From: Nannochloropsis oceanica
Lineage: Eukaryota > Sar > Eustigmatophyceae > Eustigmatales > Monodopsidaceae
Reading direction: 5' to 3'
Assembly (NCBI GenBank): GCA_004519485.1
Contig: CP038130.1
Location: 186,001-250,000, forward strand
Length of the DNA: 64,000 nucleotides
A model generated the notes under the pieces. It searched no databases. It saw only the letters and a program-made list of their open reading frames with translations, and was not told the DNA's origin. The position numbers and the translations under genes are program-made. Below, in pieces: positions 1-64,000 of the stretch (the stretch's first letter is position 1; each line of letters opens with the position of its first letter).

Positions 1-3000
1 CTCCGTACCTTAATTTTATCGATGCCCAGGGCCTTGGTCACTGCTACATAGGCTGCGTCCACCGGGCCTATGGTAGGGGGGAGGAAGGGAGGGAGGGAAG
101 GAAGGAGGAAGGGGGGGAGGGAAGGAGGGAGGAAGGGGGGGAGGGAGGGCAGCTGGTAAGGAAGCCGCTTGTCAAAGGATGGGGAAAGGGAGGGAAGGAG
201 GGAGGGAGGACAAAGACGTACCGGTGCCAGTGGCGGCCATGATGATTTCTTCGTTCGTTTCCTTGTTGAGGAGGCCGATGGTGGCCGTGGGTACTTGGCT
301 GTCACCGCAGATGACCTAGGGAGGGAGGGAGGGAGGGAAAGATGGGTGAGTGTTTGGCTCATTCGGTGTTTGAAGAGGTTGCCTTATGCAACCTCTCCCT
401 CCTTCCCTCCCTCCTTCCCTTCCTCCCTCCCCCCTTTATATTCATACCTGGCAGCGCACAAGCTCGAAATTTCCCGCGTCGAACTCGAGGCGCATTTCAT
501 CATTCACGATAGACTCCAAGTCAAGGTTGGTGATTTCCTGGGAGACGGAGGGGAGGGAGGGAGGGAGGGAGGGAGGGAGGGAGGGAGGGGGGGAAGAAGA
601 GTTTGATGCGGTGGGTTCTGACGGACCTGTCAATTTGAGTCCTGGCGGGCTTGCCATGTCCGAGTCTCATCTCCCTCCCCTCCCTCCCTCCCTCCCGCCC
701 TCACCTTCTTCTTGTCCGCCACCTCCTTGAACCGCACAAAGGCCTTATTCAACTCGGCGTCTGTCAGGGACTCGTAGCCCAGCTCCGTCAGGCGGGAACG
801 GAAGGCGGCACGTCCGGAGTGCTTCCCTAGGACCAATCCTGGAGGGAGGGAGGGAGGGAGGGAGGGAGGGCGGGAGGGAGGGAGGGAAAGGTGAGTCAAG
901 AGCCATGAGCCCGCTCCGTGAGACGAGGCCTGGAAAGAGGGAGGGAGGGAGGGAGGGAGGAAGGGAGGGGCGTACCGTTCTTGGCCAGGCCGATGGACTC
1001 GGCGTCCATAATCTCGTAGGTGGATTTGTTCTTCAACATGCCGTCCTGGTGGATGCCACTCTCATGGGCAAAGGCGTTGGCACCGACGATAGCCTTGTTG
1101 GGCTGGATGACCTGAGGGAGGGGGGAGGGAGGGAAGGAGGAATGGAGGGGGGGATGAGGGTGCTGGGCAATCGTGGGATGGAGGGAGAGGACGAGAAACA
1201 GCACTTGGCGATACCATGTTTTCTCCTATGCCTCCTTTTCCTCCCTCCCTCCGTCCCTCCCTCCCTCCGCACCATGCCCGTCAATGTAGAGACCAGGCGG
1301 GACGTCTTATAAATCTCAGTCGTACAGATGTTGGTCAAAGCGAGCTCACTCTCGGGCGTGCGTCCAAACCTGAGCAAGGGAAGGAAGGAGGGAGGGAGGG
1401 AGGGAGGGAGGGAGGGAGGGAGGGAGGGAGAAGGAAAGGATATGCAGGTGAAACGCAACGTCGTCTTCGCGTTCGCATCCGACCCTAGGGGAGGGAGGGG
1501 GGGAGGGAGGGAGGGAGGGAAGGAAAGAGAGCAAGGTAGTTTTACCTCGGGTTGTAGAAGGATTTACGGACGTGCAGCGCCATGACGATTTCTTCCAATG
1601 CCGCGTTTCCTGCGCGTTCTCCAATGCCATTAATGGTGCATTCCACTTGCCGCGCGCCGCCTTCAATGGCCGCCATGAAGTTAGCCACTGCCATGCCCAG
1701 GTCGTCGTGTCTGAGGGAGGGAGGGATGGAGGGAGGGAGGGAGGGAGGGAGGGAGGGAGGGAGGGAGGGAGGGGTATGGTGAGGCGACGCCCCTGATGGC
1801 TTCTTAATACCGCTACACTGCACGACAGGCAGGGATACCGCTACACTGCATGACAGGCAGGGATGGAGGCAGGGATGGATGGAGGGAGGGAGGGAAGAAG
1901 GAAGGGAGGGAAGGAGGGAGGGAGGGAGGGAGGGAGGGAGGGCTTACCCATGCACGGAGATGGTGACGCCTTGGATGCCCTTGACGTTGGCGCGGAGGCC
2001 CCGGATGAGGGACTTAAATTCACTGGGAGTGGTGTAGCCCACTGTGTCCGGAACATTCAGAGTAGTCGCACCCTAAAGGAAGGAGGGAGGGAGGGAGGGA
2101 GGGAGAGAGAGGTGAGAAAATTATGAGAATCAAGTGTCCATAGATCAGCCATTTCCTCTTCTTCCCTCACTCCCTACCTCCCTCCCTCCACCCTTTCCTT
2201 ACCGCCTCCACCGCCACTGAATACACTTCATACAGAAACGCTGGGTCGGACCTCAGGGCGTCTTCGGCCGAAAACTCTACGTCTTCGCTCAGAGATCGGG
2301 CATACGTCACCATTTCACGCGTAATTTCCAATACCTGAGGATGGGAGAGAGAGAGAGAGAGGGGGGGAGGGAGGGAGGGAGGGAGGGAGGGAGGGAAGGA
2401 TTTTGTGGGGGTATGGCCGGGCGGAGAGCTGAGGGGAAGGGAGGGAAGGATGGAGGGTAGAGAGGACAATCGAGAAACGAGGGAAGGAGAAAAGAAAGGA
2501 AGAAAGAAAGGAGGGAAGAAGGATGGAAAGAAGGCCGTACCTGCGCCCGGCTCTTCTTAAGCTTGTGCTGCATGTGGATATCACTCGTGGCAATGAAGGT
2601 ATGAATACGGGGAAACGCCGCGTGTTTCACAGCCTCCCAGCACGTCTCAATGTCCTTGTGCAAGGCCCTGGCCAAGCCGCAGATGATGGGGGGATTAACG
2701 GTATTCCCCACGGTTTGCGCGATCCGTTTCACGGCATCGAAGTCCCCTGGGCTGGCAATAGGGAAGCCAGCCTCGATGATGTCCACACCCAGCCTGGACA
2801 ACTGCCGCGCCACCTGAGGAGAGAAAACGGTCAGAATGAGTGATGTTTCTTGATTCCCACAAGATTTTGGTCACTGTCTGCGTCAAAAGTAAGTGGGAGG
2901 TGTGGAGGAAGGGAGGGAGGAAGGGTGACAGCACACTTGATATACCTGTACTTTTTCCTCCGCCGTCATGGTGCACCCAGGGCTCTGCTCTCCATCTCGA

Positions 3001-3404
3001 AGGGTGGTATCGAAAATCTTGACCCGCATGGGGTCACGGCCAGTCTCAATATCATGGCGGGTGGGAATTGGCCTCACTATGTCGTCGTCTTGAGGGTTGG
3101 AGGCAGTGCTGCTGCTGCTGGTTTTACTAACGGTGGTAGCCATCATTCTGATGGTAGGTTTGGACGAGCGTACGGCATGGTGACGCCAGAGGAAAGGAGA
3201 AGAGTGACGGGGCCTAGAGGTAGAAGTCGAGCGAGGTAGAGGTGTTTGATTTACTGGCAAGATAAAGGCCTGGGCGCTCGTTACCGAGGTGGCGGCCGCG
3301 GCGAGGGCAAGGAGGGAGGAGGCTACAACTACGCGTTGTCTTATCCTCGACGAGGTACAGCAGGAGAGTGACGAAGGCTTAGGGTTGCAGCTAGAAGACG
3401 GCAT
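1..3404 (-). CDS. leuA: 2-isopropylmalate synthase, plastid-targeted (3' end beyond window)
   Basis: Condenses acetyl-CoA with 2-oxoisovalerate, the first committed step of leucine synthesis. Eleven exons are readable: 3404-2946, 2813-2541, 2334-2213, 2072-1948, 1710-1546, 1369-1273, 1111-976, 838-705, 537-448, 315-222 and 67-9, all with phase-compatible GT-AG junctions. The first exon carries a basic N-terminus, a hydrophobic Ala/Leu stretch and an AQAFILP motif, which fits a heterokont bipartite plastid signal (ER signal plus Ala-Phe cleavage site). The catalytic TIM barrel follows: [13 protein letters not shown] (metal/acyl site), [20 protein letters not shown], and the HESGIHQDG metal site. 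KHSGRAAF leads into the linker. The last readable exon (GPVDAAY...) begins the leucine-feedback regulatory domain, the rest of which is off the left edge. I chose the ATG at 3404 because the in-frame triplet 18 bases upstream is TTG. The donor at 8-1 shows that a further exon lies outside. Confidence 0.93.
1808..1863. repeat. 28-bp tandem duplication in a leuA intron
   Basis: Two adjacent copies of a 28-base unit beginning taccgctacactgca differ by a single c/t. They sit in the intron between the fourth and fifth exons, next to GGGA repeats. Confidence 0.8.
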
Positions 3405-4030
3405 TGTGGTGCTGTGGTGCAATTTGTCCTACCAATGCACAGCGATGCTGTCTAATGGAATGAGACAGGAAGGCGGAAGCAAGCAGCGCCCTTTCCTTGC
3501 TTCCTTCTGCTCGTGATGATGGTGTCTGTTATGCGGTGTTTGAGTGACGGGAGAGTGGTGGTTGAGAAAATGAGCAGAGGAAGCATGCCAGTTGAATATA
3601 GGGCTTGGACATGTCGCCCCGGTTGTGTATGGCTGAGTGCTGTGGGTGGGGAGAGGTACGAAGAAATGCTTGGTGTGTTTGCATCCTTTGCTCGTCTTGG
3701 TGGGAGGCACGACGGTGAACGCAAGGCGTTGCCGTTCTGCATTGATCAGTGCCCAGGATCTATGTGCTAGGTTAAACACATGTCGCTCAAGCACAGCAAG
3801 ACACACACAAGTAGTGGGTGCAGCTTTTGCTAGTCAGGACGACATGCTGCTTGCCCCTTCAAGGAGCAGCTTCCGATATCTGTTTTCCCAACCAACGGCG
3901 AGGGATGGGCCACTCGTCATCCACGGACACAAAAGCAACATGTCAAGAGCCAAACAAGCAACAGGTGTACGATATGTAAAATGATGCCAGAATCATAATC
4001 AACACTTTCTTTTCTTTTTTGTTCGTAGTT
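3405..4030. other. intergenic, leuA 5' region and thioesterase 3' region
   Basis: No convincing coding sequence is seen. It holds the promoter and 5' leader of the minus-strand leuA gene and the 3' flank of the minus-strand thioesterase. It lacks the GGGA/TCCC repeats that fill the neighbouring introns. Confidence 0.6.
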
Positions 4031-6015
4031 TTACAATCGCGCCATTCTCCGCCGCCTGCCTTCCTCCTCCATTCTACCTACATCGAACAGGACATGGCTC
4101 TGGGTCAAGTATCGCCCGTCGCTCTTGCGCGTAAACCACACGCGGTAGGATGAAGGAATAAAAAGCTTCCCTTTCTCCGCTGAGGATGAGGCAGACGAGA
4201 GCTTGGAAACCATACAGGAGGGCCAAGAGGAGGAAACAAAGGTGGAGGGAGGTCGGTCGGACTTTATGCCTTTGATCACCAGCAGCAACTCCGTGTTCTT
4301 GCTGCATGGCGACATGTAGTCCACACTCAATGTCCGTGCCCTCGCTAACTGTGTCTCTCCCTCCTTCCCTGCCCATCGCGCGGCTTGTTGGTACAGGAGG
4401 AGGGCGGCACGCTCCGCGAGCATAGCAACGGCTCCTCCATGTAAAGAACCGAAGCTATTACACACTGCAGGGGCCACGAAAAAGCTGGCGGTAGCTTCGT
4501 AGCAGAAGGGTGATGAGGAGGAAGAAGGAGAGGAGGGATGGTGGATGATGAGGAAGTTTTGCAAGTCGAGCAGTTGGTTGACGTCGACTGGGGAGGGAGG
4601 GAGTGAGGGAGGAAGGGAGAGAAGGAGGATTGGAGACGTGAGCAAGTGTGGGAGAACGATAAGGTTACGCACTACTACCCTTCCAAATTCCCGGACATGT
4701 ACCACCCTACCTTTAATTTCCCGCCGTGCAATGACTGCCCCTCCCTCCGAGTCAGGATGCTGATTGCCCTTCTTTCCGCCTCCCCCTCCTCCTCCTCCTC
4801 CTCCTCCTCCACCTCCTCCTCCTCCTCCTTCTCCTCCTCGTAATACTGGTAGATAAAGGGTAGACACCAGGAAGTGCACAAGAGGAAAAGCCCATGGGTG
4901 CATGGCCACTGCCCAAGTATTTCCCATTTTCAAAAATTTAACGTGCCGACCAGTGGCGAGCTGGAAGAAGAGGAGGGAAGAAGGAAGGAAGAAAAGGATA
5001 AGCAGTATGTTTAAGATGACACGTCCCCTCCCCCTCTTTCCCACCAACGGCTACATACCTCCCTTCCAGTCGCCACATCTCGTAGCACCATGTCTGCAAA
5101 GCCCAGCGTGTCCCCCACCTTCTTGCAGTGCGACTCAATTTCCACCTCGGACCCTGCCCACACCCATCCGAGCACAGTGGTATTCAAGCTGACACTAACG
5201 CCTGGCCGATGCCGACCATCAGCCGAAACGAATCCCCACGATGATACCTCATCAAACCAGGCCATGATCGCCCCGGAATTTAATAAGGCATTACTATCGC
5301 AGAGATGAGGAGGGACGCAAAGCCGTACACGGACATGGGGCCCTGGGCCGATGTCAAGGGTTTCGAGGGAGTGCGGGTTGTCATTTGAACCTTTGTTACC
5401 ATGCAAAAGGACACCGGAGAAGGCACTGTGGGAAAGTTCGCGCATGAGCCGGAGGATCTTGCGGCTGGTGATGTCTTGGTCGGAGGCCCGGGGTGTAGTT
5501 GCTTCACAGCATGTCGTCGTCTGGAATGTTGAGGCCAATGGTAACAGTGCTTTGAAGGAGGCTGATGAAGGAGCCATGCCTACCAAGGGACCGCTGCAGC
5601 GTCCTAATGGCTTGATATGCCTGATTACGAAGTAGTGGAGGTATGGGGATGGGTTTCAGTGCATCCATGACCCAAATTTTGGCATCAAAAGACTTGTCTG
5701 GAGCGAGGACCGACAATCCGACCTCCTGCCTGAGTTTGCCTCATGGTTCCTTTTCCACAAAAATATGATTTACCTTTTTGCTTTGCTCAAGCACACCTAC
5801 AGGCCCCCACCACCCAGCATACCAGAATGGACAGCAAAATCTCCTTCTTGTTGGGAAAAGTGCCGGCCTGCCCGTCCCCCTTGCGCGACCGCGAGCAATC
5901 GTGCCCTCTCACAACTATTAGCCTCCTTACCTGCATCCCCCTTCCCCCTTCCCGACACAGATTCAGAGGGTGTTACGTCGGACAATACCACTCCGAATAA
6001 AGCATGCCGTAGCAT
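4031..6015 (-). CDS. double-hotdog acyl-CoA thioesterase (PaaI/ACOT13-like)
   Basis: Predicted to hydrolyse acyl-CoA thioesters; the substrate is unknown. The first hotdog domain contains NSGAIMAWFDEVSSWG, matching the catalytic helix pattern of the 4HBT/PaaI family, then VSVSLNTTVLGWV and, across a clean phase-0 intron (exon ends 5059, next begins 4970), LATGRHVKFLKMG, the usual last strand (compare ATGRHTK in ACOT13). A second hotdog domain follows at about 4590-4040, with FGSLHGGAVAMLAERAALL and LSVDYMSP, so the protein has the tandem form. The N-terminal exon (ATG at 6015) joins the next by a 44-base phase-matched intron (5773-5730). The junction near 5580-5510 and the low-complexity Gly/Glu region near 4680-4850 are not resolved, so the exon map is provisional. 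The start lies only 42 bases from the divergent kinase gene's start codon. Confidence 0.65.
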
Positions 6016-6057
6016 TGCAGCTGCCCCTTTATTGCAAAGCAGGCGTCTCAGTCTCAA

Positions 6058-9000
6058 ATGGTTACAATCAGTCCTGGAGGCGTCATCGAGGGGGATGATG
6101 AGAAGTCACCACCACCCTTGCTTGCTGTAGATGGGAGGGCGAGCGAGTCTACGGACACCAGCAGCATTCATAGCAATGGCAGGGACCGGGGCGGGAGCAC
6201 GCAAACCGATGATCTCGGACGTGTTGTAAGAGAGGGTAATGGCAGAGAAAAGGCGTCGCTCCCACCATCCACGACAGACGGTCGGAGCAACGGTCTCCTC
6301 GTCTTCTTTCAGAATGCTTTCCGGGAAGTGTATGACCCAGAATGGCGAGGACGGGTGCGTGCACATTGTTGGCGGAGTCTCGGAGGGGATTCTTCTGACC
6401 CCTTGTGGGGGCCTTTCCAATACTCGTACCTGTTGATGGCACTCTGGTCGGCCATTCTCCTCGTGGGCGCAGTCATGGCCAGTGCCCACATTGTCCTCTC
6501 CGGCGGCATCGTCCTGCTCTGGTTCTTCACACCCGCCTCGATCCTGATTCTCTCCATCCAAAAGCGGATCTGCTGGCCGTATACCTGTGCAGTCCTTATG
6601 AGCGTGGAAATTGTGGCTGTCTCCCTCGGGCATGGACGTATTTCCCGTGATACCCTGGCCGGTTTCGTACTCATCGTTGTCGACCTCGCCAACATCGCCC
6701 TGGGAACGCTCCTCCTCCGGCCCCTTGTCTCTAGCAGCATTTACATCGTACGCACGTCACCCTTTGTTCGGTACTTGGTAGCCTACGTCCTTATTGTTAC
6801 CCCGGCGTTCTCGCTCATTAATGGCGGCATCATCGTGCTCCTGCCCTCCAACAGCATTAACTGGCTCGGAGGACGTCAGTTAATCGTGGCGTGGCTACTT
6901 GGCGACTTCTTTGCCACATATTTCACCGTCTATGCCGTCCTTGTCTTCCGGCATACCATCGCCCAAGCCACGCACGACACGTACCGTGCCCGGGATTTAT
7001 GCACGTACTTGCAGCACCGGCTCCGGGCGGGGGGTATCTGGTTGAAGCTGCGGTTGGTAGAATACGCAGGGATGTTGATCCTCACGTACATCGTCGCCCA
7101 AGATGTGGCCACGTCCTCCAACTCCATCCGCGAATACGACCTGGGCCCACGGATGGCGTCGCGGTTGATGTTCCCGTTATTAGGCTTGGTAACGTTCCGT
7201 TTCGGCCAGTTCGGCTCGTGCATCGCCCTCATCGTTGCGTCAGCTGGCATCTTTACCGTGACATACGGACAGTTGGACCGGGGGAATCGCCTGACGGACA
7301 TTTTTTATCAGATTGACTTGTTGCTGGGCCCCATTCTGGTGGTATTTATCACCTGGAGCATGACCTTCTTGGCTGTGGCCTTGGCGGAGAAACAGGACGG
7401 GTTGAATCTGTTGGAGCAGAGGTGAGGGGGGAGGGAGGGAGGAAGGGAGGGGGGGGGGAAGGGGATGGGGGATAGGTAAGGGCGTGGTGGTACGACTTTC
7501 TCCCCGTGCCTGAAGCTTTTCTTTTTTACATCGCCCTCCCTCCTTCCGTCTCTCCTTCCCTCCTTCCCTCCTTCCCTCCTCTCCCACTAGAAATTTCCAG
7601 CTGCTCATGCAAGGTCGTGAGCTGCAGCAAGCCAAGTTGGAAGCCCAGCGAGCCCTGAGCACCAAAACGGAGTTCTTTGCCCGCGTCTCCCACGAATTCA
7701 GGACACCGCTTAATATCATCCTGGTAGGTGTAATTCGAGGTCATTCCCTCCGTCCCTCCCTCCGTCCGTCCCTCCCTCCCTTCCTCATTCTTAGTCTACC
7801 ACCTCTTTTTGCGAGAGCTCTTTCATCAAAGAAATTTGGCGACTGGTCATAGCTTGCCCCATTCAGCATTTGCTTAGCCCCCCCCTCCGTCCCTCCGTCC
7901 CTCCCTCCCTCTGTCCCTCCCTCCCTCCGTCCCTCCCTCCCTCCGTCCCTCCCTCCCCAGGGGTTTGCCGAAGAGATCAAGCGACAGGAGCTTCCTCCCT
8001 ACGTGCAGGAACGGATTGGCTACATCATCACCAGCGGAGAGAGCCTCCTCAGGTACTTTTCAACTCAAGAAGGAGAGGGAGGGAAGGTGGAAGGGAGGGA
8101 TGATCCCCTGTTCAATCGCGTTCGTTTCACACCTCTCCCACTTTCAATGTCAGGATCACCGTTCAGTTTCCTCACCTTCCCTCCCTCCCTCCCTCTCTTC
8201 CTCCCTCCCTCCCTCTTTCAGGATCGTCGACGACATTCTGGAACTGTTTCGCCTGTCGTCGAACCGGCTTCAGATCGACGTGTCCGTGGTGGATATCCAC
8301 TCCTACTTTATGACTCTCTGTGACCTGGTGCAGGTCATCACGGATAAGAACCAACGGCGACTGGAGAGGGTCCTTGATCCGTCTCTACCCAGGTGGGGAG
8401 GGAGGGAGGGAGGGAGGGAATGAGGGAGGGAGGAAGGAAGGGAGGGGTGGGTGGGGAGCCCTCGTTAGCAATCAACACCACCAATTTCACTCTTCCTCCC
8501 TCCCTCCCTCCCTCCCTCCCTCCCTCCCTCCCTCCCTCCCTCAGACATGTTCTTTTGGACAAGATTCGCTTCTCGCAATTGATCATGAATCTCTCGAGTA
8601 ATGCCGCCAAGTTCACTGGCACCGGAGGAAGGATTGTGGTGAGGCTGAAGGAAGGGAGGAGGGGGGGGAAGAAGGGGCTGTTGATGAAGCCGGCGCCTGC
8701 GATGCCGGCAGATACAGATGCTGGAGGACGGAGGGAAGGAGGGAGGGAGGGCGGGATGGAGGACGGGGATGGAAAGGTGTCGACTTCGACGCCGGCGGCG
8801 GTGGACGGTAGTGGTGGGAGCAGCAGCAGTAGCAGCGGCAGCAGCGGCAGCAGCAGCATGCCTTCCCCTCCTCCCTCCCTCCCCGGCAGCAGCAACGTCG
8901 ACGCGCCCTCCACCAAAAGCAATAAGAGTAAGCACAAGAGCAGCACCATCAGGAGCAACACCGCCAACAAGCCCCTCACAACGCCCTCGAAGGAAGGAGG

Positions 9001-10321
9001 GAAGGATCACACCCTCCTGGCCACCACCGCCGGCAGGGGGCTGACGAAAGGAGGAAGGGAGGGGAGGAGGAAGGGAGGGAGGAAGCAACACCGGGTGATC
9101 TGGCTCCGCCTGGAGGTGGAGGATGATGGAATAGGCATCCCGCAGAGCACCCAGGACCAGATTTTCAATTGTTTCTTCTCGGGCAATCAGCAGTCGGGAG
9201 GCGAAAAGGGGCATGGCCTGGGTCTGGCGATCACTAAGGAGCTAGTGGACCTGATGAAGGGCTCGATTGAGGTGACGAGTCAGGTCGGGGTTGGTAGTCT
9301 CTTCACGGTCGATCTACCCGTGAGGGTGGTAGAGGGGGAGGGGAGGGAGGGGAGGGGGGAAGGGAAGGAGAGAGGTCAGCGTAGGGCTGTTAGCTTGTCG
9401 GGGGGAGGGGCGGGAGCTGGACGTTCGGCTGCTGCAGCTGCTGCAGCTGCTGCAGCTGCTGCTGCTGTAGGTAAAGATAAAGGCGGCTCTCTTCTTCCTC
9501 CAAGACTGACTTCTCCTGGGGCTCCGGGTGGCCACAACGCCTCCCTCTCTCCCTCCTTTCCCTCTTCCTCTCACCGCGCGAGCCCGAGTAGCTACAACTG
9601 TAGAGAGACACGGGACCCGTCCCTCCCTCCCTCCCTGCTTCCTTTCCTACCTTCGAATCGACGTTTACAGGGACTTCGGATCATGGCAGTGGAGGATTTG
9701 CTGCCTAACCAAATGGTTCTGGGCGGTATGCTGAGGGAGGACGCTCATCATGTCCAGTTCGTGGAGACGGCCTTTGGGGCGTTAGAGATGCTGTCAAGGC
9801 ACCCGGGCCATTTTGACGTGGTTTTGTTGGGTACGTTGTGGAGGCGTGTATGTGTGTGTGTGTATGTTTGTCGTCCACGTGCGTGTGAGTATTCTGAAGT
9901 GTAAGGCGCCAGTCACTCGCTTTTCCATCTTTCTCTCCCTTGATATTCTTTACCGGTACACTTATCCTTCTTCCTTCCATCCATGCCTCCCGTTCTTCCT
10001 CCCTTTTTTGGGGGGAATGCAGACATCGAGCTCCCCGACGCACACGGCGTCACTGTCCTCACCCGCATACGTTCCCACCCTTCCCCCCGCATCGCGGCCA
10101 TGCCCGTTGTGGTGGTCACGGCCGTTGCCATGGACGGAGAAAGGAGCCGGTGTTTCCGTCATGGAGCCGATGATTTTGTGACGAAGCCTATTCGACTTGC
10201 CACGCTACGGTCGTCTCTTTTGGCGTTGTATCTCCGAGGGAGGCTCAAGGCAAGGGAAGGATTGATGGTGGTGGAGGATGGGGGAGGGAGAAAGAAAAGA
10301 GGAGGGGAAGGGGGAATGTAG
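6058..10321 (+). CDS. MASE1-type hybrid histidine kinase with receiver domain
   Basis: A membrane two-component sensor in six phase-matched exons: 6058-7421, 7591-7723, 7961-8052, 8222-8392, 8545-9830, 10023-10321. After about 110 polar residues comes a region of roughly eight to ten hydrophobic segments resembling the MASE1 integral-membrane sensor. The kinase core is complete: H-box ARVSHEFRTPLN, N-box LIMNLSSNAAKFT, G1 VEDDGIGIP, F-box IFNCFF and G2 GHGLGLAI. A Gly/Ser/Lys-rich insertion of about 150 residues separates the N-box from G1, and a poly-Ala linker precedes the receiver. The receiver keeps the acidic pocket (AVED), the phospho-acceptor Asp in LLDIELPDA (assembled exactly across the last intron), VVTA and TKP. 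All catalytic residues are therefore present, predicting a phosphorelay that needs a separate HPt partner, not seen here. The ligand sensed is unknown. Confidence 0.88.
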
Positions 10322-10727
10322 AGGCTTTGAACTTTTCCTTGACCTAGAAAGCATCCAAAATAATATAGTAGTTCTAAACGAGGGAGCGCTTGGGCTTGCG
10401 GGTACGTGTGCATGTTTGGGCGTGTGTGCAGAAATTGTGTGGAAGTGTCGTGAATAAGGAAATGACTAATGCAAAGGTCGCGTAAAATTCAAATTTGAGA
10501 AGGCAATACCAATCCTGTAGATATGGAAAGAATCAACTAAATCTTGTGGGAGATCTTGATCAATAAATGCAGCCGCAAGAAATGAATGTAATATGTACGC
10601 GGAAGAACCTCCTCCCGCATCTTTCTTGGACGAATGACGAACATCGCCAAGCTGCTTCAAGCGTTACCCATGCAATCGGCCAACACACCCACTGTCAGAC
10701 TACATCCACAGGCAACCACGCACCACC
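10322..10727. other. intergenic, kinase 3' flank and next promoter
   Basis: No coding signal is seen. It lies between two plus-strand genes and is more AT-rich than its surroundings. Confidence 0.6.
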
Positions 10728-12620
10728 ATGGTTACCGTGACAACAGTCGATGAGAACGAAGACGGACTCGACTTGATCCTCCGCGAGCTCGCCCTCCAAC
10801 CTCCATCAACAGCATCCACGACAGCACCACCGCGCACGACCACAACAAGCATGACGACAATAACCATAGCGACAACGAAGGATCGCGAAAGCATACGAAC
10901 CAGAGGGGACTGGAACGATCGGGAACAAGACTCTGTAGACAGAGAGGCTTGGCCACGGGGATCCGAAATTGATGAGACCCGTACCCTTTATTTTCAAGGA
11001 CAGCTCCGAGAATACATTCAGGACATGGCAGATTCCTTCATTTTGCAGGAAATCGAAGCTCGTCTGGCCGATAAGCCGTACAAGGAGCTTGCGAGCTACT
11101 ATGAGGGCAAATCTGAGATGGCGAAGTACACCCTGGACCATGAGGTGGGGCGAATGGCGTACCGAGTCATTGACAGCATGGCGACGGGAAATGGGGGGGC
11201 CGTGGCTGCTGATTGTGGTTTTGGTGCTCTCGAGAGTGACTGCTGCAGCCGCAGCTCTGTAGCCATCACTCCCAGACTTTCACTGTCCCCTCCTCTTCTC
11301 CTTGCCGAGAATGACCCCCCCTCCATCCGCGCCGCCTACGCCATGCACCCGCATCTCTTTTCCTGGCGCTTAGCCAATCAAAGCCTTTTCGCTGAGCTCC
11401 TTCAAGAAATACAATTCAGTTTTATTAGAGCTGATTTAGAGGTAGGCGTTGTAAGTAAAAACTCTCAATTCGTCCTCGACGTGGGAAGGGATAGGTTGAA
11501 GGGAGTATCGATGTTTTATGTCTTGCTAGCGGCAGCAGAAGAGGGACCTGTGGAGGTGGCGAGGATTGAAGGGGTGGTGTCCGTTGATGTGCAAAAAGAG
11601 TGCTGGACGCACAAATTAAGGCTCGTGAAGCTTCAGCCTGTCTTTGACGATGTCTTGAGGAAAGTGGCAGAGGCCCTAGCAAGGCATGAGGGAGATGGGC
11701 GGGGGAGGGAGGGTGGAAGGGAGGGAGGAAGATGGTGGGGGGGAACGCCGCGAGTGCCATTGGCATTTGACGGCTTGAGGGAGGCAGGGCAGGGGTTGTT
11801 GCAGGCAGTGACAACAGTGGGTAGGATGATTGAAGACGCGGCGATAGCTGCTGATGAGGAGGAGGGAGGGAGGGAGGAAAGGAGGGAAGACGGGAAGAGA
11901 GGCAATGAGAAGCTCCTAAAAACGTCCGGGACGCGGACCCACCCCAAGTGGGGGAATGGAACAGGGATGGATGCTGTAGAGGGAGGGAAGGAGGAGGGAA
12001 GGGAGAAAGGGGCCAGTGAATTTCTGAGCGGATGGCCTGATTTGATATGGGCGGAGGGGAAGTCCCCTAGTCCTACTTTTACTGTTCCTGCTGCTGCTGC
12101 TACGCCACTCGACGTTTCGGATGCGGCTGCTGCAGCATGGTCTGGTGTAGAGGGAGGAGGAGGAGGAGGAGGAGGAGGAGGAGGAGGAGGAGGAGGAGGA
12201 GGAGGAGGAGGAGGAGGAGGAGTAGGAGGGAGAGGAGGGGGAGGCCTATGGCGGTTCTTGCAATACAGCGGAGACATGCAGCCAGCACATCCCTCCTCTT
12301 CCAAGTTACACCAGCAGGAGCACCAGGAACTCCAACGGCAACAGCAGCAGCAGGAGGTGCAGCAGGAGGCGCAGCAGGAGCAGCAGCAGGAGGAGGGGGA
12401 GGAGGAGCAGCAGGAGGAGGACGAGGACAGACCGTCGTTATTCTTGGGAGGGCCGCCCTCCGGGTACTTGAAGGGGTTCATGACGGGAGTGGGAGGCTTC
12501 ATTGTGAGGGGAGTGGAGGCCGCGATGACCGAGGATGAGGGAGGGAGGGAGGGAAGGAGGAAGAGTGAGTTGGGGCTAGGTGAGCTCTTGCGACGACGGG
12601 ACGCAGCGGAAAGGGAGTGA
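10728..12620 (+). CDS. uncharacterised 630-residue protein with poly-Gly and Gln-rich regions
   Basis: I do not recognise this family. A single open frame of 630 codons starts at an ATG in good context (caccATGg). Residues about 80-160 look ordered and helical (GQLREYIQDMADSFILQEIE, then a stretch with KELASYYEGKSEMAKYTLDHEV). Residues 205-320 form a second ordered block (FSWRLANQSLFAELLQEIQF, DVGRDRLKGVSMFYVLLAA, KLQPVFDDVLRKVAEALA). The remainder is low complexity: GGRE-type runs, a pure GGA tract encoding about 25 glycines (12152-12222), and a Gln/Glu-rich segment. No signal peptide or membrane span is evident. The two ordered blocks with long disordered tails suggest a scaffold or regulatory protein, which is inference only. 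It converges with the hydrolase gene downstream. Confidence 0.6.
   Translation: MVTVTTVDENEDGLDLILRELALQPPSTASTTAPPRTTTTSMTTITIATTKDRESIRTRGDWNDREQDSVDREAWPRGSEIDETRTLYFQGQLREYIQDMADSFILQEIEARLADKPYKELASYYEGKSEMAKYTLDHEVGRMAYRVIDSMATGNGGAVAADCGFGALESDCCSRSSVAITPRLSLSPPLLLAENDPPSIRAAYAMHPHLFSWRLANQSLFAELLQEIQFSFIRADLEVGVVSKNSQFVLDVGRDRLKGVSMFYVLLAAAEEGPVEVARIEGVVSVDVQKECWTHKLRLVKLQPVFDDVLRKVAEALARHEGDGRGREGGREGGRWWGGTPRVPLAFDGLREAGQGLLQAVTTVGRMIEDAAIAADEEEGGREERREDGKRGNEKLLKTSGTRTHPKWGNGTGMDAVEGGKEEGREKGASEFLSGWPDLIWAEGKSPSPTFTVPAAAATPLDVSDAAAAAWSGVEGGGGGGGGGGGGGGGGGGGGGGGVGGRGGGGLWRFLQYSGDMQPAHPSSSKLHQQEHQELQRQQQQQEVQQEAQQEQQQEEGEEEQQEEDEDRPSLFLGGPPSGYLKGFMTGVGGFIVRGVEAAMTEDEGGREGRRKSELGLGELLRRRDAAERE
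12152..12222 (+). repeat. (GGA)n microsatellite encoding poly-Gly
   Basis: Uninterrupted GGA trinucleotides lie inside the 630-residue coding frame. The reading frame stays open on both sides. Confidence 0.85.
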
Positions 12621-12939
12621 GGGAGCGAGGAAGGGAAGGAGGGAGGGGGCGAGGCGCTGCAGTTGTACAGAAAGTAGCCCACACGGGTAGCTGCACAAGA
12701 GGGAAGAGAAAAAAGATGAAAATGAATGCAGCAAACGACTCGCTCGAGATGCTCTTCCTCGCATGGCCAGGGCGAGAGAAGCCTGGTTAGCTGTAGGTGT
12801 GTTTTGCTTCAGATACGCCCTTTGCCACCCCACATTGTTTTAATTCATTTATCGTGTAATATTTCAACTGCCACTCTCTCTCCCTGTCTATCTATCTATC
12901 TATCTATCTACCTACCTATCTACCTATATACCTATCTAC
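12621..12939. repeat. convergent 3' flanks with (TCTA)n tract
   Basis: Non-coding gap between two convergent genes. Bases about 12889-12943 are an imperfect tetranucleotide run (TCTA with CCTA/TATA variants), a repeat class different from the intronic GGGA/TCCC. Confidence 0.7.
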
Positions 12940-14658
12940 CTATGGCCTATGTACCCGCTCCAACTCGTCCTCCTCTTCCTCCGTGCCCCTCTCCCCCCCT
13001 CCTCCCCCCCCTCCCCCGCTCCCCCCCCCTCCATCCTTTTTCGTACACCGCGCATTCAACCAATCCACAATATCCCCCCACACTCTTTCCTTTCCTCCCT
13101 CCCTCCCTCCCTCCCCCCCTCCCTCCCCCAACAAACAATGAGACATACCCGGATATACCACCATGTCCTTGTCCAGACTTTTGCTTCGCTCATATAGTTC
13201 CCGCGCCACCCGCCCTCCCTCCCTCCCTCCCTCCCTGCCTCCCCCCCTCCCTCCATGGAATTGATCCTCCTCCCCTTGCAATATCAGGATCGGTGCCGTC
13301 AGCTCTTCAAACGTGCATACGGAGGGCGGGGGAGGGGGATCGAGGGAGGAGGGGGTCGGTGCGTGGAGGTAGACCTCGTCCAAGGTCGACAGGGTGTGCA
13401 GGAGGGTGGAGACGCGCATGCCATGCTGCTTGATGAAAAAGGGGTTCTCGAGGACCTCTTGGCGAGTGACGGACTCCGGGAGGAGGTCAAGGTAGAGCTG
13501 ACCCCAGGGCACGAGGGGCGCTTTGCCCAGCCGATGCTCGAAGCGACGCAGGAGACTGCGGAGGGAGGGAGGGAGGGAGGGAGGGAGGGAGGGAGGGAGG
13601 GAAAGGTGGGTCGGTGAGTACATTCGTGCTTCATTATGAGTTTCACAGACTAATCCCAATACATTTTTTCCCTCCCTCCCTCCTTCCCGCCCTCCCTCCC
13701 GCCCTCAGTACCTGATCACCCATTTGGGAGGTCTCAATCGCGGTGGGAACGCCAGTGTAGGGGAGAGCATGATCACTCCGTCCCAGTACCTGCCCCCTTG
13801 CATCAGATAGGTCTTGTAGGCTAGTGCCGCCCCTAGCCCTTCCCCCAGGAGGAAGCACGGCGTGGCGGCGTATCCGAGGGAGAGGGCGCCAAACTGATCG
13901 CACAGGTCGGCAACGGCATGGGCTATGTGCAGCTGACCGCGCAAACCGTCGCTGCGCCCGTGTCCCTCCAAATCGATTGATACAACGCCATAGCCCTACA
14001 AAAGAAGGGGGAAGGGAGGGAGGGATGAAGGGAGGGAAGGAGAGAGGGTAAGAAAATGAGACGAGGCAAAAAATGGATCCAACAACAGAATCTCAAAATA
14101 TCCTCCCCCCATTCCCTCCCCCCCCCCTCTTTCTCTCTCTCCAACCTGCTGGCAAAGTACTACGGCCAGATCCCTTAAGAACCAGGAGGAGTGATCACCG
14201 TAATCGTGCACCATGAATACTACGCCTTTCAGTGTCTCGTTGTTCAAGGACGGTGGGTGATACGTTTGTTGATAAAGGGCTTGGCCGCGCCGCGAGACGA
14301 GAAAGCGATCTGAATGCTGTACGTCCAGGGGTAGTGAGGCGGCGGAACAGCGCTTGTGCGGGAGAGGGTAGAGACGACGATCATCGCCGTATGTGGTGGA
14401 GGGCTCGGTGAGAGGGGAGGAGGAGGAGGAGGAAGAGGAGGAAGAGGGAGGCATGGGGAGGGAGGAGGAGCCAGTGATGGTCGAAGTATTTATTCTCGCG
14501 GAGGCGAAGGCTGAAAAGGAGGGCGTGACGACCCGGAAGGAGGCGTGCGAGGAGGCGGCGGCTGTGAGAAGGAGGGGATGTGATGCTAGTGATGACGATG
14601 CTGGTGCCCTCCGCCACGCCCCTCCGGCTCTAGCCGCCGACCGATAGAACTGCTGCAT
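12940..14658 (-). CDS. monoacylglycerol-lipase-like alpha/beta hydrolase lacking the nucleophile Ser
   Basis: Hydrolase_4/MGL-like fold in three coding exons: 14658-14146, 13995-13712 and 13555-12940. The N-terminus is long, Ala/Ser-rich and basic (possible organelle presequence). Core landmarks are VVFMVHDYGDHSSWF (oxyanion region), SIDLEGHGRSDGLRG, then PCFLLGEGLGAALAY where the family has GxSxG (GHSMGG or GESMGG): the nucleophile position is Gly (codon GGG). The charge-relay Asp (ILQGEEDQFHG) and His (YPGMSHCLLGE) are still present, as is DIVDWLN at the end. The frame is otherwise intact, so this may be a non-catalytic pseudoenzyme or use other chemistry. In-frame GGRE runs near 13200-13250 and 13100 and a poly-Gly tail come from GGGA-type DNA and could be coding or unrecognised introns. 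Confidence 0.8.
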
Positions 14659-15410
14659 GGTCCCGGCTGCTCCAAATATCGAAGCCTGAGCATGTAGAAT
14701 GTATTATGGATAGGTTTATCGTCGGTACGTGACGCACTGATGAGAGTGATGGAATGGAGAGGTTGTGTGGAACAAGTAGCAAGCAGGCAGACGGTTGTGG
14801 GTTGAAGGAGAGCGGTTGCTTGTCGGTCGAGACTGCAGGCGTAGAGCACACCAAAACCGAAGCAAATGATGTGCAAGTTGTGTCAGCCAGCATCCTCGTG
14901 CTCGTATCATTGTCGTGGACAAACGCGCGGACCTGCCACTTGACCACCGATGGTGGAGCCCCTGGTGCTTGGTATGAGAAACGCAACACTTCTTCCCCAC
15001 TTTTTGTGGGGAGCGAGTGGATCTCCCTGCTTTTCTCTTGGTCTTGCACACACACACCGCGGCTTAACAGGCCTGGTTGACCACCATGCCCCGCAGGCCT
15101 TTCCCTAAAAACAAGCCAGTGATATCTTACAGTTAAACGCAGGCCGGCGAACATGCAGCGACTGCTGGTGGGACGAAAATTAGTGATCGAGCAGCCAGTC
15201 AGACGCCTCCGGAGGGCGCCTTGGGAGTACAGGAGATACTTCACCACTGTCCCCAGCATGACTCATCCTCTCTTTCCAACGTTGCCTCTTTATGTACACG
15301 GACAGGAAGACCACCAGCAGCCCACCTGCGCCATCATCGTCGTCGCCGTTGGGTCTGTCGCGTTTGGGATCATTTTCTTGCCTCGTCCCCGCACCAGCAA
15401 GAATAATATA
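14659..15410. other. divergent intergenic region between hydrolase and GLDC
   Basis: Probable bidirectional promoter. It also contains an ATG at 15153 that reads in frame into the GLDC first exon. The extension would begin with an Arg-rich segment ending RRYFTT (mitochondrial-presequence-like) and include a hydrophobic stretch (CAIIVVAVGSVAFGIIFLP). It is unresolved whether this is a longer GLDC N-terminus or a separate tiny gene. Confidence 0.4.
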
Positions 15411-18400
15411 ATGCTTGCCCGGCGAGTGCTTTCCCAGGTACGAAAAAGTCGTGAGCATCCGACCAATTTCTGCGCAACCAAACGAATGGAACATAGGGTA
15501 TCTTTATAAAAGCAATTCTTAACCTCACCACAGGCGGTCGTCCGCCACAGTGCGGCCGTGGCCGTGGCATCAGGGCGCGGCACCGCCAACAGCAGCCGCT
15601 TGGTCACCCTCAAGGTAAGTAATAATGAGTGTATAGCGGCATTTGGTTCTGTGTGTGCGTATGAAAGCTGCCCGTGGACGTGACATTTTCATTCTGAGAA
15701 CATTGTTGAAAGCGGACACTGCCCGTGGTGCATTTCCCTGAATTTGACAAAACTTGACTTGAATTGAAGCGACTCGTTCCGTCATCTTACGACGGTGCAC
15801 CTCCCCCGCTCCCTCCCTCTCTCCCTTTTCCCTTTGAATCACCTTACTGCTCTCATCAAACATTGAAATATGGCTGTACCTCGGTAGAACCATCCCTCCT
15901 TGACGAAGCTTCTCACCTTCTCTTCATCCCTCCCTCCCTCCCTCGCTCGCTCCCTCCCCTCCTTCAGTCCCTCCCCCTTTTCCAACCCCCGCGTTCTTCC
16001 ACTTTCTCCACCGCCGCCGCCACCTCCTCGCGCATCGGGGCCAGCGTCTTGACGCCCACGGACCAATTTGCACGCCGTCACATTGGCCCGTCTCTGGAGG
16101 AGGAAGAGACGATGTTGCGTACATGTGGGTTTAAGGATTTGGAGGAGATGACCGATGCAGCCGTTCCGAAGCATATCCGCCTCCATGGGCCCGTGGAGCT
16201 GGAGCCAGCCAAGAGTGAGAGTGAAGCCTTGAGGGAGCTCAAGGCCATCGCGGGGAAGAACAAGGTGCTGAAGAGTTTGATCGGCATGGGCTACTATGAG
16301 ACGGGTGAGGAGGGAGGGAAGGAGGGAGGGAGGGGAAGAAAGATCGTCCGCAATGAAATTTGACTTTATGCTGAAACGATTGGTCAACAATTCGATCCCT
16401 TATTTCGGGTATTTCTCGTCCCTCTTCTTCATTACCCTACAACTTGACGCCTCATCCTCCCTCCCTCCCTCCCCCCCTTCCTTTCTCCTTTCCCCGCAGC
16501 CACGCCGGGCGTGATTCTGCGCAACCTGCTGGAGAATCCGGGGTGGTACACGGCCTACACTCCCTACCAAGCCGAAATTTCCCAGGGTCGGCTGGAGAGC
16601 CTCTTGAACTTTCAGACGATGGTGGCGGATCTGACGGGTCAGGAGGGAGGGAGGGAGGAAGGGAGGGAAGAGGGAGTCAGATGCTGCCAACGGACCACAA
16701 TTTCTTGAAGCTTCTGTCTGCCTGGCCTCGGGCGCGGCCCGCTGCGCTCTGTCCCTCACCCACCCATGTTCACCCTCCCTCCCTCCCTCCCTCCCTCCCT
16801 CCCTCCCTCCCTCCCTCCCTCCCTCCCTCCCTCCCTCCCTTCCTCCCTCCCCTCAGGCATGGCCATGTCCAATGCCTCCCTTCTCGACGAGGCGACCGCC
16901 GCCGCCGAGGCCATGAGCATGTGCTACTCGCTCAAAAACCAGAAGCGGAAGAAGTTTTTCGTCTCCTCCGACGCCAACCCCCAGAATATTGGTGCGTGCC
17001 TACCCTCCCCCCCTCCCTCCCTCCGTCCCTCCGTCCGTCCCTCCGTCCCTCCCTCCCTCTATGCAGGACTTGGAAAGTTTTCACTCTAATTCCGACTATG
17101 GTCCTCTCCCTCCCTCCCTCCCTCCCTCCCTCCCTCCCTCCCTCCCTCCCCCGGGCTCGAATCCACGCCGAGGGACCACCGCACGGTACTGTCAACCTCC
17201 CACCTCACCCCTCCCTCCCCCCCTCCCTCCCCCCCTTCCTCCCCCCAGGCCTGCTCCAGACCCGCGGCAAGCCCATCGGCATAGAGGTAGTGGTGGGGGA
17301 CTACCGCACCGTGGACTTCACTTCAAAGGAATTTTGCGGCGCCCTGATCCAGTATCCCAACACATACGGGAGGGTAGGGAGGGAGGGAGGGAGGGAGGGA
17401 GGGGAAGAGGAAGGGGTTATCAAAGCTCTCTGCTCTCAGACTTGTTGTGGGGAAAGGACTCTCCCTCCTCATCCCACCCCCCCCTCTCCATCTTCTCTCC
17501 TTCCTCCCTCCCTCCCGCCCGCCCTCTCCAGGTGGACGCTTACGACGAGTTTGTCCAGCGGGCGCATGCATCTGACGTCCTCGTCGTCGCCGCCACAGAC
17601 CTCATGGCGCTCACCACCATCCGCAGCCCTGGTAAGGAGCTACCCCCCCCCTCCCTCCCCCCCCTCCCTCCTTCCTTCCCTTCCCTCCCTTCCCCCCTCC
17701 CCTTTCTCCCTCCTCCAATCGTCCCTCCCTCTTCCCTTCCCTCCTCCTCCCCAATCGGCTACTTCAACGCTCAACCCCCTCCCTCCCTCCCTCCCTCCCT
17801 CCCTTCCCCCCAGGGGACTTCGGCGTCGACGTTTGCGTTGGTTCCGCCCAGCGTTTCGGTGTGCCCATGGCTTATGGGGGCCCCCACGCCGCCTTTATGG
17901 CCAGCAAGGCCGCGTATTCGCGCAAAATGGCTGGTAGGGGCAACAATACAGGAGGGAGGGAGGGAGGGAGGGAGGGAGGGAGTGTGGGAGGGAAGATGTT
18001 GTAGGTAAATTCAACAAGGTGGGCATAGCGACTTACTCACACGTGCATCTCGTGGCGCATGTCCCTATCAGCACATGGCATTAACTCAACATCCTTCCTC
18101 CCTCCTAGGACGCATCATCGGCGTCTCGGTCGACTCCCGTGGAAAGCCGGCGCTGCGTATGGCCATGCAGACCCGGGAGCAGCACATTCGGCGGGATAAA
18201 GCCACCAGCAACATCTGCACGGCCCAAGCACTCCTGGCCAATATGGCGGCGGTAAGCTCCTCCCTCCCTCTCTCCTTCCCTTCCTTTCTCCCGTCCTTCC
18301 TTCTTTCCCCCTTCACCCTTTTTTAAATTTAAATATTTCCTCCCTCCCTCCCCCCTCCCTCCCTCCCTCATATCCTCCCTTCCTGCCTCTCTCCTCCAAC

Positions 18401-21400
18401 CTTACCAACTTCACGCCATGACCCCCTCTCCCTCCCTCCCTCCCTCCCTCCCTCCCTCCCTCGCCCCAGTCCTACGGCGTCTACCATGGCCCCGAAGGGC
18501 TTAAAAAAATCGCCGCGCGCATCCACGGGCTCGCCTGTATCACCGCCACGGCTCTCTCCTCCGCGGGCTTTGCGGTGGACCCGGCACCGTTTTTCGACAC
18601 CATTAAAGTGGATGTGGCAAGCAAGGGCCTGACGGCGCAGCAGGTGGCCGAGGCGGCGGTGGAGGAGGGGTTGAACATCCGGGTAATTGACGAGACGCAC
18701 GTAGGGCTGGCGTTTGGGGAGACGTTGACCAAGGCGGATGTGGAGGGCTTACTGCGTGCCTTTGGAGTGAGGGGTGTGGATGTGGAGGCGGTGGCGGAGG
18801 AGGCAGTGAGTCCCCTCCCGGCGGAAATGGCGCGAAAGACGGAGTTCATGACGCACCCCGTGTTCCGGTCTCACCAGAGCGAGACGCAGGTAGGGAGGGA
18901 GGAAGGGAGGGAGGGAAAGAGGGAGGGACGGGTGATCATGGCATGAAGGGCTCGATGTGGGTCGCTGATCGTTGGCCCATCAATTCATGCACCCCCTCCC
19001 TCCCTCCCTCCCTCCCTCCCTCCCTCCTTCCCAGATGCTCCGGTATTTGAAAAAGCTGGAGAACAAGGACCTCTCGCTCAATACCTCCATGATCTCCCTC
19101 GGCTCCTGCACCATGAAGCTCAATGCGGTGCGTCCCTCCCCCCCTCCCCCCCTCCCTCCCTCCCTCCCTCCCGTTTCCTCTCTGCTTTGGGTCTCACCCT
19201 CCCTTCCTGCCCTCCCTATCTCCCTTCCTGCCCTCCCTCCCTCTCTTCCTGCCCCTCTCTTCCTCCCTTCCTGCCCTCTTCCCCCTCTCTCCCTGCCCTC
19301 CTCCCTCCCTCTCAGACCGCCGAGATGCTGCCCGTTACTTGGCCCGAGTTTGCCAACATCCACCCTTTCGCCCCCACCGACCAAGCCCTCGGGTAGGTGC
19401 CCTCCCTCCCTCCCTCCCTCCCTCTATCGTCCCCTCCCTCCCAGCCCTCCCTCCCCCCCCCCGCTCCCTCCCTCGTGCATGGTTCGGATGTTGCCCAACC
19501 CCCTCCCTCCCTCCCTCCCTCCCTCTTCCTCCCTCCCTCCCTCACTCCCTCCCTCCCTCACTCCCTCCCTCCCTCCCTCCCTCCCTCACTCCCTCCCTCC
19601 CTCCCTCCCTCCCTCCCTCCCTCCCTCCCTTACCCAGGTACAAGGAAATGATCGATTCCCTTCACAAGGACCTCGCGGCCATCACGGGGTTTGCCGCTGT
19701 TTCCTCACAGCCCAACTCGGGTAAAAAAAGAGGGGAGGGAAAGAGGGAGGGAGGGAGGAGGGAGAGAAGGAGGGCGGGAGGTAGGGAGGGAGGGAGAGAA
19801 GAATGGAAGAACACAGAAGGACGTACATGATGATTTGCCCTCTCCCTTGGAATTCGCTTTCATCTGATATCCGAGGGAAACTTACACACGTGACTAACCC
19901 TCCCCTCCCTCCCTCCCTCCCTCCCTCCCTCCCTCCCTCCCTCCCTCCCTTTCTCTCTCCCTCCCTCCCTCCCTCCCTCCCCATCACACAAGGCGCCCAA
20001 GGGGAGTTCGCCGGCTTGCTCTGCATCCGTCACTACCACGAGAGTCGAGGAGACTCTCACCGTAATATCTGCCTCATCCCCGTATCGGCTCATGGCACGA
20101 ATCCGGCCAGTGCCGTTATGTGCGGCTACAAAGTGGTGGTGGTGGCGAGCGACGATAAGGTGAGGGAGGGAAGGAGGGAGGGAGGGAGGGACTCTCTTGG
20201 CATCTCCGTAAGAGAAGGGTGCATAAAAAGGATAAGGAGTAGAAATGGAGGGAAAGGGTGAAAGGAGGGAGAGAGGGAGGGAGGGAGGGAAGGAGGGAGG
20301 AGGAGGAAGATGCGTGGTGCGACCTCTCTCTTCTTGCCTTCTGGGTCCCCAAAATGATTTCCCACCCACCTTTCTTCCCTCCCTCCCTCCCTCCCTCCCT
20401 CCCTCCCTCCCTCCCTCCCTCCCTCCCTCCCCCCAGGGGAACATCGACATGAGCGACTTGAAGGCCAAGGCGGAGCAACACAAGAACAATCTCGCGGCCC
20501 TCATGGTGACTTACCCCTCCACCTACGGCGTCTTCGAGGACGGGATCATCGACATCATCGACACGGTCCACACCAATGGGGGGTAGGTGCTCTCCCTCCC
20601 CTCCCTCCCGCCCTCTCTCCCTCCCTCCCCTCCTCTCTCCTTCCCTCCAGGTAACAAGGGCGCCAGCAAGGGCATTCAATAGGCCCTAACCCTCCGTCCC
20701 TCCGTCCCTCCGTCCCTCCCTCCCTCCCTCCCTCCCTACCCAGACAAGTCTACATGGATGGCGCCAACATGAACGCCCAGGTGGCCCTCACCTCCCCCGC
20801 GCGTATCGGGGCTGATGTCTGCCATCTTAACCTCCACAAGACTTTCTGCATTCCCCATGGCGGCGGTGGCCCGGGTGTAGGCACCATCGGTACGTCCCCT
20901 TCCTCCTTCCCTCCCTCCTTTCTTCCCTCTCTCCTTCCTCCCCTTCCTACGCCCCTTCCTGCTCGGCGAGGCGAGTGATACGGGACTCAGCGACCCCACG
21001 ACACCACCCCATAACCCTCCCTCCCTCCCTCCCTCCCTCCCTCCCTCCCTCCACCAGGCGTGGCGAAGCACCTGGCTCCCTTCCTCCCCGGACACCCCGT
21101 GCAGGCCGTAGGTGGGGAGGGCATTAATGTCAAGGAAAAGGCCGACACTCCTGTCTCTGCCGCCCCCTATGGCAGTGCCGCCATCCTCCCCATCTCGTGG
21201 ATGTACATTAAGATGATGGGCGAGCCGGGCTTGAAGAAGGTACGCCCTTTCCCCCCTCCCTCCCTCCCTCCCTCCTTCTTGCCATTTTAATACCCTCCCT
21301 CGAACGATGCCTTCCCTCCCTCCCGCCTTCCCTCCCTCCCTCCCTCCCTCCCTCCCTCCCCAGGCCACCCAAATCGCCATCTTGAACGCCAACTACATGG

Positions 21401-22260
21401 CCAAGCGTCTTGAGGCTCATTATCCTATCCTGTACCGAGGGAGCAACGGCCAGTGCGCGCACGAGTTCATCATCGACTTGCGTCCATTCAAGCAATTCGG
21501 GGTGACGGAAGAGGTCTGTTGGAAGGGAGGGATGAAGGGAGGGAGGGAGGGAGGGAGGGAGGGAGGGAGAGCTTAGAGACGGAGGCACACTGTAGCTTGT
21601 CATGTCATACTGTGTACTCAACCCACCCACCCACCCTCCCTCCCTCCCTCCCTCCCTCCCTCCCTCCCTCCCTCCTAGGACGTGGCCAAGCGCTTGCAAG
21701 ACTACGGCTTCCACTCCCCCACCATGTCCTGGCCCGTCTCCGGCACCCTGATGGTGGAGCCGACCGAGAGCGAGGATAAAGGCGAACTCGACCGGCTGTG
21801 TGACGCCCTGATTGCCATCCGGTGAGTGACTCCATATCCTCCCCCTCCCACTCCTCCCTCCTCCGCCTTCCCCGCTCTCCCTCCCTGCCTGCCCTCCCTC
21901 CCTGCCTACCCTCCATCTCCTTTCACTCACCTCTCCCGTCCCACCTTCCTCCGCCCCCCCCCCTCCCTCCCTCCCCCCAGCGGTGAGATCGACGCCATCG
22001 CCGCGGGCAAGCTCCCTGTCGACGACTCCCCCCTCCGCAATGCCCCCCACACGATTGACACCATCCTTTCCGCCACGTGGGACCGCCCGTACACGAGGGA
22101 GGCGGCTTGCTACCCCGCCCCCTGGGTTAAGGCGAATAAATTCTGGCCTTCGGTAGGACGCTTGGACAACGTACACGGTGACCGGAATCTGATTTGCTCG
22201 TGCCCGCCGATGGAGACGTATCAGGAGGACGAGGACGAGAACAAGAAGCAGGTGGCGTAG
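15411..22260 (+). CDS. GLDC: glycine dehydrogenase (decarboxylating), P-protein of the glycine cleavage system
   Basis: PLP enzyme that decarboxylates glycine and passes aminomethyl to the H-protein lipoyl arm in the mitochondrion, a key step of photorespiration and one-carbon supply. Twenty exons with consistent phases: 15411-15437, 15534-15614, 15968-16304, 16500-16637, 16857-16991, 17249-17373, 17532-17631, 17814-17933, 18109-18251, 18470-18889, 19035-19127, 19316-19392, 19638-19720, 19993-20159, 20437-20582, 20744-20889, 21058-21239, 21364-21513, 21679-21821, 21981-22260. The start MLARRVLSQ plus the next two exons give a basic, Ser/Ala-rich mitochondrial presequence. Both halves of the homodimer-like fold are present: [41 protein letters not shown], and the PLP lysine in [19 protein letters not shown]. 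The protein is full length, ending in an acidic Glu/Asp/Lys tail. Most introns end in TCCC runs and about eight start with GGGA runs. Confidence 0.96.
16769..16852 (+). repeat. (CCCT)n run directly upstream of a GLDC 3' splice site
   Basis: This is one of the longest and purest examples of the intronic repeat. It serves as the polypyrimidine tract before the acceptor AG at 16855-16856. The same intron opens with a GGGA run just after its donor at 16638, so the two ends are complementary. Confidence 0.9.
19504..19630 (+). repeat. (CCCT)n with CTCA variants, GLDC intron
   Basis: Long TCCC array punctuated by periodic ctcactccct variants, ending at the acceptor for the exon beginning 19638. The variant units recur, suggesting expansion of a longer compound unit. 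Confidence 0.85.
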
Positions 22261-23686
22261 GCAAGGGGAGGAAGGAGGGAGGAAGGGAGGAATAGAGGAA
22301 TGTGTAGAATGTACGTCCAGCCCTGGGAGAAGTGTCTCAGTGTGGACGAGGAGAAGGAGGTGGAAGTTGAGGAGGAATTTGTGGAGGAGGAGAAGAAGGA
22401 GGAAGTTGAGGAGGAATTTGTGGAGGAAGAAGAAGAAGACAGAATAGAAAGCAAATATCCTGAGAAATGAAGACAGCAACAGCAGCAGCGGCAGCAGGAG
22501 GAGGAGCAGCAGCAGCAGGGGCGACCATATCCATATGCACTATAAAAAGAGACGGGCCTCCTTTTCGTCCACTGTCTCCTCTTGATTCCAGAAGAAGAAA
22601 GAAAGAAGGCGTGGTCTTCTTCGTCTCCGTTTGATCAGTTGTCCTCCTCCTAATTTGAGTGAAATGATCATAATTATTATTATTATATTAATCATAATAG
22701 TAGTAAGGCGTAAAGCGGTAGAGTGACGGAGAAATCATCTATCTGTCCATCCACTCGTCCATCCGATCATCTCAATCCGTGGGTCCGTGTGTTTTGAGAC
22801 GAGATAGCAAATGAACACACGGAGGCCGATGGCCATAGAAGAGAAAGTGGAGGAGGGCAGGGTGATCATGTTGTAGGTGGTAGGGCCAGCTTCGGTAGCG
22901 GTGGGGAGAGGGATGGAGAAGGAGGGAGAAGGGAGGAAAGGAAGTAAAGATATGCTCAGACAGAGGGCGCGTACACGACGAGGACGACGGGTGGAGGAGG
23001 AGGAAAGGAAGTGAAGATTAGTAGTATGTGAGAGAGAGGGAGACGAGGAAGATCGAACATAACCAGCTTGCCAGAAAAGAGACACACTCATCGTTCAAGG
23101 ATCTGTGGTGGGTTTGTTATGCATTACAATCATCGGCTTGGGCGAGAAATTCGATATAGAGATAAAACTATCGATGTTTACCACCCTCCTTTGCAATTCT
23201 CCTTCCGAGGCGTCTGTTTGTCTAGATTCCTCCTTTTTTATTCTTTTGTGACTACTTTTTCATCTTGCTCTTTACTATCCACACCTATGACATCGATGAC
23301 ATCGTAATCACTACACTCCTTACATGTTGCGTATACACAAAAGTTGACCTATCTGTCTTATCATTCCCTCGCTCTCTTTGAAATGAATGCGACCTTGCCT
23401 CTTTCCTCCATGTTCTATTTTTCTTCCCTCCTCTTGCTTGTATTATCGTTCTTCTTGTTGCTCTAATTCTTACTCTTGTTCTTGTTCTACTTCCCATCGA
23501 CAGTTTCCTTGAAAGTCTCAGCCGGAAATCGAGGGAGGAGAGGTGAACGAAAATCACAATCGCGCTACCCCCCGTGTGGATTTTTCATCGAGATTTTTTT
23601 TTTCACATTGAAATGTGTTTGTGTGTGAGTGGGTGTAGATGTGTGTATGTGTGACCTCTCCCTCTCTCCCCCTCTCTCTCTTTTCC
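22261..23686. other. convergent 3' flanks of GLDC and the Ser/Gln-rich protein gene
   Basis: No supported gene. It holds GAGGA-type purine repeats (22340-22440), a CAG/CAG-like stretch (22475-22525), an AT-rich run with TTATTATTATTA near 22675, and pyrimidine-rich sequence with a TG run near 23610. Confidence 0.55.
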
Positions 23687-25868
23687 TCACGACATGACAC
23701 AACATCCTTTCCTCAATTCTTCCTCCTCCTCCCCCACCAGAAAGATTTCCCCAATGTCCCTCGCCTTTTTGGCCACACCCACCACCGCAGCCGCCGTGCG
23801 TGTCGTCGTTGATGCTATCATCTCACCCTGCATCCTTCCTCTTTCTCCTCCTTCCTTCTCTCTTTCGCCTTTTATTCCTGCTCCCGTGGGCACCACCAGT
23901 GCTGCTAGAGTAACAACACCTTTCGTCGTGGCGTTTGCTGGTGGTGGTGCTAATGTTGTTGGTGGTGGTGGTGGTGGCAACTTGGCTCTTGTGTACATGT
24001 TACTTTTAACCGCCACGCTGCACTTCCCCTTCTCCCTCTCTCCCTGCACCCCCCTCCCTTTCTCCTCCTTCTTTTCTTCTAGCTCCTTCTCCTTCTGTCG
24101 CTCTTCCCTTTGCGCCTTCTCTTTCCGCCTCAAAATCTCCCTCTTCATCTTCCTCCTCCTCTCCATCGCCTTTTGCGCCGCCGTCTTTTCCTTCGGCCAC
24201 ATTAACCACCATTCCCCCCTTCCTCCCACCACCCGCGGATTTCCTTCATTCCTCCTCAGATTTCCCTGGCAAGCCACCCACCCTTCCCCGTGATCTCCCT
24301 CCTCGTCTTCATCGTCTTCGTCCTCTTCCATCCAGCCCTCCCCCTCCAACCAATGTTGTGTCCTCGAAGCCGAGCTGTACTGCAACCGTTCGGAATAATT
24401 AACGGCCGCGAGACTCTGTCCCATTGCATCGGCGAAACGGATATTTCGCTTGCGGCTGCTGCTGCTGCTGCTGCTGCGGCTGCTGCTGTTGCTACTGCTG
24501 CTGCTGGTAGTGGTGCTGGTGGTGGTGCTGGTGTTGCTGCTGGTGGTGGTGCTTGTAGGATGGAGGGAGGGAGGAGGGTTCATGTAGCTGCTTCCTTTCC
24601 GAAGAATGCAGAGAGGGGAGGCAGTGGTGGTGGTGGTGATGGTGGTGAAGGAAAAGGAAGAGGAAGAGGAGTAGGAAGAGGAGGAAGAGGAGGAGGACTC
24701 GGGCCCGCCGGTAGCGAGCTGCTGTTGCGCTTCCCTGTCTCCTTCTCTTTCTCCTCCTTCATCTTTTACACCGCCTGATAGCGACAAGATATCTTGCTGC
24801 TGCTGTTGCTGTTGCTGCTGCTGCTGTTGCTGCTGAGCCGTTGGTCCTTCATGCTCTCCCACCTCTGGGATCATAGTGGATGAATAAAATACCGACCCGC
24901 GCTTCCCTTGCTCCTCGTTTTCTCCTTCCTCCACCTCCTTGTCCTGCCCTTCGCTCTCCTTCGTATTCTTGGTCCCTTTTACTCTTCCTTCTCTCCTTCC
25001 ATCCCCGTCCTCCTCCTCGTTTTCTCGTGAGAAAACATGAGGACTCTTCCTCCCACTTGGAATTATCTTTTCCTGTGCGGCCGTTGCTGCCGTTGCTCCT
25101 ACGCTTGTGTCAATGCTCAACGGATACCCAGCCGACCCCTCTATCTCTCCCCCTCTCATTGCAAGTGTCAGCTCTTCTCCGGATTCTTTCGCCGGAAAAC
25201 CGGAAGCATTAAAGAAAATAGGGCATGCGCTACTACTGCTCCGGTGGACACGATGATGCTGCTGATGGCAGCCATGGATAAGGCCTTCTTCTGGAGCATC
25301 TTCTATCACCTAAGAAATGGATTTTATTGGGGGGGGAGTGAGTTAATACATGAATATACATGAATAATGTGGGCAAGGGGTGGCGAGGGAGGGAGGGGAG
25401 GGGGGACTGAACAGGGGGTGGGTGGGGAGGAAATATACAAAATCGGAAGGAGTTTGCTGGTGATGGTTTCTAGGAGTGATTACGAGGAGGGAGAGGACTA
25501 TTATTAGAGAGGAGGATTACGCATTCGCATGATTAAGTGGGAATGGCTGTGAGGAAGGGTAAGGAGGGGCGGGGAAAAAGGGGACGTGGGGACGAAAGGA
25601 CACACAAATTTAGATGGCTGAAGAAGCTGGAAAATAAGGCAAGCGATGCGACAGGACATACATTCATGCGTGCAGGTGCAACCATGCGACCAACATGTGA
25701 TAAGTAGACACGCAGAAGAAGGAACATGACGGTGACATACAAATGCTAGCTGATGGCTTATACATACCGTGGCGGGGCTGCGAGTGGCCTCCCTGTCCAA
25801 GGCTTCCTGTCCCTGCTGCAGGAGCTCCGCGTCCTCGTTCTGGTAGCAGTGATAGTATAAGGACGCCA
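23687..25868 (-). CDS. low-complexity protein with a PP1-docking-like RNIRFAD motif
   Basis: Two exons, about 25868-25768 (ATG in GCC-ATG context) and 25309-23687, join in phase across an intron opening GTATGT and closing TTTCTTAG. Much of the protein is disordered: poly-Gln (24797-24836), poly-Ser/Thr, Glu/Lys-rich and Pro-rich segments. The one ordered signature is RKRNIRFADAMGQSLAAVN at roughly 24375-24460, which matches the pattern (R/K)(V/I)xFADxxGxxLxxV of the glycogen-targeting regulatory subunits of protein phosphatase 1 (PPP1R3 family), whose RVxF motif docks on PP1. No CBM21 carbohydrate-binding domain was recognised. A charged helix (RRRKMKREILRRKEKAQREE) follows further on. A role as a PP1 regulator is an inference from the short motif only. 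Confidence 0.6.
24797..24836 (-). repeat. poly-Gln trinucleotide repeat (CAG/CAA)
   Basis: A tract of CTG/TTG on plus encodes about 13 glutamines in the minus-strand protein. It is an interrupted CAG repeat. Confidence 0.85.
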
Positions 25869-27503
25869 TTTAATAGTGCTTCCTGTGGATGTGTATGATG
25901 GAGGGAATGGGTCTCTGTGAGGAGTGTGGAAGCAGCAGGAGGGGGAAGCAGCTTTCATGTGCCACAGGCGATTAAAGAAGGACGGCAAGCCCATTAATTT
26001 GGTGGCGCTTGAGAGCACAATTTTGATTCTGTAAGCATGCCCAGTGTTGACGCACGTCCATAGCAAGGGCGAGCTCACCCGGTCCTCACCGCCCTTTTAA
26101 ACAAGCACGGGCGCAATATGACCACGTCTGCGTGCGGGTACGGCCCGCCGGCGTCAAAACAGAACAGAGACACGCAGGCCCATGCCTCAGGTTCAAGCCC
26201 TTCTTTTACCCCGAGTTTTGTATTTGTTTTGAATGGGATGCCAAGGCCTCTCTGCTTCACACATTGAGAGCAAGTTACCCACAACACGTTTTGTCGCCAT
26301 ACAATAGGTGACCGCAAATGTGGGCATCATAACTTAATGCCGGCGATCGATTGAGTCCCTACCGAAAAATTGATAGAACTCACACAACATTGGTTCCCGC
26401 GATGTGCCCCGCCGCCGTGTACAAGCGCCGTTGTGTGTGTAATTTCCCAGGGGAAACGACACACCTTACATGAATAGAATATGGAATAAAACATAAAGTC
26501 TATTTTATAGCCAATGCAGCAGGAGAGCGTTATGTAAGCTAGAACAGCTGAACTTCACCTTCGTTTGGCTCACTTATGACCTCAACACCCCTACCACCAT
26601 ACCCACCAAATTACACAATCACAAGCTAGACTGTGAATGGTTTGTGCTTTGCAGCTCATCTTCCCCTTTGTCGTGCTAGTGGCCGTCGCGAATGTGGTCC
26701 GTGTAAATTCCCACCTCCTAGGCGTCGTTTCCTCCTCCTCGTATGCGATCCGACTAAATATCCACAAGGTCTTCTTTCTATCTTAACCATCCTGATTGTT
26801 TCCCTCCCTCGATCCCTCCTAGACAGAAATCCCGACGTTCGTGCTTTCCGTTCCTGACTCCCTCCTTCCCTCCCTTCCCTCTCCCATCCCCGCCCACAGC
26901 GTCGTGCTCTCGTAAGTGCAAACGATGTCCAAGTGATGAACAGATAGGTCCGCGTATGCCAGTGTGTTATTTCAACCACATCACACACTGTTGTGGTATT
27001 TGTTAATGAAGGAGAAGACGAGAATTAAGACAGAGTAAAGGAACGAAAATGACATCGACGATCTAATAAACGGACAAGGAGAGGAGAATTAGGAGGGAGT
27101 TTACCAGCCTCTGTCTCTCTTCGTTCGTCGGACATGCGTGGCGTGACCCTTTACTCTTCCGCCTCAGTGCTGTATTTGATTGTTCTCTATGTATATCCAT
27201 CTGTATCCATTTCGATGACACATTTGATGAGATCACGTCTGATTGTCCCCCCAGCTTTCACGGTCGCCTGTACATTGTCTACTTTCTTTCTCACTCAGCC
27301 ACAGTCTCACTCACTCATTCACTCATTCACTCATTCACTCCTTCACTCATTCATCACTCCTATGCCTTCCCCAAAATACAGACCGCCTCACCCCTCCCTC
27401 CCTCCCTCCCCACCCCTCCCTCCTTCCCATCCTCACAATAAGAACATACCTCCCTCCTTCCCTCCCCATCATCCTTCCTTCCCCCTCTCTCGCCCTCCCT
27501 CTC
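25869..27503. other. gene-free region between two minus-strand genes
   Basis: No supported coding sequence, tRNA or repeat array beyond TCAC/ATTC-type tandem tetramers near 27300-27355 and scattered pyrimidine runs. The left part is the presumed promoter of the low-complexity protein gene, and the right part is the 3' flank of the carrier gene. Confidence 0.5.
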
Positions 27504-28717
27504 TCACAACCTGTCCTTCACCCAATCAAATGTCGCTAGCGTCGCCGCTGAGCCCGGCACCGCCCGTCCAAACGCCGCCGGCCACCCTCGAAACAACCTC
27601 CCCACCCCTCCCTCCCTCACCAGCCTACGTGCCACTGCCCCCATCCCCTCCTTTCCAACCCTCCCTTTCACCCCCTTAACCTGCATCACGCTCTTCACCG
27701 TGTCAAACGGCAAGGCCACTGTCCAAAACGCCACCCCCGCCGCCGATCCCGCCAGCAGGAGCTCCACAACCCCCAATCCCACCACATCGCCCTCCCTCCC
27801 TCCCTCCCCCCGAAGTCGAGCCCTCTCCTTCTTTGTGTTCAACAGCCAATCTTTTCCGGCAGCAAACGCCAGAAACCATGCCCCTACCCCTGGTCCGTCC
27901 CTCCATAACGTTGGCCCTAAGCCCCTCCACAACCCCCTCACCCCTCCCTCCCTCCACGCCTGCTGCAAGCAATCGCGAGGCCCGGCAAAATGCGTTTTAT
28001 GGGCCACCAAACGATTTCGAATCAATTCGACGGGTGATACGACGACGGCATTGACTCCTCCGGCCACGACACCACAGAGGAATATGTCGGGGTAGGTGAG
28101 GAGGGAAGAAGGGAGGGAGGGAGAGGAGGAGGAGGAGGAAGGGCGGAATCGCTTGCGACGATGGGAGATGAGGAATTCTTGGGCGGTTGAATTGGTGCCG
28201 AAGATGATACTATGTGAGGAGGTGAGAGCGAGTACAAGGAAGGATGAGAGGGAAGGACGGAGATGTGACGGGAGGAAAGAGGTAAAAGAGGCATTTAGTT
28301 TGAACGGGATGGAGGGACAGAGGAATAACAAGAAGATACCATAAGTATACGGAGGAAAACTTACGCTTTGTACACTGCCTGCGCTGCCAATGGGGCACTT
28401 AACCCCTTGTAGAACCCTAAAAAGCCTTCGGCATCGCGAATGCGACGGGCACAGACCCGGGCCGTGGTACCAGTCGTCCGAATCTGCAGCTCGGTGCGTA
28501 GGACATCGATGGGGTGACAGACGACGGTGGAGACAAAGGCAGCAATGGAACCGGCAAGAACTTGCTTGTGGGCGTCAACGACGTTGGCAGTAGTGGTGTC
28601 GGTGGTGCTGCCGCTGGCCGTTGTAGAGGGGGGAGGCTGGGAGGAGAAGTGGGACGAAGGGGACGGTCGCGGCGACGAGACATGCCCCATCAAGCCACTG
28701 CTGCTGCTTCCTGGCAT
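27504..28717 (-). CDS. mitochondrial carrier (SLC25), possibly carnitine/ornithine type
   Basis: Inner-membrane solute exchanger of the three-repeat SLC25 family. Exons are 28717-28365 and 28209-27504, joined in phase 2. The three signature motifs are visible: HPIDVLRTEL (repeat 1), SPVELIRNRL (repeat 2) and LPFDTVKSVM (repeat 3), each followed by the typical second helix (FYKGLSAPLAAQAVYK; LWRGLGPTLWRDGPGVGAWF; LFRGWPAAFGRAVPGSAATL). The RDGPGVGAWF and PFDTVKS patterns recall the carnitine/acylcarnitine and ornithine carrier branch, but the substrate cannot be assigned by eye. The N-terminal 40 residues are Ser/Pro-rich. It is divergent from the flavoprotein gene, with start codons 290 bases apart, so they probably share a promoter region (28718-29007). 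Confidence 0.85.
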
Positions 28718-29007
28718 GGAGTCGGTTTAAAAGATGCCCATCTCGTCTGGATAGCTTCCCACTGTGTTTGTGGCGCGGTGTGATTGTGGTGTAAGTTTGA
28801 TAGAGCGGACGGGATTGTTGAAGCAAGTGAATGCTTCAACGCGCCTCCTTTTGTCCTCTACATGCCATGCGTCGTGCCTTTTCTAAGTCCGCGCCATTCA
28901 ATCAATTATGGCATATGACATTCTGGCATTGCTTTATTCTCTACCTCTTTTCTAACATGTCCATGAGTCCATTTTTTCCCGCCCCGCAACTCAACAGCAA
29001 ATCAACG

Positions 29008-31128
29008 ATGACGATAGCCGCCACCCGTTGCCGCAGCCGCAAGCCACACCCAGCGCGTTTACAATGCAGCGCCCTCGTCATCCTCGCTATCTTACTTGTC
29101 ATGGATAGCTCATCCACGGCCGGGGCCACGACACCAAGAAGAGGACGAGCAGAGCCATCCTTCCTAACCTCCAACCCCTGCTGCTCTTCATACTGCTGCT
29201 GCTCCTCCTTCTCTTCCCGTAACCTCAATTGCCTCCGAGCGGCAGCAGAAGAATTAGACTCCCCTAATATCCGCCGTATCATCGTCGTAGGCGGTGGGCC
29301 TGGGGGCTTCATGGGCGCCATCGAAGCCGGCCAATTTCTCAACAACAAGAACCACCCTCCCACCCACATCCTCCTCTTAGAAGGCAGCCGCCAGCTCCTC
29401 CATAAAGTCAGCATCAGCGGCGGTGGACGTTGCAATACAATGCATGATGCCAACAAATCCATCCAGGACATCACGGCAGCTTACCCTCGAGGCGAGAAAG
29501 AACTGCTCGGTCCGTATACCTCGGCCTTTGGGCCGCCACAGGCGTTGGAATGGTTTAGATCAAGAGGTGTTAAATTAAAGACAGAGCCAGATGGGCGAAT
29601 GTTTCCGGTAACGGACAGCTCGGAGACGATTGTGGAGTGTTTAAAAGAGGGAGCGAGGAAGGTGGGGGTGGATGTGAGAGTTGGATGGAAGGTTGTTGGG
29701 GTTGAGGTAAACGAAGAAGGCGGAGAAGTTGGAGGAGGAGGAGGAGAAGGAGGGATAGCCGCAGTATTGACCGTAAAAGTCTTGGAAAGCAATAAGGTAT
29801 TGCACACAATTAGCTGTGATGCCTTGCTTCTCGCGACGGGCAGCAGTAGAGAAGGGTATGCCCTCGCGCGTGCCTTGGGCCACCACGTCGTCGACCCCGT
29901 GCCATCATTATTCACTTTGGAGTTAGCTGATCGGAAGAGCAAAAGACCGTCACCTTTGCAGGGCTTGGCTGGGATAAGCGTGCCTTGTGCAGAGATTACA
30001 TTGGTGGGCCCGGCGCCCGTGGTGGGGGAAGGAGGAGGAGGGGAAGTTGAAGGGGGGAAGGGAAGGCAGAAGAAGGAGGAGCAGCAGCAGTGGAAGGACA
30101 TGTTGCGACAGGCCGGTCTCCGTGCAGGCGCCGCGGCGAAAAGCAAAGGCAGGAGCAGCAGCAGCAGGAGCAGGAGCAGCAGTGATGGCGATAGCAGTGG
30201 TTCCTTCTCCTCTACACCCACGACTACAGGGAGTCTCTCTCAACGTGGTCCTGTCCTTATCACTCACACGGGCCTCTCCGGACCGGCCATCCTCCGCCTC
30301 TCTGCCTTCGCCGCCCGCCTCCTCTCCCTCCTCTCCTACCGTGCTTCCTTCCTCCTTGACTGGGTTCCCGAGCTCTCGGCCGACGATATCCACTCTCGTC
30401 TCATCAGGGCCAAAGCGGCCCATGCCAAGAAAAGCGTGGCGACGTTTTGCCCTTTACTCGCTACTACAGAGGAGGGAGAAATGATAGCCGAGCCTCGCTT
30501 ACCCCGTCGGCTCTGGGCGCGCCTGGTGGCGGAGGCCTTGAGGGAGGGGGGGGGAGGGAGGGAGGGAGGTATGACGTGGGGAGGAATGACACCGACGATG
30601 GTGCTGGCGTTGGTGGGGGTGCTGAAGGGAAGTGTGTATGTGTCACGAGGGAAGAGTACGCATAAGGAGGAGTTCACGACGGCTGGAGGGGTGGCGACTC
30701 GGGAGGTTGATTTTAAGACTTTTGGGAGTAAGAAGGTCGAGGGGGTGTATTTTGCAGGTGGGAAGGAAGGAAGGATGGAAGGAAGGAAGGGAGGGAGGGA
30801 GGGAACGAGGGAGGGAGGGAAGGAGGGCATAGGAAATGTTAACCCGCATCTGGAATCAAGCATGGCTCATCTCCTTTTTCATCCTGCCTCCCTTCTTCCC
30901 CCCTTCCCTCCCTCCCTTCCTCCCTTCACTCGTCACTTAGGCGAGATCCTGGATGTGGATGGCATCACAGGGGGGTATAACTTCATGAACTGTTGGTGTG
31001 GCGGTTACGTGGGAGGTCAGAGCATGGCGCGGAGGGTGTTGGAGTTGGATAGGGAGAGGGCGCGGAGGGTGTTGGAGTTGGGGGAGGGAGGGAGAGAAAG
31101 AAGGAGGGAGGGACAGATTGAGCGATGA
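29008..31128 (+). CDS. BaiN/HI0933-family FAD-dependent oxidoreductase, signal-bearing
   Basis: FAD/NAD(P)-binding flavoprotein of the HI0933-like (YhiN/BaiN/RdsA) family; reaction unknown. Two exons, 29008-30757 and 30941-31128, join to give VYFAGEILDVDGITGGYNFM, a diagnostic C-terminal FAD-site motif. The N-terminal Rossmann motif is RRIIVVGGGPGGFMGAIEA, followed by KVSISGGGRCNTMH, typical of the family. The chosen ATG (29008) places a basic N-region and a hydrophobic segment (ALVILAILLVMDSSS) at the front, so an ER or plastid route is likely; an upstream in-frame ATG at 28831 would bury it. Low-complexity Gly/Glu and Ser/Arg inserts near 29720-29760 and 30030-30200 separate otherwise conserved blocks. 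The C-terminus carries a twice-repeated RRVLEL unit and a GRE-rich tail. Confidence 0.85.
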   Translation: MTIAATRCRSRKPHPARLQCSALVILAILLVMDSSSTAGATTPRRGRAEPSFLTSNPCCSSYCCCSSFSSRNLNCLRAAAEELDSPNIRRIIVVGGGPGGFMGAIEAGQFLNNKNHPPTHILLLEGSRQLLHKVSISGGGRCNTMHDANKSIQDITAAYPRGEKELLGPYTSAFGPPQALEWFRSRGVKLKTEPDGRMFPVTDSSETIVECLKEGARKVGVDVRVGWKVVGVEVNEEGGEVGGGGGEGGIAAVLTVKVLESNKVLHTISCDALLLATGSSREGYALARALGHHVVDPVPSLFTLELADRKSKRPSPLQGLAGISVPCAEITLVGPAPVVGEGGGGEVEGGKGRQKKEEQQQWKDMLRQAGLRAGAAAKSKGRSSSSRSRSSSDGDSSGSFSSTPTTTGSLSQRGPVLITHTGLSGPAILRLSAFAARLLSLLSYRASFLLDWVPELSADDIHSRLIRAKAAHAKKSVATFCPLLATTEEGEMIAEPRLPRRLWARLVAEALREGGGGREGGMTWGGMTPTMVLALVGVLKGSVYVSRGKSTHKEEFTTAGGVATREVDFKTFGSKKVEGVYFAGGKEGRMEGRKGGREGTREGGKEGIGNVNPHLESSMAHLLFHPASLLPPFPPSLPPFTRHLGEILDVDGITGGYNFMNCWCGGYVGGQSMARRVLELDRERARRVLELGEGGRERRREGQIER

Positions 31129-31474
31129 GATAGTGTACTGTCTTAGCCGAATGTCGTCTGATTAGGCTGGAGTTGGAGCCGAGGGAGGGAAGGAGGGAGG
31201 GAAGGAAGAAAGAAAGGAGAGAGGAGGGGAGGGAGGGAAAGACTTGATCCAGGTAATAGCGAGCCAAACCTTAACAAATACTGACCGTAGCGTAATTAAC
31301 TGAAAGCACAAATTGTAACCAAGACATGACGACTGAAAAAGAGATGCACTTTTCTTCTTTGCCTTCGTTTTTTTGAGGATTCTACTTTATCCTTTTCTTC
31401 CAGCGTCCCCAAAAAGGGTGCCTTTCAACCAACATACTCTCCCTCCCTCCTTCCCTCCCTCCCTCCCTCCCTCC
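31129..31474. other. convergent 3' flanks
   Basis: Short gap between the plus-strand flavoprotein and the minus-strand protease genes. GGGA-type repeats occur at about 31180-31240 and TCCC at 31440-31476. No gene is seen. Confidence 0.6.
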
Positions 31475-32508
31475 CTACACCCACCGCGCCCTCTCCCTAT
31501 CCAACTTCATCTGTAATACTGCCATCCTCGCTGTCCTCCTCCTCCGAGCACAGCAAAAATAGAACAAGCCAAGCAATAAGATACTCCCCAACAGGCACCC
31601 TAACGCCAATACCCTTTTATCCACAGTCTCCAACACATTTCGAACCTTGTCCAGCGCCCGTCCTCCCCCCTCCTCCTCCTCCTTCTTCCACTCCTCCATC
31701 GGGACCAAGTTCCAGCCCTGCACCACCGTGATGGCAAGCACTCCAACACACGACGTCCCGCACTTCCCTTCCTCCCTCCCTGCCCCCCTCAACATCTTCA
31801 TATACCCTCCCTCTCCCCACGTAGTGCCCCACGAATTTTTCAACACCCAAAACGTTTTCCCCCCTTCCTCCTGCCCGTAGCCAACCAAGACCATCGCGTG
31901 GTCCACCTCCTGCGCACATGCCTCTGCAGTCACCTCCCCCTCTTTCGGCAAGCAGTCTTGATCAGGGGTGAAAATGCCACTGCTATAGGCCATGAAAGCG
32001 GGACAATTGCTCTTCACACTCACGGATATAGGACCGAAGTAATACAAAGCTTTTTGCAAGATAATATCGGCAGGGCAGGAAGGGAGGTAAGCTGGACCAG
32101 CAGCGTAGGCGAAGACAGGGTTGGGGCCGCGGCATGTACCTGCATGGGTGTGTGCGCGCAGAGGGATATGAACGAACAATATAATAGATGAATGGATGAA
32201 TAAATGTATGTCATGGACAGATAAATAAATAAATAAATAATAAATATACAAAGGGACGCAACGGATGTATAAATAGGTAAATGAATGGGTCAACTGACAC
32301 TTAATTAAGCAGATTCCTCACCTGGTTTCTGCGTGTAAGGGTAAGAATGAAGCGTCCGCAGTCCGTTTTCGCGCACGTAAGCCAGAGCATTACTGACACT
32401 TCCTCCATCGCATCCCTGATTAGCCTCGCTACAATCAAGGATCTGTTGTGCGGAGAGACTCACGGTCGATATACCTTTGCTGCTGCTACTGCTGCTACTG
32501 CTGCTACC

Positions 32509-32567
<59 letters not shown>

Positions 32568-33425
32568 TGTTGGATTGCTGCAATGCGACTTGGCCCTCGA
32601 CCACGCCCATGGCGGAAAATGCCCAGCAGCTGGTGGAGAGGGAGAAGAAAGAGAACAAGAGGTGGAAAACGGGAGGAAAAGGTACGGGGGAAAGAGGTGT
32701 AGGGTGCGGTTAAGCGAGGGAGTGGAGGACTGAGAGAGGGAGGGAGGGAAGGGGGGGAGGAGAGGGCGACCTACCTTCCACACGTCCCTTGTTGCTTGAC
32801 AGGGGTAACTGCCACGACCCCATATGGATTAGCGTCTTTATATCGATAATCTAGGGAAGCAGGGAGGATCACTGCTGGCACTGTAGAGCTGGAAGACGAG
32901 GAAGGGAGTGAGCGCGCTGTGGAAGCGGAGGACGAGGAGGGGAGAGGAGACTCATTGCCACGGCTCTGCACCCGGCGACGCCCTCTTCCCTCGTCGTTTA
33001 GGATGATTTCCGTCTCATCGACCATTGAAAAAGCAGCTGTCGTACCAGTAGTTGTAGGAAAGACCTCATCGTATGTGATATCCCCAGAGATCAACTTCTT
33101 TATCGTTACAATATCCTCCATATTCAAAATCTTCTCCTTATCGGCCACCATCCCCCCCTTCAAACCCCGCAACGTCTGCTTCTCCTCCGATGTCCAATCA
33201 CTCATGTTATTCAAGCCCACCCTAAACGCGGCGTTGGGGTTTGCCTTCTCGAAGCTCTGAACGTACGCCACAGACTCGTTGAACTGCCTGCAGCGTTTCT
33301 GGAGCTCCTCTTTCTCTCCGTCAGGCCCGCCGCTGCTTCCTCCTCCACCGCGGCCATAGCCCTTACCTGCTTTTTGAGCGTACCCTTCATATCCCCATTC
33401 CCCGTCACACTCCCCCTTCCAGGCC

Positions 33426-33461
<36 letters not shown>

Positions 33462-33997
33462 GCTCCAGCTGTCTGGTTGCTCGACGTCAACCACCACGGC
33501 TCGTTTTGCGGTGGGTGCTCATGGTACTTTCTTGCATGCTCCTCTACTTCCTTGCCTTTATCAGAAGCAGGCATAGGCCGAGGAGGAGGACGACCTTTCC
33601 CCCCTGCATGTGGAGCCCCTCCGTCTTCCTTGCCTTCCCCTCTTGCCGCTCCCGTCGTTGGTGGCATAGCCTTATTTCCGCTGCTCTCTTCGTTGCCCAT
33701 CAAAGCCTGAGCCCCGTCCCAGGCCTTTTCCCTAGCTTCTTCTAAAATTTCCATCGTCTCTTCAACTTCTACCGACAGCTCCGGCTGGTTTTGCCTCCCT
33801 TCATCCAGTTCGGACATAGTCCTATGGGCCGTGACAGTTGGGATAAGGACAAGCAAAGCCACGGCATACATAGCCAGCAGCAGCACCCAGCTCGAGCGAT
33901 GTTGTTGTCGATACGTGTATTGCTGCTGCTGTTGCGGCTTCCGCTGATGCTGAAAGCTTCGTCTAGGATGCATTTCAGTCGCTTCCTCCTTGGTCAT
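31475..33997 (-). CDS. papain-family (C1A) cysteine protease with N- and C-terminal membrane segments
   Basis: Three exons (33997-32775, 32629-32322, 32139-31475) join exactly through the active site: TCG|SCWAFS spans the first intron. The catalytic Cys, the His in VDHAMVLVGYG and the Asn in LKNSWGTTWGEGGY are present. An I29-like prodomain is suggested by FRVGLNNMSDWTSEEK. The protein begins with a signal-anchor-like segment (WVLLLAMYAVALLVLIPTV). Unusually for the family it ends with a second hydrophobic span (LALGCLLGSILLLGLFYFCC) followed by an RRRR stop-transfer cluster, suggesting a membrane-tethered protease with a short cytosolic tail. A poly-Ser insert of about 30 residues, coded by a CTG/AGC repeat, lies after the catalytic helix. 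There is also a poly-Gln run in the proregion. Lysosomal or secretory location is likely. Confidence 0.88.
32478..32572 (-). repeat. (AGC)n microsatellite encoding poly-Ser inside the protease domain
   Basis: CTG/CTA/CCA triplets on plus read as serine codons on minus. The run interrupts the papain fold between the catalytic-Cys helix and SLSAQQILDC. Confidence 0.85.
33427..33459 (-). repeat. (CAG)n microsatellite encoding poly-Gln in the protease proregion
   Basis: Pure CTG triplets on plus give about ten glutamines in the N-terminal proregion. Confidence 0.85.
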
Positions 33998-34483
33998 GTG
34001 TGTCTAACCCTATCTCTCACGGGCGTCCCCTCCCCGACAATTGGGATGTCTGCGGGCTTGCTTCTTCGACAGCGGCCTGTCTTCGGTGGCAAAAGTGGTA
34101 GGTGGAGAGTTGGAGTCTGGATTTATTGGTCAAGGGAAAGGAAATCTGGACAGACAGGGAGAAAAGATAGAATACACACAAGGGAAAGAGCGTGTGACGA
34201 CGAACAAAGCGCGATTTTTAACGGTGTGCTCTGTCTCGCGCAAAACAAGGCAAATACATAGGTATGCGCACAACGCACAACACCGACAACACTGTTTCCT
34301 TTCCATGCCACATATGCACAGGGACTTTCACCTTGCGACACTTCGGATCGTCTCCCTCCCTCCTTCTGTCCTTATCCTCCCTCTCCTTGACCAGCAAGCA
34401 GCATTAGCAGCATCACCATTCCGCCCCGCAGCACACCTAAGCCGCACCTACAGAGCTACACACCCAAGAGCAAAGCATAAAGC
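33998..34483. promoter_or_regulatory. divergent promoter region, protease / UBAC2-like
   Basis: A 486-base gap separates two start codons on opposite strands, so both promoters must lie here. No recognisable core element was identified. Confidence 0.5.
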
Positions 34484-35491
34484 ATGGGTGCCCTCGCCGG
34501 ATTCATCAACGCCCCCGTCACCAAAGGCTACTGCCTCTTGGTGGTGGGCGCCTCCCTCCTTTCCTCCTACACCCAATCCGGCCCAGCTCTCACTCTAGAC
34601 CTCGCCCGCATTCTCCGCAAGGGGGAAATCTGGCGTCTGCTCACCAGTCAACTAGCCTTCCAAGAACATCCACAAACCGTGCTCGGAACATTTTTACTAT
34701 ACACCTTTCGGCATTTTGAACGGCAGATGGGCTCGAGGAAATTTGGGTCTTTTTTAGTCCTTTCCACCTTGCTAGCTACCTCGGCCGAAGCTGCCATCGC
34801 TGCCTGGGTGGGTCCAAGTGGAGGCGGTAAAGGAGGCAGGAATGGATTGGTGCTGGCATCAGGGCCGTTCGGGGCGATGTACGCGATGTTTGTCCTGTTC
34901 TATACGACTGTGCCGAAGCTGAATCCAAAGTTGGTAGGGGTTTTCGGGGTGGACATAAGTGACAAAAGCATGTACTACGCGGTGGGGGCGCAGCTGCTGC
35001 TGGGGGGTGGGTGGGCGACAGCAATCCCGGCTTTGTGTGGTTTAATGGCGGGGATGTTGTACAGAAGAAATGTGCTGGGGATTCAGAAGGTGATGCTTCC
35101 GGGGGTTGTGTGTAGGTGTCTTGCATCCATGCTTAGCCCGGTACTGCAGACGGGGCGGCCGATCCCGGGGGCGGAGAGGCGAAGGCGGGGAGGAGGGGGA
35201 GGAGGAGGAGGGCCAGGTGGGAGGGAGCAGCTGTTGCCGGGTGCGGGGGGCCCGAGGTATCAGCCAGGACAACCAAGAAGGGGGGGAGGGAGACACCAAC
35301 CAGTAGGAGGAGCTGCAGGAGCAGGAGTAGCGGTCCCGCTTGCTGGCATTCCACCGCCGGCGCCGGCATCGGAGGAGGCGATTGAGATGTTGATGGGTTT
35401 GGGATTCGAGAGAGGGGCGGTGGTGAGGGCATTGCAGGCTGCGGACAACAATGTAGAGGTGGCGGCCAATCGGTTGCTGGCGGGGGGATGA
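34484..35491 (+). CDS. UBAC2-like rhomboid pseudoprotease with C-terminal UBA domain
   Basis: Single-exon gene of 335 residues. The N-terminal two thirds is a rhomboid/Derlin-like membrane domain with several hydrophobic segments (APVTKGYCLLVVGASLLSS; GKIW-like KGEIWRLLTSQLAF; SFLVLSTLLATSAEAAIAAW; GPFGAMYAMFVLFY). The catalytic Ser/His pair of active rhomboids (GxSG and late His) is not apparent, as in UBAC2. A Gly/Arg-rich linker (35170-35330) leads to a C-terminal UBA domain (EEAIEMLMGLGFERGAVVRALQAADNNVEVAANRLL), which binds ubiquitin. The likely role is ER membrane quality control, ERAD or lipid-droplet protein sorting, by analogy with UBAC2/UBXD8 partners. The start ATG follows an AAAGC context. 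Confidence 0.8.
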   Translation: MGALAGFINAPVTKGYCLLVVGASLLSSYTQSGPALTLDLARILRKGEIWRLLTSQLAFQEHPQTVLGTFLLYTFRHFERQMGSRKFGSFLVLSTLLATSAEAAIAAWVGPSGGGKGGRNGLVLASGPFGAMYAMFVLFYTTVPKLNPKLVGVFGVDISDKSMYYAVGAQLLLGGGWATAIPALCGLMAGMLYRRNVLGIQKVMLPGVVCRCLASMLSPVLQTGRPIPGAERRRRGGGGGGGGPGGREQLLPGAGGPRYQPGQPRRGGGRHQPVGGAAGAGVAVPLAGIPPPAPASEEAIEMLMGLGFERGAVVRALQAADNNVEVAANRLLAGG

Positions 35492-35806
35492 AGGAAGGAG
35501 GGTGGGAGGGAGGGAGGGAGGGCAGGGAGGAAGAATTATATTAGTACCCTGAAGGAAAATAAAGTAGAAAAGACTGGAAAAGACTCAACACAGACAGTAA
35601 TGTCATTTGCCTATGATGGCGTCTTGTTTCTTTCTGTGTGGCGGCGGCTATCTTCCTCCTTCTTCACCTCTCCTTTCTCCTTGTTGTCATGAAGGGTGAA
35701 AGTAAAACGCGCTGCTCCGGGGCCAAGACAGGCGTCCCTGCATTTCTCTTTGAACGCTAACTACTCCCCTCTCTCCTCCCCTCCCTCCTCTTCCTCCCTC
35801 CCTGCT
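35492..35806. other. convergent 3' flanks, UBAC2-like and CinA-C fusion genes
   Basis: No coding signal is seen. An AATAAA-like element (gaaaataaag) occurs near 35560, a possible polyadenylation signal for the plus-strand gene. Confidence 0.5.
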
Positions 35807-37390
35807 TCACCCCTTCACTGCCATCTGTGCGCGGATTTCCGTCGAGCTCATGTCGACGCGAAACTGCTCTTCACTCAATCCGAGAAACATTCCCAGAATC
35901 GACCGAGGGAGGGACAGAGGGCGGGCTTCCTCCAACACCGAATCCAGCGTCATGAACCCTCCCTCCTTCGTCTTCCTTCCACCCACCACAAACCTACAAC
36001 CATGCATACTAATCTCATTCAGGGCGAGGAGGAGGGCGTCCCTCCCTTCCTCCTTCCCTCCCTCCCTCGCTTCCTCTGAATCCACGACATAATATTTCGG
36101 TTGCAGCAGCCGTTGGGCCGTGTCCGCGCCGATGAGGAAGTAAGAATTGGGAAAGAGTCGGGCTTTCGTTACGAAGAGAGGGGCGCGGGTCAGGACGAGA
36201 AGGGGGAGAGGGAGGGAGGGAGGGAGGGAGAAAGAGGAGGGAGAGGAGAACTGGGAAAGGCGTGGGAGGAGGAGAGTTCGGTCAATGAAACCTTTATCGG
36301 CATTACAGGTGGATATCTCGAAGAGGACGGGGGGGAGGGAGGGAGGGATGGAGGGATGGATGGAGCCAAGGAGGGTCTGGGCGGCATGAGCGAGTTGGAG
36401 GTGGCCGTCGTGGAGAGGGTTGAACGACCCGGGGTAGATGATGAGGGGGGAGGGAGTGAGTGAGGGAGGGAGGGAGGGCGAGAGGAGGGGGACGGAGGAA
36501 GGAAAGGCTTTGAGGCCGCTGGGTGCGTGGGGGGAGGGGACGTAGAGAACACGATCGACAGTGTGGTGGATCATCAGCGCGTCAAGTGCATCCCCTCTTT
36601 CCTTCCCTCCCTCCTTCCCTCCCTCCTTCTGCTCCTCCTCCACTACCCGCACCAGCTTATCCTCCCCGCCCGCCCCGCCTTTCCCGGCGCTCACGCACAG
36701 AGCCTCTAGCCACGACGAGGACGAGGACGAAGACGAGGACGAGGGATGAAGGGAGGGGTGGGTGGCTTCCAATAGCGCAGCCAGAGTCCCCTTACTGACC
36801 TCAGCATCTTCCTCTGTCCGTGTCCGAGCCCCTTTGGTAAGTGCCAAATAGTAGGACTTTGAGACGATTTTTCCATCTTCGTCCAGTGTGTGAGTTGCTA
36901 CATGGGCCCTGTGTGCCCCCCTTTTGGTTTCCCTTGACACCACGGCCGCCGTGCAAGCTACGCCGACGAACTTCCCCTTCCGCAACACCTCTATCCCTCC
37001 CTCCCTCCCGCCCTCCTCCTCCCCACCCGCCACTGCAGATGTCACAGCGCGCGTGTACGCCGCCTGGGCGAGCTCTCGTGCTGTCGATGCAGAGCAGTAG
37101 GAGCCGTTGGAGGGTAGTTGCTCCCCGCTTCCTCCCTCCCGCCCTCCTTCACCTTTGAGGTAGGCCTTGATAGAGCCCTTGGCGTAGGGGGAAGATAGTT
37201 CAATTAACACGTTGCTCGCTCCAGGCGTACCGAGCATCCATGCAAAGAGTGAACCACCGGCGCCGCTGGTGCAGATGCAGATGTGGAGGTGGGAGGAGGA
37301 GGAGGAGGGAGGGGAGGAGGAGGACGGCGGCATGTTGTAGAGGGCGTGGAGGGCAGATTGGACTTCGGTGGGGATGGGGGATTCGGTCAT
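35807..37390 (-). CDS. CinA-C domain fused to a NMN/NaMN adenylyltransferase-like nucleotidyltransferase
   Basis: One open frame. The first part matches the CinA C-terminal fold (CTSGAGGSLFAWMLGTPGAS, then YCSASTARELAQAAYTRAV and the substrate-loop region VGVACTAAVV), which in bacteria is PncC, nicotinamide-mononucleotide deamidase. The second part is a nucleotidyltransferase: YPGSFNPLHDGHLQLAHAA (variant HxGH site), YFLIGADTAQRLL and the terminal DMSSTEIRAQM. I recall an Arabidopsis protein, At2g01220, with this general arrangement. If both domains are active they could convert NMN to NaMN and then NaAD, but neither activity is proved. The ATG at 37390 is the best in-frame Met; the frame stays open upstream without an ATG to about 37800, so a 5' exon is possible. 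In-frame repeat-derived tracts (GGRE, poly-Ser, PPSL) interrupt both domains. Confidence 0.75.
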   Translation of the reverse strand: MTESPIPTEVQSALHALYNMPPSSSSPPSSSSSHLHICICTSGAGGSLFAWMLGTPGASNVLIELSSPYAKGSIKAYLKGEGGREGGSGEQLPSNGSYCSASTARELAQAAYTRAVTSAVAGGEEEGGREGGIEVLRKGKFVGVACTAAVVSRETKRGAHRAHVATHTLDEDGKIVSKSYYLALTKGARTRTEEDAEVSKGTLAALLEATHPSLHPSSSSSSSSSSWLEALCVSAGKGGAGGEDKLVRVVEEEQKEGGKEGGKERGDALDALMIHHTVDRVLYVPSPHAPSGLKAFPSSVPLLSPSLPPSLTPSPLIIYPGSFNPLHDGHLQLAHAAQTLLGSIHPSIPPSLPPVLFEISTCNADKGFIDRTLLLPRLSQFSSPSSFSLPPSLPLPLLVLTRAPLFVTKARLFPNSYFLIGADTAQRLLQPKYYVVDSEEAREGGKEEGRDALLLALNEISMHGCRFVVGGRKTKEGGFMTLDSVLEEARPLSLPRSILGMFLGLSEEQFRVDMSSTEIRAQMAVKG

Positions 37391-38565
37391 GGTTGAAGAG
37401 GGGGAGGAAAAGGTCTGTACGCTGTTGCCACTGCAGCTACCACTGCTGGTGAAAGTGGAGGGGAAAAGAGAGGCCGAAGATCCCCTTCGTGAGCGTGCGA
37501 GAGGAGAAGAGGAGAAAGAGGAGAAAGAGGAAGTGACAGACCGAGAGGATGAAATACACGAAACGACCGGCGAAGGTGCCCACGCTGATGGTATGAATGA
37601 GCAAAAAGGCGTTGCTTCCCCCACTGAAGATGATGGAGAGGCAGACCCCCGGGGACTGATGCTGATGGTGCTGCTGGTGGTGGCGCTTGAGCTGGCGAGA
37701 GGAACTAGTGCTGAGACTAAGGGCAAGTATCCACCGCCCAAGGACCAAGTAATACAGCGGAGGGCGATAAGGATGAACGGTGGGTGGTGGTTAATGCCAA
37801 GGCCACGCCTATTGGGAGTGGATCAGGGGGAAGAGGGAGGGAGGGAGGGGAGAGAGGGAGGAGAACGGGTCAAGTAAGGAGGAAAAAAGGGGGAGCAGGA
37901 AGGAGGGCACAAGACCAGAAGCTGCGTGTATACAGATAGACGTACCGAGTGCTCCTAATCATGCCTTGGGCCGAAGCACGCCTGGATTGGTTGATGTCTG
38001 CTTGGTCTCTAGCTTAGAGTGCTTGCTGCTGGTGCTCTGGTGCTGCTGCTGGGGCTGATGCTTTGATATCACTTGTCCATGCACTCGTTCGGTGCCCGAT
38101 GTCCACAAGCAAAGCCAGAAGGCAAATTGATCGACGTCTATGCAAGGCATGTGCAGGGCGTGTAAGTGTCGTGTGCGTGTGTTATAAAGAGGATGCGGAA
38201 GAGGCATATGGAAAAAAGTGTCGTGCAGTTCTGCAGCTCGGATAATTTTGAGGTGCGACTCGGGCCGATAAGCGAGCAAAGAAGGCATCTTTGCTCATTC
38301 TTGAGCCAGATGTACCCTTGAGCACATTACGCCCCTGACCCTACAGCTACCAGAACGACACCCACTACAGCACGAAGAAGAAGGCGTGGGAGCGGGTGTG
38401 GTGGCTGTAGAAGCCGCAGCGAAGCAAGCTGCCACTCATTTGTCGCCTCCCCCATCCGCCCTACCCTCAGTGCCCAACGCCCTCTCACTCGCTCCCCGCC
38501 CTCCCCATCCTCCCACCCTCCACCCCTTCAGGTCACAGACAGGCAAGCAGGGCAGGCAGGCAGCC
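37391..38565. other. divergent intergenic region, CinA-C fusion / NDUFB9
   Basis: Probably holds the 5' leader or a missed first exon of the minus-strand fusion gene (the frame remains open to about 37800) and the NDUFB9 promoter. Otherwise nothing is recognised. Confidence 0.45.
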
Positions 38566-39392
38566 ATGGCGAACGCCTCCATGCGGGCCGCTGCGGCCCA
38601 GTACATCAACCCCGCCGTCAAACTCTCCCACAAGACGACCGTCATCCGGCTGTATCGCAAAAGCCTCAAGACACTCAATTCCTGGTCCGTATGTATACAT
38701 GGCGTGGGCCTGGGCCTCCCTTCCTCCCTCTCTCCGTACACCTTTGTGTGCTTGTGAGCTTGTGTGCTTCTACTATTGCAGTCGACACCGTGAGGGTCTG
38801 CTGCATGTGTGTGGGGTCATCCTCACCTCCTTTCCTCTCTTCTTCCATCTCTCCCCTTGTTCCCTTGCCTTGGCGTGCCTGTTAGGACATCTTATTGCAC
38901 TCATTGGCCTTCCTTCTCCGCATATGCCCACTTTGTATGGAACCTATAGGATGCTCGCGCCGTCCCACTCACTCACTCACCCTCCCTCCCTCCATCTCCC
39001 TCTGTCCCTCCCTCCTTTCATCCTCACCCCCTCGCCACCCACACAGGGCGATTGATCGCGAAGTGTTCCTAAGCGAAGCCAACAAAATCCGCAGCGAATT
39101 TTCGTCCAACGCACACCTTGCTCCCGAGTCAGGGAAGGTCAAAGCCTTGGTGCGCGAGGCGCAAGAGAAGCTGCTGACACACTCGCATCCGGACAAGTAC
39201 ATTTTGCCCTGGATGCCGGGAGGAACTTTGTTTATGCGTAACCCGCCCTTGCCCTTCGACGTGGTGTTTGCAGGCCACGTGCCCGAGGAGCTGCACGAGG
39301 AGCCAATTAATATAGACATGACACCGGTGGTGAAGGGGGAGAAGGGCGATGGGCGGGTGTTGGTGGACAGTGCCAATAAAGCCTACTTTTAG
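38566..39392 (+). CDS. NDUFB9: mitochondrial complex I LYR subunit NDUFB9 (B22)
   Basis: Accessory subunit of respiratory complex I that binds the mitochondrial acyl-carrier protein through its LYR motif. Two exons, 38566-38684 and 39047-39392, join in phase 2 to read NSWAIDREVFL. The LYR signature is TVIRLYRKSLKTLNSW. The acidic/Arg helix (SEANKIRSEFSSN) and the C-terminal NDUFB9 signature HPDKYILPWMPGGTLFMRNPP (human: HPQPYIFPDSPGGT) are both present. Length is about 155 residues, similar to the family. The intron ends in CCCTCCCT-type and CTCACC pyrimidine sequence. Confidence 0.88.
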
Positions 39393-40447
39393 AGGAAGGG
39401 AGGGAGGAAGGGAGGGAGGAAGGGAGGGAGGAAAGGAGGGAGGGAGGAGGAGTGTATGTAGAAGATGAAAGGGGAGGAGGAGAAGTAATGGGAGAGGGTG
39501 GTTGAAGAATGGGGGGGGAAAGGGAGTGGAAGACAAGAAGCACAGCAAATATTGAGATGAAGGAGCCCGCGCGAGAGAGAGACGGGACAAAGGTTTCTGC
39601 CATTGTATCGTTGTTGATGTCGCTATAGTTCTTCTATTTAATGATGTGATTGTCATTGTGATTGTTGTTGCGATGATTGTTGTTGCGATGGTTGTTGTTC
39701 TCTTCACTTTCTTCCTCCTCTCTTTGTCGACGCTCTCTATTTTTACCCCTCCTTTCCTCTTTCATGTTCGATTCATCATGTTCCAATTTAAATTGTTTTT
39801 TAAATTTTGTGCCGTTGCTTTTCATTCGGGTGGGGGTGCTTTTTGTTGCTTTGGCAGTTGGTGTCATTTCTCATTTCCTCCTTGCTTCTCTCTCTTTCTC
39901 TCTCACTTACACACACACAGACACGGACGTAAAAGCACAGAGACACACACCGACTTGTCATCAGAAGGGGGGATGAAAGGAGGAGAGAAAAAACAAGCAA
40001 GCGACGGCATCTTCATCTCGTCGATGCCACGCACAGGCCCCTCCCTCCTTCCTTTTCTCCCTTTCACCTTCCCTCCCGTCATATCACCACACTCTCTTTC
40101 GATTCTGCTGCTGCTGCTTGGGGCCATGTTCCTCTCTCAGTCATTCTCCTACCTTTCTATTCTAGCCTTGAGACATGCAAAAATCTCTCTCTTCTTCCCC
40201 TCATCTCTCATTCGTTTTTCTTTCTCTTTTCTTCTCCCTCTCTTGTCTGTTCTGATGGTATGAATAAATAAAAAGACAAAGGTATTGTTACATGCATAAA
40301 TATATGGCTATCGTGTCAAGACCTCTCCCTGCCCCTCCTTTAGCTTGTCTCTACTACCGCCCATCACCCACATGTCCTTGCTGCTTCTGCTACTGCTACC
40401 GCTGCTTCCCTTCTTCCTTCCTTCCCTCCCTCCTTCCCTCCCTCCCT
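39393..40447. other. convergent 3' flanks, NDUFB9 and NDR kinase
   Basis: No supported gene. Holds GGGAGGAA repeats just after the NDUFB9 stop, a GTTGTTGCGAT imperfect repeat (39650-39700), and AT-richer sequence with AATAAATAAA at 40263, a candidate polyadenylation signal. Confidence 0.55.
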
Positions 40448-42604
40448 TTACGCCTCCTCCTCCCCCATCATCCAACTCCCCTCACTCTCCCCCCTCTCCA
40501 ACACCGTCGGCGGCGGACCAAACAGCCCCTCCTCCACCACCCCCCTCACCACCAGCTTTGTGCTTCGTTTGTAGGTATATCCTATGAACTCCCCCCCTTC
40601 CCCCTTCCCTCCCCCTCCCCCTCCCTCCCCCGCATTCCTCCCCCCCCCTCCCTCCACCTCCGGAAAATCGTCAAAATTCGCAGTTATTTGCTCAATTAAC
40701 GGCTGAAACCTCGCATCTCTCCTCTCTACGCCCTTCAGGTCCTCCATCATCCCTCTCAATACCTCCGACCCCTCGGGACGGTACGGTGCCTCGAGCTCCT
40801 TCAGTCCCTCCCATTCCAGCCCTGACGTGGCAAACCACGGGTGGGCCTTGATCTCCTCCAGGCCGTTCCTTCCCAACCTCCTTTCTGCTGGTGCAATGAG
40901 TGAATGCATGAAGTCCAAGCACGCGGGGCTGACCCTCGAACGTACCTCCGCCGGTACCTCCAAGTGTTGCTGCCACCGTAAGATTTTCCGGCATGTCATG
41001 ACGGGCTCGTCGGCGTAAAACGGCGTGTACCCCACGAGGCATTCATACATGATCACCCCTAGACTCCACCAGTCGCATTCACGGCCGTAGCCCTTTTGCA
41101 TCAGAACTTCAGGTGCGATGTAATCAGGCGTGCCTACGGTGGAATAAGCAAGCTTACGGTCACGGGTAGGGGTGACAAGGGGAGGAGGAGGGGTGGAGGG
41201 ACGCCGGGAGGAAGCGGAGGAGGTAGGCAGGTGAGGTGCACAGTGTGGGTGGTGGTAATGGTGATGGTGGTGGGGGTGCGAGGGGGAGGGAGCGCGATTG
41301 CAGGCCCCGGCACCGTCAGCAGGCGAGGCATGGACAGAGATGGAGGAGCCGTCGTAGAGAAGGGGAGAGTCTTCCAAATCCACCTTCTTACACAGACCCA
41401 TATCGCTCAGTTTGAGATGACCGTCCCAATCGAGAAGGATGTTGTCGGGCTTGAGGTCCCGGTGGATGTAGCCGAGCTCGTGGACACTCGCGACGGCCAT
41501 AACCATCTCGGCCATGTATTGACGGGTGGCGGCTTCAGGGAAGGTGTCTTCCCGGATGAGGAGGGTCATCAGGTCCCCACCGGGGAGGAACTCCATCACC
41601 ATGTGGAGCATCTGAGAAGGGAGGAAGGAGGGGAGGAAGGGAGGGTGAGGGTGAAGTCTTCAAATCAAATCAGTCTCTTATATCGCATTGGTACCGGGTG
41701 GAAGCATCCTCTTTCGTCCTTCCCTCCCTCCCTCCCACCTGTCCTCCCTTTGTACCTGCTCATCTTGGAAGGAATAGTGCAACGTGACAATCCATGGATT
41801 ATCCGCAACGGCCAAAACGTCTCGCTCCGCCCGCACATGCCCTACTTGGTTCTTCCTGACCATGGCTTCCTTAATCATGGACTTCATAGCGTATACCTCG
41901 CCGTTGGACTTCTTTTTCACCAGGTGAACCTACAAAGAATAGGAGGGAAGGAGGAATGGATAACTAGCCTGCTGTATTGCTCTCGTGCATATTTACATCC
42001 TCTTTTACTTCCCCTCCTCCACAATCTCCCTCCCTCCCCTCCCTCCCTCCCTCCCTCATTCCCTCCCTACCTCTCCAAACGCTCCCCTCCCAATGATGAC
42101 CAAAGGATCGAAATCATCCGTCGTCAAGCGTCGCTGTTGCTCGCGCTTGTGTTCGTCTTCCATTCGTTGGAGCTCTGCCCGGTAATGCTCTTTTTGGATC
42201 TCATCCAAGTTGAGGCGGGCCTGCAAGGAAGGAGGGAGGGAGGGAGGGAGGGAGGGAGAAAGGGAGGGATGGATGGATTGGGTAAGTGGACCAGGCACAA
42301 AAGTCAAGGTCCACAAATCTCACTTCTCGGCCAACAAATGCCGACAACTCGGTCACTGGGCGCTTGGCCCTCTCTTCCTTCCCCAGTTGCTTACCATTGT
42401 CTCCTCCAAATTCGCCCGTCGGTCCTTCTCCTCCTCCTTGTCCCGTCTTAGACGCTCGTACTTCTCTTCCAGGTAAGCTTTCATCCGATCTGCCTTGTCA
42501 TTGGCTACCGCCTCTGCCGACATTCGCCCAGGCGTTCCGGGGGGCACGAGTCCTCTCCCCCCTCCTCCTACTGCTCCGGCTGTTCCTGTCCGCCGCGACG
42601 CCAT
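40448..42604 (-). CDS. NDR/LATS-family AGC kinase (Hippo/MOR pathway)
   Basis: Nuclear Dbf2-related Ser/Thr kinase. Exons are 42604-42395, 42220-42071, 41929-41756 and 41611-40448, with consistent phases. The N-terminal MOB1-binding helices are [17 protein letters not shown] and [20 protein letters not shown]. Kinase motifs are IGRGAFGEV (glycine loop), EVYAMKSM (VAIK Lys), [13 protein letters not shown] (catalytic loop) and [11 protein letters not shown]. The activation-loop phosphosite is in [10 protein letters not shown] and the hydrophobic-motif site is in FIGYTYKRS. The DFG motif reads SDMGLCKK, that is DMG. The activation-segment insert typical of NDR kinases is long and His/Ser/Pro-rich (41330-41150) instead of basic. 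A Gly/Glu-rich low-complexity stretch (from GGGA-type DNA) precedes the hydrophobic motif. Likely function: morphogenesis and cell-cycle exit with a MOB cofactor. Confidence 0.92.
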
Positions 42605-44956
42605 GCCCGAGAGCAAGCCGTGCTGCTGGTGCTGCTGGTGCTGCTGGTGCTGCTGGTACTGCCCCAGGCGGTCGTTGTTATATGCGTCTAGACAAGATGT
42701 TTGCCCGGTGGTCGATGGCGTGTCTCACGTCGTCACCACGTGGGGACGCCGTGCACGATGTCGCCCCGTTGAACGGGACGTCAAGTCCACGTGCTACACC
42801 CTTTGCCCCCCCGTCCCCCTGTCAAAAAGCGAGCGTGAGTGGTGGGAGAAGTGTGTGTGGGTACATAAGTAATTCGTCGTCGTATATGCATCCACGCAGC
42901 AAATTCGTAGAACATTTTGGATGAGGGCAAGCGCATGTCAAAGGTCGGTCAAAGAAGAGAAGCACGAGTATGAAGGAGATGAATCGTGTGTCTGGTGTGT
43001 GGACTCATGGGCGCGTCTGATTTGCCCCCCCCCACACGAGGCTAAGTATTCAGAGGCAGAGGAGAGAGACAGACATAACGTGGCGTGTCTTTGGCATCCC
43101 TGTATTCGCCGGCATCGTCCACACGATGGGGGGCGGAGAACAGAAATAGCGCAGGGACGAGCAAGCAAAGGAAAATACCTAAAATGAGTTCATATGGTGA
43201 ATTAAATCGAGATATGAGTGGATTGATGCGTGCGTATGAGAGACTCTTGCGTCTTCTGCTCTCGGGAGTCCCTCAGCGCAGCATCCTGATTTTGCTCCTC
43301 TCGTCGTGACGACGACATGATTCCGCGTGTGCGTTTTTTGGGGGTGCGGGGAGAAGAGAAGTGCACATCAAAAAGCTTGCATGGACAATTACCGACACAG
43401 CACACCATAAGATTATTTCATAAGAGGGCCATTCATGCAGGTGGACGAAGGGCCTCTTGGTTTGGTCGGTAAAGCATGACACAGACACTCAAGCCACACA
43501 CCGGCAGGGCCAAGGCTGCCGCCGCCGTTCGCCCGCCGTTAGTTTCCTACAATCCTACAATCATAGCGTGCAACCTATCCGCAGACAAATGCAAACACCA
43601 AGTATTTACACGAGAGTGTCTCCACTCAGGACTACACACGAGGAAAAGCATTCAAAAAATAAATTGTTGCATATTCTTTCCTTATTTTGCCGAATTTTCA
43701 TTGCTTTGACAGTTTTTTTTCACCAGCAAGCAGTGCAGAATTCGAGTATTTGAATGGCCCATGAAAAGGACGAGATACGCCTTAGTGTGGCGTGTCTAAA
43801 CTGTCCCTGCCTTGTATACATGTTCCCAGATTTCATAATTTGGTAAAGCTCACACATCCAACAATTGAGACAGTGAATAATGCGAGGGAGAGTGGTCCAA
43901 TAAAGAAGTGCTATGAGACACTCGGAGTGGCTACCAAGACAAGCGATGCCTGCGCGTTGTTTGTTCACAGAAAACCTCTTCCTTGTGTAAGCCTGCTATT
44001 TGATGAATCAGTGTGGATGCTGCGAAATAGACTTACGCTCTTTGAAAAAATGCGCGCGAACGCGCTGAATGTGCGGGTGTCCGTGTGGAATTTCCTATTT
44101 TTGCAGGACCAAGAAGACCTTTGAGCACAGAAATTATGAGGTCTTTTCCCATTCTCTTGTAACCCATTTTCTTTTAAAAAGTGTAAGTAATGAGTCGTAT
44201 CATTTTTATATCAGTCACCATATGGGACACGGCAGGATCGCACCGTGCCTGCCCTCCTTCCCTGCCTCCCCTCTCCCCTGGACTAGCACGACGAGTGAAA
44301 AACCCACAGAGAGAGAGACAATGAGAATTATCGCAGGATAGATGTTGGGCCAAGTCTGGATTGATCGGAATACGAATGTTTGTACGTAATTTCTAAAGTC
44401 TTTCGCGTCCCTCTGAAATCGAGCCTTAGGAGAGTCCGCGAGCAATTATGTTCTCCACTTAGACTTCACCTGTCTTGAGAACCAAAGTATTCCATTACAC
44501 GTAAATATCATCAAGGAAAGTATCTCAGAAGCGGAGAAACATTATGCTCGAGTGCACACTTGGACCTTGACTGGTTTTACACGACGTCCCCATCTCTGCG
44601 GGCAGGTTGAACGAGCCTCCACTCCGTCATTCCTTGCGGTCCCTGACAGCCAACCGTGTGCAGTCGACAACAAAATATTGTGTAGGAGGAAAAGAGGAGA
44701 GAAAACTATTGCATGGCCTCGTTCTCCTTCGTTTCCTCAGTGTTTGTTGCCTCAGTCTTCCCCCTCGGCCCTTTCATCATCAGGCCGTGTCCCCAAGGCA
44801 AGCACGGGCAGCCAAGCAAAGACTCTAGATGTGGCTTGATCAAATTTCCAAAGACAGCATGGAAAAGTTAACTAAATAAACAGATATCCGTGGCTACACC
44901 GCCCATATTTTATCTTTCACTTGGCCTCCCTCGGCATGAGGAGGCCGGATCGTGCG

Positions 44957-44967
44957 TTTGGCGGGAA
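44957..44967 (+). promoter_or_regulatory. E2F/DP-type site upstream of RNR2
   Basis: The sequence TTTGGCGGGAA is a full match to the classical E2F consensus (TTTSSCGS family). It lies 522 bases upstream of the RNR2 start codon; the transcription start is unknown. RNR small-subunit genes are established E2F targets in animals and plants. Confidence 0.5.
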
Positions 44968-45011
44968 GGCGGGGAATTGTTAATTTACGAACGGTCTTCG
45001 CCAAGAATGAA

Positions 45012-45019
45012 GGCGGGAA
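45012..45019 (+). promoter_or_regulatory. second GGCGGGAA E2F-like core
   Basis: A second GGCGGGAA core lies about 50 bases after the first and in the same orientation. It lacks the TTT arm, so it is weaker evidence. Confidence 0.35.
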
Positions 45020-45478
45020 GTGGAAGTGTGTTGCAGAAGCCTTAGCACAAAGCTGGTCGACAAGTCCTTATTCTTTCTTTTCTGCATTGCTGGCGTGGTT
45101 TAGGGGTCCACCGTGTACAAAGAATACTCGCAGTGCGCTTGTACTGGGCCTGGTATTCATCTTTTGTGTCAATTGGCAGCAAATAAGTGGTCGTTCGTAA
45201 CCTTCTCGCTTCCTCTGGCAGCAGGCACCAAGGCACACCCCGCGCTCTCCACTACACCACGCATGCACACACAACCACCTTCACCTCACGCACATCAGCA
45301 CACGCCAATGTGCGCAGTGCCCACGTCCGTTTCCTTGCATTTACTGACTCAGTGCCTGGGGGTCTGAAGCGTTCCGGCCGCCCCTCATTTCATGCCTCCC
45401 GTCCCGCCTTCGCACGTCTGACTAAGTCCCCTGCACACACAACATACAGAACTCCCACTACCAGTACCACCGGCTACC

Positions 45479-47676
45479 ATGCCCCTCACCGAGCACACCA
45501 ACGTGGCCCCAGTGCCCGAGGACCTGGCTGCGACCATGGAGCAGAAATTGTCCCTGGCCAGCAAGAGCGCCGCCGCCGCCCTGCCGGACGAAGAGCTCGT
45601 GCTTAAGCCTTCTGAGATGAAGCTGCGTGAGCTAGCAGGCGAGATGGACAACGAGCTCCTCCTAAAGGATAATCCGGGCCGCTATGTCATCTTCCCCATT
45701 CAGCACCAGGATGTACGTATTGACAGACGGAGGTGGTAGTGGGGGGGGGGGGCTAATTGCCGTGTGCCTTGTTTTCCCGCCCTCTTCTGCGGGTGTGTGT
45801 GTCTGCCTTAGGTCCATCTTGCCCAGTATTGGCATTGGCAGCACAGCAACAACCTGGCAGGGCAAGCTTCCTGCTGTGTTTACCGCTGTATCTGCAGTGT
45901 CTATTGCTCAAGTTGTTTCCCGCCTTCTGTGGTCTGTGGAGGGAGGCTCGTGCCTCGGCATGCGCAGCCTCCCTCCCTCCTCTCCATGCCTGCCGCGCCA
46001 GCACCATCATTTATGCGTACCTTCTCGACAGGAGGCAGGCAGCAAGTGTGTGATGAAATGGAGATGTATAGGTTCTGCTGCTCGCTTTCTGCTGCTTTCC
46101 TGCCCAATACTCTCGGTCCCCACTTACCATCACTTCCCTCCTTCCCTCCCTCCCCTCCTCCCACCTTTCCCCCGGCACCACCACAGATCTGGGACATGTA
46201 CAAGCAAGCTGAGGCCTCTTTCTGGACGGCGGAGGAGCTGGACCTGGCCCACGACAAGACTGACTGGGAGAAGCTTTCCGACAAGGAGCGTCATTTCGTC
46301 TCGCACGTCCTCGCCTTCTTCGCCGCGTCCGATGGGATCGTTAACGAAAACCTGGCCTTGAACTTCTCCAACGAGATTCAGCTGCCGGTGCGTGCTACGG
46401 ATCTATCGTTTGATTGAGTCATGACCCCACCCCCCTCCCTCTTTCTGTGTTGGCGTCTTCGTCGTTGTCTCACTCCCACCTCCCCCTCCTTCCCTCCTTC
46501 CCGCGCTCCCCCCCCACCTCGACTGCACAGGAGGCCCGCTGCTTCTACGGCTTCCAGATAGCCATCGAGAACATCCACAGCGAGGTATACTCCCTCCTCA
46601 TCGACACGTACATCAAGAACGGTCAAGAGAAGCACAAGCTCCTCAATGCCATTGATACTGTGCCTTGTGTCCGTCGGAAGGCGCAGTGGGCCCTCAGGTG
46701 GTGCGACCGGAAGTACGCCTCTTTCGCCGAGCGCCTGATTGCGTTTGCGGCTGTGGAAGGTATATTTTTCAGTGGGTCGTTCTGCTCGATATTCTGGCTG
46801 AAGAAGAGGGGTTTGATGCCGGTAGGTGGGGAGTGGGGAGGGGAGGGGGGAGGGAGGGAAGGCGGGAAGGAGGGAGGGCTGAATTGACGACCTTTGTTAC
46901 CAAGCTGTCTTGTTTTCAATGTATGTATGAATCTAAACCTTTCCTTTCTCCCCTCCCCCCTCCCTCCCTACCTCAGGGGCTCTCCTTCTCGAACGAGCTC
47001 ATCTCCCGCGACGAGGGTTTGCACTGTGACTTCGCCTGCCTCCTATACAGCAAGTGCAGCATCAAGTGCCCGGAGGAGCGTGTGGTGGACATCATCAAGG
47101 ACGCGGTGGCCATCGAGAAGGAATTCATCACCGATGCCCTGCCCGTGGAGCTGATTGGGATGAATAGGTGAGTCCTGTCTCCCTCCCTCCCTCCCTTTCT
47201 CTTTCCCGCCCTCCCTCCCACCCTAAGGGTTTACCGAGGAGGCTGCCCCTGCCGTATAGATCACTTTTCCTCCTCACCCTCCCTCTCTCCCTCCCTCCCT
47301 CCTTTATAGCCGCCTCATGTGCGACTACATCGAGTTCTGCGCCGACCGGCTCCTTTTGTCGTTGGGCTGCTCCAAGGCGTACCATACCCGGAACCCGTTT
47401 GACTGGATGGACCTCATCTCCTTGCAGGTAGGAAGGGAGGGAGGGAGGAATGGAAAGAAGGGAGGGTGTGAAGGAGTGCCTCTTTCGTATTCCATACTGC
47501 CGAACTCCGAGGCAACTTACCCACCACCCCGTTTCTCTTTCCCTCCCTCCCTCCCTCCCTCCCTCCCCCCACAGGGCAAGACCAACTTTTTCGAGAAGCG
47601 CGTGGGGGAGTACGCGAAAAGCGGCGTCGGTGGAAATGTTGAGGACCAGGTTTTCTCTCTGGAGGCCGAGTTCTAA
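45479..47676 (+). CDS. RNR2: ribonucleoside-diphosphate reductase small subunit (R2)
   Basis: Supplies the diiron-tyrosyl radical for class Ia ribonucleotide reductase in dNTP synthesis. Six exons in consistent phase: 45479-45712, 46187-46387, 46531-46821, 46977-47167, 47310-47427, 47575-47676. The Fe ligands are visible in [45 protein letters not shown] and [12 protein letters not shown]. The radical Tyr is within IHSEVYSLL and neighbouring helices. The C-terminus [10 protein letters not shown] is the canonical tail that docks on the large subunit (FTLDADF type). Length is about 378 residues, as expected. Introns end in TCCC or mixed pyrimidine tracts, and one opens with GTAGGTGGGGAGTGGGGAGG. 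The upstream E2F-like sites fit S-phase expression. Confidence 0.96.
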
Positions 47677-48427
47677 ACCTCCTTTCTTTCCTTGCTCCCC
47701 TCCCTCCCTCCCTCCCTCCCTCTTGTGCCTGCCTGCCTAGCTACTACTAGTCCTGCCTGACCGTCAGTGGACTCGTTGCGTGTTGTGTATTTTTTGTTTG
47801 GTGCATAAAAAAGAGCCTATTTTTTGTGGGGGCTGGGGGGCCGGAAGCTCCCTGCTTGGTGGCAGCACATCTCTTTTTGATGTCTTCATTTACGTGTGCA
47901 TATGTGGAGCGGGAGGAGAGGACCGAGGGAAGGAGAAGAGAGCCCGGCTGTCGACCATGACGAGGCGGTGAAGGGGGCATACATTAAACAGTGAGCAGCA
48001 GCAACAGTAGCAGCTTGCCGCACACGTACACGATCTTAGGAAGGAGGATACATAAACCTACAATAAACCGACCGGAGTACCAGAAATGAGAGGTAGGAAA
48101 GGGGAAGAGGGCGAACAAGAAAGAGAGAGAAGTAGAAGGAGGCGAGGAAGATTGAGACAGAGGGGAAGGGAGATAGAGGGTAAGTGACATCCAACGAAGA
48201 ATTCCTCAAATTAAACAGACCAGAGAGTAAGCACAGCCAGAGAGTGAAGGGCCCAAATAGAAAAGCACAGAACAAGAAGACGACGACGATGATGATGTCG
48301 ACGACGGTGAGGATGTCGACGACGTGGACTATAATTGCGAGCAGCGAGCCTGGCCTGCTCACTCACGAAGCCACAGCAGCTTCTCTATTCCATGTATTCA
48401 TTTCTTTGCTTTTGTTTTCAAAGTCAC
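47677..48427. other. convergent 3' flanks, RNR2 and HYPK
   Basis: Holds a TCCC run just after the RNR2 stop and AG-rich sequence later. No gene is seen. Confidence 0.55.
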
Positions 48428-49081
48428 TTAATGCAAGAGCCGCCGCAAGGCCTCGACTACATTCCCCCCTTCCCTCTTGAGTGTCTGCTCGGCTATTGCC
48501 TCCGTCACTTCCAATTCACTCACAATTAATGAGATGTCTTCGGGCTTGACTTTGACGGCGGCCCATTCTCTGCAAGGAGGGAGGGGAGGAGGGAGGAGGG
48601 GAGGAAGGATGAGTTTCGGGAGGTAGCAGAGGACAACGATAGGAGCGTAAGGGAGGACAAAGAATAGAGCAGGTCGGTAGTGCATGCCGAGTAGATATAT
48701 ATGTATATATGCTGTTTGAAAAGCAAGGGTGGTCAGGAAGGAGACAGGGGCCGGTCGGTGGGGTAAAAAGCACATGGTCTCGCTTGCCTGGTTGGGGGAG
48801 AAGGGTAGAGACATGCATGCCGCATACCGACGGATTGGGGGGGACCTTGCACGTACAAAGGACAGCGGCCAAGAAAAATTAAGATGGACACACCAATACC
48901 TACACAAACACGATCGCACACGCACTTACCGTGCTTGCTTGGCAGCCTCGGCCCGCGCACCGCTCGTGTCACTTTCGAGGGAGGACATGGCTTTGGCCAT
49001 GCGGTCTGCGTCTAGCACTCGCTCCTCCACGTAGTCCGTGACCTTCTCCAGGCTCTCTTTTTGTTGTGCCTTGGTCGCCAT
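48428..49081 (-). CDS. HYPK: HYPK-like NatA cofactor (huntingtin-interacting protein K family)
   Basis: Small regulator of the NatA N-terminal acetyltransferase and a nascent-chain chaperone. Two exons, 49081-48930 (ATG, MATKAQQK) and 48569-48428, meet in phase 2. The first exon gives LEKVTDYVEERVLDADRMAKAMSSL, matching the HYPK helix that inhibits NAA10. The second gives VKVKPEDISLIVSELEVTEAIAEQ followed by REGGNVVEALRRLL, the HYPK C-terminal UBA-like domain (human: KKEDLELIMTEMEI and GNVVEALI). Length about 97 residues, slightly shorter than the animal protein because the acidic N-terminus is missing. NAA10 and NAA15 are not in this window. Confidence 0.88.
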
Positions 49082-49876
49082 GATCCTTGCGTATGCGGAG
49101 GGTTGGGAATGTAGAGGAGACAAACGAGAGTGCTTGAGGGCTGGCGCAACGGGCCGAAGTTGAGTAGGGGAGAGGTATGCAAAAATTAAGACCCGGCATC
49201 GCCCGCCGCCGTCTGCAACTCAAGGAATAGATAATTGGACATCATAGTTATGCCATTATTGCATGTCTTGGGCAACTTATGAGCGCGCGGCCAGGCTGTG
49301 GGTCCGTGTTTAGGTGTGTATGCGTCTTGCGTGTGGTTGCCTCAGAGCACGCACCGCCGATGGCGGCGACACAACACCATAGCAGCACATCTACCACCGG
49401 GGCTTACTGTCCCACCACTTTGTCCTTAAATAATGTATGCTGGCACATATTTCCATCAGGCGTCATGGCACGAGCAACGACAGCGCCATGTCTGCTCCAT
49501 GTTCAAATATTGGCCTGGGCTGCACTGGCTCTTACAGCTACGTTCCTCGACCGAGAGAAATATACACATACTTGAGAATCAAGAAAGACAATTGAGGCTG
49601 AGCCATTAACCAAAAATATGGAAAGAAGCGAGATTTGTTGGTGCGAAGAAGCGAGGGAGGAAGGGAGGAAGGGCGGGAGGAAGGGCGGGAGGAAAGGGAG
49701 ATATTACGCATGGGAAATACAGATGACTTCACACGTAAATAAAGCAAGAGGGGAATAAAATAAGCATGAAAGTAGACCAAGTGGCGTGATCATATCTTCC
49801 TCCCTTGAGTATGATTTCATCAGTGCTCCTTTCTCGTGGGTGTCTTCTCTTCTTCTCCTTCCCGCCCTGTCCTTCT
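49082..49876. other. intergenic, HYPK promoter and TMEM70-like 3' flank
   Basis: No coding signal. It includes a GGAAGGGCGGGA imperfect tandem repeat (49655-49695). Confidence 0.5.
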
Positions 49877-50991
<1,115 letters not shown>

Positions 50992-51271
50992 GGTGGACCT
51001 GTGGATGCGTTAGAATGAATGGATGGACGGTGGGTGGGAATGTTGGCGCGTTACTACCGCAGCGTTCAGTCCGCTCGTGCTAGCGTCTTTTGTCAAGCTT
51101 GTGACTTCGCATGCATGTACCGTTATGCTTTGCGCAGGGGTGAATCCCCAAGGCATCATCCTTCCTACCGAGATGCTATCTCCCGAAATCTCGGACCGAG
51201 CCGTTCCTTAGACTCCTCGTCAACAACAAGACATCTTGACAAAAATCAAAATTTAAAAGTACGGCACGGTC

Positions 51272-51290
51272 AGGGTTAGGGTTAGGGTTA
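51272..51290 (+). repeat. interstitial telomere-type repeat (TTAGGG)
   Basis: The sequence aGGGTTAGGGTTAGGGTTA holds three consecutive GGGTTA units, the canonical telomere unit of many eukaryotes including stramenopiles. It is flanked on both sides by ordinary unique sequence. Confidence 0.75.
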
Positions 51291-51535
51291 TACACACTAT
51301 ACGAAGCCTTTGAGTCGTGTCGCCTTGTGCAGTTTGCGCACTATGGTCAAAACGTGACCACAAAACGAAATCAATGAGCCTCTTGTCTCGCTTATCTTGT
51401 TGTAAAAGGGAGTCGTGGTAGGAATTGATGGCTCGGTTGATGCGTACGTTGTACAAATAGAAAGCGAATGTTGTAACTTCTGGAGAAAGACATGGCAAAT
51501 CGTGTTTGTCGTTTTCTCCCCCCCAGCTTGTTGAT

Positions 51536-51898
51536 TCACATCCGTCCCAGTGCTTCGACCGCTGGCCCTGGTACGTAATCGACATACCCAATCTGGCGCA
51601 ACACCTTTTGCATGTTAGATGACGTTTGAGGGCTATTTCCTCCACTCCCTCTTTTCAGTGTGTCCTTCAGTAAATCAAATATACGTGTGACATGCCGAGC
51701 GAGAGAGCCAGGAAAAGAGTTACTGAGGGAAAGAGAGCAACAGGGCGTGGCTGAGAGAGAGCCCGCAAAGTGATTCATTTGAAAATAATACAGCTTGCCA
51801 TCTGTCGAAGGAGAAAAGAGAATGATAGCGAGAGAAGACATTAGATAGATAGAGAGGGAGAGACGCATGATGGCGTGATATTCGTTGAAGAGAGCCAT
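51536..51898 (-). CDS. possible small secreted or membrane protein (doubtful)
   Basis: A 120-codon open frame beginning MALFNEYHAIMRL with a signal-like hydrophobic segment and ending VPGPAVEALGRM. The C-terminal half (ARHVTRIFDLLKDTLK, KVLRQIGYVDYVPGP) is plausible protein, but no family is recognised and base composition does not distinguish it from its flanks. It may be chance. Confidence 0.25.
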   Translation of the reverse strand: MALFNEYHAIMRLSLSIYLMSSLAIILFSPSTDGKLYYFQMNHFAGSLSATPCCSLSLSNSFPGSLARHVTRIFDLLKDTLKRGSGGNSPQTSSNMQKVLRQIGYVDYVPGPAVEALGRM

Positions 51899-52420
51899 CT
51901 TGCAATTCTTTTCCTTCTTTGTCAATGCAGTAAGGAGCCTTTTAAAGTGGCGGCGCCACATTCAACATAATCTTTGTGTGCATGTGTGCATCCTTAGATG
52001 ATATAGACATAAGAATCTCTTATTCACACGTCTTTTTTCTATATGTTACCCATCCAACACAACCGCTCATGCAGCCAAGTAAGTGCGCCTTGGAGAAAGC
52101 CCTACAAACTATGGAGGAAATCTCAAACCATCTGGAACAACAGGGAGAAAGGTCAGCCAAGGAAAATAGAAGTCGTTGTCGTATGTGTGCTAAATGTTCG
52201 CGAAAGAGAAAGAAAAAGGGTAATTGATTGATTGATTGAGTTTTTGATTCTTGTGCGAGATTGAAAGAGAAAGGGTGTCAATGTTGCGGGAAACCTCCTG
52301 CCATCATCCACCCGATGTCAATGCGTGCGCAGGCAAAATTGAGGGATAAGCAAGATAAGAGCAAAAACAATGAATCTACATTTTGACAATGTTTTTGATG
52401 ATTATTATCAAAGGGCCCGA

Positions 52421-52446
52421 GGCTTTGCGCGCACGCGCGCAAAGCC
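52421..52446. repeat. perfect 12-bp inverted repeat, GC-alternating hairpin
   Basis: GGCTTTGCGCGC, a two-base AC spacer, then GCGCGCAAAGCC. The centre is 14 bases of strict purine-pyrimidine alternation. It lies in the intergenic region and has no U-run beside it. Confidence 0.85.
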
Positions 52447-53102
52447 GAAAAGGCTCTAGATGAAGGTGCCGGGAAAGCCCATTGCGTCTCGGCGCCGTTG
52501 ATCGAGTAACTCCAATCCCAAAATATTTGGGGGTTTCCTCGAGTAGGACACGAGAAGCCCTGTGCCTGTGGTGCGAGAGTGCTTGGAATGAAAATGGCAG
52601 CCTTAGCAACAAAAATCACAAGCACTGCACGCATAGATCTTTTCTTATGTGTCAAATGGCTTGCCATAGTATCACCATAAATGCCAGGGAACCGAGAATA
52701 CACGGCTTTCCAACAAAGAGCTCCCCGCCCGGAAAACGATAGTGTGCTTATTCCCCCTATCTTAGTGGGGAGACAGGAGTGGAGTAGGCCTTAGCCTTTG
52801 AACAAGCGTACGTCGCGGCGCTACGATCGCATTGCTTTTTATCGTGTGTTTGTTGTCGAGTCTTTGTTTCGAACGGCCCTTGGTTTGACACTATGCGATC
52901 CGCTTCTCCGCCACCACTAACGCACTTCGTCTCAATCTTCAAGCACACAATCAAGTCTCATTGGCTCCCGTGGATCGTTCTGTTGTGCCCTCTCTCGCTC
53001 CCCCCCTTGCTTATACACTAATACCGCCGCTCACTTCTCTACACACAGCAGCAGCTACGACGACAATAACAACTCCGCACCACTACCAGAACCACCAGCA
53101 GC

Positions 53103-54588
53103 ATGTGTAGTAGCACTGGCTTCCAGCGTCATCTGGCGGAAGAGGAAAGGGTCGACTATGCCCGCAGCTTGCTATGCGAAGGGGCCTCCCTCCTCGTTCA
53201 AGGCCAAGCGGCCCACAGTGCTATTACAACACGGCATCTCCACCAATGCTTGGACAAATTCGACCGCGCCTTGCGCCTTGCTCCACACTTGCGAGCTCAC
53301 GCGGTAAGGATACTACTCAGGGGGCGGGATATGGGCCTATCCCCGATTGACATGCTCACTATCCCCGCTTGGCGTTCGCCTGTCCCTGGTGAGATGTATC
53401 TGTTGAGTGGTATCACAGGATATGAGTCAGCCACTTAGGCAAGCGCCCACGACACACTTCCCGCGCTCTGTCTCTCCTTTGTATACGTGTGCCTTGCTCT
53501 CGTCCAACTCCAAGTCCGACATGCTGCCACAGCACCACTCATCCTCCCTCCGTCCTTCCCTCCGTCCTTTCCTCCCTTTCCATACAGTGGGAACGCGGCT
53601 TCGTCCTCTTCTACCTCAACCGATTCAAGGAGGCCGCGGACCAGTTCGCCTGGTGCACATCTCTAGACCCGGACGACTGCGAGCCTTTCCTCTGGCGATG
53701 CCTGGTGGGTCGCGTTCTCCCTCCCTCCCTCTCCTATTCCTCCCTCCCTCTCCTCCCTTTCCTTCCTTCCCTTTTATTCCCTCGCCTTTCTTCCTCTGTA
53801 CTCCCTCCTCTTCCTCCTTCCCTCCTCCAAGTGACTCGCGAGGCTCCAAAGCAAGTGCTCGACAAAACTCACTTGCTACATCAAACCACCACAAACAAAT
53901 AGCAACTCATCCCGCCCGCCCTCCCTCCCTTACTCCTCCTCCCCTCCCGCAGTGCCTTGCCAAGCTTCAAGGTTGGTCTGCAGGGGTGGCTGTATTGGAC
54001 CGTTTCACGGGTTGCGACAACCGGCTGTGTATGATGGAGGTGCTGGCGTTCTACAAAGGACACACGGACTTAGAATCAGTTCTTGACCATGCCAGTGATG
54101 ATTGCCATTCGGCCGCCCGCGCCTCCTTTGCGTGTGCCCTGTATTTCGAGGCTAGGGGGAGGGGGAGGGAAGCAGAGACGATGGCCTTACCGCTCTTGTC
54201 AGCGGTGGCGAGCGTTGATTGCGGGGGGGATACGTACCTGAGGTCGCTGGCCCGGATACACATGCACCATGTCAGGCAAGGCTTAATGCGTGACGCTCCT
54301 TTGCAGCAGAACAAGCGGATGAACCACCGGAAGGTCAATGGAGTGCTTCAGTTGAGTAGCACTCCCTCCTCACTCTCATCCTCGTCCTCGTCCTCCACGT
54401 CGTCCTCGTCTTTGGAATCGTTGGCGTCACTGGCGTCATTGCCGTCGATAACGGTGGGGAAGGAGGGAGGGATGGGGGAAAGAGGCTTGGGGGTGATAAG
54501 TGTGTATACGACTGTATCACCACCTGTGTGTAGATCTCCCTCCAAGCCCGCCTTGTTTCGGACTGCGCTAGTGAAGAACAGCTGCTGA
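53103..54588 (+). CDS. TPR-like repeat protein, paralogue of the downstream fusion's N-terminus
   Basis: Three exons: 53103-53303, 53588-53704 and 53953-54588. The helical-repeat region contains ALRLAPHLRAHA, then WERGFVLFYLNRFKEAADQF and CTSLDPDDCEPFLWRCL (tetratricopeptide-like spacing with the DPDD turn), and later RASFACALYFEARG and GDTYLRSLARIHMHHV. These blocks match the start of the minus-strand gene at 56.2-61.1 kb nearly word for word, including the intron placed just before WERGF. The C-terminus is different: a poly-Ser/Leu/Ala stretch (TSSSSLESLASLASLPS) and a short tail. No enzymatic domain is seen. Likely a protein-interaction adaptor; function is unknown. Confidence 0.72.
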
Positions 54589-55624
54589 ATGGGGCGCTAG
54601 CGGGTTGGAGTAGTAGATGTTTTAGGGGGTGGGTGATTTTGTATTGGGGATTGGGGAACGTAGGCTACATCCTCCGACGCCTACCTTGTTCCAGATGTGA
54701 TATTTTGCGAACTGCTGGAGAGGGAGAGAGGGAGGTAGGGAGGTTTGTGTTGGCGGGGGAGTGCAAATATATCGTGATGTACATCGTTATACATAGAGAG
54801 AGAAGGATGGAGAATAAGAGAGAACTGTGATGGCGTGGAGTATGCCTATGCCTTCCTATCTCTTTTTGTGTCCTCGGGCGTCAGGGGCCCATATTTTGTG
54901 TGCGTGTGCACTTGCTTGTATGTATGAGGGGTGAGGAAGAGTGAGAGGGTCGTGGGACGCGCGCTGGTGGCGGCGGGGGTAAAAGGAAATGTAGAGAGAG
55001 GTAGCGAGAGATAGAGAGAAAGAAGGTGTGTGATTGCGATTTTACGTATGGTTTCCTTTGAAGATGAAGCAGTGATCCCATTGATAGGGGAGGTATAAAT
55101 GACGATGGGGGCTGCGAAGAGGGACAAAGAGAAGATAGGAAGATAGGAAGGGAGAAGATTCCGCGTGGAAAGAGAACAATATTGAAATTTTGTTGTCATT
55201 TACGATGAGCGGTGTCGTGTATGTGCATGTGTAAGAGGGAGAGAAGGAGGAGGAGGACGGACGACAGTCAAACAGTGGCACGGAAGTAGTGTAAAAAAGA
55301 ACACCGGAAGAGCCCATGATGGGGAGGGAGGGAGGATGAGAGGGAGGGCGATAGGGCGATAGGGCGAGTTCCGATGTAAAGAGAGGTAATGCCTTCTCTT
55401 CGCACGTCTCGTGTCCTTTTTATTCGACCGAACCCATTACCGCACCAACCAATCGACAGATGAGTGACGAGGCGTGTTTTTTACTCTTTTCCCAACCAGG
55501 AGGATCCATTTAAAAGACACAATCAACACACAAACACACAAGCGGGCATACATATGTCCATGCGTATCTATGTGTCGATCTACAAATCTGCGTGGATGGG
55601 CGAGTGTCGTGTGGACGTCTGTAG

Positions 55625-55676
<52 letters not shown>

Positions 55677-56243
55677 ATATACCGTAGACTATTATCATCG
55701 TTGTCAAGATATAGGCAAGAAATCAGATATAAAAAAAGAAGCATCACAAGAAAGGCGCCATTTGTGCCGTCTCTGTCTCTCTCTCTGATCATGGAAGAAA
55801 TAGCAACAGAAGATGACCACGACGACGAAGAAGAAAATTAGAAGAAAGAAGATGAAGGACAAGAGGGCGAAGATTTAGAATGCACAATATTGAGGTAATA
55901 CCATGCCGTGTCGAAAATGGACCAAAAAAAGGCTTCAAGTGCAAATATCGAGCACGAAAGGTGTGAGGATGTGTATGTGTTTTGAGGTCAGGGGTATTTT
56001 TTTCCCCCTTGTCCCTCCTTTTCCTCCTTCGTATTCTCACCTTCCGTTTTCAGTACATACACACTTTGAGTCATTCTTGATGTTTGTCGTTCGCTCATTC
56101 CCTTGGCTTCATCCATGCCAGAACCGCTTCTCCTCTTTCCTCTCCTCCTTTTCTTCCTCCTCCACCTTTTCCTCCTCCCTCTTTACAACTTCTTTCTCTC
56201 ACACACTCTATTTACACACCCTCATTTAGCATTTATCAGCCCC
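54589..56243. other. convergent intergenic region between the TPR paralogues
   Basis: No gene is supported. It holds a TG array at 55627-55673, purine-rich stretches and pyrimidine-rich sequence toward the right. Confidence 0.55.
55627..55673 (+). repeat. (TG)n dinucleotide array
   Basis: About 23 uninterrupted TG units in intergenic DNA. Confidence 0.95.
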
Positions 56244-58999
56244 TCATATCCCTCCCTTCCTTCCTCCCTCCTGCCCCTCCTCCAAGTACCTCACAAAACA
56301 CACCGGAATCCGGCCATGTCGCCCTAGCCCCTCCCAAAACTTTCTCCCTCCTTCCCCCCCTGACTCCATCCTCCACCTCCTTATCTCCTCCCATCCCATC
56401 AACCCCCCACAGGCCACCAGCGGCTGAGTCAAGTAAAGCCAAACCTCCCTCCCTGCCTCCTCCTCACTCATCCCTATCGTCTCCTTCAGGAACGCACAAA
56501 CCTTTCTATGTGACCATTCGCCCCCATTAAGTTTAATATCCAAAAGACAGCGGACAGCACTGACGAGGAGGCGGCGAAGGAAAAGAAGGCGGGCGGGGAG
56601 GAGGGAGGGAGGGAGGGAGGGAAGTGTGGAAGATGTAGCGGTGGCAGCAGTAGGTGCAGCAATAGCAGCAGAGGAGGGGGTGGAAGGAGGGAGAAGGAAG
56701 GGCTCTTCAGCAACAAGGAGGTTATAACCATCAGTGAAGCTAGAACACGTACACCATGGTCGAGGGAGGGGCTGAGGGAGGGCAGGAGGGAGGAATGACC
56801 CCACAGCCGCAATCGTGCTTGCAGTGCTTGTGTTATCACAGCCACTACCAGTAGTTGCAGCAACAGCAGTAGCAGGAATAGCAGCGGAAGCACCAGCAGA
56901 TGGGAGTTCAGTCCCTTTAAGCTCCCTCCACCAATCCTGCCATGTTCTCCCCCACTTCTTCCCATCCTCCCTCCCTCTCTCCCTCCCCTCAGCCGCCGAA
57001 ATTATTTTGGCTGTTTCTTCCAATTCCATCACCACCTTCCCAAACGTTTTCTCCCCTTTCCTCTCGATGTCCACCAACAATTCCTCCCCCCTCCTCCGCT
57101 CTCTCTCCTCTTCCTCCTCCCTCTCCATCTCTCTCTCCTCCCCTCCCTCCTTCCAGTCCTCCCCCGGCACTTGATGCCCGTACATCAACACCGCGAATTT
57201 CCTCAGTGCCTCTCTCCCTACCCCCAATCCCATCCTGGCCTGTCCCCCCTTTGTCTCTCCCCCTCCTCCCCGCCTCCCCTCCCTCCTTTTTCCTCCTCCT
57301 CCCCCCGCCTTGGAATCCGCCTTTGCTCCCTCAAGCAATTGTTTCCGTCGCCTCTCCTTCCTCTCCTCTGCCCTCATGATCCTCGCCCCCTCCTCGTCCT
57401 CCTCCTCCATCTCCTCCTCGTCTTCTTCCCCCCCTACCTCCCTCCATTCCTCCATCCCTCCCTCCTCGTCCTCCTCCTCCTCTTCTTCTCCTACCACACA
57501 ATCACACTGCACAGTCTTTGCAAATACTTCCACAGCCAGTGCCGCCGCCTCCCTCAAGAACGCTTCATCCGTCCCTCCGTCCCTCCTTCTCTCCCTCCCT
57601 CCCTCCCCTCCCCTCCCCTCCAGGTACCCACTCAAGGATCTCTCCCTCTCTCCCTTTCTCCCTCCCTCCCTCAGGAAGGTAGCTAGGGCATGAGTGGATC
57701 GAATCACCCGTCGGGCCCACAGGGAAGGCAAGGGACCCGATACTCTCAAATCAATGATGGCATCTCGGAGGAAGACCTGGGGGAGGGCGAGGAGGATGGA
57801 GGATAAGGCGGCCATCCCTCCCTCCCTCCCTTCTTGGAATATGGACGCACAGCTGCTCACTCGCATCATTTGACCCTCATCTCCCTCCTTCTCCTCCTGC
57901 GCCTCCTTCTGCGCCTCCTCCTGACTCATCGCCCGCTCACCCTCCCTCCTTCCTCCTCCCATCCTCTCGATCACCGCCAAGACCTGTAACGGCGCTTCGG
58001 CCGTTACTACTCCTCGTGGCACCACTTCCTCCTCCTGCTGGAGCAAGAGCAACCGCAAGGAAGAGGACAGAAGCCGGCGTGTGATGCATTGGGAAGGAGA
58101 TAGTCTGTTTTCGTCAAGGAGACCCAGTTCTCTCAAAAAGGCGCGGGCCCATGTCGCCGCGGCCCGTCGGGAGGAGGCATTGGAGGGAGGGAGACGGGGA
58201 GGGAAAGAGGGAGAAGAAGGGAGGGGGAGGGATGAAGGAAAGGCGAGAGGGAAGTGGTAGGCGAGACCGTCGAGGTAGCGGGAGAGGAGCTCGTCGCAGT
58301 GACGCCCCTCCGTCAGTCCCTCGTTCAAATTGTACTTCATGATGGCTGCGTGAGGGCCGGTCGTTTGCCTCTCCAGCTCATACACCTCCCCAGGAAGCCC
58401 TCCCTCCCTCCCTCCCTCCCTCAGAACAGCGTTGATTTCGACTCTGTCCTCCTCGGTGAGCACGAAGGATGGTGGCATCCATCCACCCCTTCCTCCCTCC
58501 CTCCCCCCAGCCCTCCACCCCTCTGGTGTGGTATGGCGGATGTGACAAGGTGCTCTTGAAGGTGACAGTGACCCCAATGCTTCTCCCTCCCTCCCTCCCT
58601 CCCCAACTTCCCAACAGACGGAATAGCGGTGATGTACAATCCTCGCCACTCCCTCTCTCCCTCCTTCCCTCCCTTCCTCCCTCTCTCCCTCCCTCCCTCC
58701 CTCCCTCCCTCCCTCCCTCTTTCCCTCCGCCGCTCTCACGGCTTGCTCTATGTGAGAGGGGGTGCATGAGCCCAAAATAACTGCACTGACATTCGGAAGG
58801 TCCAAGACATAGCGAATTGCGACCATAGCGATGGTGATGGGGAGGGAGGGAGGGGAGGAGGGAGGGGTGGGTGGAGGAGGAGAGGAGGAAGGCTCAGTCG
58901 GTAACGGGGAGGGGAGTAATTGAGTAGTAGCAGCAGCTGGAGCACTCGGATTGGTTGTAGTAGTAGCAGCAGTAGCAGTGAGAGCGGTGTTAGCAGTAA

Positions 59000-59031
<32 letters not shown>

Positions 59032-61134
59032 TTAGCAGCCGTGTGCCTATCCGCGATGGTCCTGCACACTCTCAGGAGCCGCTGCAGTTTTTCCCACCCG
59101 CCCCATTCTTCGATCACCAACAAGTACTTCATCAAACTTCGATTCTCCATCCCACCCTCTCGCCCTCCCTCCCCCCCTCCCTCCCCCGGCTTCTCCCTCC
59201 CCAACCATTTATCCGTCAGAAACCCGCCCGCCAGGACACCGTACGCAAGCACCGCTATTCCCTCCCTCCCTGCGTGCTCCAACACTCCCCCTCCTTCCCT
59301 CCCTCCCCCTCCCAGGGCCCTCTGATCCACCATGCTGAGCTGGATCTGCACGCTACTCACCTCCACCCCTCCCTCCCTCACCTCCTCCGTCCTCCTCACG
59401 TCAAAATTCGTGAGTCCGATGTGTTGAACCAGCCCCTCCGCTTTGAATTTTTGGATGATCTGCCCCATTTCCACATACCCGGAAATCGAGAAGTCCCACC
59501 AGTGAAGTTGGAGGAGGGGGAGGGAGGGGAGGTGGAGCCGGTTGAGGGAGCGCTGGACGCAGGCACGGAGATAGGCCTCGGTAAGGGAGGGTAGTTGTGC
59601 GAGGTCCGGGACGAGCTTGGTGTGGATCTGTAGAGGGAAAGGCAGGGCATAGGAAGGGAGGGAGGGAGGAAAGGAGAGGAGGAAGCGACCAAAGACGGAT
59701 TCCACGCCAGTGTAGATATCACCACAGTCGAAGGCGGTGATGCCTGCTTCAAGGTGGGCCTGCATCTGCCGGAAGATCCTGGATTCTCTGTCTCTTTTCT
59801 CCTCCTCCTCCTCCTCCTCCTCCTCCTGCTCCTCTCTTCCAGTGGATCTTCTTATTTCTCCCTCCTCATCTCTCTCCTTCCCTCTCCTCCTATGTCTCTT
59901 GATGGCATGTCCCTCCGACAACTGCCATCCTCCCATTATCACCCTCGGCGTCTCAAAAGCCCCCTCCCAACCTCCTACCTTCACCCTAGGCACCCCTTTG
60001 GCCCTGATCCTCTTACTGAGCACCCGCCAATGGCAGTGGGCCAACTCCCGCATATACACATCTCCGTCCTCCTCTCTGGCCGTCACCTGCTGCAACAAAC
60101 GCAGCGCCTCTTCTTCCTCCCCCCTTGCCTCAAAATATAGCGCACAGGCGAACGCCGCCCGTTGTGATGCATGACAATTGCACCCCGCGCACTCCAACAC
60201 CATCTGTACACTCACCCTGCCCTCTTCCCCTCCCTCCTCCTCCTCCTCCAAAAACAAGCTCAGCACCATCATCATCGCCACCCTGCGATCATATCCCTTA
60301 AAGTCTTCCCGCAATCCCTCCCTCGCGCCCTCCCACCCTCCTTTACCCTTGCTTGCGGCCAAGCACCGCCAGAGGAAGGGCTCTAGGTCATCCGGATCAA
60401 CTTGACAGCACGCAGAAAATTGGTCGGCAGCGGCTGCATACGCGCCTTTGTAGTACAGGGCAAAGCCTCGTTCCCACTATTTGGATGTTGTGCGAGTGAT
60501 GGATGGGACGGGAAAAGAAGTGGAGTTAAGACTCACGAGATGCCCCAAACTGAAGAGAGCTTTCTCGTCCATGCAACGGGTGGGAAAGAGGGATGGGAGA
60601 AAGGGGGGCAAATCGCTTGACAATACTGTGGAGGCAAGAGCATTCATCGATTGTGAAGCAAACGAAGCAGAAAGGGTCTCGGCGGACTGAAACATGAAGA
60701 ACCTAGGGCGGCTGGTACACCTCCAGCCCAGGTCTCGTGACACGTCGGTTGTGCGGGGTGTGTGTGTGTGTGTGTGAGTGTGCGTTGCAAGGCTGGAGAC
60801 CACACAAGCGGCAATTTTTAAGACGATGCACAAGAGGCGTTACCAGGAAAGAGCACACAGGCACGCTTTTTCCATGAACATATTAGCACTTCGTGTTATC
60901 CAAGAACGAGCACGTACGTTAGTTCTCGTCCCACGAACATAACCCCGCCATTTCCTCCCTCCATCCCGCTCTCCCTCTGGTACGTACAGCACAACTTCGA
61001 AGCATGGGCGAAATAAGCAGCGCCGCCTCAATCAGCTGCAGGGCCGGCTCCAATGGAGTGTCTCGCCGCACGAGCTCGGCGCATCCTCGGGCTAGCAGCT
61101 CCCGTGCTGTCTCCAGGCGTCTTTCTTCGAACAT
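56244..61134 (-). CDS. TPR + aldo/keto reductase + DUF885-like fusion protein
   Basis: Exon 1 (61134-60988, from the first in-frame ATG, MFEERRLETAREL) joins in phase 0 to a giant exon, 60476-56244. Domain order: (1) TPR-like region (WERGFALYYKGAYAAAADQF, VDPDDLEPFLWRCL, RAAFACALYFEARG); (2) aldo/keto reductase from MGGWQLSEGH, with the tetrad visible as Asp/Tyr in AFDCGDIYTG, Lys in IHTKLVPD and His in LQLHWWDF, later HIGLTNFDV and AVILGSCTP, ending HAAIMKYNLN; (3) a region resembling DUF885: LLSRYLDGLAYHFPLAF at its start and LNGGEWSHRKVCAFLKETIG, MSEEEAGREVWLYLTQP and RIPVCFVRYL at its end. The HExxPGH-type metal site of DUF885 is degenerate at best (GHQVPGEDW). Long Glu/Arg/Gly inserts come from GGGA-type DNA, and some may be introns. 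The whole remains open for about 1,420 codons. Confidence 0.72.
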
Positions 61135-61599
61135 CAGACCTGTAAGGTTGAGGCGGTGTTTACGTAAGCGAGTCAATATGCCGTCTATGAAAATCAGGAA
61201 AACCTCCCCAAGTCGTACGCGCGGGTGTGTAAAACATAATCGATCTCGTCGTCGGCAAAATCCGCTCGGTTAGACATCTCTGATAATGGACGCGTGGAAC
61301 GCGGACGAGCAAGGCATGTTGCACTCAGGGCATTTCAGCATCGGACCGACATGGGTCGGATCGCCAACTCGCCGTTTCGTCTGTCATTCGATGATGGTTG
61401 ACGGTCGACAGTAAGGTAGACAGACTCAAGACTGGGTGGCTCCTTCATTTAATTTTATTCTTCGTGTCCTCTTCCTCATCTCTACCTCCTCCCTTTTCCC
61501 CTCCCTTTCTTATTTCCCATCCACGAAACATATAACCGTCCGCACCGTATTCCTCCCCTCCCGTCCCCCCTCCCTGCCTTCCTCCCTAAATCCTTTTTC
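61135..61599. other. intergenic, fusion-gene promoter and OTC 3' flank
   Basis: A short open reading frame from an ATG near 61276 (MSNRADFADDEIDYV) on the minus strand could be an upstream leader or first exon of the fusion gene, but no donor gives the right phase. Otherwise no gene. Confidence 0.4.
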
Positions 61600-62588
61600 C
61601 TACTTCCCCACCAACGAAAGCATGACGGCCATGACCGTCCACATCCGATTCTCCGCCTCGGGGAAGACCAGACTTCTTTCCTCATCATAAAACACCTCGT
61701 CCGTCACCTCCTCCGGATGCCGAGGGAGACAATGCAAAAACACGCACCCTGCTTTCCCTCCCTCCTTCCCTGCCCCCTTCTCCATCATGGCTTTGTTGAC
61801 CTGAAAACCCTCAAAGTCCCGCATCCGCTTCTCGTACTCCTCTTCCTGGCCCATACTCACCCAGGTATCGGTCACCACCACATTCGCCCCCTCCACGGCC
61901 GCCATTGGGTCTCGTGTCATCATCAACGACCCTCCCTTCCTCTGCGCGTGGCCTTGCACCTTCTTCATTACCTCCGCGTCTGGCTCGTACCCTTCCGGGC
62001 AGGCCACCCGCACATGCATTCCCAGCCGCACTGCGCCCATGGCCAGGTCGTGGAGGACGTTATTCCCGTCACCGACCCACGCCAGGACCTTGCCCTCCAT
62101 CCCGCCCTCCCCGAAGTGCTCCTCCAGGGTCAGCAAATCGGCCAGGGCTTGCAGTGGGTGGTACAAGTCGGACAGAGCATTGATCACAGGCACCGAGGAG
62201 TGCTTTGCCAGCATTTGCACGTCGGGATGCGCAAACACTCGGGCCAGGATGAGGGAGTTGAAGCGAGAGAGGACAGCCGCCGTATCACGCAAGGACTCGT
62301 TCACCCCTAATTGAATGTCTTGTGGACCAAGAAAAAGGGCATGTCCGCCTAGCATAGCCATGCCCGTCTCTGTGGAGACACGGGTACGCGTGCTCCGTTT
62401 TTGGAAGATCATGCTCACGGATGTTCCCGTCAGGGGGCGAGGGAGGGAGGAAGGGGAGGAGGACTTGTACGTGGCTTTGAGTTGGGCGGAGAGGGAGAGT
62501 AGGCCCCGGAGCTCGCTGTCCGTGAGCTCGTCGATGTTCATCAAGTGCTTTCCTTTCAAGCTGGCGACGCCTTGGAAGGCGCGGGTGG
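61600..62588 (-). CDS. OTC: ornithine carbamoyltransferase (5' targeting exon not resolved)
   Basis: Forms citrulline from ornithine and carbamoyl phosphate in arginine synthesis or the urea cycle. One exon from an acceptor (CCTCCTTTCAG, 62590-62589) to the stop encodes the whole catalytic body: carbamoyl-phosphate site SMIFQKRSTRTRVS, the family HPLQALADLL, the hinge region VGDGNNVLHDL, and the ornithine-binding Cys loop FLHCLPRHPEEVTDE. The terminal ENRMWTVMAVMLSLVGK is typical. The exon opens two bases into a codon (CC ACC CGC), so an upstream exon holding the start codon and an organelle presequence must exist. I could not identify it among the next 1.4 kb. Confidence 0.93.
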
Positions 62589-62679
62589 CTGAAAGGAGGG
62601 GGGAAGGAGGGAGGGACAGAAGGAAAGAGTGAGCGTCAAAGGGGGCCCGAGAGGGGCTCAGTCGAAGGCCTGCATTCAA

Positions 62680-64000
62680 GAGGATGGCATTGCAGACTGT
62701 GTACGGCAGAAGAGGATATCATATTCACATTTGCTGGAGGACAGCCACGAGGGCCACGCCATATTGACATCAGGCCAAGGGCGTGCATGGAAGCCGCCCA
62801 ACCAAATCTAACGCGAGAATCGTCATTTATTTTTTGTGGACATGCCTGGAAACGTCTTAGGTTTGAGGGACGTCATGTCATGAATGTTACGCAGATGATA
62901 CGTGTGTGCCCTTGCGAGTGCGATAGCGCTCTTTCATGGTCCAGACACATGAGAGTGAGGGAGGGTAGAGGAAAAGATTGAAAACTAATTATCCATGTAC
63001 AGCGAGCAATTGTATATGTAATCGTGGCAAGAAGGGAATCATATCAAGTTACACTAATTAGTGCTTAAAAAGATGCTACTGTAACGCGTGCGTGGAGTGG
63101 TGGGTGTGGGTTACAGGGATCGAGTGGGGTTGAGGGAGAGGAAGATCAGCACACGGAGAGGCAACGTAAATCTAGTACATACCCCCTCCAAGACCCGATA
63201 GTCCACTTCCTGCTCCTGCTTCTTGTAATCGTACGGCTCCAGCAGCCGTGAAGGGACGGGTGAGCTTGCGTGCCCACATATTTGGTCTTGTTGGCTTGTG
63301 GCACGGGGTTGGGGAGGAGGCTGTGGTTTGTTGAAGGAAAAAGACAAGGGAGACCAAGATAAGTGCCGGAATGAGCATGCCGATGTGAATATGCACAATT
63401 ACAAAAAAGATAAGTGCCCGTTCAGGCGCGCTCGAGTTCCCGGTCGAAGTGTGGCTTCGTCTCGAAGTACAGCGCGCGGCATGATCGCCGCCGCCCATGC
63501 CGTAGCCGAGATCAAGCGGACGAGTGAATCGATGGGGACACAAGGTGAGCAGATACAAAACAACAACTCACGCAAATTTGTCGTCACCTTCACCACCATC
63601 ACTAGGAGCAAAACAAGGAGTTTGCAGGAGAAGGGTGCTGGTCGATGCGTCTCCTTTGTTGTCCTTACTTTAATCGCGGCCGCACACAACAAAGTGTACC
63701 AATTTATCAGTCCCAAGAGAGCTCCCAAAGAATGCGGACATCTTTTTTCTTCTTTATTTATCTCATATTTTCCTGATTTCAAAGATTTTGATTTGAATAA
63801 AAGGTGTGCAAAGGAAAACGATATCAGGTTCCCCTTCCAGACGTGCTGGCTGTGCTGGCCACTCAATGTCTCTCTCTCTATCCCTATCACTCAATAGACT
63901 CTACCCTTCAGCACGCTCGCACGACGTCCTTCTGCATGTATTCACAATCTTTCTACAAAACACACTCGCTCCTCTGCACCCTTTTTTTAAATTCCCATTT
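62680..64000. other. right-hand end of the window, mostly unresolved
   Basis: Expected to contain the 5' exon and promoter of OTC. Apart from the small possible gene at 63065-63379 nothing is supported. The last 400 bases are AT-richer. Confidence 0.4.
63065..63379 (-). CDS. possible two-exon small membrane protein (doubtful)
   Basis: An ATG at 63379 begins MLIPALILVSLVFFLQQ, a single hydrophobic helix, followed by a basic segment (MWARKLTRPFTAAGAVRLQ) and an Ala/Gly-rich end. A strong donor GTATGTAC at 63182-63175 and an acceptor TTACAG at 63080-63079 would join in phase 1 and stop after VASF, giving about 71 residues. No family is recognised. Another frame in the same exon (YDYKKQEQEVDYRVLEG) also looks protein-like, so the frame choice is uncertain. 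Confidence 0.22.

Follow-up and report, generated by a model that had tools for sequence, protein, structure and literature searches.

In the introns of the alga Nannochloropsis oceanica, tandem arrays of the (GGGA)n/(TCCC)n type are strongly oriented at the 3′ splice site, where nearly all read TCCC on the sense strand, but occur in both orientations at the 5′ splice site. Judged from the sequence, the acceptor arrays are most likely expanded, C-rich polypyrimidine tracts, and the arrays in general probably represent splicing signals that have been enlarged by tetranucleotide slippage. Selection for pairing of the two intron ends was not supported.

The window, the whole stretch of DNA that was analyzed, comprises 64 kb of chromosome 4, and a larger intron sample spans 314 kb. 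Intron models were generated with an ab initio gene finder, which ignores the orientation of repeats. It predicted 336 introns; 14 in models with less than 450 nt of coding sequence were removed, and 70 of the remaining 322 were discarded for their length (60–500 nt retained) or for flanking exons shorter than 50 nt, leaving 252. GGGA or TCCC runs were then counted on the sense strand in the first and last 60 nt. The original prediction was that the repeats are polarized at both splice sites, with GGGA at the donor. This was correct for the acceptors, of which 81 carried TCCC and 5 GGGA (binomial p ~1e-18). At the donors the numbers were nearly equal, 46 GGGA and 33 TCCC (p = 0.18), and a GGGA-at-donor rule was rejected. 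The acceptor orientation was the same in plus-strand genes (56 TCCC, 2 GGGA; n = 131) and minus-strand genes (25 TCCC, 3 GGGA; n = 121), in agreement with the proposal that the repeats follow transcription or splicing and not the chromosome strand. The unfiltered set of 322 introns had 83 TCCC and 12 GGGA acceptors and 36 TCCC and 53 GGGA donors. When the arrays were made uninformative to the gene finder (n = 229), 67 TCCC and 0 GGGA acceptors and 24 TCCC and 31 GGGA donors were obtained.

Donor anchors were also counted genome-wide. Reverse-strand matches appear, from the rows listed, to count a single anchor repeatedly, once for each repeat unit, and therefore forward counts and permuted-donor background patterns were preferred. 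After subtraction of this background (456 and 35), 879 GGGA and 381 TCCC anchors remained on the forward strand. This excess implies a stronger donor polarity than the 252 introns do, but the donor word over-counts GGGA, as it gave 21:8 at predicted donors in the sample versus 46:33 overall. Backward controls, which consist of different words of unmatched composition, yielded 1468 forward and 867 reverse matches for the GGGA-donor gap pattern (versus 1335 and 2715) and 106 and 62 for the TCCC-donor gap pattern (versus 416 and 1017).

The arrays are abundant and specific for introns. The window contains 50 GGGA and 69 TCCC runs of at least three units, where about 0.005 and 0.009 would be expected from base composition alone. 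Across both strands of the whole 29.26 Mb assembly, (GGGA)4 was matched 42,221 times, overlaps included. Arrays account for 7.3% of intron DNA, 0.9% of intergenic DNA and 0.2% of exons, so that the density in introns is about eightfold that of the intergenic control. They are denser near the two splice sites than in mid-intron. In the 144 introns of 140–300 nt, the GGGA coverage is about 12% close to the donor and declines to 0 close to the acceptor, and TCCC peaks at 26% at the acceptor with a smaller peak of 8% at the donor. Searches of an open-access library found no earlier description of such arrays in Nannochloropsis.

The gene for glycine dehydrogenase (GLDC, P-protein) illustrates the pattern. 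Its spliced protein aligned over query residues 61–1020 with the solved glycine dehydrogenase 4lgl_A, with 1234.8 bits and a few short gaps; the gene model is probably overextended at both ends. The model and the introns of its homology-covered region are:

14754–22545, plus strand: GLDC model, 23 predicted introns, 17 of them in the homology-covered region
16305–16499, plus strand: intron, donor GGGA, acceptor TCCC
16638–16856, plus strand: intron, donor GGGA, acceptor TCCC, with (TCCC)16 at 16776–16839
16992–17248, plus strand: intron, both ends TCCC-type
17374–17531, plus strand: intron, donor GGGA, acceptor TCCC
17632–17813, plus strand: intron, both ends TCCC-type
17934–18108, plus strand: intron, donor GGGA, acceptor TCCC-type by loose match
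18252–18469, plus strand: intron, both ends TCCC-type
18890–19034, plus strand: intron, donor GGGA, acceptor TCCC
19128–19315, plus strand: intron, both ends TCCC-type
19393–19637, plus strand: intron, TCCC-type across almost its entire length
19721–19992, plus strand: intron, donor GGGA, acceptor TCCC, CTAAC directly before the acceptor tract
20160–20436, plus strand: intron, donor GGGA, acceptor TCCC, with (TCCC)14 at 20376–20431
20583–20743, plus strand: intron, both ends TCCC-type, CTAAC preceding the acceptor tract
20890–21057, plus strand: intron, both ends TCCC-type
21240–21363, plus strand: intron, both ends TCCC-type
21514–21678, plus strand: intron, donor GGGA, acceptor TCCC
21822–21980, plus strand: intron, acceptor TCCC, donor without array

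Two array definitions were applied to this gene. With the looser one (at least 13 of 16 positions matching), all 17 homology-covered introns had TCCC acceptors and none a GGGA acceptor; with the exact 11-mer, 16 of the 23 model introns had a TCCC acceptor, again none GGGA. Thus, the orientation claimed for the GLDC acceptors was confirmed. The seven donors that had been named (16305, 16638, 17374, 18890, 19721, 20160 and 21514) are intron starts in the ab initio model, and the estimate of about eight introns beginning with GGGA was accurate (8 of 17). It does not amount to a rule, as TCCC donors, which had gone unmentioned, are equally many (8), and one donor has neither array.

Four further genes had been said to behave in the same way:

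1–5577, minus strand: leuA (LeuA domains, Pfam), fused in the model with the upstream gene; model start at −407, outside the window
6058–10321, plus strand: histidine kinase model (HisKA piece tested; "hybrid" is the label of the original prediction)
40308–43318, minus strand: protein kinase model ("NDR" is likewise the earlier label)
45479–47676, plus strand: ribonucleotide reductase small chain (RNR2), 5 introns

Array-bearing acceptors were mostly TCCC-type in all four: 13 in the 17 introns of the fused leuA model, 6 in the 7 introns of the hybrid kinase, 3 in the 7 introns of the NDR kinase and 5 in RNR2. Of the 7 donors of the NDR kinase, 4 were GGGA and 0 TCCC; those of leuA (5 GGGA, 6 TCCC), RNR2 (1 and 2) and the hybrid kinase (3 and 1) were mixed. 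The hybrid kinase and the NDR kinase have one GGGA-type acceptor each, in the introns 9308–9379 and 40556–40657, and both appear doubtful as predicted introns.

The acceptor arrays are rich in pyrimidines and lie where a polypyrimidine tract is expected, immediately before the acceptor AG. The C+T content at −25 to −5 was 82% in the 129 introns with an array and 64% in the 123 without. In 41 of 74 introns the branch-point-like motif CTNAY, which is evidence at the motif level, was present in the 20 nt preceding the acceptor tract, and in 33 it was absent there; a control window placed 40 nt farther upstream contained it in 7 of 68 (p 7e-9; six introns were too short for this window). A slightly different selection yielded 38 of 78 introns versus 21.7 expected by shuffling, and the median distance of the motif's A from the intron end was 50 nt (38 introns). 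In 74 introns without arrays (110–300 nt), GGGA and TCCC made up 2.7% and 1.1% of the positions in the first tenth; the ninth tenth had 0.2% GGGA and 4.2% TCCC. For the 37 that also lack an 8-nt tandem, the values were 1.3% and 0.7% in the first tenth and 0.2% and 2.2% in the ninth.

A U2AF65-like gene was detected at C23:436221–437264 with 302.5 bits, slightly below the cut-off of 310.3; matches under the cut-off also occurred in 2 of 14 control genomes. The tract might be recognized by this homologue or by another C-binding protein. U2AF65 elsewhere favors U-rich tracts, and recognition of a C-rich tract is therefore unproven.

We propose that at the 3′ end (TCCC)n would be a grown C-rich polypyrimidine tract that separates the branch point from the terminal AG, and that GGGA would be barred from this stretch both by its purine content and by the AG that each unit brings. 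The AG:GA ratio was 0.81 near acceptors and 0.99 near donors, a mild depletion of AG; GT relative to TG was depleted as much near acceptors (0.79). As the depletion is weak and unspecific, exclusion of AG as such was not demonstrated. In the 5′ half both kinds of array would be tolerated and persist, because neither orientation creates a GT or damages a required element. The donor-side arrays probably grew from short G-run or C-run motifs beside the donors that resemble intronic enhancers of other eukaryotes, and they may still act as enhancers. Slippage as the engine of growth, like the seed motifs, is deduced from one genome.

The arrays could instead be ordinary neutral microsatellites of non-coding DNA that purifying selection alone excludes from acceptors, which we regard as unlikely, though not far-fetched. 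The nearly free donor orientation and the common array-free introns (123 of 252) would agree with this explanation, as would the dependence of the array load on chromosomal position. In steps of 44 kb along C4 from 126 kb, 25 of 39, 44 of 64, 31 of 57, 20 of 46, 10 of 39 and 13 of 44 introns carried an array, and at 200–250 kb of C1 6 of 33 did; on the stretches examined, the load thus falls inward along the chromosome. However, simple neutrality in unconstrained DNA predicts neither the eightfold coverage relative to intergenic DNA nor the accumulation at the two splice sites with the dip in mid-intron. For enlarged splicing signals, the variation with position suggests that the load reflects mutational input and that the arrays are probably dispensable for splicing as such. 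A more speculative reading, somewhat less likely again, would make the chromosome ends a compartment where slippage amplifies a two-part splicing code, with G- or C-runs on the donor side and C-runs on the acceptor side, and where array length tunes how efficiently genes are spliced by chromosomal position.

It had also been proposed that the intron ends pair to unite the splice sites, i.e., that GGGA donors and TCCC acceptors were selected as a duplex. This is improbable. A GGGA donor is combined with a TCCC acceptor in 25 of the 252 introns, with a predicted mean duplex of −77 kcal/mol for 23 of them (those in genes that retained three or more introns after filtering). In the 314 kb, GGGA followed by TCCC also outnumbered the opposite order at 70–120 nt (22 versus 3), with 16 versus 16 at 120–170 nt and 14 versus 61 at 170–320 nt; genome-wide there were 3772 versus 3289 matches for gaps of 100–130 nt. 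However, this excess is expected from the separate preferences of the two ends alone. Of the 79 introns with donor arrays, 46 begin with GGGA and 33 with TCCC; a TCCC acceptor was present in 25 of the former and 20 of the latter (odds ratio 0.77, p = 0.65). The 95% interval of 0.31–1.92 is still compatible with a moderate effect. In the masked rerun the fractions were 15 of 31 and 13 of 24. Among forward anchors genome-wide, a TCCC run 70–100 nt further on was found for 271 of 1335 GGGA donors and 133 of 416 TCCC donors. None of these sets thus showed complementary ends co-occurring beyond their separate frequencies. Permutation within genes with 80-nt ends gave 26 GGGA-TCCC introns versus 22.8 expected (p = 0.13) and 21 TCCC-TCCC introns versus 17.1 expected (p = 0.06). 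When the ends of 195 of the 252 introns (those in genes that retained three or more introns after filtering) were folded, own ends were no more stable than ends swapped within the gene (−29.9 versus −29.1 kcal/mol, p = 0.41). A duplex would, moreover, hide the polypyrimidine tract. Pairing as a selected function was rejected on this evidence, and the presence of both kinds of donor array indicates that the ends were probably not built to pair together.

Two further explanations fare worse. Judged from motifs, donor GGGA arrays might regulate splicing or transcription via RNA G-quadruplexes, and of 252 introns, 56 have a four-tract G3 motif within their first 60 nt and 9 within their last 60 nt, but this explanation has little probability, as TCCC donors are nearly as many and cannot form a G-quadruplex in RNA. 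A transcription-coupled strand asymmetry in mutation or repair is very improbable and was rejected: sense-strand TCCC does exceed GGGA in introns (494 versus 196 overlapping 11-mers) and in the 1 kb upstream of genes (49 versus 12 11-mers, from 3 versus 6 genes), but the orientation changes within one transcript, from mixed at the donor to TCCC at the acceptor, and the flank runs among 87 genes (6 GGGA and 3 TCCC upstream, 15 and 10 downstream) have no consistent sense bias.

The results suggest that, of all the polypyrimidine tracts in a genome, a large fraction can become near-perfect microsatellites, with genes such as GLDC remaining intact. Extrapolation from the 129 of 252 introns indicates that array introns probably number in the thousands genome-wide. 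Arrays of varied length and orientation beside splice sites thus form a natural experiment in a small, transformable alga. They are also a warning that complementary repeats at intron ends can come about when each end is constrained on its own, with no selection for pairing.

One of the closest known systems is the U2-type polypyrimidine tract, which the algal introns resemble in the pyrimidines before the 3′ AG, the CTNAY-like motif that is often found upstream and the U2AF65-like gene. They differ in that the tract is C-rich instead of U-rich and consists of perfect arrays of a tetranucleotide, which in GLDC reach 16 units. In repeat-paired (bridged) introns, splicing depends on structure and U2AF2 is not needed; those of fish, with AC/GT repeats, were reportedly described by Lin et al. 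2016. Some algal introns likewise have complementary simple repeats at opposite ends. According to PMC9198270 and PMC7404189, such ends characterize the fish introns; in contrast, the algal donor repeat has either orientation and does not preferentially co-occur with a complementary acceptor repeat. For human introns, PMC2481429 describes intronic splicing enhancers, G-rich or C-rich, that precede the polypyrimidine tract; they are short triplets that were tested in minigenes and were partly or fully interchangeable. The algal G- or C-runs, which are enriched near the donor or upstream of the tract relative to mid-intron, are long tandem arrays and putative enhancers. The interchangeability of the human G- and C-runs fits a donor half that accepts either orientation.

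In a 314-kb sample of the N. oceanica source assembly (C4:126001-390000 plus C1:200001-250000), the GGGA-type and TCCC-type arrays, read on the sense strand, were strongly polarised at acceptors and hardly at all at donors, as follows from the counts at the intron ends, the agreement of both strands, and the coverage profiles. Among 252 filtered introns, the last 60 nt contained a TCCC-type 11-mer in 81 cases and a GGGA-type 11-mer in only 5, whereas the first 60 nt contained GGGA in 46 and TCCC in 33. Looser thresholds left the picture unchanged; 13/16, for instance, gave 74 GGGA and 57 TCCC donors and 17 GGGA and 132 TCCC acceptors (n=252). The clearest example was the glycine dehydrogenase gene (GLDC), in which all 17 homology-covered introns had TCCC and none GGGA at the acceptor, while the donors of the same introns were divided into 8 GGGA, 8 TCCC, and 1 with neither. 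Along 144 introns of 140–300 nt, GGGA coverage fell away from the donor and was nil at the acceptor end; TCCC coverage had its main peak by the acceptor and a second, smaller peak by the donor. The original prediction of TCCC and not GGGA at acceptors is thus borne out, and its rule holds in sense orientation for plus- and minus-strand genes alike, but a corresponding GGGA rule at donors does not hold.

The introns were predicted with a purpose-written hidden Markov model, whose splice signals were a bare GT and a bare AG and whose non-coding component was strand-symmetric and hence unable to favour GGGA over TCCC. It yielded 101 genes and 336 introns with zero in-frame stops. In the GLDC model, residues 61-1020 aligned, apart from a few short gaps, with a solved glycine dehydrogenase, and four further pieces had Pfam matches (ribonucleotide reductase small chain, LeuA domains, HisKA domain, protein kinase domain). 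When the gene finder was rerun with array positions rendered uninformative, 297 introns were obtained, 238 of them identical to the first set; this masked set (n=229) had 31 GGGA and 24 TCCC donors, and 0 GGGA and 67 TCCC acceptors. The window spans C4:186001-250000 of the assembly, which comprises 29,264,788 bases in 32 contigs; the available text of PMC6610115 gives 32 pseudochromosomes, 54% GC, and a printed total of 29,303,273 bp for N. oceanica. The published 2.87 exons per gene (same text) lie below the approximately 3.3 introns per gene of our models, which could mean that genes rich in both arrays and introns (GLDC, for instance) have been under-annotated or that the sample is unusual.

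The acceptor arrays are best read as polypyrimidine tracts, albeit abnormally long and C-rich, because a branch-point-like motif often lies just upstream and a U2AF65-like gene is present. Of 74 introns with an acceptor array, 41 had CTNAY no more than 20 nt ahead of the tract, whereas a control window contained it in 7 of 68; a slightly different intron selection gave 38 of 78 versus 21.7 expected from shuffling, with a median of 50 nt (range 17–99, 38 introns) from the A to the intron end. The U2AF65-like coding stretch (contig C23, 436221-437264) scored 302.5 bits against TIGR01642, just below the cut-off of 310.3, and a second, weaker one, split in two pieces, lies at C6:190115-191281. GGGA in the acceptor stretch would introduce purines plus one AG per four bases. 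Near acceptors, AG depletion was mild (AG/GA = 0.81) and matched by that of GT (GT/TG = 0.79), and exclusion of GGGA would therefore rest more on the pyrimidine requirement than on exclusion of AG.

At donors, a G preference is present at the level of single motifs, and the arrays reflect it weakly: in 74 introns of 110–300 nt without any 11-nt array, GGGA made up 2.7% and TCCC 1.1% of the first tenth, compared with 0.2% and 4.2% of the ninth tenth, near the acceptor. In an annotation-free count, the donor-like word AGGTRNG, forward strand only, was followed within the next 20 nt by GGGA at 1335 and by TCCC at 416 anchors genome-wide, versus 456 and 35 for the permuted word AGTGRNG. The enrichment behind donors clearly holds for both orientations, with an excess of 879 GGGA and 381 TCCC, a ratio of 2.3 to 1. 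The true ratio is likely nearer 1, because on the predicted donors of the sample the word selects 21 GGGA and 8 TCCC, while all donors comprise 46 and 33. By analogy with the G-rich and C-rich splicing enhancers of human introns, donor arrays might act in an enhancer-like manner in N. oceanica.

Pairing of GGGA and TCCC ends, also proposed originally, is not supported as the cause of the pattern. If ends had been selected to pair, TCCC acceptors would be expected more often after GGGA than after TCCC donors, but no such excess was found (25/46 versus 20/33; odds ratio 0.77, 95% interval 0.31–1.92, p 0.65), nor was the duplex any less stable when acceptor ends were swapped within genes (p 0.41, 195 introns). 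Within-gene permutation of 80-nt ends gave a non-significant surplus of GGGA–TCCC introns (26 versus 22.8 expected, p 0.13) and a similarly small one of TCCC–TCCC introns (21 versus 17.1, p 0.06). Genome-wide, a TCCC run lay 70–100 nt downstream of 271/1335 GGGA-donor anchors, a fraction lowered by background anchors, and of 133/416 TCCC-donor anchors, a fraction possibly raised by TCCC-rich introns. Roughly one intron in ten may have ends that do pair physically, yet the pattern is explicable without pairing. Only 36 of 173 introns without a donor array have a TCCC acceptor; arrays thus co-occur within introns whatever their orientation, as regional array load would predict.

Array coverage was 7.3% in introns, 0.9% in intergenic DNA, and 0.2% in exons; the available text of an earlier N. 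oceanica paper gives 8.7% for simple and low-complexity repeats (PMC3499364). From 126 kb inward on C4, introns with an array numbered 25/39, 44/64, 31/57, 20/46, 10/39, and 13/44 in 44-kb steps, and 6/33 at C1:200-250 kb. On the stretches examined (C1, C4), arrays were denser towards chromosome ends. On C1 (1,670,642 bp), 100 listed matches of the GGGA-donor pattern, reaching near the contig end, merged to at least 76 anchors; of these 76, 64 lay in the outer parts of the contig (42 within 0-200 kb, 22 past 1.33 Mb) and 12 in the 1.13 Mb separating them. Since splicing presumably also takes place in array-poor genes, it probably does not require the arrays. The simplest account of their abundance would be regional slippage working on splice-signal seeds. 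Other repeats in the window are a (GGA)n tract, some 30 copies long, within a predicted exon (12153-12244), encoding a glycine run, and long (TG)n arrays at 50328-50451 (62 copies) and 55628-55673 (23 copies), which contrast with the tetranucleotide arrays dominating the first 47 kb.

The available texts of PMC6610115 and PMC3499364 contain no description of repeats beside splice sites, and none of such arrays in Nannochloropsis was found in the accessible parts of the open-access literature. The components, namely polypyrimidine tract, G/C-run enhancers, and microsatellites, are of kinds already known; what we have not seen described is a variant in which they are fused genome-wide into long arrays.
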